A stretch of DNA of 64,000 nt, taken from Branchiostoma floridae. Lineage: Eukaryota; Chordata; Leptocardii; Amphioxiformes; Branchiostomatidae. The position numbers were made by a program, and so were the translations under genes. Below the pieces are notes generated by a model. That model saw nothing but the letters and a program-made list of their open reading frames with translations, made no database searches and was not told the origin of the DNA. The first letter of the stretch is position 1. Each line of letters begins with the position of its first letter. The DNA lies in contig NC_049987.1 in assembly GCF_000003815.2 (NCBI RefSeq), positions 8,945,100-9,009,099 of the forward strand, given 5' to 3'. Positions 1 to 64,000 of this stretch are shown piece by piece.

Positions 1-440
1 AGGTGTAGTTTTCGGTCTGTTTACCTTGGTGTGTGTCAGCAGTTAATCAAATTTTGTGACAGGATGTGAGATGGAAGATGGTGTTACTGTAACCGAGGGC
101 TACAACCAGGTCCTTTTTGGATGATGCCGCGATAAGATTAGCACATCAGGAAAGAAAGATAGGACACTTAGACGAAGGTTTCCGGACACGGGAGTCTCCA
201 ATATGCAGGCAGTCTAAGATTACTGGGCTAAGATTGCTGGACTGGCCACAACTGAAGTTCTCTTTCTTCTCTTCTGAACTCAACTCTGACTCCGGCCGTG
301 TGTATGTGTGTTCAACATCTCTGTTCAACTCCCTTGGTATGTGTGTTCAACATCTCTGTTCAACTCCCTTCGCCTCAGAATTTATTATGTTATTCCATCG
401 TAACCGTGTAGTCTCATGAATTAAAAACCTTTTCTTCCAG

Positions 441-1471
441 ATGGGAGTACATTGCAGAGCTTCCTAACAGAACGGACTGCCCTGCCGGAGCAGTGCATGT
501 TGGGACGCTGTACATCTCAGGTGGGTTCGACCAACCAGAGGGCTTCCTACCGCACATGCGCTGTTACGACGCCAAGTTAGACCTATGGCAGGTAAGGGTT
601 TCCTTTCAGAAGAAAATCTGTGTATGGTACTTCTGCTCCAGGCTCCACTTAGTTGGTAACTGGGAGACCCCGATTCAATCCTGGGTAGGGCATTTCGGTT
701 GGGTTGCACCGGTCCTTCAGAAGATACTTAAGATGGTGGCCCTGTGTTTGAGGAGGTGCCTCGATTACGTTACATGGGAAGGGCTAGCATCATATCCCTG
801 CAAACACACAGAAACTTAATACTGAAGCTGAAAGGAAACTTTCTAACCTAGGTACAAGGGTCTGAATGACAAACGAACGAATGGTATTACGTATAGACTT
901 TATCTTGTCTAAAAAGTCTGTGATTTTCAAAGTTTGTAAAAAGCACTCATATTGTATTTGGGACTAGACTTGCGCAAAGAATCGATTGTCACTTAGGAAG
1001 TTGCAACTGCGGCCAAGAGGGTGATCAAAATACGTGTTCTATGGCTTATGTATAGTTTTCTTTCGTTTTCCACAGGACAGAAAGCAAATGCCGTCTAGTC
1101 GGGGCTTTCACTCCATGGCAGTCATCAAGAACAAGATTTACATCATTGGGGGACATGGCATGGACGACCGTGGTGGTTATGACACCGACCTACTGGACGT
1201 TGACATCTACCTGCCGGGGACGGACACGTACGAAAAGGGGCGACCCATGTTGAGAGGACAGGGGTGTTCAGGGTGCACAGTCTTGGATGGGACCATTTAC
1301 GTGGTAGGGGGTGGCTCGCGGGTTTCGGGGCAACCAACAAACGTCATTTCCGTGTTCGATTCAGTGAAGGACAGCTGGGGGGAGGTTGTCATGGAGTTCA
1401 TCGAACCCATGTACGGGGCCGGATGTTGTTCTGTACTACTTCCGGCTGACATTATCACCGAAGATGTGTGA
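441..1471 (+). CDS. Kelch-repeat protein, KLHL9/13-like, 3' part only (gene A)
   Basis: Two coding exons are visible: 441-591 (after TTCTTCCAG, ending before GTAAGG) and 1076-1471 (after TTCCACAG, stop TGA at 1469-1471). The join is in frame. The encoded stretch is the last Kelch blades: hydrophobic beta strands followed by GG pairs (YISGGFD, IYIIGGHG, IYVVGGG), then conserved Tyr and Trp spaced as in Kelch (RCYDAKLDLWQ, VFDSVKDSWG). Segments such as SSRGFHSMAVIKNKIYIIGG align well with gene B (4577-7942), so the two are tandem paralogues. By family, such proteins are Cullin-3 E3 ligase substrate adaptors with BTB and BACK domains; those parts, and the start, lie left of the window. The exact KLHL subtype is uncertain because only the blades are seen. 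Confidence 0.85.
625..880 (+). repeat. SINE-like dispersed repeat, family A
   Basis: In an intron of gene A. Shared blocks are GATTCAATCCTGG, GGGCATTTCGGTTGGG, TGTGTTTGAGGAGGTGCCTCG and GGGCTAGCA, which recur at 41665-41905 and 62355-62640 and, inverted, at 9825-9945. The head resembles a degenerate tRNA with a B-box-like GATTCAATCC, so a tRNA-derived SINE is likely. I did not match it to a named family. Confidence 0.65.
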
Positions 1472-2303
1472 CTTTCGAGATTTCCACCAGAACCTTTAAA
1501 TAACAGTCTCTGAAATCACCATCGGTACCAGTATGGAAGCACCAGTATGCCTTAAGTTGCCATGGCCAATATGTGAATTTTTTTTTGCCTACATGTACAG
1601 AAAGATTATATTGCGATAGTGCCTTTTAATACGTTAATCAACCTTATCAAAGAAATGGTGGCCTTAACTTTGCATATGTTGATATGTAATTGTATAAATT
1701 GAGCGCCAAAACTATGTGTGGAAAATTAATGGAACAGGCAGGATGTAGACGGGTCTACTTCAGTCTGCTAAAGCTGCAGAAGAGATGTGCGATCAGACAG
1801 ATACTACCAACATCGCCACAAGAACAACTATCAGCCTTATACATATCTGAAGCACTATGTTTTGACAAATGGTTTATCTAGCCATGTTATATTATTTTAC
1901 AACTAGTGCAGTTTCGACCTGACCCACAATGCAATAATGCCTTTCGGTGCCTAGTGCAGTTTTAACGTGACCTACAATATGCAATGCCTTTCGGTGCCTT
2001 ACATGAATATTGAGCAAACTGAATCCTCTAGCAGCAAGCTGTTTGACATTTTTCGTACCACAGTCACTCTTTAGGTCTCTTGAGTTTCATTAACACAGCC
2101 GGAGCCACATAGTTCTTCTTATGTTTCAGTTTGTCACACAGACAGGTTTTACTAATGTACACAGTGCACCTTTGGTTGTCTGTAACTTTGTATTATAGAC
2201 TTTCGCCTTTTGTTTTCAGTGCACAACTGACAGGATTACGTTGTATCTACAAGTGCTGAGGTACACCATTTCTACATTAACAAATCACGCAAAGAGAAAT
2301 AAA
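1472..2303 (+). other. Probable 3' UTR of gene A with poly(A) signal
   Basis: No coding pattern continues after the stop at 1471. The first clear AATAAA on the plus strand is at 2298-2303, giving a 3' UTR of about 830 nt. Assignment is by position only. Confidence 0.45.
1903..1998 (+). repeat. 48-bp imperfect tandem duplication
   Basis: Two consecutive copies, 1903-1950 and 1951-1998, both begin CTAGTGCAGTTT and end CCTTTCGGTGCC, with a few substitutions and small indels between. It lies in the probable 3' UTR of gene A. Confidence 0.75.
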
Positions 2304-4576
2304 TTGGGTACGAAACAATCCGCATATTCTTCTGCTATTGAAATACTGTAGATAGTCTAAACAGTTTTTAAGCAATCCGTTAATATGACTTTAGTTAAGG
2401 GGTGGTTATCGGTAGGGTGTACCGGTACAAAATTGGTCTTTCTTCTTAGAACGGTCCAATAAAAACGGACTTAAAAAAAATCAGTGGACCGGATTTAGGA
2501 ACAATTCGAAAATAAACAGACTATATTGCCAGACGTTCAGGTTTTTGGGGACTTACAGTTCGAAGAAAAATAACGTGAGAGAGAGGAGAGAGTCATTCTT
2601 ATAAAGTTTCTGCATTCAAAGTTGGGCTAAAGCAGAGGCAGTTCGTGTCGTTTACGCAAATATAGCAAATTACGGACACTGCACCAAACAGGTTCCTTTG
2701 TAGCAAAATGGACCATTCACAAGTATTCACAGATAATCAGGTTCAGGTCTGTATCTGGCCCTGGACCTGGACCTGGACCATACCTGGACCTGAATTTTCT
2801 GTACCGTTACCCACCCCTAATATAGACTTGTAACAATAAGGGACCAGGGGCAATCACCCCGGCAGCCTGAACGTAGACGTACTCGTTGGAAACCAGTCTG
2901 CTGAAACTGGTATAATCTAGTTGGAGGCTGTAGCCACCCAAAATATCAGACCACAACGTTAGCCAACAAGCAGTTGAGGAAAAATTATTAGAGAGCTAGT
3001 GTGGCTTGAGCGGGGACTAGTGAGTTCTAGAGGGGTTAGGAAGAGTATGGTTCGTGTAAGGACTTTTCCCTGGGTTTCGTTGGCGGGGCGGCTCCGGGTT
3101 TCCACTCGGAGCCGTCTCCGCCCGGACGTCAACACTTTCACCTGAGCGTCAACATGTGCTGATACGTCACCGCGACCACGTAGGTTTACATTCAGGTATG
3201 AAGGTCATGTTGTCTAACGTGTGGTTTTGTGTAGTTATGTCGAACTGTTCTAAGATGTAACTTCGTGGGTTAAGTTGCAACTTGCAACTGTTGCAACCCT
3301 TCACTGTAGTATTTTAGATATGTAACGTTACCATAGATGACGGCAAGTGACTAAACTAGTATGGTCTATAGAATTGAACCCATGGCTTTTGGTAGTTTGT
3401 TAGTAGACATCTACGGTGTGAGAGCAATGGGCCGGCTGTTCAGCAGTATTAACTAGAAAACCGGGCCTCAAACGGGTCCAAGTCCGGCACTAGACCGTTT
3501 GGCACAGACTGGCCCTGAAATGAACAACAAATATTTGAAGTACCATAATGTGACGTCACTTCCGTAACCCCCTGTCTGAAAGAAACAATAGTGAAGTTCA
3601 TGACTATCACTTCCTCATTCGACGGGATCATCTAGTGCTGCTTTTACTATCATTTTACTCTCACAACCTGATTCAACATTGTCTAAAACTCCTAGAGGTT
3701 GCCATATCGCTGCAGTCGCCTATCAAGTGCACATCTGCCAAGGTGGGAACACGTGAAGTGTGCTGAGCGAGTCTACTCATACAGAAAACCGTCTCATTCA
3801 CAACTTATTTTCAGACGACTTCCTCAATCGGTAAGATTGAACTTTTGATAGCTTATTTCGTATGAAAACAAGTCAATTGCTGATATGTTTGCAATGGTAG
3901 TATCTCTTCAGATCTGAATTAGATTATGATTTGTACATACATGTAATGATTCTACGTTACATTCTAGGAAGCTTGCTTAAAGTGGCACACAGGTAAGTCT
4001 ACGGTAACACACATCTGGCACTCGCATGGCCGTAGGTTGACTGAGATATTGTAGGTGTTGTTGTCTTGTTTTTAACAGCACGTCATAAAAGGACAGAGGG
4101 CTTCTGGTGTTTGAAAGTTGTTTATATGTGTAGAACACCACATCAGCATTCATACATGGTACAAACACCTGGACAGAAGTAATGTCTCAAATGCTTTATA
4201 ATTTTCTACTCTCATAAAAGAAATAGCAACACATGCACGACCCACAACATTCCAAGCCGGTGATGTAATGTTTGCACGTTTGGGAAGGCGCGGTGTTGCA
4301 GCATGTTTGCTCTGCGTCAATTTTTAACGACCTGACCTGTTGGAGTGAGGGTGCGTACACGGTTCGGCGCAGCACCAGGTATAGGACTCCAACAATAAGG
4401 CAGGTAAGCCTGGCTATGCAGACAGATGCCATGACCCGTACATAGGGTTGTGCCAGTACAGTGTGTTGTTTGGTCCTTTTGGGTAAAGAGGAAATGTTCT
4501 TTGCTCTTAAGGACTGTAACTGTTTCTTCCGTTATCGTAACGCTGATAAGTGATTCAATGGCCTCTGTGTTAAACA
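2304..4576. other. Intergenic region between the two Kelch genes
   Basis: No exon with good splice sites and domain similarity was seen. It contains a short CTGGAC-unit repeat at 2761-2792. The end next to 4577 should hold the promoter and 5' UTR of gene B, but no TATA box or other defined core element is convincing. Confidence 0.5.
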
Positions 4577-5901
4577 ATGGCGGACAACAACCAGGTAAAG
4601 TGGACTAGTAGTATCAGACATAAGGGTAGCGGTAAAAGGTGCCTATTGTGTTTTGTTTAGACTGAAATCTTGAGGAACACTGACGCTATTTTCTCGATAA
4701 AAACACTAGAAGTTGATGTTGAGGATGTTCTGGAGACAACTATGTTGTACTACATTGATTCTAAGGTAAGTAGTGCCCTCTCCACCTTGTAAACAAACAG
4801 TGAAATCTTTATTTGTTTTCGTCGCCTGCAGGTTGACCTAATGAAGATGGCGTCTTTCATCGACGCGAACCAGTCGACCAAGCCGCCGGGCCAGACGTAC
4901 GTGTTGTCGGTTCACAGCGCTGCCGTGATGCGGAACCTGAACGACTTCAGACACCAGAACGGGCTCCTGTGTGACGTCACGCTCGTGACAGAGGGGAGAG
5001 AGTTCGCTGTGCACCGAGCCGTCATGGCGGCCGCTTCCGAGTACTTCCGAGCGATGTTTACAGGCGACATGAAAGAGGCTACCGAACCCAAGGTCGAGCT
5101 GCGCGGCATGCCTGCAGTCGGACTCGAGCACATTATCGACTTTGCCTACACGTCTAAGATCTGCTTGTGTATGGACAGGATCAGGGATGTGTTGATGGCG
5201 GCCACGTACATTCAACTCACTCCGATCATCGACTTCTGTAGCGAGTTTCTTATCTCAGAAATAAACATCGACAACTGCGTGGATATCGGACACATCGCTC
5301 ACGACTACCACCTGTCCAAAGTAGACAAGACTGTTGACGATTTCATCCTTCGTAACTTTTCGGTCCTGGCAAAGAAGGAGGAGGACTTTGTCCGGATCAC
5401 GTTTGAGAAGCTGGTGTTTCTGCTGGCAAGAGACGAGCTTCTGGCCAACTCGGAACTGGAGATATTCAAGGCCGCGGCGGCATGGCTCTCACACGACCCT
5501 GACCGGATAGGGCAGGCCAGTAAGGTGTGTAAGAGAACAAGTATTTACCTTTGCAATACAGAGCAATTATTTACTGCATTAACATTAATTGTTTTCTGAT
5601 ATATCCGTTTCTATTTGTACAGCGACAGTTTTAAGCAAATAAAGTCATTACCCCTTAAAAAGAACTTTGCTTGGCCACAACACCCATGTGACCCCAGGTC
5701 AAGAATTGCATCATATAGCAAGCTCCAGCTCCATAGCAATAGTCGATAAAATATTGCCCCTTTTGCTATGTGTCAGATACCCTTACGTACAACATTGGCT
5801 GAAGAAATCAGTCTGAACAGACAAATACAACAATGATGTTATTGCGACATACATGTATGTAGTTACTTTCGACAAGGAGGTTATGTTTTCTGTGTGTGTG
5901 T

Positions 5902-5957
<56 letters not shown>

Positions 5958-7942
5958 GTGTGTGTGTGTGTGTGTGTGTTTGTTTGTTTGTGTGTCTGTC
6001 AATACTATAACTCAAGAATACGTGGATAGATCCTCTAAATACTAGTATGATGTTTTGTAGGTGGGCCGTGGGTAGGGTTGGTAAAAAAGGTCCAGTTTGA
6101 CCATGGCTACTGCAGCGGAAGTTCCGATTTTGCTATACTTAGTATCATTTTCTGGACATACTGTGGTCGTGAGTTTTGCTTATTGATAATTTTTTATCAT
6201 TTCCTTCCAGGTGATGGAAAAGATCCGGTTTGCGCTCATCCCCCCAGACGCCGTGATAGAGTCCGTGCAGACTGTGGACTTCATGCGGCAGTCGGTGGGC
6301 TGCACCAACCTGCTCATCGAGGCCTCCAACTACCACCTCATGCAGCTGGCCCAGCCGGTGCTGCAGTGCGACAGGACCCGTGTACGCTCCCTCGGACCCT
6401 CGCTAGTCACCTCGGGTGGACTCACCAAACAGAACAAAGTCGAGGTGTGCTCAGACGTGCTCTTCTTCGACAAGACCTGCTCCAAATGGATCAACATGAA
6501 GCCGCTGGAAAAGACCACATACACTCACTGCGTCGCGACGCTCGGAAACTTTCTCTTCGTGGTCGGCGGACAGAACACTCTGGACCGCGTGGGTAAATCC
6601 GCCGTCGCGTCGGCGTATCGCTACGATCCCCGGTTCAACAGATGGCTGCAGCTGTCCTCCTTGAGGGAGGCGCGGACTTACTTCGCGCTGTGCGCCGTCA
6701 GAGGGCGCCTCTATGCCATCGGAGGAGAGAACAGGAACGGAGAGATCGCCTCGGTGGAGTGCTACCTTCCAAATAAGGACGAGTGGACCTACGTCACGCA
6801 GTTACCCATGGGACTGTTCGGTCACGCTGGATCCGTGCTTGATCAGTGCATCTACATATCTGGGGGGTTTGCGACAGGTAAGCACGAAACAGATTTGCTT
6901 TGTATCCTAAGCGTAGGTCAATCGGTATGTAAAAAGTGTTACATCTTTCAATTATAGTATTGCTTTAGATTTATCAAGAGCGCCAACACACAATGGTAGT
7001 GTCTGGTCTGTGGTTCTCATCACATATTAATCTTTCTTTATGTGTACTTTTAGGAATCATGGCAGAGAAGACTTGAAAGGTTCTCATCACATATTAATCT
7101 TTCTTTATGTGTACTTTTAGGAACGTTCAGCAACGTGATGTTCCGCTACGACCCCGCCCTGGACCAGTGGGACTCCAGAGCCCCCATGCCGACCACTCGG
7201 GGTTTCCACTGCATGGCCAAGGTCAAGAACCGGATATACGTCATCGGAGGAAACCATTTCGACGCGGACGAGGAGAGAGTGGACGTGCTGACCGTGGAGT
7301 GCTACACACCGGAAACGGACCAGTGGTGTGAAGTTGCCCCCTTACGGGAAGGACAAGGTAAGATAGAAGAAGACGAAAACAACACTTGGGCCATGGCCAT
7401 ATATGGAATAAGACGACTCGACTCTCTTAAACTTTCTTTACTCAACTTGGCCTTGTCAACTCGGCCCAACACCCTGGTCAACTAGGCCAATGTTAGGGTT
7501 AGGATATTTGGCCGAGTTGATTAGGGTATCCGAGTCGGTCTGATAAGCCGTAGGCCGAGTTGGTAAGGGTCGAAGCGCCCGACGACCAGGGAAATGTCAC
7601 ATTTTGATGCACAACTTCAAACATTGCTTTAAGAATGTATATCATGTGAAATGGACTCATGATTTTAAAAAAAAATGTAGGTAATATATGCGATCTTTGC
7701 GTATTCATACTAAACAGAGTTATATTCCTTTTTTAGGGGAGAGCGGTATCTCGGTGTTGGACGACAAGATCTACCTGATCGGAGGCTACTCCCTGGACCA
7801 GAACAGCCGCATCAAGTCCGTCCAGTGTTACGATCCAGAGAAAGACGTTTGGGGAAACGTCCCGGACTACCCAGAAGCCATCGCGGGCGTGGCGTGTTGC
7901 ACCCTGGACCTTCCCAGCGACCTGAAGAAATCTTACATGTGA
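4577..7942 (+). CDS. BTB-BACK-Kelch protein, KLHL9/13-like Cullin-3 adaptor (gene B)
   Basis: Six coding exons: 4577-4594, 4661-4765, 4832-5524, 6211-6877, 7121-7357, 7737-7942 (stop TGA 7940-7942). They total 1926 nt, 641 residues, with consistent phases (0,0,0,1,1). The start ATGGCGGACAACAACCAG sits in good context (AACAATGG). Residues 1 to about 60 are an extension of unknown function. BTB follows (GLLCDVTLV, FAVHRAVMAAASEYFRAMF), then BACK (NCVDIGHIAHDYHL, AAAAWLSHDPDR, QTVDFMR), then six Kelch blades with GG pairs and conserved Tyr/Trp. Motifs such as LIEASNY and SLVTSGGL are those of KLHL9/13/22/36 relatives. By family it would recruit substrates to Cullin-3 ubiquitin ligase; human KLHL9/13 act on Aurora B. 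The substrate here is unknown. An internal start at 4841 is the alternative. Confidence 0.92.
5891..5999 (+). repeat. (TG)n microsatellite in an intron of gene B
   Basis: About 50 near-perfect TG units with TATG and TTTG interruptions, between coding exons 3 and 4 of gene B. The histidine/threonine-rich minus-strand reading frame across it is an artefact. Confidence 0.97.
7012..7123 (+). repeat. Duplicated intron 3' end with two splice acceptors
   Basis: A 45-bp block (GGTTCTCATCACATATTAAT...TTTTAGGAA) occurs at 7012-7056 and again at 7079-7123, 67 bp apart. Each copy has its own polypyrimidine tract and TAG acceptor (7051-7053 and 7118-7120). Only the second gives an open frame into the Kelch exon (GTFSNVMFR). 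The first would reach TGA within eight codons. Confidence 0.9.
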
Positions 7943-9059
7943 CGACTCACAGCAAATGAAGTGGTTAGATGAACATATTCCTTGTCAATATGAACATGGC
8001 TCGAATCACAGCCTTTGAGTAAGAATGTGGATGAAATGTCTTCTTCTATGCCTAATTGCCAGGATAAATTGACAAGGTTTGTAAATTGATGTGTATATAT
8101 TGCAAATTGATGTATGTAAAAAAAACAACAACTTCATACGTACTTTTGTACTGCAGTCTGAGTGTCACCCTGGTAAGTTTACCAGTCGGTTAGGGGAAAG
8201 TATGGGAGCCCCGGTAAACTCAGCTGGATGACACTCAGGCTATAACACAAAACCATGAACTTTGAACTTTGTGCTAAGGACAAAGTGTCGATTTTCAAAA
8301 CTCGGGTGTGAACTTTGATATCTTTTATGATTTGTATAGCAGTGGACATTAACATGGTAGTGTATATAAAATCTTAAACAAACTTGAGTGTCTTTGAACT
8401 TCAAAGAAAGTTGACTATACATTTACGTGGCATAATGCTATTCCGCACAATGTAGAAAGTTTGCAACATGGTAATTAGCATTATTATGATTATTATAAAG
8501 ATATATGTATGGTGGAAAAAGTGATCACAAAGATACATTTTGTGACATGAGCTAAATGACGAAACTTAGATGTGAGAAGGTATGGTTAGGATTGAATTTG
8601 GACAGAATTTGTTTCGAAAAAATACGAATAGAATGCGTAAGCAAAAAAATGTCTGCTTTGAAAATAATAAGACAGAAATTGACATCATGTATTTGGAATG
8701 TTGCTGTGGTTTTGCCTTTGAAAACTAACAAGCCGATTTGCTTGAGCACTGCCTTCTGTCTTTATAGCAAAGAAGTAGACCGTTGTCTAGTGAGTAGTGA
8801 CACATACACAGGCATCAAAAGTATGCAAGTGCTTTGGTGGTTTGGTGCTCGTAGGTAGATTTTTCATTTTAGATTTTAAAAGATGTAGCTGGGTCACTTT
8901 CTCTTTGGCCTTCCTCATTTGTGAAACGCTGGTCGTACTTAGCTATATGTGTGTGCTTGTCATAAGTTGAAGAAAAGATTCAACAATCATTTATATGTAT
9001 CGTATTGAGTAATCATGTGTTCAAGGAATTTAAGAATACTATGACCAGGTAGAAATAAA
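7943..9059 (+). other. Probable 3' UTR of gene B with poly(A) signal
   Basis: Non-coding, A/T-rich sequence after the gene B stop. AATAAA is at 9054-9059, about 1.1 kb downstream. The reading frames seen here have no domain similarity. Confidence 0.45.
8157..8241. repeat. Short hairpin (MITE-like) element
   Basis: Inverted arms: GTCTGAGTGTCACC with AAGTTTACC on the left pairs with GGTAAACT and GATGACACTCAGGC on the right, around a loop of about 30 bp. It lies in the gene B 3' UTR. Confidence 0.6.
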
Positions 9060-10241
9060 TGTTTTACTGTCGTTTTTAATTTCTCTCCATGTACATGATT
9101 ATTGTCTACCATCGCTGTACTGCTCATGACCTGTTGAAATTGAATTAGACAGCAGATATCAAAGTTTTAATCATCAATATATCTAGCATTACATACTATA
9201 TATCTGCTATTTTCTGTTGAAGTCAATCAATGAAAATTTTATAAAATGCATAAGACATATTACTGGCCTGTACAAAGTAGGCGTGCAACTATTGATCATT
9301 ATAGTGACAGATAAAGAAGGCTATCTAAAATAGACAGCATCATACTTAATACCGTTACCTCATACAGCTACGGCTCTACATAATTATGCACACTCAGATA
9401 ACCCTCACCAACATGTTCTAAACTATTTACAAACAGAACGTAAATTCATCCGTCTATTTACAAAGCAGCATGGCGTCTACATTTACAATTTTACCATCTG
9501 GAATTTGTTTTACATGACTCGTACAACGTTTTTAATCTGACTATAAGACATTGTAAAAAAAAATTAAAAACTTCACACTTAGGCAATCTTGCTGCAACAT
9601 ACTGTTGGCCACACTTCTACTCTACATTCAATATAGTTACATTTTGTTGACAAAATAGAATACTAGTGGGCTATCATAGAATATTGCATCTAAATCGTGA
9701 TCCCTCTAGAGGCTCTATGTTTCACTTTTAGAGCGTTCTTTCCACCGGACCCTTGCAGAAGATAGGACGGCAAGTTTCCTTGCTATTTCAGTAGCAGGGT
9801 ATATTTCTACAGAGAAGGGTTGCTAACTCTTTCTCTTGGACGTACTCGAGGCACCTTCTCGAACACGGGACACCCAATTTACGCCCCTTCCAAGAGACGG
9901 GCGCAGCCCCAACCGAAATGCCCTATATCCGGGATTGATCATCCGATGATCTCCCAGTTAACAGCTTATCAGAACCAGCAACGCAACTAAACTGTGATGC
10001 CTCCTTTATCCTAGTCTCTACCAGACTTCTGCCTGGCCGAACGAATATTGATAGGGAACATTGGCCAAGTTAGGAATAAAAGCGAACTGTCCGGCCTGCA
10101 GAGAAACTGCAAAAGACTGGCTGAAATCCCATGGCAACTTATTTGGCCAAATTGTTCTCTTTTTTTTCATCCAACTGACACGTCTGATTGGAGACTACTT
10201 TTATCCTATAACGTTATAACACAGCTGAGCTACATCAGGTT
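9060..10241. other. Convergent intergenic region between gene B and C1
   Basis: The plus-strand Kelch gene and the minus-strand C1 gene end toward each other here. Apart from the family A repeat I see nothing coding. The C1 3' UTR must lie below 10242, but no clear minus-strand AATAAA was located. Confidence 0.5.
9825..9945 (-). repeat. SINE-like repeat, family A, partial inverted copy
   Basis: Carries the reverse complement of family A blocks (CGAGGCACCTTCTCGAACACGGG, CAACCGAAATGCCC), between the convergent 3' ends of gene B and C1. Diverged and truncated. Confidence 0.6.
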
Positions 10242-11119
10242 TTAATTGACGACTTGTATATGAATATCGCAGCAGACCAGCCCATACTCGGTCTGGCCCT
10301 GACAGGTGTAACAGCCGTGGTTTTCCCTTGTGACGCTTTTGATGTGCAGGGAGTGGAACTCGTCACCATCACTTGTCTGTTCGTACAGGTCAGAGTTCGG
10401 CAACGGTGTGTCCTCGTACAGCCAACGTACGTCTCCGGCTGAGGGGGGAAAGTAACATTAGTGATTCTGACATCAATAACGTCAAAGTGTAACATTTGTC
10501 TAATTACATTCAATAATGATAGATCTACTCACAGATCATAGATTTGTACTAAATATATAAACCCCGGGCTAACCCCTCTGGTATTATTGTCCATCAAACT
10601 GTCCATAGTCATAGTCATGCAAAGTATCCAACTTCGTACTTCTTGGTCTCGATTGCTAAATCCAGGTAATTGAATTAAACGTTGATTCATCGATGACGTC
10701 ACATCGAACACCGGCACCGCAGCTTGCGAAAATCATACTTTGGGGAAGTAAAATGGGAAATATCTATTTAATAAATTTTACGTAATCACGATGAACTGTC
10801 ACTGTTTGCCTCTCATTAGTACGTTTTTGCAAGCCGCGTTGTCTGGTTCTGAACCGGCCGCCGTGTTCATTGTGACGTCATCTAAATGATAATTTAACTT
10901 TAATACAATTACCTGAGGTAGAAGTATGATCTTGGATGATATCTATTTCATTGGTACATAATTTAGTTTCTTTCTTTTTTTTTCCTTCGGTGAATACTCA
11001 TAGAATGTTCCTTACGAAGACGTGTAAGAAAGACAGGGACGACTTAAGTTCAATACTGTACCATCTCCGAAGATCTCAATGATGACAGGTTGACCTCGTT
11101 TGACCTGGATGACACTTCC
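10242..11119 (-). other. C1 C-terminal I-set Ig domain, cytosolic
   Basis: Encoded by the end of exon 11062-11321 (GSVIQVKRGQPVIIEI) plus terminal exon 10242-10438 (stop TAA at 10242-10244). Core: DVRWLYEDTPL (strand C Trp), HSLHIKSVTRENHGCYTCQG (strands E-F), then CCDIHIQVVN. The B-strand position is Ile/Glu instead of Cys, so the usual disulfide cannot form, as expected in the reducing cytosol. The last exon has no ATG and is easily missed. Confidence 0.85.
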
Positions 11120-14100
11120 TGACTGAGCTTGGAATGGATGAGGCTCTACGATTGGCTCGGGTTCACTGGCGACTTCCGTTTCCGGTAGAGTGGATTCGCT
11201 AGACCCGACCGCCATGATAGTGCCTGCAACACCTCCTGGTTCCGAGCCCATGTCCACGGCCACGTCCACTCCGACGTTGTCTGGGTCTGATGTGGTCAAG
11301 GTTGTATATTGCTTCTCCATTCTGAAAAATAAACAAACACAGTTTAGCAATTAGAAGAGTGGCACTTGACAGCGTAATGTTTATCTTCACATGGTCTAGT
11401 CTAACAAACTCCTGCACAGTATGCCCGGAATCTTTGCTGGATAGCTTTAAAGAACTCTTACAGATAGATGTGCGAGAGTTAGGTGTGACGGACCGTTCAG
11501 TGTAATGTAATCAGCTGCTGCCGCGTCTGCGAAGCTGGTGTGTTACGCGGAAGTGCGGTTGGTTATACCGATTATAACGTTATAGATACAGAATCTGATA
11601 CTGCTCTGTTAACTCTTTGTGTACACACAAGGTGACCATCCCCTCCAGCTCTGTTCTGCTACTTGCTACATGACATAATCGAACACCACGAGTGACAGTC
11701 GTCTTAATTTGTCCAGGTCATTGACCTTATATGTTTGGAGAAGGAGAGGAGGAAGAAACGGAGCAAAAAAAGTGTGTTCCCCTTCCGTGAAGGCTAAGAC
11801 ATTGGTACTAATATGTAATGGCCTTGGTCAAGATCCGATTTGACAGAAAGTCATTGTCATAATATATCTTAACAATCCATAACGTTCTACACTAAAATGC
11901 CAATGTCATAACTCACATGACAGTGGAGGACTTGACATTGGCGACGTTAGTGACATTGGTGACGTTGGTGACATTGGTGACGTTTGTCATGTTCGTAAAC
12001 GTGACGTCAGTGTAGTTCATGTGTGTTCCTGTCCCGCGATCCCCTGCGGCAGGGTTCATGATTCCTGGCTCCACAGCACGTCCCGTACTGAGGAGAGCCG
12101 AACTTTCTGTAACTCCAGCAGCGGACACGTCTGGAGAGACATCAAAACATAACTTATAAGAACCTGCTTCGAAGATCCTCTCCTCATTGGTTGAAAGTCC
12201 TATCTTTAGAGTTCAGTCAATAATCACTGGGCAGTCGAGGGTGAAAGGGAGGAGCTAAGAAGCTAGAGTTACACCCATGTTATTGAGATATGTCGCTAAT
12301 TAGAAAATAGTGTCTCACCGAAGCATAGTATCAACAGTAACCTATCAAAGACAAATTTACAGTCGTAATTCTATAACTTTATACGATTTACATTCACATA
12401 CTGTAAGTTCATTTAAGTTCGCGAGATTTTTAAGTTCGCGTATTTCGCTGAGACCTCTGCTTCGCGAAGTCATCTACTCGCGAACATGCATGTTCAATAT
12501 CGTCCCCCTCCTCACACCCTCCGTCCAAAAGATCCAGTCTCTGAAACTACATGTTTACTATGATAGCAACTTATATCAATGACAGGGCTCAATTGATAGT
12601 AGTAGTCTAGTACGGGAAATGTCTAGTAAGTACCACTTACCAACAGTGTCTTCGAACCTGATGTTCGGGATATCTGAGGAGCTGCTATTCACTCTGCTGA
12701 CTGTATAATATAGGGGTTATCATATCGGTTAGAATGGGCATGATAGACAGACATATCAGCACCCCCTGTGCTACAATTGATATTCAGACCATATTTAGAT
12801 GAAGACAGTGGTGTATGTGGGGAGGGGTGCGGTAGATTCATCTTGTTGCTAAATTATTTTTTATGTTTCTATAACACCTTAGTCTGGATGCCAGTCTGTT
12901 TCCAGGGCCTACTCAGGCCACCTGAGTTAGACCCTGATACGATAGGTATTGAGATGATAGATATTGAGATTGGTCTGGGGTCTGGAATCCAGGCTAAATC
13001 ATCATCCAAACTTCTTAACATTCACCGACAAAAAGAAAACAATTCTCCTTCTAACTTCACAAAACCCACACATAATAGAAAAGGTGGGATCCTTCGTCTT
13101 CCACTGTCTTTGAAAAAGGAGTCGAACCCAATAAGCTTTTACCTACAGTAAGCTTTTATTTGTTTTAGACTAGAGTAGACACATTTGATATTGTTTTTAT
13201 ACTTTGTCTGAATCTCTCATGTTACCTGCAATTAGCCCATGGGCAAAAATTTGCAATAAACTTTACTGTAAACTTAAACCCCGCACAGATACTACATGTA
13301 ATTAAAATCTAATCCGTGAGTAGATACCTTTCCCCTCCAGTCTGTCTGCCAGCCACGGGTGCTGCAGGCGGACGGCGTCACAGAAGTGGTAGAAGGTTGG
13401 GTCCGGACGGGCCGGCATCACGTCCAGAACCCGCCGGATGGCTTCCGGCCTCTCCAGCTTTCTGATCTCACCACCGGTGGACTTCGTGACGCACTGGTTT
13501 ACAATAGAAACATGTGAATTCTCAGGAAAAATGCTGTCTTAAAGTAATTTCAAGTACAAGTTTATCTTGAGCAAGTTGGCTTAACAGCCGGTTTCTAGTT
13601 TCTTTGTTAGTGTTAGATGGTGCTGGTTTCAATTCAATTCTTAATGATGTATTTTCATCCTTTTAATTAGAATAGCTCTCGTGCATTTCTGAAATTATTT
13701 TTTATGTTCAGATATAAGGGTAAGTGATAACTGAAATTCTAATATTTCTGCTTTCTCGATGCGTTGACTTCGTAGATTTGTGGTCTAAATGAATAAAAAG
13801 ATAAATCTTTACCCCTCTCAAGACCAGGTAGTCCACCACTGGATATGGGTTGACGTGCTCGACAATGGGTTCCCTGTACTTAAGTAACTGTTTCTTGTGC
13901 TCCACAGTCATTTCTGAAATGAATGGTGACTGTTAAAACTAGTCTATTACATCGTTCATTTCACACACTTTTGTCAGTATCCATGGTAGCTTTCGTGCAC
14001 GGATTAAAATTAGTCTCAAATCGAAAAGGATTTCGGCTGCTGTTTGACAAAACAACTTACAAAATCTTTATGAAAGCACAAATACCAATAAATTTCTACA

Positions 14101-17100
14101 GTTAAAGTGTTTTTCATGCGTAGTACTAATAACTAAACAAAACTTACCATCAACAACGTATCTCACGATCGGCCCCTAGAGAAAAAAAGTGAAATTATGT
14201 GGTTGACTCTTTAGTTTGGGAGAATAGAAACTGAGCAAATCTTACAAAACCTTACCCGATTCCGATCCAACTAAACTCTAACGTTACTTATGGTGATATG
14301 CCATTTGGGACTTCCTGACCGATATCCTTATCGTGTGATAAATCATTATGTACAGACAGTATTATGCCTTCTTTGATGTGTGATATGTTGATCACGACTT
14401 CTTGGCGTCAAACACTCACTGATAGCAAACACGTTTACCTAGTACATTCAGATGCAGATACACAAGTCTCTGTAATGTGAACCACGCACCTGCTTCCCGT
14501 CTTTCTTGACCCGTTTCCGTCTTCCACAGCAGCTGCAGCAGCAACAGCAGCAGCAGCACAGCAGGATCAGGAGAAACAGCAGGAGCAGCGCGAACAGGAA
14601 CCAGAAGAACCCCCACAGCCAGCTCATAGTGCCCATCGCTGCAAATAAACAACAGATACAGGATATACAAGCGGAAGGGCGTCTAAGGTATGTGCGGAAT
14701 GATACAAATGCTAGTTTTACATTGAAATCAGAGTGCGAAGGTTATGTTATATTTCCTGGCGATTTGTAAACTTTGTGCACGTACACATACACAACACGAT
14801 GCTATTATTGTTGCCACTTATTGAGTGCTTTACAACAACAATATGTATTGGCACGACAAAAGTACAGCGACGTTCACAAGGTCTTCTACATCTAGACTTA
14901 CATGGAGATACAAATATAGTAAGTAGATACAAATATAGTAACAGACTGATATATGAATATATCAACATGTTGATTTGACATATCGTTGTTCGTATCCAAA
15001 TGTGAGGGAGAAAAAAATCCTACCAATAATATTTGGCTGCGTTCTCCCCTGTGCTGTAGTCATGTAAGGCCCTGAGTACGGAACCGCCTTTGTGCTGACC
15101 TAGAGTCAAAAAGTAAATCATAAAACGTAAAGATCAGTGTTACGTTGGACATAAAACATGAGAATTACTGTTTAACCATAGTCATTATGTAAGATCTGTA
15201 ACATCAGATAGTCATAAACGGCATTAATAACATCGGTTAAGTTGTTAGATGCCAATTTCAGCACCAAGGACATGACCCAATAGCTGGTTTGAACGTGTCT
15301 ATACACAGTAAACATGCTCGTTTCTTTTACAGGGTTATCTCAGTAACTTTCTTTCAAAATCTGGCAATCAAGAACAAGACTAGATACGTAATGATTTTCT
15401 GACAAGAAAGGCGTAGGAAATGTTCAATTTTTTGACAGCATACTCTTGCATGTATTCCTGTTCTTGTGTACAATATTACAACTTTCAAAATAAGAAATCA
15501 GGAGCGAAATCTCAATAATCCTTCAAATAAATGTACCTGAAAGTTATAGAGTGTGTCTGGATACAGGTTTGTCACGATGCCGGTGACTTTTCCGTCCCTC
15601 ACCGTGTACGCAGGGTAGCCAGCCTGCGCCTGCGCAGAGCCCTCTGGGTACAGTTGTACGTACGAGTACCTGTTTTCAGCAACTTCTCTCTTTCTCCTAC
15701 CATCTTCCATTTCGTTCCAGTATCTGTAAATGGATAACAGGGGAGTGGAGCATACTTAGCATTTAACAACAAAACATGATTACCGTAGGAAATCATTTGC
15801 ATATTTCCGATGCACTTCTATTTCATTGGCAGATTCTCTTGAATTGCTTTCAAAAGAAATTGTTCTTTTGGGTTACATGGTTGATGTTCAAAATCCGGCG
15901 TAGAAAGACATATTTGTTCTTACATTCTATGTCACCACGGTACGATATAGAGGTAAGTAGATACTTCCCTTTTCTAAAAGTGCAACTGTATAGTCAGTAC
16001 TTAAATTGCATGATCGTGACTAAACATGTCTCACCTGACGTTGTAGTAATCCAGAACACCCCGGTAGACAGGGTCGTCCCACCGTAGCTGTGCCGAGTCG
16101 TTCGTAGTTCCCGTCACAGCCAAGTTTTGTACGCCGGGAGGAACTGTCAATCAAAAGGAATAAGTTTACTATGTTTGACAACTTGTCCAATATCACAGTA
16201 CTATGTGTGACAACTTGTCCAATATCACAGTGGAAGGGAAAATTAATGCTATTTTATCCATCACACATAAAGTGACAATCTTAGCACTTGTAGTAGGTCA
16301 CATTGAGATCCGCGAACAGTTTCTTTAGGTTGGTACGTTACTGAATAAAGGGACTCCTTTATCACAGCCCTTGTTTTATTTACTACCATGTTTCGGTGAC
16401 CACCTGCCACCTTCTTCAGGGCAATTTTGTACTGCAGCACTAGGTGTCGCTGCTTACAGTTAACAGATGCAGTCACACATTGTGAGATAACATACTTCCT
16501 GCAGAAGAATATACGGTCCATGATGCCTCCGGACCATCGCCGGCAGCGTTGAATGCCCGGATTTTGGCCTCGTATGGTTCGTATATCGCAGCGGGAGTTT
16601 CAGGCACACTCCTGGCGAAGAAGCTGGCTTGCGAGCCGTTTTTGAACTCTTGTTCTGTCCAGTCCCCTAAAGCCTTAGCAATGGAGCGGTACCGGAGCCT
16701 GTAGCCCACCGACGGAGCGTTCCAGTCTTTGGGATGTAATGGCTGAGGGGACAAGGTATACATGTACGTAGGAGAAAAAGTCCGTGTGGTGATTGAGCAA
16801 ACAATTCCTAGCAATCTTAGCTTTAAAGGGATAGATGACTGAGAGAGGTCGCATAAATAATTTGTTAAACCTTTAAGTTAGAAAGTATCACGATACTGAT
16901 GTCCCTGCTTTGTCGCCAAGAAATACGAAGGGTGGTTATCACAACGTACATATACAGCGCACTGTAAGAGACGACCGACTATGACTTACATCCCATCTCA
17001 TGATGGTATCCCCTTCAAGACCACCCCCTCCACCAAGGTTAGTCGGGGCGGCAGTCGGGGCTGGAAAAAGTGACGGTAATCAATGAAAATGTAGATTCAT

Positions 17101-20100
17101 TATACATAAAAGAAACGTCTGTAAAATGCTTAGAATTGTTTTGAAGGTATTTTTCTCAATACTTACGGCCTATTCCGGTACATGCTCTGTTCGACTCTGA
17201 ACTTGGTCTGCTGCTGCCGATGCTGTTGAAAGTCATGACCCGGAAGTTGTAGCAGGTCCAGGGTGAAAGGTTGGTCAGCTTTAAGAGCGAACGAGTGTCG
17301 GGGACTGGTGCTACATTGAACATAACGGAGAAAAACGGCGGATCATTGAAATGAATGAATTAAGACCTTTATTGTACATATATGATATACCAACTGGATT
17401 AAGTACAGGTCGCAACAAAATGGTAGTTGACAAATACATGGAATCTTTACAATGTCAATCAACACAAGGATCATATTCTACTGGTGTACTGGGTAAATAC
17501 GACTTCTCTCTTCTTTGTAATACTGAAAATGTAGGAACAGGGAAGCATTATGACAAGACTGTTGCAGAAATGTTGTTTTTTCTTTCATATTCACTTACAA
17601 AATGTTATGGGCTACAGTGTAGCAGAAATGCACAGACATACGGACTAATCAACTTAAACCGTACAAAGGATAATATAGAGAGAGCCCTTCTCACTGAGTG
17701 TTGTTCTTTCCTCAGCTTGACTTGTAGGTCTATTTCATACTCAACTTTTCTAACCGAGCATTGTATCACGTTGTTTAGCAAAGGGGCAAGGAAAACATAA
17801 TGTATTTAAGCACAATTAGTCTATATATGTACTATATGTCTATTTAGGTACATCTGAATACTTTATGAAAGGCTACCTGACTGAAGCTCAGAAATAGGTC
17901 CCCTCTGCACCTCTCTCCACACGGGCTCGTGGTTCGACTTGGCTTCGACGGAATACTCGTTAGGGGGCGCTCCGTTGTCGCTGGACGGGTGCCAGAGTAG
18001 GTCTCCTGTCGTGGCGTCCAGATTGGTCGCCTCGATACCAACAGGGGGGTGGTTTGGGGCTGAAAACACAGTCAAGTTTTCCAATGAACATAGAAAGAAC
18101 CTCCTTCTATGTGATCCTTCAGCGTATAAATCAATCCATATATTGTATAAGATTGGTCAACTGGACCAGGCTGTCAATGTGTAAACAAAAATTAAAAAAA
18201 AAGCAAACAAACCAAAATGCCGGAACGTCAACCCGAATATACAATTAAGACTGATGCATCTAAATCTGTTTTATTGTTATATCTATCTGAATAGAGGGTA
18301 TGCAACAACATTACCGCTAACTTTTATTTACAAGTGTGTTAGTTGTTTTTAGTAAATTTGTGGCATACCTATAACTTTCACTCTTGCGTCACCTTCCTCC
18401 TCGTCCACCGGTGTTTCCACTGAGCAGGTGAAGACGGCGTGTTGGGCGAGCACGACATTCTTAACCCGGAGACCACCACTCACGTCCTTACAAACAGGAC
18501 AAGGAAAACGTATCAATGGAATATCCATATTTCATGTCTTTAATATTCTCCTGCGAATATTGTAATATCGATTGAAATTCGCTATCATCATGATGTATTG
18601 TTTTATATCTAGAACGTTATATTTCTGCTTGCATGAAAACACAAAATACAAAAATTTAAGTGGATTGATATAAAACACAGTGAGAGGAGAGAGGAAGTAG
18701 CGCTCCTCCTTAAACCATTAACAAATACTAGTCACAATTTTAATGTAATAATTAAAATAATCATATATACATACATAAATAACAATTAGAATATTAAGAT
18801 AAGTAAATATAGCAGCTAAAGTAACACCTTTCTAGTATAATAACAAATCAAATATAGTGCATAACAAATCATGCATTACTATCAAATAATTAAAAACAGC
18901 AAATGTAGCAACTAAAGTAAATGTCATTGGACCTACCCGCTCATAGTGGTCACTCTCAAGGTCAAAGTCGATCTTCTGACCGTTCCTGAACCAGATGAAC
19001 TGGTGGTCCAGCCGCGGGTCAACGATGGCGTCACACGGTATGACCCCCGTGTCTCCGGTGTCCAGGGTCACATCTGTGGGGCCGCGCCCTGATGGCATGC
19101 GGGTCGGGTCTGAAACACACGGGGCGGTAAAATCTTCATTTCGTTTAAGTACATATCTTTACACAGACTGCAATGGGAAATCCATGAAAATGAAGCATAA
19201 TGTGTTGAGGCCTCTTTCCACTAGACGGCGATCGCTGGACCACCGTGCAGAAACCAGAATTGAATGGTTCATAATTGGAATATGATACAAGATGTGAAAG
19301 TATGATTTAAACAAAAAAACGTTAAAAAAATCATTTATCTGTGAGCAATCTGTCAACACGTTGGTCGCTTAGCGGTCGTGGCGTGGTCACAGTGTGTCTA
19401 TTGGACAGGGTAGGGTGTGAAATTTCCTACATGGCTACCTTTAGTTCTGCTATTTTTTAGAAAAAAAAGTTGGCTTTACTGTGATCTTGATGCATAACAA
19501 GGTTACCGTTATGACCATTGAAAAGTTACAACCTTATAACCTTTCATTTACCTGTGAGTGTTAATTTGCCATTCGATGTTGCACTACCCCAGCGGTTCGC
19601 CAGTGTGCACGAATAGTCTCCCTCGTCGTCGCTTGTGACGCCATCGATGACGAGATTCCCGTCGGGAGTGATCGTGTATCTGACGTCAGAAAACGAGAAA
19701 TCAACAAATATCTTATTGTCGTAGTAAAATAACGTGTGGCCTTGCATTATATTCACTAGTGGCATAAGCCGTATAGCCGCATCATTTGGTAAAGGTGAAT
19801 TTGGTCTTTTCTTAAGTTTCTGTTATGAAATTTTTGATGCAATATCTTCTTTATCTAACCCGACGCTGCGACGGCTGACAATTCCAATTAACGAATCTTT
19901 CCAAGGTTCTGTGTCTTTTGTTGTCTTCTACATCAAACTTTTTACGTTGTGGATCATATTCAAAGCATGAAACCAAGGGCCACACTAATTCAATTTTGGG
20001 ACGTCATGGATCGCCCTCTGGTAGCAAGGAGGCCTAAGCTACAAAAACGAAGAATACACACTTACTTGTATTCTCATGTTTGTTAGCTACACACTACGCT

Positions 20101-23100
20101 ATACGGTGCATGTTTCATCGACTATATGCTCCATAAACGTTTTAATCATCTGCCCCAACCCAATTCCACACTGACCTCCCCCCTGATCTGATCGGATTGC
20201 CATCCTTTGTCCACTGGAAGGTGGGGTCTGGGTCAGCCTCCCATCGCGTCGTCATGGTAACGGTAGACCCAGGCACTGAGTAGTACGTTCCGATAGGTGC
20301 CAGCCAAGCTGGAGTCACGTCTTTGCACGGAAAGAGAGGACCAGGTTGGAATCAGTCGCACTCCACAAAATGTTATTAAGACTTACTCCATTGTTTCCTC
20401 TGGACTACTAAAAACTTGTCTCCTCCCCTTTCTGCATATTGATTCATAGTTAGGATAAACCTGTTCTCCAACTAGATCTCTTTTGCATCTCAATTCACGA
20501 CTAGGATTCAATATCTCTCTCCAACAAGATTTCTCCAGTGTCACTGACGAAAGACACCGGATGGACCATCTCCAAAATCATATCCAGTTGCTTGAGTAAC
20601 AGCTTTTTGGCGTATCAGGCTACCTGGATGTCTAACCTTTATCGACGTAACGTGCTTAAAGTTTATAAGAAGGATGAGACTAGATAAAACCTTACTTCCA
20701 ATATGCAGTTTGGCTGATGACTGTGTTGATCCCCACTGGTTTTGGGCCACGCACTGGTAGCGACCGAGATCACTTGCCTGTAGGCAAATAGATGAAATTT
20801 GAGTGAAATCTAGCCCTGTGATATCTTTTGTCTGCTTTCTACGTTTACGGTTTCGAGTGTGACGCTGAAAATTCAAAGTGTTTCTGAATGATCAAAGTTA
20901 TGCCAAATGTTACGGTACTGTGTACCAAAATGTACGTACCCGAACATCATTGATAGTCAGCGTGTTCGTCCCTACAACTATCCGACCGCCAGTCTGCAAG
21001 GGGTCTTGCTGTTTGCCGTACCAAGTGTATGTAATGGGCTCAGACCCTGTGGCTTCACACGTCCAGCTTACACTGGAACCCTCAACAAGGTCCCGGTCTG
21101 GCAGCGGCTCAAGAGCTGGCGGTACTGTAAAGAAAATACAGAAAATGCAATATAGAGCATAGGGAAATATCATTAGGAGCGCCTTTGTCCAAGTAAAATA
21201 TCACCACTACCCCAACATGACAAGTTGTTCCTCCGTTGAGTTACAAGTTGTTCCTTTGGTGAAAAAATTTAATTACATTATCGATGTTAAAGGACGGCCA
21301 TCAAGAAGTAAATTGTGCTGCCAAAGGATCTCTCACAAGGGCTTAAAGCGAACAAAAAGGAAAAAAAATAAAGCAGATGAGAAAAAGTTTGCCTCCTAAA
21401 CAACGAATTCAAAGAAGTTCCTAACATTCAAGGTAACATCAGTGTTCTCACCCCTAACTATTATCTTCGCCTCGGTGACTGCGGTACCAAAACTGTTCTC
21501 TGCGGTACACCTGTAGATCCCAGAATCCTCCTCGGTCACATCAGGGAGAATGAAGATGTGGTTCCAGTTATGGAAACGAGATCGTCTTGGAATACCGACG
21601 TCGTTCCCAAAGTCATCTACACGCGACCAAAAGATGTTTGGTCGTGGGCTGGAAAAGATGAAGGGAGCAATTCTTTTTAAATACCGTACCAGACTAAATG
21701 TTCTGTAGCCGGAAGATGCTCAGTAAAAATGTGAAACTGCAACAAATATCACGTTCATTTGTATGAATTGTGACTTTAAACATCCGCAGTGCTATCTCGA
21801 AACTTACTATCCATTGGCAAAACAGTTCAGAGTCTCCGTCTGGCCTGAAAGTACATCTTCGTCTTCAGCGTTGAGGGCGATGGTCGCCGCTCTCTGTGTG
21901 GGATCTAAGACAAATAAAAAGAACATGCGCTAAGATTAAATATATCGAGATTCCAATCTCAGAAGAATCGCAGGAGAAATCGATGGAAAAAAATGGAAAA
22001 AGTTCAATCAATCAATTGCATCGTTTTTTTAATGCGTGGCGGCTACAGGCAGTTCTCGCCACGTTCTTCTCCGCTGGCTTTGGCGTAGACAGTCCTTACT
22101 CATTCACTCACTCACTCACTCACGGCCCATAACCACAGTGGTATACAGTCCAGTTCTTTTAAATGCTACGTTACACGCTTCTTACCGCCGCTGGACACTG
22201 TGAGTCTGGTGGGTTGGCTTGTCCGGATGGAGATGTCGGCGTCATCGGGCGCAGTGTCCAGCTCGTTCCGCACCAGACAGTAGTAGTCACCGCTGTCCGT
22301 CTCCGTGACGTAGGAGAAGTACAGGTCACCCGTCTTATCCGTGATGAAGACCCGGTGGGTGTTAACGATGATGTTGGAAGGGCTGTCTCTGTACCAGCTG
22401 AAGGAAAGTCCTACAATAGAAGATACAAGATCTGAGACTGGAATATAAGGTTAGAGAAGAATCGGACTATGGACATCAATCTAGTCTGGAAAGTTTTGCA
22501 ACTCTATAAGATTGCAGAGAAGAACGTTTGAAGACCTAACCTGGGTACGAATCTGGCGGGTTACACGGGATAAAGGCGGATGCCCCGGCCTGTAGGGTAA
22601 TCCCACTTCTGGACGCAGTGTCAAAGGGATCGACAACTGTGGAAATGAAAAGAAAGGGTTATATACTAGGCACTTTCTTCGTTGAATAGAGGTAGCTTAC
22701 ATGCTGTACCATAAATTGCAAAGGATGCCACCCGGCATAGCTTAGAACGAGCCAGACCAGGCTTCCAATTCTCCAAGTATCCCACAACACCATTTCCGCC
22801 TTACATCCTGGCAGGTTGCCACTCTGCCGTACTGGCATAACTTCAGACAAACATACAAACAAACGCACCAACTTATTACCATATCTCCGTTTTACGGATG
22901 TTAAAAGACGAAATAGACGGAATGTTACAAGAATACCTACAGGCAAAAGACAGGCGGGCAGTGCTACTGACTTCCACTCCTACATCATTCCTCGCCAGAC
23001 ACTGGTACTCTCCCTCGTCATCACTCTTGGTGGGACTGTTGATGATGAGGTCACCGCCAGTGATGACGTACTTTCCGTTTCCGGCGGAGATGTCCACCAG

Positions 23101-23978
23101 CACACCATCTCGTTCCCAGGAGTACTGAGGCGGAGGATCGCTCTCAGCCTCGCACTGGAACCGCACGACGGTCTGTCTGGGGTCCTGCGGGTTGAAGACC
23201 TGCGCCGTCGGACTCTTGGTGATGCTCGGCTCAAACTGCGTCCAGACCACTGCGTGAGATCAAGAGGGTTTAAAATCCTCAGATGAATTGACATGTGATG
23301 AATAATTCGGTGTACGTTCAAAGGTTAAAGTTTCTCAAAAGATCAAGGATTTTTAACCTCCTTGGTGAGACAGAAACGTCTTCACTAAAAATTTCAGGAC
23401 ACAGTAGAAGCCATTTAATTGCAAAACGGATAACCGCACACTTCTGTTAATTGCACGGAATGCCAAAATCCTGGTGGTACGGTTCAGCTGGATATATTCG
23501 CTTTGTTTTCTATCCGGTGGTTGCACGAAATGCACTAGCGAATGGGGTGTGCAATTAAACGGCTTTTACTGTTATAGGAGAATTCTTTTACAATTTTGTA
23601 CTCTCTTTGTTTACGTTTCGGTGTGTATGAGACACCATCTTTAGAGCTTCTGACTGGAGTTCTGCTTCTCGCCGCTATATGTAGCCAATGTAGGTGGCGC
23701 TTTTGAGGCGAGAACACAATCCCAGTAAAATTATTTCCAAGAACATTTTCAATCGAATGAGATACGTGTACTTCGTGTATTTATGATGAGTTTGCCGAGT
23801 GGCAGTGGTTAGGTTGTACGAACAAGAAGCTTTGGAAAATAACCTTTTCAATCTCCTTATGTCCAAAAGTAAAACAATACAAGAAGGAACAGTATTTTCT
23901 AATATTCCATCGTAAAAAAACGTCGTAAAACTTACCTGCTGGACAACATATGAGGATCACGAAAAGGTGGAGCGTCAT
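10242..23978 (-). CDS. Contactin-like Ig/FN3 transmembrane receptor with one cytoplasmic CARD (C1)
   Basis: Complete gene of 27 coding exons, 3969 nt, 1322 residues plus stop; exon coordinates are given in the domain entries below. The start ATG (23976-23978) has the context GCCACCATGA and is followed by a hydrophobic signal peptide (MTLHLFVILICCPA). Order: Ig1-Ig6 (about residues 15-595), three FN3 domains (596-934), one transmembrane helix with a cysteine-rich inner flank (935-984), a CARD-like domain (about 994-1082), a linker with NVT repeats, and a C-terminal I-set Ig (about 1237-1322). Ig and FN3 spacing and signatures (NCFANG in Ig3, NLGGGGG in FN3-2) match contactins, which normally have four FN3 domains and a GPI anchor. 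An acceptor at 24000/24001 implies a separate upstream 5' UTR exon. Inferred role: adhesion or recognition receptor with CARD signalling. Paralogous to C2 and C3. Confidence 0.9.
11062..12691 (-). other. C1 cytoplasmic linker exons with NVT repeat
   Basis: Exons 12641-12691, 11917-12130 and 11062-11321. The second carries TNMTNVTNVTNVTNVTNVAN, encoded by an 18-bp-type minisatellite at about 11937-11996. The third is acidic and ends in strand A'/B of the last Ig. There is no second CARD where C2 and C3 have one. If the donor after 11917 is not used, translation stops immediately (ATG TGA). Confidence 0.8.
12409..12486. repeat. Small palindrome
   Basis: AAGTTCGCGAG on the left pairs with CTCGCGAAC on the right, in a C1 intron. 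Probably a short transposon relic. Confidence 0.45.
12880..12996. repeat. MITE-like element with TAGCCTGGATTCCA-type ends
   Basis: Begins TAGTCTGGATGCCAG and ends CTGGAATCCAGGCTA, forming terminal inverted repeats. It lies in the C1 intron after the CARD exons. The same ends bound the element at 41300-41697. Confidence 0.65.
13328..13913 (-). other. C1 CARD-like domain (two exons)
   Basis: Exons 13813-13913 and 13328-13493, split by a phase-0 intron at the same place as in every CARD of C2 and C3. Recognisable CARD pattern: helix 1 HKKQLLKYREPIVEHV, helix 2 PYPVVDYLVLRG, helix 4 PEAIRRVLDVMPARP, then DPTFYHFCDAVRLQHPWLAD with the conserved F..F..A...HPWL and terminal L..LE. The family drives homotypic oligomerisation in apoptotic and innate immune complexes. 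The call is by eye, without a profile search. Confidence 0.8.
14490..14638 (-). other. C1 transmembrane exon with polycysteine juxtamembrane tract
   Basis: One exon encodes a strongly hydrophobic helix (WGFFWFLFALLLLFLLILL) followed at once by eight consecutive Cys, Ser, two more Cys, then GRRKRVKK. The positive cluster places the C-terminus in the cytosol. The Cys run is written by a CAG/GCA trinucleotide repeat (plus strand about 14526-14558) and is a likely palmitoylation site (inference). A further exon, 14148-14175, joins it to the CARD. Confidence 0.9.
16168..16231. repeat. 32-bp tandem duplication in a C1 intron
   Basis: Two adjacent copies starting ACTATGT and ending AATATCACAGT (16168-16199 and 16200-16231), differing at one base. 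Confidence 0.9.
17351..17470 (+). repeat. Dispersed repeat, family B copy 1
   Basis: AATGAATTAAGACCTTTATTG followed by ACTGGATTAAGTACAGGTC. The same blocks appear at 49420-49530. It sits in a C1 intron and explains the start of the long reading frame at 17351-17800, which is not a gene. Confidence 0.6.
19206..19398. repeat. GAGAGCGC transposon family, degenerate copy
   Basis: Carries the family left end CTCTTTCCACTAGACGGCG. The right end is degenerate (GGTCGCTTAGCGGTCGTGG). Sits in a C1 intron between the Ig5 and Ig6 exons. Confidence 0.45.
22098..22125. repeat. (ACTC)n simple repeat
   Basis: Several ACTC units with one TTC interruption, in the C1 intron between the Ig2 and Ig3 exons. Confidence 0.85.
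23637..23735 (-). repeat. Dispersed repeat, family C copy 1
   Basis: Block with CTGGAGTTCTGCTTCTCGCC and CTATATGTAGCCAATGTAGG. The reverse complement recurs at 37700-37800, 14 kb away in opposite orientation. It lies in the C1 intron between the signal-peptide and Ig1 exons. Confidence 0.7.
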
Positions 23979-25099
23979 GGTGGCTACTGTGTCCCAGAAT
24001 CTGGTTGAAAAAAACAACAACAACATCACACTCCAGTTATATTAACATTAAATCACAATCCAACGAGAAGTTGCTGGATCTCCTGTACAGTGTAGACCCA
24101 GGTGGAACTACAGTACTAGTGATTCTCAAAACCGGAAGAAAAATCTTTATTTTCCACCAAGTCCTGACAAATACGTAGCTGCGGTCTTCAGTTCTTGCTC
24201 ATGATCATGCTAGTTCCCACCACACAGTTTATATAATTATCGCTGTGGGGTCGTCAGTTAAGAAGCGTTATCAGATTAAGTATGTTTCGGATATTCTATA
24301 CTCTAACGTTTGTCGCCAAAGGCGCAACCACCTGGTGACTGTGTGACCCTTTGACCCTTTCTTCTAGCTGATTGTACCTTTTGTAAGCCTTCAGCCCAGT
24401 AGGTTTTGTCGCTATCGTGATAACATATCCGCCACCTTACCTCATGGCTAAGGAATGTACGCCCATACCTTTGTTTGGAGGTATACTGCCACCAAATGAG
24501 TCATCTTCAGATGGAAGAGATAGTCACAAGTCTTATGTTGATATAAAGTCTGTTATGCCCGCATTTCTTATCTTATATCTCTGCCGGTGTTAACATGGAC
24601 AGACAGGGTGACCTTGGGCTCATCCAATGACACGATATGAATGACGTGTGATGAATAATTAAGTATACGTTGAAGGTTAAAGGTTAGAGTTTGCCGTTGC
24701 ACGGTGAAGTACAACTAGTAAGGGGAGGGGGCTTTTATATGAAGATGTTGTTCTTTTTAACGTCATGATTAGTTAAATACTGTGCCTGTCAAAATGCTAA
24801 GAAATCTTATGACAATTGAATTTGCTGTCTTACGTATTTCTACTGTTTTTATGTCTACCCTCCCCTAAATGCTTGCTGTCCGGTCCCTAATGGCTGTCTG
24901 ATTCTATTGTTATGATTATACGTACTATTTACATTGTTCATACACGTATTGAAACCCATTTGTATCCTTTTGATATTTCTGAGAATGATGCTATGGGATA
25001 CGCCATGTATGTTATGATATTGATTTTTTGAAAAGTCAAAGATATCATATCGTGAAGCGATTTTTCCGCCCCGGCTGTTGATATTAACTAACACCGGGT

Positions 25100-25346
25100 C
25101 CCCTTTCCACTAGACGGCAATCGCGCTGCGCTCTCACTGTGACCCAAATAATGTGTAAACTTCGCCTTCATACTGGGTATACTATATCATAAAAAACGTA
25201 AAAGTGTCACTAAGAAGTAAGAAGACAACAAAACACACAAAGTGTGGAAAAATTCGTTTCTTTTCTATACCGTGATTGAGCGATATGTCAAAATTTAGGT
25301 CGCAGAGAGAGAGTGCGGCGAGATCGCCGTCCTTGTTGAAAGGGGG
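25100..25346. mobile_element. MITE, GAGAGCGC family, short copy
   Basis: About 247 bp. Left end CCCCTTTCCACTAGACGGC, right end GATCGCCGTCCTTGTTGAAAG then G's, forming inverted ends. The interior AACACACAAAGTGTGG block is shared with copies at 31584-31738 and 48960-49265. No transposase is encoded. Confidence 0.7.
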
Positions 25347-25730
25347 TATAACTACTGATCGCACCATACGGGTAAAGCTATTGTCTCGTTCCGTCAGATA
25401 AACGTGTGTGTTGTACTAATCCCAACAGATAGTAATCATGTCAGGTACGTTAAGACCATGTCAGTGTCCGAGTAACGTACGTGGTCTATATATAGATCTG
25501 AGCCTGAAGATAGGTTTCCAGACATGTTACTTAGCGGGGTAGTCACAGCTGAAAACAACTTAGAAATTAGTCTAGAACCACATCAAATCATCGCAATCAA
25601 TGAGCTTTGAGCATACTCACACACTACAATGACTTGTCAATTGGAAATTTGGATTTTTTTCGACGTTCTAATAGATCTTATACTACGAGCTTTCCGTTTG
25701 CTCACCCGAGCATAACTTAGTTTGGTTATA

Positions 25731-26762
25731 CCCCCTTTCCACTAGGACGGCGCTCTCGCGGCGCTCTCTCTGCGACCTCAAATTGGGAAGAGCGCGGTGA
25801 GAGCGCAAAGCGATCGCAAAGGTCGCCATGGGAGCGCGCAGAGAGCGCGGTGGGAGCGCCATGGTCGCCATGGTCGCCATCACCTCCGCGACTGTTTTGA
25901 ACCTGCTCAAAACAGTCGCCGTGAGAGCGCCGTGGACGGCGATCCACCGATGAGCGCAGAGAGAGCGCCAAGAGAGCGCGCAGCGAGCGCGGTGAGCGCA
26001 ATAGGTCTCAACAGTGGTTTATGATGCCAATTTAGCTAGGACGGCGCTCTCACTGCGCTCTCTCTGCGCTCTTAGCTGCTTTGTGAAGAAGTATATTTGA
26101 CATATAGACAGAACCCGGAGAAATGTCCAAAATGTACCGGTGATGAACAATTAAACAAACTGAGATGGAATAAGCAACGTTTAAAAACAAAGGTTTATCA
26201 TTTCTCAGCTAATTTTTGAATTTCAACATGATGACATTAGGCTTTCTTGTTCTCCATCTGTACATGTAGATCATTGAAGTCCCATTTTCAATTAAATTGA
26301 AGCGTTTCGGTGTTGTATGATTTACGCAAATAACGTGGCATGATAAAGATATTTATGGTGAACAAGCTACATGACAGATTTAAGAGAAAACATCAAAACA
26401 AACGTGTATATTTCAGTCTGAGTGACTGTACAGTGACCAAAATTGGATTTGTTTACAGCCTTGATTTTATACTTTGAATGTTATGTAAGACGTAAAAAAT
26501 GACTTCAAAGATACCAAAATACACTACACGTCAAAAGATTCGTTCTTTATCTCTGAAATTCGTTGAGTAATCTTTCGAATCTTTGCTAGTTCATAAAAAG
26601 ATGCTGACATTTGAGTTTTTCGTCGCGGTGAGAGCGCGCTGGGGTCGCCGGAGAGATTCCACTAGAGCAGCTTTTTCTGGCGTCGCGGCGCTCTCACCGC
26701 GCTCTGGCCAATTTTCCATCGCAGCGAGAGCGCCGTGAGAGCGCCGTCAAGTGGAAAGGGGG
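25731..26762. mobile_element. MITE-like transposon, GAGAGCGC family, long copy
   Basis: About 1.03 kb with inverted ends: left CCCCCTTTCCACTAGGACGG, right GCGCCGTCAAGTGGAAAGGG. Subterminal zones are packed with alternating GAGAGCGC and GCGCTCTC, so they fold back. An internal CTAGGACGGCGCTCTC at 26036-26055 suggests a nested or duplicated end. The arginine-rich reading frames here are by-products of the repeat. Non-autonomous. Confidence 0.75.
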
Positions 26763-29700
26763 CCTTAACAATAATACAAGTAGTGGGTGTTGCCTTGTAA
26801 TGTGGCCAGCACGTTCATTAGATTTATCGTAACCTCTGAAAGTTAAACGTGCATTTCAGCGAAGAAAAGGTTGACCAAGCTTTACAAAACAAGTGTTTCT
26901 TAGTGAAACATGTTTAGTAAACGTGCATGTAGGTTTTCATTAGGCATGGTGTCCGCAATGAAAGATGACCAACTCACCCCGAGATTTACAAAACATCGCT
27001 GTCACATTTAAGGAACGTCACGCCAAGGCCAAGCTATCTGTCTGTGTCAAATCACCATGGTGATGACAGTTAACTTTACAAAGGTAAACATTACCTGTGC
27101 ATTTAATTGCAAGCCTGACTTTTTCATGACTTTAGCCCTCCTTCTCGTAAAATGCGCTCCCTAGTTTTCAAATCGTAAAAACATTTTGACATTTCTGACC
27201 GTTTTACTTGTTCGGACTCGGAGAAGAATCGGGAAATTTTGGAAGTGAAGCAATCGTTAAAATCATCAAGAATATTCGTATATTGTTGCATCTCTTGGTA
27301 TGAAAATTAGAACGAATTCATGACTTAACATTGCTAATGCATTCGGCTGTAAAAAGATAACAGTAAATATTGCAGCTTTAAGTAAGGGTTCATCTTTTCT
27401 TTTCCTCTTCTCTTTTTTCTTCAGTTAGATTATTCATTTTTGTTCTTATTATAAGCACTTACCTTAGACCTCGAGGCAACACTTTAAACAGTCTATACTC
27501 TACTACTACTACTACTAATGCATTGAGGAATACAGAAGCCACACTGTGCTTTCTGGGTGTGTGCAACGGTTAAATGTTTGAAAAGGATTATTAAGAGGAC
27601 AGACAGCTTAGCCTATTTTGTTTCTTATTATGACAAGAATTTGCTAGGTTCGGCTGAGAGCAAACAAATACATAAACAGGGGTATTGGTAGCGAGATCTA
27701 GAGAACAGACAATGCAGTGCTGTCGGGAACGATTCCTATATCTCGATAGAACAAAATACTACATGTCGTCCTAGAAATTCAGATGATGTATTGTTTGATC
27801 GTATCTCGTTAATTCGTTTTCTGGACTATCCTTGCACTTTAAGCCCGAAGGGGCAATGTTTACAACACTTCAAGTCTGTAGGCAAAACGTTGTGTGACTT
27901 CTGAGCTGGCCGAATCAGTGCCAACCTGTTGTGTAAACGTAGTGAAGGTGTTAATCAGAGGATGATTAGATTTATCCATAGATGCAACAAAAATGTGGAG
28001 TAGCCAGTTCTAGCAATTTACCGGATGGGTAATGAACAAAAATTTAATCTTCAGGCATACCTGTAGGAACATCAAGGCAATTCTGACTTTAGGTAAAAAT
28101 ACCTGAAGTCAACGGTACGATTTCAGACGCCATTGCAGGAAATAGGTCACCGTGTAAGTTTGTTAAGACTCAGCTAAGGTACAGGTGTGGGACGGAAAGG
28201 TGATATACTTTTGTAACGTCTCGTCGTCGTGTTGTTGTTTTCATGCTCTAGTTGGCCGCAGGTTTCAGACAAAACACTTCACTCTGGCTTACATTGTTTT
28301 CCCACAACATGCGTCTGGCGAATGCGTAATCTATAAACTTTCATCTACTTCGAAAAACCGTCTGTTGTGTTTTATCCAATAGTAAATAGCCTAAGCAGGA
28401 AAGAATGTTGGACCACCAAGTACTTTGCAAAGCAAAGTTGTTATCTTCCAAGAGGATAAAGTCTCCATTCAAGCAAGCACTTAGAGATGATTAAAAGTTC
28501 AGACGTTCCATTTCACATGTGTCTTAGGAGTCTAACTTTTAACTAAACATTTCAGGTAAAAACCTACGACGTGTGAATTGAAAATTGTGGGATTCCTGGT
28601 CAAGCAAATATCACTGCAAGTTAACCGTAACGACTCGAGGAGAAACCACTTGAGGCTACAAAGCCGTTTGGACAGCCGTTCCCTCTTCCCTTATAAGGAA
28701 GACCTCTTGCCGGAATGTGTGAATATCTTCCCACGGTGTGTAAGGACCCTGTCCTACCATAGGCCGAACGCACGCGAAACATAAATCACTTTATATTTTC
28801 GACAAATCACGGACAAAGTATTTCTGATTACCTTCGCCAAGAAGGTTATATTTTGGGTAGTGTTTGTATGTGGGGGTGTATGTGGGTGTGGGTGTAGAAG
28901 ACCAGCATAACTCGGTATGTGGGTAGGTCTTGATGAGACCTGGAAACGATTAGATTTTGGGCCCTCTAGCGGCCTGTTACGGTACTGCAGTGGAACTTCC
29001 TGGTTTGATTCATCGTACTATGGCTATTGTTTGTACAATTTGAAGTATGAAGGTGAAATCATTATATTCTTTACCTATTTTGACTGTCTAAGTTTTCAAG
29101 GATGTCGCCCTCTTCCTGACTGCCGTGCAAGTTAGTGTTTATCGTTAGTCGTCACAAAAGGTCATGACAACATGACTGTGACTTGCTTTGATAGCACTAA
29201 TTGCGGAAAGGGAAGCCCACACACGTTATTTGAATGCCATGGGGTCATTGTGCGGATACACGTTTACAAGAATACATGTCTATATCATGTCTATACTTTA
29301 TTTATATTTTTTAATTATAGTCTATAACATTACCTTACTTTGATGTTTCATGAGCGCCAAAGAACACATAAGTTTGTTATGTCTCTTGGACATGCTGCTA
29401 ATAAAATCAAGTTTCCCCCTGTCTACAACATTAGGATCACATGGGGTTTTTGTAAGGGTATGATCTTCATATGTCCTTAATGGATAGTTAAAGAGTCCCT
29501 AACACGATAGGTATAGTAATGACTGAAGCGATAGGTTGCACGTGAATCACTTGACACTTCCTTGCATGCGATACAAAAGATACCTAAACTGATGCATTGT
29601 TTTATTGAGTGAATATCTAATAAGTTTACGAAACATGCGTTTTTAAATGGAAGGTTCTTACCTTGGATCTTGTTCTTGGTGCAGTGAATGAATGTTTTGA

Positions 29701-31257
29701 CCTCTCGGGCTACCAACTGAACCTCATGTGAAAGACGTATGTTAGTGATGGCCGGTCACAACTGTCTGTCTGGGTGTTTCCGCCGCTGTTGAATATTTAA
29801 TGAACATGTTCGTAACCCATAACGGTATGACCTTTCCACGCCAGTACCTAGCAGACGGTATCGAGATCAATGAAAGGGCCGCTAACGCACCTGATTGGCT
29901 AGATCATACGACATTCAGAAAACTTAAGCAATTCGGTGCTATGGTTGGCTGGATATGCTGGTGTGCAGTATTACAACGGATGATCCTTTGAGTAAAAAAT
30001 TAAGCAATGACCCAGACTGTGTGACATCCGCCCTTGGGTAAGGCAAACCCGTCCGACCACGTCGAGCTCTCGCCAGACACCAAAAACATGCCCAGCCCTG
30101 CACACTGTAATTATCGTAAAGCTCCTGCCCCGGTAGGCTCTTTGTTGGGCGAGATGCGTTGTTTATTCAACAGGGAGGGAAGTGCTCAGGGACAGGTATT
30201 CAGCATATCAAAGATGCAGATAAGGGCCAGGTGTGCTCATAGGAAGAGACGAGGCCTGGAGGACTTACTAGTTTTTACAGCAAATCGGATGAAGGATTAG
30301 TTGAATGTTGCGCGAGCATTGGAGCGATTGATTAAGTCATCTGTACTAACAAAGATACTATTCTTCAAGGAAATACTCAACAAGGTATCAGATATTGTGG
30401 CTATGCTCATGAAGGAAATGGATAATTATTCTATAATAATTGTCTGAATTGTTTGATATGTTTAACATTCTGTTCAAATTGGTATGCTGGATGTAGAGTT
30501 GGACTAAAATTCGTAAGTCAGGTGCACCTTGCGGTTATCATAGGATCTGCAGAGGACAGAAAAATGCATACAACCTTTGTACCACCCATCGCTTTTATTA
30601 CGCTAACCACATAATGCATATCACAATACTATATCACATGGTTTTTGTATAAATAGTAAAATACTAAATAACCACCATAATCTATATATTTATCAACACA
30701 GCACATTCCCTCTGATTATTGCTATTCTGTGTCCGAAAACTATGATTGAGAGCAATACAACACTAAGCCAACAACAATTTACATAATTCTATGTATATAC
30801 ATTAATAAACTAACTACGTCAAATGCAAAACGCATTTGAATCTGTTATCGACAAATCAAACATAACCTAAGATGTTGCAACAATCATCGAATCTATGTTA
30901 TCCAAATGGTGCTTGCAATTATACTAGGGATTAGAATCAAACTGGTTTCTATCAATAGGGAATCTGACCAAAATAAGGCAGGCTTTACACTTGTACACTT
31001 CAAACTGTCGTACTAGTATCGTAGTCAAATTATCTTGTTGATTGCATTTTTCTGGGTGTAAATAGAAATGAAGTCTACTACAGAAGTGTACTACAGTCTC
31101 CGAGGCAAAAATACAATTCTTCTGAAGACGTAGCTTCATTACTTTGTACAATCAGGAAGCCATGGTCTATGGGAGATGTTAACTACGGAAGATGTATAGA
31201 ATAACAGTTTCAAAAGACGAGTGTAAAATGTGCATGAGACTAACAAATCCTATGTCA

Positions 31258-32510
31258 TTAAACGAACTTGTGCGGATACAACTTTTCAAAGTCTACATCG
31301 TAAGCAATATTGGTCCGAGCGTATGTGGCCTTGCTGAGCGCGCTGATGTAGATATCACACCTGACCTCCCCGAACTCAGTATTCCCCACACAGGTGTAGC
31401 AACCTTCGTTCACCTTGGTCACCTGTGAGGACACAACAATAATAATTCATTGGTTGATATGTCTGTTTATTGGTCATCGCTGACTCTATACTATGCTTCA
31501 TCCTGAGGTGGAGATCGTACCGCAACCTTGCTACGACTTAAGTTTGATTTTGTGTAATACTTAACTTTATAATCAGATATCATGCAAAATGTAAACGTAT
31601 GACTGACAAGATACCAAAACACACAAAGCGTAAAATATCATTTTTTTGTATGGACTTGAGCGCTCTGTCACATTGCTCGTTGCAGCACGGTCGCAACAAC
31701 ACGCTCGCAGTGAGGACGCCTGCCAAGTGGAATGGGGATGCAAGGAAGTCGAAAAATGTGCATCTTGCACCCGAACCTATCCGTGATATGTATGTATACC
31801 ATTCTTGTACACTGTATACAGACCTGTACCTGAACTGATACAGAGGTTCTACGTACCGATGAGATGAAGATTGAGTGCATCTCGTCCCCCTCGCTGGTCT
31901 GCTGGTAGTCAGGGGAGTTTTGCAGGGGAATATCCTCATAGAACCAGCGAACGTCCGTGGCTGTAAAAAGATATACCTTATCAGAAACATCTTCTCAAGG
32001 ATGTCTTAACTTCAGTGGGCGAATATGGGAGGCTGGTATTAATTGGAAGACTCTATTGACATTTTGTCGTTTCGCCGGTGGAATTGAAAGAAAGACGTCA
32101 GAATTGAAATAGTTATTTTCAAAACTTAAAGAAAGATTTAACAGTCTGTTGTATCCCTGTAAACACCAACAATTTCACCAACGTACAGTTTCACCAAGTA
32201 AACAGCAATTCATCGTTGTAAGAATACATTTTGGTGTAATATTTGCAGCCAGTAGGTACCAATGTTACACTTTTTCTCTAAAATCCTCATAACTTTCTGT
32301 CCGACTTAAAAGCTGGCAAATGCACGCTACCGTATCCATTGATTTCAATGATGACAGGCTGTCCATCGTCCACCTCGATGGTGCTGCCCGACAGCTCCTC
32401 GAACGCGCTCCGTGGGGACATGACGGGCGGGGCCGGGGCGAGCACGGGAGCCGCCATGGCCATGTTCACATCGGCGGCAGCCACTAGCTCCTCCTTGGGG
32501 ACGTTGTTTC
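31258..32510 (-). other. C2 linker, C-terminal Ig domain and tail
   Basis: Exons 32331-32510 (Ala/Pro-rich linker, then GSTIEVDDGQPVIIEINGYG), 31857-31960 (DVRWFYEDIPLQ) and 31258-31422 (EGCYTCVGNTEFG, CDIYISALS). The B-strand Cys is absent. An extra intron (31423-31856), not present in C1 or C3, splits the domain. The tail after the Ig has Tyr-containing YARTNIAYDVDFEKLYPH. Confidence 0.85.
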
Positions 32511-35500
32511 CTGGAAAAAAATAGTTTCATGTTGAAAGAATTATAATATCATTTGGCGATAAGTTAAGAATCCAGCCATAGCAGGGTTACCATATTTTGA
32601 TATATCAAAAAAGATAGTTAGAAATACTGATGGTATAGGGTAAGTTAAGTTTTCGTCTAAACAGGTCTGAACACTATACCTATTTTGTAGTTTATAGTTG
32701 ACCATACGAAAGTCACTGTACGTTTTGTCGTGCCCATAAAGCTTGTCTACTACATGAAATATGTAGTACGGCATGGAGACAAGTATACTTTTAGCATCTT
32801 ATGAATAGCCAAGAATGCCTCACATCATATATAGAGGGACCAATTTTGCCGTTGAAAAGGCACAAGTCAGTTGTAGCGATCGGCAAGTCATGGCTACTAC
32901 TGAATGATGATGATGAACGATGCCTACCGAGAAGCGTCTGTTGGAACTCGTGGAAGGCCGGGTCTGGTCGGTCCTGTAGTAGCTGGAGGACCTGGCCGTG
33001 CATGTCTGCTCTGGTGTCCATCTTCTTTATCTCTTTTTCTTCAGACGGGTTGAGGTACTGTAGGTAGTCGAGAACACATTTTAAGATAACTCATCAATTC
33101 TAACATTTACAAGAAATAACATATCATACCTACAAAACATACCTTGACATTCATACCTTCTACTGGACCTTGCTGATGTGTTTTATGTATTGAAAAGTGC
33201 ATCACATCTGGATGATGGTGTCTGGAATCGCAGTCGATTTCTTACCTTGGTCTTCACCAGGTGATCTATGATGGGGATGGGGTCTGTGTTGGGAGACATG
33301 GCGATCTCATAGTTCTCCAGCATCTCCTTGTGTTCTAGGGTCATCTCAGGTTCTGGTGAGAAATGCCCGCACATTCGGAATATAATAAAATGGATGACAG
33401 TTATATCTCAGGCACCATGAATATTACCAACTTACCTGCGGTGGTACTGTATGGGATCATACTATCATAATGCCTGCATAAGGGATTGCAATGGATTTTC
33501 TCTCATTGTTTTTTATTCTTTATTTCAGTCACCCACTGGTCCATAGTAAAACCCTCATTCCAACAATGAAAATGCACAAATACAAGATATGAGGAAACAT
33601 AAAAGCATAGACGTCTATAAACAAAGACGTCTCCAGAGGTTTTAGAAGTAGGTCGGACTAAAACACAGGCTGCATAATGGTGTTAAATGAGTGGAAGTCT
33701 GATAACAAAAGGGGACCGCTGTTTGGAATCAAAGGTGGCTGTCAAACGGAACACAAACATACCGCTGGCCCAAACATACATTCACCCAGAGATATTTTGC
33801 GCCCAAGACCAATAGGATTTCACAAAGAAACGTAAGAAAACCTATCGCCATACCTGCATCCTCCAGGAGATCGGACAGCCATGGGTGCTCCGGTCTGACG
33901 GCGTTGCTGAAGTGGAAGAAGGTGGCGTCAGGCCGGTTCACGAGGATGCCCAGAAGGTGGTTTGTCGAAAATTTTGGGTTCCTGATTCTCTTCACATCTC
34001 CTGCCATGTGCACTGGGAGAACCTGAGCAGTTAGGAAAAATTCATGATGATCATCCATCATTGGACTCACCTCACCTCACCTCACCTCACCTCACCTCAC
34101 CTGACAAGTCCCATAGCCTACGTCCATGACTACTACACAAATATTGCTCCAACATGCAGATGCTAAATCTGTACCGTACGTCATTACATTGATGGAATTC
34201 GAAACATAGAAGTCAAATCCTGACAGCTGGGAAGGCAGACTGGTTGCTCAGATTCAGAAGAAGGGACGGTACAAAAATCTGTAGCTTACCTCCTTTGCCA
34301 CCAGTCGGTCCGTCACTTTGTGGGGGTTTATGTATCTGGTGATGGTGTCGGAGTAATAGCGTAGCTTGTCGACATGTGGTTTGGTCATGACTGCAAAAGA
34401 AGACATTGTGTTGGTAGTAATTAAACTGTTAACATCGAACACAAAAATTGGACTTATCCAAATTTTCGACTTAACAGCACCAGTCTTTGTCAAGGAGTGA
34501 ACAATTCAACACAAGAAGTATAATTCAAAACTGATATTTAGACAATGAAACTCATATGTTGTAATGACTTACCATCGACCTCTGTCAGACGGATTTCCTC
34601 CGGCTGCAACAGGAAAGAGAAAGAAATTAATTGGTAAAGTTGAAAAAAGATACAAGGATACTAGATTCTTCATTATGACACTTTTTATCGGTTAGAAGAT
34701 CAAATCCAAACATAACCGTCCAACATCTCCTCATAATTAAACGCTTAACTATCCTTTCGCCTTCGCCATAGAATAATAATTTACTACATTTTCAGGCATG
34801 TCATTTTCAGAAGACAAATTCTTATATATATATTACTTACTTTCTTTTTCTTGAACAACAAGTTGTTCTTGTAGAGATATGCAAATGCACAGCATATCAG
34901 AAGCAAAAGCAAGATGAGGAACACTATAAACACTATGAACACCGTGGGCAACCACCAGTCGTACCCTGCACAAAACAGAATAATGTTAATTCGCACAAAC
35001 TTTCTAGACTGTCTTGCTTTGCTCAGATTATCTAGGTTGAAATATGTGGTCAACAAATAAAGAGACATCAAAAGTTGTTGCTAAGATATAGCTCTGTCTC
35101 ATCATTGTTTCTAAACCCTGTCATACTTACGTCGTATGATCGGCTTTGCACGCTGTGTTGTGCAGCTGAACCACCCAGGGCTGAAGGTACCCATGTACGG
35201 GCCACTCCGAGCGTAGATCTGTAGGTAACATGTTACCAAATCCCATCACGTTAGCAGTGGTAACATTGAATATAATATACATTTTTTGATATGATTGTGG
35301 TCATTCATATCTATTAGCAGAATATCACCTTTAACTGCATAGCTATCGCCATTCCTGAACGATGAGATGGCGTCTACATATGGGCCTAGCTCAACCAACC
35401 AGTATTAAACTCTGAGATAATACAAAGTTAGTCCTCAAGAAGTACGAAGGTAATTTTATCAGGTGTTGGATACCTTAAAGTTGTAGAGTGTACTCGGCTT

Positions 35501-38500
35501 CAGTTGGAGAAGCGCAAAGCTCTGCTTGCCCTTGATCGGAGTCACGTAAGGCGGCTGATCGTGTACGTCAGGGTAGAGCCTCCGCCGTTTGTAACTACGA
35601 CGGAAAGAGAAAGAGACTTCAGATTCTATTTGCATATACGAGTACTTCATATTATTTATCATCTAGTTGAAGATGACATGTTGTAGTACGGATTTGATTT
35701 TATTTTCAAAATGGTGTAGCGTTCAAAAATGAGGAGCGCAAACCGTGAGGACTCATGAAAACGTTGCTGTACTTCGACATTGCCTACGCTTACTTAGATA
35801 CATTAGAATATTGCTGATACGTCTCATGCCAACTTAACATACAAATAGAATTCCGCCATTATAATCTATAACAGAAATTTCTCAGCGCAAAAGCTAAATC
35901 GTAGAGGCTCTTACCTTTCGTCGTACAGCAGTATCTTTTCGCGGGTTTCATTTTTCTTCCTGTCGTCTTTCCCAGTCCAGTACAGCACGCCGTAGTAGCT
36001 GACCATGCCAGCCGGGTAGTTTCTGGGCAGCTCAAACTCAAACAGAGCCGACACGTTGGTCGTCGCCGTGCACTTTGGCTTCAGCATTGCTGGTGGTTCT
36101 GTAGGGTAGAATGAAGAAAAGTGTGTCAAAATTAGTCAGTATCCAATGGAGTGCCAAAAAGACCTACGGATTTGGTGCTGCCAGTGTGTCAACATCTGCA
36201 CACTTGCCACTAAGGCCCGTGATTTTTTTTTATCATATGGAGTGCTTAGCTTTAATTCAGTACAGAACCAAGGCGTTTGCATGGCTCCTCAGGATTTCGA
36301 CATTAAAATACAAGCATTGTATTTCTATTGTCAATATGTCTTGTCATAACCTATATATATAGTGTAGACTTTTAGTGTAAATAGCAAACTTGCTATATCT
36401 AGGAATGAATATCTCGATTATAGTCTATTATCTGCCGATCTATTTCTGCATACTGGAGTAATTCTTGTTTTAACGAAATAATTCTAGGAAACAAAAGGGC
36501 TAAACTACCGGTTGTCAAATTTTCAAGTGTTCATTTGTTAAATACGATACTCACTTCCGGCAGGGGCATACGCCGACCAGGTGACTTCCGGTCCAGACCC
36601 ATACTCATTGAAGGCGTAGATCTTGGCGTCGAACCTCTGGTTAGGGTTGGGCCTGGGACGGTTGTACACGTAGGATTTCGGATTGGAGTTGTTGAAATTG
36701 ACGGTTGTCCAGGGGTCGGCACGAGTCACACGACCCCTGTCTCTGGGACGGACGCTCAGGACATACGAGATGTTGTCTGAACCCCACTTCGGGCGTGGGA
36801 TAGGCTGGGGGAGAAAACCGTTAGTTTTGATTAAACATTAGGGCACTCAGGTTTAAAAACAGCCAAAATAATTCACATAATACATGGATTATATATGCAA
36901 ATTTCTTCATCGGTTCAAGCACTTGCAGATGTTTCCTTGCAGGGCAAACTACGTCTCAAACTTTTCGCTCTAGATAGTGCTTCATGTTGACTACACTAAC
37001 CTTCCATGTGAGTATCAGGTTTCCTACAGTCCCAGGTTGGTAGCCAAGGTTGGTCGGTGCCGTCAGAGGACCTGTACAGAGGACATCACAAGGTACATGG
37101 ACGTTTATAAAGAGTTTATTACAGGTCTAATAATCATCAAGCACGCTTTTGAACATTTCAGCTTTCATGCATATTACCTAAATGTACGTGATGAGAAACT
37201 CTTATCAGTCGTTTATGATGCGATGAAATATGCCTATTTTGAATTTAACTTTAACTAATGACAATGAAGTAGTCTTACGAGACGGTAGTGTGGTCCTGAC
37301 GGCTGAAGGCACGCTGGGTCTGCTGATCCCGAACATGTTGGCACACATGACCCGGAAACTGTACTCCGTGTTAGGGTACAGGCTCGTTATGTTAACGGAA
37401 TAGCCCCCATACGAGTCTGCAAGAACAAACATTTTCTAATGGTCACCAGCATCCATGAAGCGCTTTTAACAGGTAGCATCATTAGAAGTTTTTAATGATG
37501 TGGTGTTGACTAGATCTTTCATTACATTACTTCATAAATACTCATTTTAGTTACCCCCAGTCTACAACAGATGGATTTCATGCCTTGATGGTGCTTTTGT
37601 CCATCGCGGTCCATAGCGGAGCAGATTATGATTTGTTGATTTCTAAGGCCTATATCAGGCAACAACAGAGCATCAACTCTTCATTCAAGTTTCAAATCGG
37701 CCACGTTTGTGATAGTGTTCTCGCCGCAAAAGCGCCACCAACATCGGCTACATATAGCGGCGAGAAGCAGAACTCCAGTTAGAAGCTCTGAGGAAGACAT
37801 GTCTGACAGACATTGAAACGTCAGCAGGTGAGAAAAACTGGTTGAATAAAAAAAAACTGTTATGTTCAACAATCAAGTACACGTTATTTTACAAACCTGG
37901 TCCAGAAGCCTGCTTCGGCGTTCCCCGCCAGACTTCGGTCCATACCGGCGGCTGATATTGCCAGCGCGTGTCGGGCGCGAGCAGGCCCTTGTCCCACTCA
38001 CTCTGCGCCTCCACGGTGTACTGAGCACACGAAGCGCCGTTGTCCTTGGACGGGACCCAACGGACAAGCGCCGAAATTTCGTCTGTGCTCATGATCTTCA
38101 CTCCTACCGGTGCTGCACTTTGGGCTGAAAGGATCATATTTATCGAGCTCGATACCAATGATGTATAAACAACAGCGAAATAGACTTGTTGTAAATATTA
38201 ATATTAAAGTGACTATACGACAAGAGCACGCAGAGTATGTTGCAACAGTTATAAGAGTATTTTGAATAGTTGTATTGTATACACAAGACAGAATATTTCT
38301 GTAAAGATGACAAATGGATCTGAGTAAATTGTATCAATTACATTAATTGCTAGCTACTGTTTGCTTCTTTCTCAACATTAAAAACAACAACAACACGTAC
38401 CTTTGACCGTTACTGTGCCGCCCTGTCCGCTATCTCTATGTGCAGGTGTTTCTAACGAGCACGTGTATCTCCCGCTTTGTTGGATGACTGCGTTTTTGAT

Positions 38501-41500
38501 GATTAGGTCCCCGGCCCCGCCCTATATAGTAAAACATCATCAAATAACGTTACCATGTTACGCATGTGACACTTCCTCTTTGACAGCCATAAGAAGAAGT
38601 GGGTATTCTCCTAATTTTCATTCCTGCAAAATATTGAGAGATTTTAGGTAATCTGTAGATATTCTGACTGGATTATGAAAACATCCTTGTATCGTGAAAA
38701 CATCCTTGTATCGTGTTAAAGTGGCAAACTTACACTCGCTCTCTATCTCCCTCTCTCTCATTCTCTCTCTCTCTCTCTCTCTCTCTGATACACACACACA
38801 AACACACACACACACAAACACAAACATACACTAGATGATATCTTTTCATTCAATCTTCAAGCCTTAAAGAAAGCATAGTCTTAAGACTAAATCCTACCCG
38901 TCCGTATAGGTCGGACTGCGTGTCGAAGTTGATCATTCTGTCGTTCACGGTCCAGACGAAGACTCTCTCCAGCGGAGCCGGAACCCTCCCGTCACACCGC
39001 AGGGTGCCTCGGGCTCCCCGGTTCACACTGATGTCACCAGGAGCACGGCTGGTGGACAGGCGGCCAGGGTCTGAAAACATGGGAGAGTTAGGCCTACGTC
39101 ACATTTCCTACCCTGGACCCCGCCGGGCTGTTTGCAGAAACGAAAAATTTAAGTTTCTGCCAATAAATATGCACAAGCCATGCTGTTGAATTAGTTCGTT
39201 TTATGTTTTGTCTTCTATATCGTACTTTTCGTTCCCCCAAATTGCCCGGTCGGGCCTCTTTGTGGGTATGTGACGTGGTTAAGCCTTATCAGGACTGCTT
39301 TCGTTGAGTCAAAAGTTTAAACCGCTGCTTTCTTACAATCGCTGACAGATAGCCGACAACTATTTGGAATCTATAGTGACGCTCGACTCTATTCTTGTAT
39401 CTGTATACGGAGCTGTAAGATATCACCATCATCATCATCATATCACATGTCTCCAAATAATCTAAGAAAAAAGAATGTAGAAGTCATCCATGACGAATTT
39501 CTTGGTCACTAGAATCGTCATACTCACCCACGACCTTCAGCATGCCGGTGTCGGAGACTTGCCCGTACTGGTTGGTCATCTTGAACGTGTACGCGCCTTT
39601 GTCTGAATCCTGCACGTTGTTTATGACCAGTGTTCCCAAGTCTGTGACATTGTACCTGAAATTGTCAAAATTAGTATGAGGCATATCGATGACAATTTTC
39701 CACGAAAGCGCCAGATGTATGTTCATCTTAGTGAGCCTCCCCTTCTTTTAAATCTGTATTTCTCTCGAGTGACTCGTCTGGGTTGCATTGCCAGCTGTCC
39801 ATGGACTTATACCACACTACTTTCAGGAATGGGGGTGTCTGCAATGCTTTTGAGTCAGTAAATTAAAATACTGCTGGGGGAAGTTACCATGGTTTCTCGA
39901 GACATAACAATAACTACCCATCTATCCATCCATCCGTCCCTCAGTCCATCCGTTCATCCTTCCACAGCCCATCCGTTCATCCTTCCTTTGGCCCATCATA
40001 ACAACATTTGTTTGAGAGGTTGGGTTGCTCTTTTGATACGAAACAATGTCGTACATTACACTAATTTAAGCTTTTTGGGAGTATACCTCTCAATACCGTT
40101 CAATTTCTGATTCGGGTGCTTTGCTGTCACCTCAAGATGCTACGATTGATTTGATGACACTTACTTTTTTTTAATTTATTGAACAAACACATAAAGGCAA
40201 AATAACAGACAAGTAGCGGCCCACTCAAGTTAAGACAACTTATATCGGTGCCGCTATTAAAGGAAAATAAGAATAGCATATGATTGACAAGATGCAGTAA
40301 GTCTGTACAAATGGAATACTAATGTATTGACTGGTAGAAGCGCAAGTCCTGGTACCCCCCACCCCCGGAGATTTTGGTAGGACACGGAACAAAAAACATG
40401 GTTAGAAACGGCCAGTTTGCACAATGTAGTTCTGGGTTGAAGACATAATCAAACAGTTTGTGGAATAGTTGCAAAAGGAAGTCCCAAAAATAGTAAATGT
40501 TTGATTTCACCATCAGAAAGAGAGAAAATATCGAAAAGATGTCCTACGATCCTGGAAAGTTTGCCGAAGAGAGTGTGACGAGGATTATTATGTAATGGAC
40601 ACTTACTTGGACGATTTGACTACAGTAGCGCCAGTAGTCAGGTCTTTAGTAGCGATGACGTCTCCCCGTTCGTTTGTCCACTCCACGTTCGGTACGGGCG
40701 AGCACTCCCACCGCACGTAGACCTCATAGTCCGTCCCACGGGGCGCCAGCTGGGTCGCGATCTTAGCTCGGATCTTGGGATCTGGTTGTTAAGTTAAAAA
40801 ATGTCCGTTGAATAACACCACTCACCATTGAATGCTTACGGCAATGTTAAAAAGCAAAATTTTCACCACCTTGTGATGCTGGTCTAAAATGGTAGGGTAA
40901 AAATGAACTATCATTTTTATAATTGAAAGCTTTCAGATCATTGTTGCAACAAACACTAACGTTAGTTTTAAATCAAACATCGTTAGCTTACCTAAGATAC
41001 ATACTAATAGTACTATATTTTAATCTAGCGATACCAGTACTATGACAAAGTTTCTTAAACATGTATGTCAATATGACTACATCTTACAGTGTACAGTGTA
41101 CACCATACAACCCAAAAAGAGGTAAGTGATAAACTTACAAGATAGTTCCAGAAGAGTCGACGTGTGGTCAACACCATAGTCATTTACAGCAAGGCACTGG
41201 TACCTGTAGATAGAGGTATACCATACATATGACTACATGAATACAAGATTATTTTGGCACAACATTATTGGAGATTTTCCTATGGCTCAACTGGTAGTTT
41301 AGCCTGGTTACCAAACCCCAGCCCGATCTCAAGTATCTATCGTGCAGGGGTCTGGGCGGATGGGATAGGAACTCTTCTCAATTTTGCACCTTATAGTGGG
41401 CAAAAAACCCCACCAATAGAACAACACAGGATCAGCAGGAGGTAATTACACCCCTGCCATGATTGGTTAAAGACCCCCAACTGTACTTTTTGAATCCATA

Positions 41501-44500
41501 ACGTAGCTGATTCGCTACTGTGATAGCCTGCTGACCAACTGTGGTGTGTTGTAGCTGGCTACCTGTGGTGAGAGTGGTCATCAATCCTAGGTTCTCCTCC
41601 CACTGATCAACGGGCCTTCGAGAACCTTTCTACAGCCATGTTGCCAGACCCCAACACGAAAGATATATCTTGAGGTTGGGGTATGGAATCCAGGCTACTG
41701 GTAGTTGAGCTCCTGCTTCTAATTAGTTGGTACCTGGGAGTCCCCGGTACGGTTTCGTAAAGTGGGGGTCCGTGTTGGAGGAGGTGCCTCGACCACGTTA
41801 ACGGGCGAATGGCTAGCAAACCCTTGCCGTATAAACTAGAATATACCCTGCTACTCATACAGCAAGGAAACTTACTGCCCCATGTGCCACTAGGAACTAC
41901 CTGGGGTTTGAATGCTTATCTATTGTATAAAAGGTTGCGAAACGGGATCATCTAAGTGTACTCAATATACGTACCTGACGACAATGTAACTAAATGTAGA
42001 GGATGAAAAGAAACAATGTGTTTTCTCCTCACATACACTACAGAGCACATACACGTACCTTCCTTCGTCAGTGATGTCTAGTTCGTTAACGGTTAGCGTT
42101 CTCCCAGTGACGACGTATTTATTGTCAGGTTGCGTTTTCAGGGGATCACTGTCGGCGAACCAGGAGAACGTCAATGGAGGAGTTCCTCTCAGGACCACAC
42201 ACTCCCACGTTATACTGCCTCCGAGGACGATAGGTTGTATGACAGGCAGGGGCTTTAGCTTCGGCAAAACTGCAAAACAAGAGTTTCCTATTTAGTACAT
42301 CATCATCATCATGGGCGAGTTGTCCGGACCAAGTTCATCTTCTCTTTCCAGACGCCTCTGTCCCCCTTAGCCTTTTTAATATCCTCGGCCTGCAACCCTA
42401 CATCCTGAGCAAGCTGGCTTATATACAGAATATTTAATACACCAATCTTATCTATGTTTTGTGCACTTCTGTATTACCTGGATAAGTATGAAGCAGCATA
42501 GCTAGGACCTTTAAAAACGTTGATATACGACTGGGTTAGTATGTTTTCGTCCTGTCTCGCACAGAAACAAGGAGCGTAACAGGTTTTGAGAGTATTGAAT
42601 ATAAACTTTGAATCTATGTTTATAACTTTGCAAGTGGCTCCTTTGGGGGACATCGTAAGGTATAGATTGTTTCACGTTTTTCGGCATATATTTTGGATGG
42701 CAGACATACTTTTTACTTCCAATTCGATGTCCGTCCTGCTGGTTCCGTGTCTGTTGTCGGCGTCACACCGGTAAATCCCTCCGTCCTCAGGTGCGACCCT
42801 CAGCATCAGCAGCACATGGCCGAAGCTGTCATACCGGGCCTTCCGGGGCAGAGGGATCTCCTGGTTGGAACCCGGGTCAATTCTCTTCCAGACTTGGTTC
42901 GAGCTTGGGCTGGATAGAGTAAGGGAAATGTTTCCTTAATCTGGGAAAAGAAATTGACTGGCCAATCTACAAGATAATTGTTATGAAAAGTCCTTTTACG
43001 CGGCATTCAATGGACTCCAATCTTTTGTGACGCAGTTTGGAACAAGTATAGAAATCGTTTATAGAGAAATGCTAACACTTAACTTACAACACTGGAATTA
43101 ACACCAGAGGGCTTTACCCCTCTAAATTTTCGGACGAACTCCGTCGACCTTGTTCACAGACCCTTCTATCTCTAGCAATGACGTCGGGAACACACCACTT
43201 TTTGGAGGGGGTCATAAGTATCTGATACTCGTATTTATGACCCCCTCCAGCCAAAATAGATGAACTTTCATTATTTAGCAACCAATAACAATACCATTTA
43301 AACTGAGACTTACTATGAGAAGTCGAAACATTCTAAGAACGCCTCTCCTCCTTCTACCGCCACCACCTTGGGGCCCCAGACTATTGTTGGTGCCGCATCC
43401 AAAGGAGCTGGAAAGGTTTGAACGGCAGCATACGCATTTTTTAAAGTGCTTACAGTTTGATATTCTTAACAGGTTGAAACAACTATTTTTTTACCATAGA
43501 CGGCTTTATGAAGTATGGGTTAATTAAGAAATGTCAAGTAGAATGAACAACTTTCAAAACAGTCATTCAATGGCTACAAAAACGGTGCTTAAATGTTGCA
43601 TTTGTATAATCTATGTAGAACCTTTCACGTGTCCTTTAAAATATTCATTTTCCGAAATTTTTTATTGACACAACAAAAGTACAGCGAATATTGTACGGTC
43701 TATAGAAACTACTTACAGTACATATAAACAGACATATATGAATACATGTATCTATAGAAATAAATAAGTCAACATGTTGAGTCTAGCGTGTCATTTACAC
43801 TATTGATTCTAAGGTATAAACATTCTTTGATATATTTGTACACAGCACGGTTAAATGTATCTTGGAAAATATAGACAATTGCGCACAATTTTGATCAGCA
43901 TTTTGTGCAGAAGTTATTATATTAAGTACAGGTTACTTACGTCCAGCCCTGACTTTGACGGTGGTGGGAGGGCTTGACCTGTCAGCTATACTGCCAGTGT
44001 TCGGCACCTGAATCATGCTGTTCTGTACCAGGCAGTAGTAGTCACCGGAGTCTGCCGCTATGGCGTTCTGTACTCAGAAGGCAGAATCTAGCGTCAATTA
44101 ATTACCATGGACATCTCGTTTGTAGTGGGAAATATGCGGACTCGTATAATTGGCTTTCATATCAGGGCTACTTTACGACTTGCTGCATGCTATCGGATAA
44201 AGGATACGTAATGTAGAATATGCGTTAGGATCTTCCAAGTTATGAGCTCAACAATCCATTCCAAATAGTTTAGATATTTTAGTGCCATCGTTTTGGCGTG
44301 GTTATCCTCAACATATGTAAAATATCATTATGAATATTGGTTAGTCACTTTGATGAAGAGATCCCCCGTCTGGTAGGAGATGAAGATTCGCTCGTCTGGT
44401 GGTACTCTCTGCGCAGGCGTGTCTTTGTACCAGGTGTACGTCAGTCCTGTGGGTAACGATCGAGAGTATGCGCATGCACAGTGTGATGCACTGTGGTAAT

Positions 44501-46430
44501 ATGTCAAAGGTGAAGTTTGCTACGATATAAACAAAACACAATTTTTTTACATTGTCTACACAAGAACCGTTTACAAGTTAGTTTCCCTAACACTTGATTT
44601 GGCGCATGCGCAGTTCAAGCAGTAACCCGTCGTACTGTAGAAATTGTAGGAATAACACGGGTAAATGCTAAAATAGAACTAAAAACAGTCGTGGTGAAAT
44701 TAGAATGAGCCAAGAAAGTTTTACCTGGGTAGTTGTCCGGTGGGTTGCAGGCAATAGAAAACCCTTGTCCCTCATCAACGTTCTTTGGGTCCCGCGCAGT
44801 CTTGTCGAAGGATTTGACGACTAAAAATGTTGTAGATACATAAATTAGTGTTTGCTAGCACTACATAGACACAGATAATCTACTGGTATAGTGCTCATAG
44901 GTAGTTTTAACATTCGTGATTCCTCCTATTCTGAGTTTAGTGGCATTTTTATGTAATGACCAATGTAAACTAAAATTGTGAGTACAAAGATAGTCTACCA
45001 ATGTATTATTTTGGTTCGGTTTGGTTTGCTCTGGTAATATATATAATGTAGAGCACACTCCCCAGGAAGACATGGTTTATACCATGCAGGTACTTATAGC
45101 AAACCCTTGACGCACAATCAGCTGTTCGAACAATGTGCCTATCTTGGGTGTGTATATACGTCTTAACTTTCCTGAGAAGTTGCAACACTCACATGCAAAC
45201 GTCAGTATGCCTCCGGGTGACAACTCGGCGCCTGCGCTGTTGTAGGCGACACATTGGTATGTTGAATCGTCGCGGCCCAATGTGGGGCTGTAGATGTACA
45301 AATCACCACCGCTCTGGAAGTCAAGAATAAAGTCGTCAGCGCTTGGACTGTACTGCGACAAAAACGTATCGTATAAGTTATCCCATCCATAGCTTCAAAA
45401 TGCTGTGTCGGAAAAGATACCGCATGGAACGGACAAAATTATTTTGCTATGTTGACCAATCACACAACAGAAACCGTGATGAATTCTATCATAACTTCAA
45501 AACAACATGTACAACTCCTGTACATATACCTGATAACACAATGTAGCTGAGATACCATGCTGAATGATCAAGGGTAGAGTATTCTTGACAGCTGACTGTG
45601 TTACTGATTACTGATAAATGTAAACCGTTTACTATCCAGGTTAATCGCCTAAAGTGCTCCATATGTACATCACGACATGGGTTAGTTTAAACTGTATTGT
45701 AAAGTGTATTTAAGTACAATACTTGGAGCATATTAATCAAAGGACAATATTTCGCGAAATTTCTTGTGTTTGTTTTATCTGTCATAATGGATCTATTTTG
45801 TTTATTCATGTAAAAAGAACCTTCGCTACTCACCATAGTGTATTTTTCTGGATCAGTGTCGAGGTCCAGCTCAATTCCATCCTGTAGCCAGAAGTACTGC
45901 GGGTCGGGGATGCCCTTAGCTCGGCATTTGAACTTCGTGTAGTTCAAGCCGAGATCAGCGTTGAAGATTGTGTTTTGTGGTACCACTTGGAATTCGGGCT
46001 CAATGAGCATATCGTCTTTCACTATTTCTTGGCCTACAGGATTTATAAGACAAGGGTAAATGTTAGTAATTGAACATCTGTGAATTACGATCTTCAGGCA
46101 GAGTATGGCGGCTACATTTGAAAGATGCGTGCATGTCTATTTTGTAAAAAATCTATTTGCGAATCGTATGAGCAGATATGTCGCTTGTATCCATATGTGT
46201 AATTTAGAAGCTTTCTCATATTTAGATTTTGATATAAGGAAAGCAAATTAAGGATGAATTAGGATATCTATTTGCTATACCAGTGAATTACACATTTTCC
46301 CTTTATGATTTTAACAGCATAAAGTGACTCAATAGAATAGCTGAAATAAACATGATTGATCGGATGACTTACCCACTGTTACGTGAGTTGCGCAGACAAG
46401 TAGGAAAACTGAGAGCACAGCAAGCGCCAT
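31258..46430 (-). CDS. Contactin-like Ig/FN3 transmembrane receptor with two cytoplasmic CARDs (C2)
   Basis: Complete gene of 30 coding exons, 4098 nt, 1365 residues plus stop, phases consistent throughout. Start ATG 46428-46430 opens a signal peptide (MALAVLSVFLLVCATHVTVG). Order: Ig1-Ig6 (about 20-635), three FN3 (636-995), transmembrane helix (about 997-1020), CARD1 (about 1048-1137), CARD2 (about 1138-1216), Ala/Pro-rich linker, C-terminal I-set Ig (about 1257-1340) and a tail with four Tyr ending at TAA 31258-31260. Ig2 and Ig3 carry contactin-like signatures (CNPPDNYPG, ECFDFSY). The 5' exon continues to 46494, where an acceptor shows an upstream non-coding exon. Inferred role as for C1; the second CARD could alter partner choice or assembly. 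Confidence 0.9.
31584..31738. repeat. GAGAGCGC transposon family, copy in the last C2 intron
   Basis: AACACACAAAGCGTAAAATA, GAGCGCTCTGTCAC and a right end GCCAAGTGGAATGGGG match the family at 25100-25346. The insertion lies inside intron 31423-31856, which is unique to C2. Confidence 0.55.
32928..33352 (-). other. C2 CARD2 (two exons)
   Basis: Exons 33246-33352 and 32928-33057. Pattern: MTLEHKEMLENYEIAM, PIPIIDHLVKTK, HGQVLQLLQDRPDPAFHEF, QQTLLG. The last helix is shorter than in C3 CARD2, whose second exon is 33 nt longer. Confidence 0.75.
33854..34390 (-). other. C2 CARD1 (two exons)
   Basis: Exons 34290-34390 and 33854-34022 with the shared phase-0 intron. Pattern: VDKLRYYSDTITRYINPHKV, TDRLVAKE, then NHLLGILVNRPDATFFHF, PEHPWLSDLLEDA. 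It aligns residue for residue with C1 and C3 CARD1. Confidence 0.8.
34065..34102. repeat. (CTCAC)n pentanucleotide repeat
   Basis: Seven consecutive CTCAC units in the C2 intron between the two CARD1 exons. Confidence 0.97.
34841..34965 (-). other. C2 transmembrane exon
   Basis: Encodes WWLPTVFIVFIVFLILLLLL, then ICCAFAYLYKNN and a KKKK stop-transfer cluster. It has only two juxtamembrane Cys, unlike C1 and C3. A small exon, 34573-34603, links it to CARD1. Confidence 0.92.
36146..36217 (+). repeat. SINE tail fragment, family D
   Basis: GTGCCAAAAAGACCTACGGA and TTTGGTGCTGCCAGTGTGTC match the reverse complement of the tail at 49836-49920. It lies in the C2 intron between the FN3-2 and FN3-3 exons. 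The tRNA-like head is missing. Confidence 0.6.
37700..37800 (+). repeat. Dispersed repeat, family C copy 2
   Basis: Inverted match of 23637-23735 (GCGGCGAGAAGCAGAACTCC, CAAAAGCGCCACCAACATCG), followed by ACATTGAAACGTCAGCAGG, which looks like a retroelement 3' end. In a C2 intron. Confidence 0.7.
38676..38829. repeat. Direct repeat, (CT)n and (CA)n microsatellites
   Basis: GAAAACATCCTTGTATCGTG occurs twice in tandem, followed by a CT-rich run (about 38739-38787) and a CA-rich run (about 38790-38829). In the C2 intron within Ig6. Confidence 0.92.
41300..41697. mobile_element. MITE with about 35-bp terminal inverted repeats
   Basis: Left end TAGCCTGGTTACCAAACCCC with AGCCCGATCTCAAG, right end CTTGAGGTTGGGGTATGGAA then TCCAGGCTA. 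About 400 bp, no coding capacity, in a C2 intron. Its ends match the element at 12880-12996. Confidence 0.7.
41698..41905 (+). repeat. SINE-like repeat, family A
   Basis: Contains TTGGAGGAGGTGCCTCGACC, ATGGCTAGCAAACCC and a tail CCATGTGCCACTAGG, matching 62355-62640 and 625-880. It abuts the MITE at 41300-41697. Confidence 0.65.
43201..43252. repeat. Perfect short hairpin
   Basis: TTGGAGGGGGTCATAA and TTATGACCCCCTCCA flank a loop of about 20 bp, in a C2 intron between the Ig3 exons. Confidence 0.75.
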
Positions 46431-46494
46431 CTGGCCTCAAGTTGGGATCCGTGGGGTCACTCACGATTACATGTATCTCCAGATGGACGTACAA
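46431..46494 (-). promoter_or_regulatory. C2 5' UTR segment with a start-stop uORF
   Basis: Bounded upstream by an acceptor (TTTCCTCCTCAG). It contains ATG immediately followed by TAA (plus-strand TTACAT, 46467-46472), 37 nt before the main ATG. Such minimal uORFs can stall ribosomes; an effect here is inference. Confidence 0.5.
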
Positions 46495-47223
46495 CTGAGG
46501 AGGAAAACACGAATGTCTGTTGAGAATAATGATTCTGACTAGAGCTAGTGTTCATAATAAGATTGTGCGTGTTTTAATTCGCACCTTTTATCTTTGTACG
46601 CCTCGAGCTATACACATATGTGACAGCTTGTGTGGTATTAACGCAACAGTTTGAGACGAGTAGTCCTGTGGCCATGGATACTCGTATATCGGACAAACCT
46701 GGACAGACTTCTTGTATCATATCGTCTTTGCATCAAACACAGCCGAATTAGGCGAATTCTTAAGTGCACTGATCCACCCCATTCTTAAAGCATCCTCGAT
46801 AATATTCGTAGGAAGGTGGCTACAGTTGGTGTTTAGAAAACTAACCGTAGAGTAGTACTGATTTAGTTATGTTAATTTGCTATCAAAACCATGAAAACTG
46901 AAAATAACGAGTCAAAGTTATTCTCTTCGTCTGTACAATTGAAATCGGTGGATTCACGTCTTAAACCTATCTCTACCAATTAGAAAACCAAAACGCATGT
47001 CTGTTTCCAACTGGTTACAGACAACAGCCAATCACAACGAAGCCCGGAGGCATCGCAACTGCAACAGGGAGGAAAATGGACACCTGTGTGTACAGAAACC
47101 GGTTTTCTGTGACGATGATGAAAAGGCATGGAACACCTGCAACCAGCCCGAATGATAAATTACGTTTTCATTCTTGCATTTAGCGTTTTTTTCTTTCATT
47201 CGTGCATTATATGTTTGAGACAA

Positions 47224-47450
47224 TATTTTACCAAGTTTAATGAAAGCACATAATCCACAGGTAATTCATTTGCGAAAATTTTCTGTACATGTTTGTGACA
47301 ATCTTTTACATTTGATGAAAGTACATAATTCATATATAATTAAGTTACAGAAATTTGCTGCTATACGTTTTGTCACAATCTTTTACTAAGTTTGATGAAT
47401 GTATATAATTCAGATATAATTCATTTGCGGAAATTTGCTATGCATCTGTT
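47224..47450. repeat. Three degenerate tandem copies of about 75-80 bp
   Basis: Each copy shows TTTTAC, TTTGATGAAAG or a variant, CATAATTCA, and GAAATTTGCT or a variant. A/T-rich, 0.8 kb upstream of the C2 start codon. Confidence 0.7.
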
Positions 47451-48959
47451 TTGGCTATGCGTTTCTGTGTAAACGTACTGCTACTCTAGATCCTTAAGTA
47501 ACAGTGTTTTGATTCTATTGTAAAACATTTGGTAATCAAATATGCTCAATCTCCTTTCATTGAATAACGTTGCCATGTGCAAATTACGAGAAAACTTGTT
47601 TATGATGTTTCAAAAGTGTTGTTTTGTAATGATTGTTGATCAATTATCACAACTTGTTACGTGGTTATCGCCTTTGGTGTTTAAAGTCGGGTCCCAAGAG
47701 ACGGAAATATTAGATGTAGATGCCTGAAGCAATCGTCCAAACTGTTTCAGTAAATGTCCTCTCTTCCTCAACCGTACACAAAAAGCAGAAATACCTACAT
47801 ACATTTAAAGAAATGATCAATCAATGGAATCTATTGTTACAAAAGTACCTGATTAATAAAAATGTATGTCGGAGTCGTCGAAATACCACGAGCATACTTG
47901 CATGTTATGTTCTACTGAAAACATTCAACTGCAGGGATTCAGCTAGTGGTCAGATGATACGTCTGAATGGGTGAATGGTATGGCTTCGTGTATTAGCTGC
48001 AATTATCAGTCCACTCAATTGTAAAAGGTAGAATTACATGATTTCTTTGACATGTCGGGAAAGTAAAATCTTGTAAGATAACTTTATGGTCAGCTGGGCA
48101 AAACCTACATGTGTTAACTCAGTTTCTACGCCCAAAGAGTGTCATGAGCGTTCGATTTTTTTTCTGTGGCTGTCGGTCTATTTCTCATAGAGATTCTACT
48201 ACTTAGTATACGCCCACTTTCGTCGATCTACAGAAGACATGACCTGGTTTGGCAGCGTTTTAACGTCCGTCCATCATTCTTTTGTGTGAATTGCCATGCA
48301 TGGCACAAAAGGCTCGAGTAAGGAACATCGTCAGCAATATGCATTTTTGAATTACATGAACATACCTTTGTAAGACGGGTAAAAGAAACAGAATACTCAA
48401 CAAGACAACTTAAGCTTTTCTGATTACTATCATCACGATATAGACGTCTCGCGTCTTAAACGAGACGCAAATTTCTTACATTTCAGGTCGTGTTTATAGT
48501 TGAAGTTCGCACCCTATAGACTGCAGAGTGCAGATAAACGTGTAAAATTGTAAGAACATGACATTTGAGCTAAGGGTTAAGATGGTAAATGAAACAACAA
48601 CATACCTTTCATGTTAAGAATCTGCGGTAAAAGATCGGTTGACCCTAATTATGCCATGTGCTAATTGCATAGGAACCGGTCCGACCGCCAGGGAAACAAA
48701 CCGTTTGTGTGTCTACCTGACAGGCATGCGCACTAGTAGCTGGAGGGTTTAGTCCCCTAGAGTGGGTCCTCTGGACTGCGGTACGTAGGCGGCATCACTG
48801 CGTTCTGAATTAAATTTGTGTTACTGTTGACTTGATATGACGCATTTATATGGCTTTATGACTTGAATATCATGCAAAACGTTAACGTGCGCACCCACAG
48901 AACTTGTGTCAAGCTTGCGTCACTGCGGGGTTCATTCACTGCGTCACTGCGTTTTGTTA

Positions 48960-49265
48960 TTTTCTCCGTTTTTTTTATAATCTAGATATTGTGTGATACG
49001 TAAAAGTATGACTAAGAAGACGACAAAATACACAAAAAGAAAGAAAATTCGTTCTTCATCTTTGAAACTCGTTAAGTATCTTTCGATCCCCGCAATGACG
49101 CGAGATTGACACAAGTGCAGTGGGAGCGCACCTTTAGGTATACGATACAAGTATGGCCAAAAAGACAATACACACATAGCGTAAAAAGGGTGAGTTTTTT
49201 TTATCTATGGAATTCGTTGAGCGCTCTGTCAATTCGCTTGGCTGCCAACGTACGCCGCCAGCATA
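48960..49265. repeat. GAGAGCGC transposon family, degenerate copy
   Basis: Two internal blocks, GACTAAGAAGACGACAAAAT and TTCGTTGAGCGCTCTGTCAA, match other copies. Clean ends were not found. Confidence 0.45.
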
Positions 49266-49419
49266 CAGCAGCTTCAGTGAAATAGATTTTGAATTAATGA
49301 AATCCACATTTCTTTGAATCGTTTTGCGTATTAAGTTTGTGGCGATGTCTGTATTCTGACAGTTTTGTCACAAATTCACCATTATGTCTTGAAAGCCTAG
49401 CACTCTGCTACTTTATTGA

Positions 49420-49530
49420 ATGAATGAAGACCTTTATTGCACATTTTTGCCCCACTGGGCTAAGTACAGGTCACATGGTAAGAATCATATATATGTAACA
49501 ATGGAAACAATCATACACATCTATATAATG
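49420..49530 (+). repeat. Dispersed repeat, family B copy 2
   Basis: AATGAAGACCTTTATTGCAC, then CACTGGGCTAAGTACAGGTC, matching 17351-17470. Confidence 0.6.
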
Positions 49531-49835
49531 CAGATATGCGTCTAATCTATTCCAGGGCATTCGACTTCCTCTCGATTCTCGGTAATTGCATAAATTTAGC
49601 TAGCTGTATGGTTGGTTAGAGTTGGTTTATCAAAAGCTGTCAGGAATATAAATTGGCGAAAAGAGCTTACTAATGCACCAATTAATGTCGACAATCATCC
49701 AACTGCCTTCCTGTGTATCATTGACAGATTTGCTTAAACTGCACAATTAGAACCATCTTACGGTGCTTACGGTAACATACACGTACATATAGACTATTTG
49801 TAGACTGGATCATGATCGTCATATGCCTTAAAAAA

Positions 49836-50093
49836 AATTTAACGGCTCTTGGTGGAAGTCAATGTGCAGATGTTGGCACATCGACGCACCAAATCCGTAG
49901 TGTGTTTTTGGCACAAAGTTAGACAGATTAGCCGAAGAGGCTCGGTGGGCGTCACTCCACCGTAAGGGAAAGTCGTGTAAAGTGCCTTTCCCAAGAGCAC
50001 AACGTCGGGGCAAGGTGGGAATCGAACTCGGAACCTTTCGATTCCGAGCCGAACGCTCTACCAGTTACGCCACGCCAACGCCAAATGTTAGCC
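49836..50093 (-). repeat. tRNA-derived SINE, family D
   Basis: On the minus strand: GGCGTAACTGGTAGAGCG (A box), an anticodon-loop-like CTCGGAA (CGG at the anticodon), and GAGTTCGATTCCC (B box), followed by a 170-bp unrelated tail. The T-stem does not pair well and the tail recurs at 36146-36217, so this is a SINE, not a tRNA-Pro gene. Confidence 0.75.
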
Positions 50094-50636
50094 CTAAACG
50101 TCCCTTATTGTGGAAGAAGAACACGACAGCAACATGAAATTCTGGTGTATTCTTTATGATGTAATTCTCGCCCGAATATACAGAAGTTCAGAAACTCCAA
50201 TTAACAACTCTTATGAGATAACAAGAACAAACTATATCTACGCCAAATCAATACCTCTCCTCATAGTGTGTTTTTCCTTCCCTCTCAAATATCCACTAAT
50301 ATTAATATTGCTGTTAACCTAATTGATTATCTCGTTTTAAGATATTCACGTGCATTTCCTCATTAATCATATCAAGCTTATTACATTCTGAAATCAATTG
50401 AAAACTATTGGAACAAGCACAGGATTTAGTAATTCATCGACATACTTGAAAACATAACCTATTCAATATAGTTGAACACAAATTGTAAGTAGAGGTAAAT
50501 GTTAACATTCATATTTGTGAAACAAACTAAGATCATTTTATACAATCACACCATGTAAATAACACCCTATTTCAACAACATTCCGATGAAACATGTAACC
50601 ATCGTTATGCACCTGATAACGCTTGAGGTTTAAAGT

Positions 50637-50662
50637 ATTCGTTCGTTCGTTCGTTCGTTCAT
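50637..50662. repeat. (TTCG)n simple repeat
   Basis: Six TTCG units in a row. Confidence 0.95.
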
Positions 50663-51140
50663 TCCCATGTATTAACGTGTACATAAAACAGAATGATATA
50701 TATGCTAGGTATAAATGTCAAAACCCAATAAAGCTGGCCCGCAACTCAAGATGCCAGGCGCATCTTGTCGTTCTGTTCACATTACACTGAAAAGTACTCG
50801 GGTAGGTAAGGTTTTGTGTTCTATCATGTCAGTGAGCATCACAGTAGGTTAGATTTTATCAAATATTCGGCCTGGTAAGTAGGTAATACTGTACACGCTG
50901 TGCTGCATACTGTACATGTGTTATTTCTTTATCCGGATATAACGTTACATGTATAAAGCAATCTAAACGAAGCTAGGCACGACAAAGGTACGTCTCACAA
51001 AGCTACAAGTTTCCTTAATGGAAATCTCAAACTGTCATATTCTGTACCTTATGAGTTATACGATTATGCTGTTTTATATCTGCATGAGATGCACACAATC
51101 CTGAACGAAATATCCAGACAGCGTATAGTAGGGGCATTTT

Positions 51141-52839
51141 CTATACTAGTGATGCCATTTCGGTCCGTGGTTCCCGGACCTTGATGAAGATGTCACAGTG
51201 GACCACACCGTGCTCCGTGGTACCTTCACAAGTGTAACACCCCTGGTTCTGCTCGGTCACTTTGGCGATGAAGAGGGAGTGTAAGTCTTCGCCCTCGGTG
51301 GTCTGCTGGTAGAACTCGTCGTTTGGGAGTGGAATGCCTTCACGCAGCCAGCGCACACTCTTGGCTGGAGGGAAACAGAAGGGCATATAAGTTACTATTC
51401 CACGCAAATAAAAAACACGGACGCTCTTCTTGAACCAATGGTTTTATCACGTACGAACCCCTTCCTTCGCGTAAAACCCGTTTATGTCGGAACTCACTCA
51501 ATGAGTTTCGTTAACAAGTTAGTGTACAAAAGTATGTGTTGTGTTTTTTTACTGTTCACTTATTTCTATGCTTAGTTTACTATTTCTTCAATGCTGTATT
51601 TCTGAACCTGGGTCATTCCACAGACAGTAAGAAGGACACGAAAAAAGAACCCGACTTCTTACCGTCTCCAACAATCTCAATGATGATCGGATTGGCATTT
51701 TCTACTTCAATGGTGCTTCCGGACTGGGACTCAAACGGATGAGCCGCTTGGGTATCTGGTGGTGGAAGCACACCTGGAGATGAAAAGACACTGTCAGCTT
51801 GTTCGTCAGTTTGCAGTAGATTACATACTTCGTAGACAACACATAAGTATTAGCAGCGACACTGTAATGCGATAATGTAAATCATGTGTGATATTGTAAT
51901 ATGTAATATTCATTTTGCATTGATAGAAAGCATGCATGTATTTTGTGATTTGTGCTGGACATACCGTCCAGAATAGATGAAATAGTTGGGGTGTCCACAG
52001 AATCCATGTTAGACATCTTCAGCTCCCCTGGCTCAACAGCGACCATGTTCGACATCTTCTTGTCCCCCACTGGCTCCACCGCCACCGTTTTCGACATCTT
52101 GAAGTCATCAAGGCTGCTTAACATCGGCATGTCAATGTGCCAGGATTCCGCATCTGAAGGTTCAGATTACAAGCAGTTTTAGTATCAACAAGCTGCCAGG
52201 TGGTCTCGGCCTGCACCAGTTTTATCTGGCATCAAATGCCATTTGCCACCAAGAAAACAAGATCATGGTCTGTCCACGACAAAAGATATAAAAAGTTTCT
52301 ACTGCAGTACCACGAAAAGCCACCAGGCGGCTGATGTTTAGTCTTGACCCTTGACTTCCCAAAGCCTACCCACCTATCAAATGGCATTACAATGGATACA
52401 AATTATTGATGGCACACCGATAAGAATACCTCCATTTTCGCAGAGGTAACAATCACTTTAATGAAACATAGGAAATGTATTTTACGAGATTCTTTGTGAT
52501 TCTGTTATAACTGAAAGTGTATTCTTGCACATTCATTGCTATTTGATGATCTTTGGCACCTTTGACACCATAACACATAACGCTACATAGCAGAGAACAA
52601 CAGACGAGAAACTTTGAAAGTTGTTACAGGTAGTACATGCCACCAACAGGCATATAATAAGTACAACATCGTACCTTTTCCAGCGTGCTTACCACTCTTA
52701 TCATCGTCGTCGTCGTATTTCCCATCAGCGACCATGAGAGACGGTGGCATGCGGGCCTCCATCCGCATTGCCTTGTCCATGAGGGCCCTGTTCTCAATGT
52801 CGAGCTGAAGCTTCTTGATGTCCACCTGACAGTCTGGTC
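51141..52839 (-). other. C3 linker, repeat-bearing segment and C-terminal Ig domain
   Basis: Exons 52693-52839 (Met-rich helix, then KYDDDDDKSG), 51965-52153 (KMSKTVAVEPVGDKKMSNMV and two more MSN-type units), 51663-51773 (SGSTIEVENANPIIIEIVGD) and 51141-51364 (VRWLREGIPLPND, GCYTCEGTTEHG, CDIFIKV). Ig strand B lacks Cys. The Ig exon is intact, unlike the split version in C2. Confidence 0.84.
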
Positions 52840-55800
52840 CTGAGGAGAGAAGGGTTGGGTGTGGCTGATAAGTCAGGAATTATGCATGGCAAATGTGCTG
52901 CAATAGACCTCCATGAATTGTTCCCAATAATCATATCTGCTGTCTTGGATTTAAACACATAGACTAGATGGAAGTTATTCAATGTAAAGGGTGTTGTGTC
53001 ATAGTGAAATGTTCTTACCTCCAATCTTGGCAGCTAGGTCTGGATCCTGCTTTTCCAGGCACATTAGGTAGTGGTAGAAGGCAGGGTCCGGACGGTCTTT
53101 CAACATTTCAATCACAGTGTTGTTCGTCTCTTCCTTGCTCGAAAGGGTCATGAGATCTTCTTCTTCCATTGGGTTGAAGTACTGCGAACAACAAATCCTC
53201 AGCTTATCATCAAGAACCAATCAGTGACTACAGCTCTTTTAATGATAGAAGTGAAGATGTGACATGGTACCATTTGTAAGGCACCATTGTGCACTAATTA
53301 GGAGCAATAATGAATAAAAATTCCACCTTATTCTCCTTCATGTGGCTGATGACGGGATGAGGGTCGACAGTTGCAGCCAGGGCTTCCTGGTGGGTCTGGA
53401 GGATAGACCTGTGCTCGTCTGTCATTTCTTCTTCTGTTGTCATAAATGGAATTAGGAATACATAAGTTACCGAATATTCGTGTAATTATAATATGTCATT
53501 AACTAACAGTGTTTTGCATGTAAATCAGGGTCGTTTATTAGTGTCTTGTTCTACAATGGGAAGATACCAAAAACAACAGTGCGTTTTTAAATAGTATCTT
53601 ACGCTATTCTTACAAACATACCCGCCTCCTCCAGTAGATCAGACAGCCAAGGGTGTTCAGGCCGGAATCCATCACAGAAACGGTCAAAGGCGAAATCAGG
53701 GCGGTAGGGCAGGATGTCCAGGAGCCTCTCATTGGCCAGATCAGGATCTTCAATCTGTTCGATCTGACCTGCTATGGTCTGGGGTAGGGCCTAGATTGAC
53801 ATTTTTTTAAATCTTGATTAGTACAGAATAAAGGTATTAAGGCATTAATTTTCACCCACACTGTACAGAAAGCTACTAGTAGTCTAGATCTACCCGTAAT
53901 CATGAATGAAGACAAATGTCCTCAGAGAAAGTGTTGCTATATAGTTGACAAATGAACCTGTTAATCATTACACCAAAGACGTGACCAATTCTACTTTTAG
54001 CTATTTCCAGGAATGCAATCTTGTTGTACCCACATCACTTGTGACGAGATGATCCGTAACAGGGTTGGGACTGACGTATCGGATGATGGTGTCCCGGAAC
54101 TGCTTAAGGAGCCCCTTGTGGTAGTCTGTCATGACTAAAAAGAAAAACTGCCTTAAAGTTTATGAAGTTAAAGTGAGCCTGACATATCTAAACCAATACA
54201 AGATAAATATCCAAATAAAATGCAGTCTCTACAACTGGATGGATAAAAGCGGAGAATCACTTTCGACTGTTCCAGTGACATTCACCACTAATCTTCAGCG
54301 TCACTAGAATGAACTGGCAGAAATATTGAATACATCATCAATAAAAATAGAATAAAAGTAAAAGTAAAAAAATAAAAGTACATCAATACCAATACAAGTA
54401 CTCGAAACGCCTGGAAGTGATTCTCCGTTTTTTCTACCCAGCTGTAGAGATTGAATTTTATTTGAATACTGTTTACCTGGATGTGTAACTTTCAGAAAAG
54501 AATTGTATGATAAGTATGTGAAAAACAGATATACAAGAAAATCTCAAACGCATAATAAGTTACAAACAAGGGTGCCACACACAAATGTCATTGTTAACTA
54601 AACTCACCATCTACTTCATAATTCCTGGCTTTCCAGTTTCTCTTGGAGAGGAGGAATAGCTCATTTTTCTGTAAGTCAACATAAGTAAAAATTAACAAAC
54701 TGATCAGTAAATTCAGTTGCTTCTAAAACCATATAGGTAACACATATTCCACAAACGTTTAAGCTAAAAGAAGAAGACATACATACTTGCACCAAACTTA
54801 GGACATGTCCTATTTACGTAGTTACCATTGATGTGTCCAAATGCCAGTCCTTAATTGAAACACAAGTTATTGTAAATTTTGCCTCTGAGGAGAATTCCTG
54901 ATTCTTATCATCACTGCTTAATGCTTGTAGAAGGGGTTCATATAGACTTACGGGTTTGTCCCGCTGCCGCAAGTTGCACCAAAGACAGCAACAACAGCAC
55001 AGGGTGAGCAGCAGGACTATCAGCAGTGTAACCAGTAACCAGAACAGCATAGGTATCCACCAGGTGCCCCTCACTGTTAAGGAATAATGCAGCACATATA
55101 CCGGGTCTTAGTCTATATCTGTATCTGTATAGCCGGTATGATAGTAAGTGTAAGTATCAGTCATTCAGTTATATCAACGCTCAACGACTATATACAAATT
55201 TACCATCACATATATAAGCTATCATGTACAGACAGGGCAGCGCCTGGATTTGAAATAGATGTAAACAGATAACCTATCATATACCTTGTGAATCGTACTT
55301 AGTTTACACCGAATGTAACAAACTTCAACTTACATCCTTGGAGCCATGGGTTTCCGGTTCTCAATGTGATAGCACGGGTGATGTTGCTGTATTCTCCAAA
55401 ATATGGATGGCTGTTGGCTCGCACCTGACAAAAGGATCCTCATTGTGTAAGAACATCAAAGGCAACCGTAGCCACAACCACTCCCAGCATAGCAATTATG
55501 ACATGTTGTTAAGACAGTATGCGCGCTTAAGTAAGTAGATGGCCCATTGCTTGATCATTGCAACATAATAGATAAGTAGTCTCGAACCTGAAAGTTGTAG
55601 AGCGTGCTCGGCTGAAGTCCACGAAGTATGTAAGTCTCCTTGCCAGCAGGCCCTGATAGCTTGGTCAGACCGTCGTCATAGAGACGGGCGTACTGGAACC
55701 CTGTTTCATCCTCCTCCTCTTGCTCTGGGATGTATCGAAGCTAGGAGGAAGATGCACACACTCATTGCATTTTTAATCGATCCTCTCTTTGCTTCTTGTG

Positions 55801-58800
55801 AGCATATCGCTTGATGTCTGGTAATCCAACGGTATCATTAACGTCAATATGATTCACTACAACTGATTTTACTATTCGGAATCATGTCAAAACTGTTACT
55901 TACCCAGGTATCCCACCAATAGCTGACCGCACGTTTAAATATTGTTTGCTAGATAAAGGAAAAACAAATACTGTCAGTCTGTAGTTGCCTTATTATTTAC
56001 CTTGTATGCTATCATAGTATGGACGCTTTGCAACCGGTATACCCACAATGACTCGGGGCATCCTAGATCCTAGAACGTACATATTATTTCCCAGACATAG
56101 TTTGCTTCGCTATGTTATTCTTACTTTATGTAATATATCATATTGATTTTAGGCATGATCTTCTTCTTCTTCATGTTCTCACATTGTGTTGTTCACTAGG
56201 CAAAGTAACGTTAGAAAATATCCATGCATTTGTTTTAACTCACATTACGCCTAGCTGCCCTTGGGCGATCCTCCTCACGCCAGTACCGGACACCCCAGAA
56301 CGGGATCGGGCCGTTGAAGTTCGGGATCTTGTCCCATTGCATCGTCACACTGTTGTTCGTTTGTTTTATGATTTCCAAGTTCCTTGGATAATCTGGCACT
56401 GGAAGAAAGTTACAACATTTAACTGAATCTTGAGGTACTTTCCGTGAGAGAGTTGTATACATTTAAAACATTCACAGAGAGTAGATATTTAAGTACATGT
56501 AGGCTAAATCGGCGACGTCCTTTGATTGATGACGTGCAACTAATTATCATTAAAAGCTGAATGTCTGAGGCTATGGTTCCTACTCACCTCTGAAGAAAGA
56601 GACGTCAGGATATCGGACAGCTTGACGCAAACAACCAGTATAGGCATCTCTTGAGACCTGTTTGATTACGTATAAGCACTGTATCTGTCACAGTTAGTAG
56701 CATGCCTCATTCTATGAAAAGATGCAGCAAATTCACTCACGGCCTGAAGATGAGTAGGCTATCCACGTGGCCTCTGGTCCAACACTGTAGTTATTGTACG
56801 CCGCGATCTTACACTCGTATGGAACGTTGACGGGTGCTGGAGGCTGGGTGTGCGCGTAGGCTGCTGCCTCAGGGTTGTCGATGTAGACCACCCGGTACTT
56901 GTCCCCGGTACCCTGTCGGCGGTACCGTACACGGTATCCAACCGTGTAATCTCCCCAGTCTGACTCCTCAAGCGGCTACAGGAAAAAAAAAGATTATGTC
57001 TTTGCATATTAAAACACTGTACTACATGTACCTAATCTTCCAACATTGACAAGTCAATATTATATAAAATGCTACGTACCTCCCAGCTCATCAGCACATC
57101 TCCTGCCATACCATTGCCGTAACCAAGCTTCCTTGGAGCTCGAGGTGGGGCTGTAATAAACGATTTAAAACACCGACTTCAATAACCTCACCATATAACA
57201 AAAACAGTATATAACGTATCAAGAAGTGAATGTATGAAAGAATTAGGTACATGCTTAATCTGAGGCCCATCATACGCAGAATAAAATGTACATCGATTTC
57301 GGGGTTATCCCTACCTCCTGGCAAGGTCCTGTTTTTCTCAGTCGGCCAGCTCGGCTCACCCATGCCGTATGTATTCAAACACATAACCCGGAAGCTGTAC
57401 TCGGTGTACGGCTTCAGGTTGTTCAAGTTGAGAAGCTTGGCTCCCCCTCGGCTACCTAGGTATAAATTAAATCGACTAAATGTAATCAACTCATGCTCAA
57501 GCGGGAAATGTGGTAAGTACACAGCACACGGAAAATAATGCTTTTCCGTTCGGTCATGAAACCCGATACTTTGATAAACATACTCACTTCTGAGGGCACT
57601 AGGTGAACCCCTCCAAACCTGGGTCCACAGCCTGTCAGTGAAGAAAATGTCATCGAACTCTGTCTGCGCCTCCACCACGTACTCCTTACAGCTGTCTCCA
57701 TTGGTGTTGGCTTGAGTGAAGCGGAGAGTAGCGGTGTTGGACCCCACGTTCTCAAACTTCACTCCAACTGGTGCCTCGCTCACACCTTCGGATACAAACA
57801 TTTTGGCTATGGTTGTAAGTGTGAACATCCTGACACATTCTTTTGTTTCAGATTATAGACATATAGATCTACTTGTATAGATGAGGTTGTGGAGGGATGA
57901 ACACTATCATTTTGCCGTATGTGTTTGATAACAAAACACAAAGATGCCTTACCCTTGATCCGCACCCTGCCAGTTGCAGTCTGTTCGTCAGCAGTTGTGG
58001 CCAGTGCGCATGTGTACACTCCATCGTGCATCATGACATTTGCGTTCTTGATAATCAGTTCTCCTTTAGGCCCCTGCAAAATGGACTCAATAAAACCACA
58101 AACATTTTCCTCCAACAGTGACAGATTTTAAAGGCAAGCTGCATACCTCCAAATTTTCGATGTCTTACAGCACATCTTGTTCACGGAGAGTGACCTAGCC
58201 TCGCTTGACCTAGTCTCGTGCTTTCTCGCGAGACTAGGTCACTCTCCGTGAAAAAGATGTGCTGTAAGACATCGAAAATTTGGAGGCATGTACCAAGACT
58301 TTGAAAACTGCCACTGTTGGAGGAAATTTGTAGTAACTGTATTCATACGTGACTGATGAACCTGTTCAGCGAACCATGAACATCATTTTGCTGAACAAAT
58401 AATTGAATTTTTTTATTTGAGCAAGCCTTAATTTGAGTGAGTATATTAATGAGAAGCAACTGACCTGCACATCCATATATGGAATATATGTTTTGGAAAA
58501 AATATCACTTACCCTCTTGTAGTTGAAGGATTCTTTCACAAAGTCAATCTTTCTTCCGTCCACAAACCAAGTGTTGACACTTTCCAGCAGGGAGTCTATC
58601 TGTCCTTCACACGGGATGATGGTAGTACCTCCTTGTTCCATGTTGACATCTGTTGGTCCAGGACCTCGTATGATACGCGATTGTTCTGAATGAAAAAAAA
58701 AAAACGTATGATTTAGCATTCTGGAGTAACAAATATACAATGAAACTTGTTTGAAACTCCTGTTATTGGCAGAGTGATGTGTTATCTTGCTGTCACGTAT

Positions 58801-61800
58801 AGACAAACCTAACTGTGCTGGAAGTGTTAATGGATGTACACAACAGGCTATGTTTTTCCCATATCTTGAAGATTTAACAGAGAATTTGTAACATACTTGC
58901 AACGTATAGTATCCCGGCTGTATCCTTGCTGTCAAGGACGTTTTGAATTCTGAAGCTGTAACTCCCTGCGTCGTCTGGAGTCAGATTCTTGATGATAAGA
59001 TATCCCTGTCTTGTCACGTCATATCTGTTTAAAATAATAACAAACAACAATAGCAGATAACAGTAACAATATCATGAAACGAATCAACATTGGCATAACG
59101 TTTCAGCATACAAATTGCCTAACCTGCTTGATATCTAACATTACCATTCTTCTATTTGAAACAACTATCATCAAAGTCAATTAGAAAGAAATCGGAATCT
59201 CGACAAATCGACAAAAAGTTACTGTTCATAACAATTATAACGTCACTGTACAGAGGGCGATCTTACCTCGGACTGGTAGTCTCAACAACTCCCTCTGGTG
59301 TCCTAGTTGCGATCACTTCCCCCTGTTTGATCCACTCCATAGTAGGAACCGGAAGTCCCGCGAACCTTACAGTCATGGTGATGGTGGATCCTTCCATCCC
59401 GTTCTGTTGGCTGATCGGGATTATGATATTCGGTCCTGTAGAATATTGCAATAATACGGACGCCTAAAAGACAAATTCTCTGCATTCCCGGTTCACACAA
59501 TGATACCTTGCTACATTAAGAGCAAATGATTAAATGCAATATGAGTATTTTATGATGTTGGTAGGTTGGAAAGAAAGGTGATTATCTTACACTTAAGTGC
59601 TTGTGTCAGTACATATATCAAAATTAATATTGTCAGATATTAACGCCCCTGACATCTTCACGAAGATATAGCGATGATGAAATACAAGCAAAGCTATGCA
59701 ATCGTCAGTGCAGTGAATGTAATGCCTATAAATAAACATACCTTTAGCTAGTAACTTAACTTCGGCACTACCCGCTCCTTGTTGGTTTGAGACGATACAT
59801 CGGTAACTGCAAGTACATGAATGTCGTCGTTATCGTATCAAATCATCAATATTCATGCTTATTCATTACTACCGACAATGCAAAGTGTTCAGGAATTTAT
59901 AGCTTTTCAACGATGTCAAGCTAAGACTAGCCAAGGCAAAGACAAGCTTACCCTCCTCTATCTCCCAGATCCATGTTCTTGACTGTAAGTTTGTCAGTGG
60001 ATACGACGTATTTGATGTTGTCCGTCACTATCTTGTCTCTTTTAAAGTACCAACTGTACACGAGAGGTTCACTTCCCGTTGCTTCACATGACATAGTCAC
60101 ACTGCCTCCGAAGACGAGTGCCTTGCTGGCTCTCGGTACTTTAGGGCTCGGTACAGCTGTGGGGTACAAAGGTATACAACTTAATTATGCAATTCTATTC
60201 AGTTTGTTGGCTGCATACGGATAGCCAATAGATGCGCTAAACATGGTATTACATGTATTTAATACATTTGATCATGCCGATGATGATGAATTGTTCTTTG
60301 ATGTGTGAATGGTGTGAATGCCTAAATGAATTACAGCAAATATCCAGTCTGTATTGTCAAACGACATGTACCTATTCGGTGACATTGGAAAAGAGTTAAT
60401 TCATCAAGGTTTGGCATTAAGTGTTAGAATACTATATATAGTGACAGTGGCTTGTATATTTATATGATTACTGATACATGTCAATGATTTGACCCGCATC
60501 TAGTCTTAAACTTGAACCCTAACATGCGGTTTCACTAACATGTTGACCTAATGTTGCTTGCAGTACTTACATCTAACTTCGATTTGGGCCTCGTGTGAGA
60601 CGGATCCCTTGCGGTTGCTGGCGGTACACTGGAAGATTCCACCGTCAGCTGCGCTCATCAACGGGATGATGAGAGCGTGGGAGTGATAGTTGAACCGGGC
60701 TTTGGACGGAAATGCTATCTCTACACCGCCTTCTCTGGCTGGCCTGTCCAGTCGTTTCCACTGGATGTTAGATTCAGGGCTGAAATCAAGGCAGAATAGG
60801 TATTAATACTGTGACGGGTCTGTGTCAGGAACTGTAGTCCCCATTAGAGCCGGGTTAGGGTTAGGGTTGGGGTTAGGGTTAGGGTTGGGGTTGGGGTTGG
60901 GGTTGGGGTTGGGGTTGGGGTTAGGGTTAGGGTTAGGGTTAGGGCTAGGGTTAGGGTTAGGGCCAGGGTTAGGGCTAGGGTTAGGGTTAGGGCCAGGGTT
61001 AGGGATAGGGTTAGGGTTAGGGATAGGGTTGGGGTTAGGGTTAGGGATAGGGATAGGGATAGGGATAGGGATAGGAATAGGGTCAGGGTCAGGGTCAAGG
61101 TCAGGGTCAGGGTGCGTCCCTCCTCCAATCCACATATCTCATGAGAAGTAAAGATAAAGTCACTTCCACATTTATAGATGATGCCTAAACGTAGAACTAA
61201 AGTTAATTGTGGAGACATAGATGAACATCTTGGGAGGTGGGTCGGGTCTCATGAGGAAGAGTCACGACGCAAACGGTTGAGTCTACAGCAGTAGCATTGG
61301 GGGCTGCCTCGTGGCATATACATTTAACAGAGTTATTGCGTACTCACTATGCGTCGTCGAAACACTCCAGTTCTGCACTCAGGTACCCCTCGATGACGGT
61401 GGTGTCCTGCGGAGCAAGCATGATCACTGGTTCTCTGTCCGATATAGCTAGTTTGAGAAAGGAGAAAAGAACGGTATTTTAGGCTGATGAAACAGAGAAA
61501 AGATTGATTTTGCCAGTTTGCTGTACTTCTGGCTGGTATGTTGTCACATTGGGCACTGACAAGGTGACCTATTGATGTTTGGAGGTTAAGTGTCAAAGGG
61601 TAACATTTGGTTCCATTTCATCACTTCTGATGGGGGCTCAGGTACAATATGTCGATCATAACAAGAACACAACCATATTAACTATACGTAATTGACAATT
61701 GTTAGTCGCCTTTGAATTTCAGTAATCAAACGGGCACTTGTAACATTTTACATTATAGAGGAGAAAGCAGCTGCTGACGGTGAAATTCATGAATTTAAGT

Positions 61801-62780
61801 CTTACGTGGGTTGAGATCACGATTTACGATCACGGTGATGATAGGGCTGGATCTGTTCTGCAAATCCCCGGCAAAGTCTGTTTCCTGCTGATTTTGGACG
61901 AAGCACCTAAAATGACACAGCAACAAAGGTTCAAACAAAGCATACACACATGAGTCTCAACTGACAGCAAGACCATATTGGTTTACTATGTGAATGTGAT
62001 CTTCTATTTAACCTATGTTGTTTCTACCCGTTAATATGAAGTCTTTAGATTTCAGACGATAAAGAATGTATATATAGCTATTTATTGTTGTATTAATCTA
62101 GGAGGCAAAATTCAATTGTTAACAATACAAGGTTCAAACCTGTAGTTTCCGGCGTCATTGACTACGGCATATTTAAAATACAGGTCTCCGTTTTTATGGG
62201 AGATGTATCTCCGTTCGTTCGGAATGATCCGGTTGGCGACATGGCCCTTGTACCAGCCGTAGTAAAGGGCTATCAAAGGAAAAAAAATATACGTTGTTAC
62301 AAAATTGGGATTGTCACATCATCATCATCATGACACTACACAATGAAGTGTGGTTTATTCGTGTCCCTGCAGCTCAACTGGTAGCAGGCTCACAGTTGAG
62401 CTTCTGGTTTAAATGAAATCAATCGGTAACTAGGAGGGCCCGATTTAACCCTTGGTCAGGGCATGTCGGTTGGGGCTTTACCCATTCAGTCGGAAGGGAT
62501 ATAAAGTGACCCCGTGTTTGAGGAGGTGCCTCGAGCTCGTTAAAGGAGAATGAATAGTAAATATACCGAAACAGTAATACTGACGAAGTAAGGATACTGC
62601 CCTATGTGCTACGAGGCACTATAAGGGTCTTCTGAACGAACACACGATCGAGTAAAATGCACCAGTACAAATTTAATTGCTCACCAGGAAAGCCGTCAGG
62701 AGCTCCACATTCCACTTTGAACCCTCTTCCTTCAGTTACTGTCACCTGAGAGCGGGGCGATTTGTCAAACTCTCCAACGT
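51141..62780 (-). CDS. Contactin-like Ig/FN3 transmembrane receptor with two cytoplasmic CARDs (C3), 5' end missing
   Basis: 29 coding exons in the window, 3980 nt, about 1325 residues from Ig2 to the stop (TAG 51141-51143). The phase at the left-most codon (two bases) matches the T-ending Ig1 exon of C1 and C2, so signal peptide and Ig1 lie beyond 64000 or in the unread upstream part; none was found in 62781-64000. Order: Ig2-Ig6, three FN3, transmembrane helix with CCCCC, CARD1, CARD2, acidic and repeat-bearing linker, C-terminal I-set Ig. Contactin-like signatures include ELECFDDAY in Ig3. An extra 45-nt exon (55904-55948) sits in FN3-3. This is the most upstream copy of the array and shares CARD number with C2. 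Confidence 0.88.
53019..53433 (-). other. C3 CARD2 (two exons)
   Basis: Exons 53327-53433 and 53019-53181. Pattern: MTDEHRSILQTHQEALAATV, PHPVISHMKENK, NNTVIEMLKDRPDPAFYHYL, MCLEKQDPDLAAKIGG. Less canonical than CARD1 but same layout and same phase-0 intron. Confidence 0.77.
53622..54134 (-). other. C3 CARD1 (two exons)
   Basis: Exons 54034-54134 and 53622-53790. Clearest CARD of the set: YHKGLLKQFRDTIIRYVSPN, PVTDHLVTSD, NERLLDILPYRPDFAFDRFC, HPWLSDLLEEA. Confidence 0.83.
54208..54472. repeat. Long inverted-repeat (MITE-like) element
   Basis: AAATAAAATGCAGTCTCTAC with GCGGAGAATCACT on the left pairs with AAGTGATTCTCCG and GTAGAGATTGAATTTTATTT on the right. In the C3 intron before CARD1. 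Confidence 0.75.
54952..55073 (-). other. C3 transmembrane exon
   Basis: WWIPMLFWLLVTLLIVLLLT, then LCCCCCLWCN and LRQRDKP. Five consecutive Cys resemble the C1 polycysteine tract. A 61-nt exon (54608-54668, KNELFLLSKRNWKARNYEVD) leads to CARD1. Confidence 0.92.
55334..57785 (-). other. C3 FN3 domain exons (three FN3 domains)
   Basis: Exons: 57588-57785 and 57315-57455 (FN3-1); 57080-57150 and 56741-56975 (FN3-2); 56244-56398, 55904-55948, 55588-55740 and 55334-55424 (FN3-3 and membrane-proximal stretch). Hallmarks: YSFRVMCLNTYG, VLMSWE, YECKIAAYNNYS, VTMQWDKIP, FWGVRYW, LYNFQ. The 45-nt exon encodes QTIFKRAVSYWWDTW, phase 0 on both sides. Confidence 0.86.
58146..58286. repeat. Near-perfect 53-bp hairpin element
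   Basis: Left arm 58146-58198 (CCTCCAAATTTTCGATGTCT...GAGTGACCTAG) pairs with right arm 58234-58286 almost without mismatch. An inner CCTAGTCTCG/CGAGACTAGG palindrome fills the loop. In the C3 intron within Ig6. A recent MITE or a strongly folding RNA. Confidence 0.85.
60851..61112 (+). repeat. Interstitial telomere-like (TTAGGG)n array
   Basis: About 260 bp of hexamers: TTAGGG and TTGGGG dominate, then CTAGGG, CCAGGG, ATAGGG and TCAGGG variants toward the end. In the C3 intron between the two Ig3 exons. Long Leu-Thr, Pro-Asn and Gly-Leu reading frames on both strands are artefacts. Confidence 0.97.
62355..62640 (+). repeat. SINE-like repeat, family A, most complete copy
   Basis: Starts with a tRNA-like A box (GCAGCTCAACTGGTAGCAG), then GGGCATGTCGGTTGGGGC, GTGTTTGAGGAGGTGCCTCG and a tail CCCTATGTGCTACGAGGCAC. 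In the C3 Ig2 intron. Confidence 0.7.
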
Positions 62781-63240
62781 CTGACAAAAAAGGCACGACA
62801 ACACTTATTATCATATAGCCAGGGGACGTGGGCCAATCAGAAGGCCCCATTTCATGCTGGTTATGACGCCGTAACAGCCGTGCATTTAATTTTTGATTAT
62901 TGCACGTGTGCATTAATGACTTTTGAAAGTTTAAACCAATCAGAAGGACAGACAAACAGGACGCTGGCCAATCAGAATGAGATATCCAGGAATCGTCCAT
63001 CTGCCAAGATAGGGGAATAAGTACAGGCATGGCAGGGGGGATGGCTCCCTCTATTAACATCGGTAGTGCGTGTTTCTTTGTTCAAAGAAAACATTTGCCG
63101 TCTTAAAACAACATTGAATTACCTATAATATTTAAGACAATAAAATCTATTTCAAGTCATGTCCAATTTAAACTGCAAATGGAAAAAAAATTATTTGCAC
63201 CCCCGCCCATTCAAGTTCAGACGACAATAACACCACGGTC

Positions 63241-63450
63241 CGCCATTGAGTAGCGGTCATGGCACTGGAGGACCAAAATGCTACCTTTCTTCGGAGAAGA
63301 CGTGTCTGAGTTCGTAGTGAACGAGATTCTCAAGAGCTGTGAAGCACAGGGATCCCGGAATGCCTTAGGAAAGCCGGCAGAGATTTAGCGCCTGATACGA
63401 ACGAACTCGACAAACTGGAGAATGGGCGCATCAGTTTGTAACATAATAAA
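63241..63450 (+). pseudogene. Possible small retropseudogene, not recognised
   Basis: A 36-codon frame starts at 63278 (MLPFFGEDVSEFVVNEILKS) and stops at 63386-63388. A second frame continues with LRKAGRDLAPDTNELDKLEN, then TAA and AATAAA (63445-63450). The two look like one small protein broken by a frameshift, with a 5'-UTR-like leader and a poly(A) signal but no introns. I do not recognise the parent gene. It lies on the strand opposite C3. Confidence 0.3.
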
Positions 63451-63654
63451 TCGACTTTGTTCTTATTTCAAGCCTTGGAACAGAAATACAATTCACGTAC
63501 AAGTTTTATGTTGTTCAAATTCACTATTCAAATTTATGTACTGAATAAAAGATGTATGTTTTATAAAGGAATTTGTCACTCCTACCCAACCGGAAACTCT
63601 ACTCTACTCTACTCTACTCTTAAATGGGTCAGTGTGGGTAGGCTATATGATAAT

Positions 63655-63832
63655 AGGGTTAATGACCCGCCTGTTCCTCGGTATATATGGTGTCATAACG
63701 CCTGGTCCTTTGCTATAACCACCTCATAAAACCACCTCGTCAGCTTCGCTCACTCGGTGGTTTTATTCGGTGGTTATAGCAAAGGACCAGGCGTTATGAC
63801 ACCATATACACCTCGGGGCGGGTCATTAACCC
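63655..63832. mobile_element. Hairpin MITE with arms of about 76-82 bp
   Basis: Left arm 63655-63736 (AGGGTTAATGACCCGCCTGT... ending AAAACCACC) pairs with right arm 63757-63832 (GGTGGTTTTATTCGGTGGTT... ending GGTCATTAACCCT), around a 20-bp loop. Few mismatches suggest recent insertion. Confidence 0.85.
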
Positions 63833-64000
63833 TTAATTAACACCAGGGTACTGTTATATGCAGCACATATATAGCATAATCCCAAAACAAAATGCTGTTT
63901 AAGAGCAAATAGAAAAGCAATACCGTAGGGTACACTATATTATAGAATGTAGTCATACAGGCTGAGACATGCAAAAATGTGACGACCCCTAACGTTATAT

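What the first reader, a model, noticed from the sequence alone, without database searches (positions are those of the whole stretch)
10242..62780. Contactin-like adhesion receptors fused to cytoplasmic CARD domains: an apparently undescribed receptor class, in three tandem copies
The sequence shows, in each copy, signal peptide (C1, C2), six Ig (five seen in C3), three FN3, one transmembrane helix, one or two CARD-like domains, a linker and a final Ig. Reading frames close exactly (1322 and 1365 codons before the stop), so the fusion is not an artefact of merging neighbouring genes. From family knowledge, contactins are GPI-anchored with four FN3 and no cytosolic part, and CARDs belong to cytosolic or mitochondrial signalling proteins. 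I know of no described protein with this order. Inference: cell contact or ligand capture by the ectodomain could nucleate CARD assembly, giving contact-dependent death or innate immune signalling.
Basis: partly seen in the sequence, partly recalled or inferred. Interest (0 to 1): 0.97.

Follow-up and report, generated by a model that had tools for sequence, protein, structure and literature searches.

The report
Amphioxus contactin receptors with cytoplasmic CARDs
Lancelets carry a family of cell-adhesion receptors (contactins) whose inner tail holds caspase-recruitment domains, the parts that switch on cell death and inflammation in other animals, so touching a neighbour may be wired straight into that machinery.

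Summary
The window is Branchiostoma floridae. Its minus strand holds three tandem genes (A 23978-10242, B 46430-31258, C 62780-51141, 5' end beyond the window), each encoding a contactin-type ectodomain (Ig, three FN3), one transmembrane helix, one (A) or two (B, C) CARDs and a last, cytosolic Ig. B and C match public proteins named only 'contactin-2-like'; A has an 85%-identical B. lanceolatum ortholog. At least six such loci (A-F) were found in Branchiostoma; F has five CARDs. Ectodomain and tail trees are compatible with one old fusion before the duplications. The copy C CARD pair is predicted at pLDDT 91, best matching APAF1, RIG-I and MDA5 CARDs; the ectodomain is closest to contactin-2 (E 9e-91). 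CARDs are two-exon units bounded by phase-1 introns, fitting exon shuffling. Unexpectedly, the cytosolic Ig is the best-conserved domain between the old lineages A, B and C/D (not between C and D). Proposed mechanism (inferred): contact-driven clustering seeds CARD assembly. Slow evolution argues against a fast immune arms race. My searches found no paper on this class; a sponge gene with Ig and CARD is the nearest precedent.

The parts
10242..23978 (-). Copy A, whole gene, 27 exons, 1327 aa: signal peptide, 6 Ig, 3 FN3, TM, 1 CARD, linker, cytosolic Ig
   Evidence: gene model, 26 of 26 GT-AG introns; 85% identical to B. lanceolatum P0009; Pfam
23936..23978 (-). Copy A signal-peptide exon
   Evidence: ATG, hydrophobic run and strong donor; P0009 begins at the corresponding residue
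18369..23249 (-). Copy A Ig1-Ig6 exons
   Evidence: Pfam I-set, 7 stretches incl. the C-terminal one
15024..18059 (-). Copy A FN3-1 to FN3-3 exons
   Evidence: Pfam fn3, 3 stretches
14490..14638 (-). Copy A transmembrane helix exon followed by Cys-rich and Arg/Lys-rich juxtamembrane
   Evidence: hydropathy peak 3.23
13328..13913 (-). Copy A CARD, two exons 101+166 nt, phases 1-0-1
10242..11321 (-). Copy A linker end and C-terminal cytosolic Ig
   Evidence: Ig 95% identical to the B. lanceolatum ortholog
31258..46430 (-). Copy B, whole gene, 30 exons, 1365 aa (public protein P0001 1352 aa)
   Evidence: 29 of 29 GT-AG introns; 1346 of 1352 residues of P0001 read from the window
46373..46430 (-). 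Copy B signal-peptide exon
   Evidence: same N-terminus in P0001
38401..46033 (-). Copy B Ig1-Ig6 exons
35131..38124 (-). Copy B FN3-1 to FN3-3 exons
34841..34965 (-). Copy B transmembrane helix exon
   Evidence: hydropathy peak 3.61
33854..34390 (-). Copy B CARD1, two exons 101+169 nt, phases 1-0-1; six predicted helices with kinked H1
32928..33352 (-). Copy B CARD2, two exons 107+130 nt, phases 1-0-1; five helices predicted, helix 6 not seen
31258..32510 (-). Copy B linker and C-terminal cytosolic Ig
51141..62780 (-). Copy C, from Ig2 to the stop (signal peptide and Ig1 not in the window)
   Evidence: 27 of 27 GT-AG introns; 1325 of 1464 residues of P0041 read from the window, from 62778 down
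57953..62780 (-). Copy C Ig2-Ig6 exons
55334..57806 (-). Copy C FN3-1 to FN3-3 exons
54952..55073 (-). Copy C transmembrane helix exon
   Evidence: hydropathy peak 3.06
53622..54134 (-). Copy C CARD1, two exons 101+169 nt, phases 1-0-1
53019..53433 (-). Copy C CARD2, two exons 107+163 nt, phases 1-0-1
51965..52839 (-). Copy C linker exons
51141..51773 (-). Copy C C-terminal cytosolic Ig exons

Best explanation
These are cell-surface receptors made by joining a contactin ectodomain to a CARD-containing tail. SHOWN from sequence and prediction: signal peptide (A, B), contactin-type Ig domains plus three FN3, one TM helix, basic juxtamembrane, one, two or (at another locus) five CARDs, and a C-terminal Ig without its canonical disulfide; at least six loci, each seen in two or more Branchiostoma species, with trees compatible with one ancestral fusion. 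INFERRED: contactin-style homophilic or heterophilic contact clusters the receptor in the membrane; clustering brings the tail CARDs together so that they seed assembly with soluble CARD proteins (CARD caspases or CRADD/BCL10-type adaptors), giving caspase or NF-kB-type signalling at the contact site; CARD number (1, 2 or 5) sets how readily a cluster fires; the conserved cytosolic Ig docks a partner shared by the copies. The origin was probably insertion of a phase 1-1 CARD module into a contactin gene, with loss of the fourth FN3 and of the GPI signal.
Against: No expression, localisation or binding data. Soluble CARD partners were not identified; the one amphioxus caspase-1/2 studied in PMC3196919 has DED and DD where vertebrate caspase-2 has a CARD (passages). 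Copy B CARD2 was modelled without helix 6. Copy A's CARD was missed by Pfam in the full-length protein and in its ortholog. Between the close paralogs C and D the last Ig (76%) and CARD1 (82%) are less conserved than the FN3 domains (92-97%), so the tail is not everywhere the most constrained part. Divergence between species is slow, unlike arms-race immune receptors. CARDs can also inhibit. Sequence kinship to RAIDD/APAF1 is weak and does not fix the partner.
Confidence: 0.5

Rival explanations
1. Dependence-type or guidance receptor: a neural or epithelial adhesion receptor whose CARDs trigger death when ligand is missing (the way UNC5/DCC are said to work, recalled), rather than on contact.
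For: Ectodomain is contactin-type, with Neurofascin, DSCAM, Robo and DCC further down the same list; slow divergence between species suits a developmental role.
Against: No caspase-cleavage or expression data; no UNC5 domains (TSP1, ZU5, DD) listed by Pfam.
Confidence: 0.2
2. Membrane-tethered CARD sink: the tail binds soluble CARD proteins and holds them back, as CARD-only inhibitors do, so contact suppresses death or inflammation.
For: CARDs without an enzymatic or nucleotide-binding domain in the Pfam scans; the inhibitors ICEBERG and ARC are among the structural matches, though all CARDs share this fold.
Against: A five-CARD paralog fits a platform as well as a sink; nothing here separates the two.
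Confidence: 0.15
3. CARDs serve adhesion mechanics only: tail self-assembly clusters the receptor in cis and the cytosolic Ig links it to the cytoskeleton (titin/myotilin/palladin-like), without death or immune output.
For: The C-terminal Ig is nearest titin by sequence, and titin, telokin and myotilin Igs by fold; it is the best conserved domain between the old lineages A, B and D.
Against: CARD1 is conserved like a binding module (89-97% between species) and its nearest natural relatives are apoptotic CARDs. I-set Igs resemble titin in general, so the Ig match says little about a partner.
Confidence: 0.12
4. Gene-prediction artefact: an adhesion gene merged with a neighbouring CARD gene.
For: Public proteins are predictions; no transcript was seen here.
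Against: TM exon to first CARD exon spans 0.45-0.82 kb with the same exon order and phases in 3 of 3 copies; same fusion at six loci and in three species plus hybrids; compatible trees.
Confidence: 0.02

Closest known systems
Contactins (CNTN1-6, TAG-1/axonin-1)
   Same: Collinear Ig1-Ig6 ectodomain; PDB contactin-2 is the best match
   Different: Known contactins have four FN3 and a GPI anchor (recalled; sea urchin P0012 has 4 fn3 in Pfam and a hydrophobic C-terminus); here three FN3, a TM helix and a CARD/Ig tail
Ig-TIR receptors (IL-1R family recalled; sponge Ig-TIR)
   Same: Ig ectodomain with an intracellular immune-signalling domain (sponge Ig-TIR: PMC6208332 passages)
   Different: TIR instead of CARD; no contactin ectodomain; no cytosolic Ig (recalled)
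UNC5 netrin receptors (recalled)
   Same: Ig-containing guidance receptor with a cytoplasmic death-fold domain
   Different: Death domain with ZU5, and TSP1 repeats; no CARD
Amphioxus TNFR-caspase hybrid (PMC2575513 passages)
   Same: A lancelet surface receptor shortcut to the death machinery; domain shuffling
   Different: TNFR ectodomain and a caspase, not contactin and CARD
Sponge Dysidea avara gene 'containing Ig domains and a CARD domain' (PMC6208332, Table 5)
   Same: Ig plus CARD in one gene, up at 1 h after microbial signals; a CRADD-like gene is in the same table
   Different: No order of domains, TM or FN3 given in the text seen; kinship unknown
RIG-I/MDA5 tandem CARDs and APAF1/RAIDD CARDs
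   Same: Fold and, weakly, sequence
   Different: Cytosolic proteins (recalled); not membrane receptors

Membership tests
Contactin | Six N-terminal Ig domains collinear with contactin Ig1-6 | tested here: met
   One stretch 8-574 of the copy A ortholog's Ig1-6 on contactin-2, E 8.6e-91; I-set 7 stretches incl. the C-terminal one in A and B
Contactin | Four FN3 domains | tested here: not met
   3 fn3 stretches in A and B at E<=1, 2 in P0047, P0041 and P0009 at E<=0.01, 4 in sea urchin P0012; in the alignment the TM follows the third FN3
Contactin | GPI anchor, no cytoplasmic part | tested here: not met
   TM helix followed by basic residues and a tail of 340-456 residues in 11 of 11 sequences examined
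CARD (death-fold) proteins | PF00619 above the curated cut-off | tested here: met
   B 33.6 and C tail 39.2 bits vs 23.9; P0041 34.3, P0047 144.6 bits with five stretches. Full-length A and its ortholog P0009 not hit; the A segment alone matches at E<=1
CARD (death-fold) proteins | Six-helix bundle with kinked helix 1 | tested here: met
   Copy C CARD1 and CARD2, pLDDT 91; copy B CARD1. Copy B CARD2 shows five helices only. Copy A was not folded
CARD (death-fold) proteins | Homotypic binding to another CARD | not testable with these tools
   needs biochemistry
Ig-TIR / IL-1R type receptor | Cytoplasmic TIR domain | tested here: not met
   No TIR listed in Pfam scans
UNC5 | TSP1, ZU5 and death domain | tested here: not met
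   None listed in Pfam scans
RIG-I-like receptors | Helicase domain with tandem CARDs | tested here: not met
   Tandem CARD fold only; no helicase listed in Pfam scans

The most novel reading that the evidence does not exclude
A cell-contact receptor class in which the adhesion ectodomain itself seeds a CARD signalling platform at the plasma membrane, with CARD number (1, 2 or 5) graded across at least six paralogs, several of them old, and a shared cytosolic Ig docking domain: a surface counterpart of the apoptosome or inflammasome, found in cephalochordates and not returned from any other animal by the three protein searches made here.
Probability: 0.35. Interest if true: 0.92.

Novelty: new variant of a known kind. 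Interest (0 to 1): 0.76.

Why it matters
CARDs are known from cytosolic or mitochondrial proteins (recalled); a conserved surface adhesion receptor with one to five CARDs would mean that cell contact can feed directly into caspase or NF-kB type assembly in a chordate. It is testable: the paralogs form a natural series of CARD number on one scaffold. It also gives a phase-mapped example of how exon shuffling may have joined adhesion and death-signalling modules, and raises an open question, since the part best conserved between the old lineages A, B and C/D is a cytosolic Ig with no known partner.

Tried and rejected
Artefact of merged genes: rejected on exon order and phase in three copies, six loci and three species. 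Non-CARD helical region: rejected on Pfam and structure. Purely recent expansion: only C, D and E are close to each other; A, B and F stand on long branches. Chance Ig/FN3 matches: excluded by E-values.

Led nowhere: the genome search 'own' was tried five times with the same request and the machine was busy each time, so loci outside the window come only from protein searches and are a lower bound. The Genome Research 2008 amphioxus immune-repertoire paper (title recalled) is not held. The profile search with eight proteins scored only the 7998 candidates sharing most words and did not return P0003-P0008, so it is a weak test of absence; 2 of its 34 rows list CARD, both Branchiostoma; its best contactin from elsewhere was Diadema P0012, without CARD. 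The structure search with the whole copy B tail was filled by Ig matches, so the copy C CARD pair was folded alone. The trees lack vertebrate and tunicate contactins, so whether the CARD contactins are one clade within chordate contactins was not tested; treekit warned of long branches meeting and of odd make-up for locus F in the ectodomain tree. Two scripts stopped with errors and were run again in mended form. tblastn of the public proteins on the window skipped many exons; one search replaced it.

Papers: seen as passages: PMC2575513, PMC3196919, PMC6208332, PMC4284660 (also its abstract); supplements were not seen; the others only as search listings.

Full report
WHAT IS THERE. Similarity among minus-strand reading frames marked three copies. 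Gene models built from splice signals, codon use and conservation between the copies give A 23978-10242 (27 exons, 1327 aa), B 46430-31258 (30 exons, 1365 aa) and C 62780-51141 (28 exons in the window). All introns of the final models are GT-AG (26 of 26, 29 of 29, 27 of 27) and each model has one stop, at its end. Model C formally starts at an in-frame ATG at 62814, but the public protein P0041 reads from 62778 downwards, and its residues 1-133 (signal peptide and Ig1) are not in the window.

INDEPENDENT CONFIRMATION. Searching with the copy B tail found 8 proteins at E<=1 among 2094 candidates, 8 of 8 from Branchiostoma or a Branchiostoma hybrid. P0001 (B. floridae 'contactin-2-like') reads from the window in exact 8-mers for 1346 of 1352 residues and P0041 for 1325 of 1464, the remainder being single junction residues and the N-terminus of P0041; copy A is 85% identical to B. 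lanceolatum P0009. The window is therefore B. floridae, and the fusion is already predicted in public annotation, under names that hide the tail.

DOMAINS. Pfam finds 7 I-set and 3 fn3 stretches in A and in B, and CARD in B (3.9e-8) and the C tail (7.4e-10), but not in full-length A or in its ortholog P0009. Segments scanned singly hit CARD in 8 of 8 for CARD1 (A included) and 8 of 8 for CARD2 at E<=1. A search with the tail of paralog P0006 returned 16 proteins at E<=10 among 2749 candidates (the query among them), 16 of 16 from Branchiostoma or its hybrids. Among them P0047 ('contactin-3-like') has five CARD stretches at E 9.4e-43; P0042 and P0043 carry a Ser/Pro/Lys-rich stretch between the first two CARDs.

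ECTODOMAIN. Ig1-6 of the copy A ortholog match contactin-2 at 8.6e-91 in one collinear stretch, ahead of neurofascin at 2.6e-52. Against sea urchin contactin P0012, the lancelet proteins share Ig1-6 and FN3-1 to FN3-3 and lack the fourth FN3.

TOPOLOGY. One strong hydrophobic helix follows FN3-3; basic residues follow it, with a Cys run in A and the C-type copies. The C-terminal Ig has no B-strand Cys in 13 of 13 aligned sequences. Ig1, 2, 3 and 6 keep two Cys in 4 of 4 paralogs examined, Ig4 in 3 of 4 and Ig5 in 0 of 4. So the missing pair fits a cytosolic Ig but is not proof by itself. N-glycosylation sequons do not help: the copy A tail has seven, more than its ectodomain (four), and tails of six of the other ten sequences have one to three.

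CONSERVATION. Over five between-species pairs CARD1 is 89-97% and the last Ig 87-95% identical, the ectodomain domains 76-96%. In the three comparisons between A, B and D, the last Ig (55-64%) exceeds all six ectodomain Igs (31-49%) and CARD1 is 37-55%; A, B and C give 58-63% for the last Ig. Against this, between the close paralogs C and D the last Ig is 76% and CARD1 82%, below the FN3 domains (92-97%) and most Igs (79-86%); and with the five-CARD paralog F the last Ig falls to 37-43% and CARD1 to 28-52%. The tail is under constraint, and its Ig stands out between the old lineages A, B and C/D only.

HISTORY. The ectodomain tree, rooted on sea urchin contactin, gives F, then A, then B, then C/D/E; the CARD1+Ig tree (midpoint root) is compatible and separates F and A from B+C/D/E (98/96), but it sets C/D/E apart from B with only 65/82 and A with 88/81. 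Species pairs fall together at A, B and F, and within C; the two D proteins are not united in the ectodomain tree. One fusion before these duplications is the simplest reading. Branches between lineages are roughly tenfold longer than those between species; B. belcheri and B. floridae are dated to 120+/-10 Myr (PMC4284660, passages), so the fusion should be much older than that, a rough inference since rates differ. In 3 of 3 window copies each CARD is a two-exon unit entered and left in phase 1 with a phase-0 intron inside (101+166 or 169 nt; 107+130 or 163 nt). Lancelet exon shuffling favours 1-1 phased exons (PMC4284660, passages), which suggests how the CARDs arrived and multiplied.

MECHANISM. 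Best reading: contact clusters the ectodomain and the tail CARDs then seed assembly with soluble CARD proteins. Shown: architecture, predicted fold, conservation, compatible trees. Inferred: topology in cells, clustering, partners, output. Amphioxus caspase prodomains can be DD, DED or CARD and a receptor-to-caspase shortcut gene was validated by cDNA (PMC2575513, passages), which makes direct recruitment plausible; on the other side, the amphioxus caspase-1/2 studied in PMC3196919 has DED and DD in place of a CARD (passages). Against an arms-race immune role stands the slow divergence between species. A dependence receptor, a CARD sink and a purely mechanical role remain open.

NOVELTY. Ten paper searches listed no paper on contactin-CARD receptors. 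Word searches inside three amphioxus papers gave no sign of the combination: 'immunoglobulin' 0 times in PMC2575513 and PMC3196919, 'CARD' and 'contactin' 0 times in PMC4284660 (main texts only). The nearest precedent is a sponge gene listed as 'containing Ig domains and a CARD domain', up after microbial signals, in a table that also holds a CRADD-like gene (PMC6208332, Table 5); its architecture is not given in the text seen. Most subscription papers are not held, so absence in print is not proven. I rate it a new variant of a known kind (Ig receptor with an immune-signalling tail), with an unusual ectodomain, a graded CARD number and a cytosolic Ig.

Noticed in passing
4793-5599 and 6190-6957, + strand: BTB-BACK reading frame (BTB 3.6e-27, BACK 3.6e-17) followed by Kelch repeats (1.5e-24), with further Kelch frames at 1025-1468, 7054-7482 and 7685-7939: one or more Kelch-like (KLHL) genes beside the array.
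   Followed up: partly
P0047, P0042-P0048 (not in the window): A further locus, 'contactin-3-like', has five tandem CARDs, and some isoforms carry a Ser/Pro/Lys-rich insert between CARD1 and CARD2.
   Followed up: partly
60806-61248, - strand: Long simple repeat that reads as Pro/Asn or Leu/Thr dipeptides inside an intron of copy C.
   Followed up: no
11917-12130, - strand: Copy A linker exon carries a tandem T-N-V repeat giving several glycosylation sequons in a part predicted to be cytosolic; a similar repeat is in the B. lanceolatum ortholog.
   Followed up: no
23538-23780 (-) and 37640-37813 (+): Reading frames 81% identical over 31 aa on opposite strands in introns of copies A and B, probably a dispersed repeat.
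   Followed up: no
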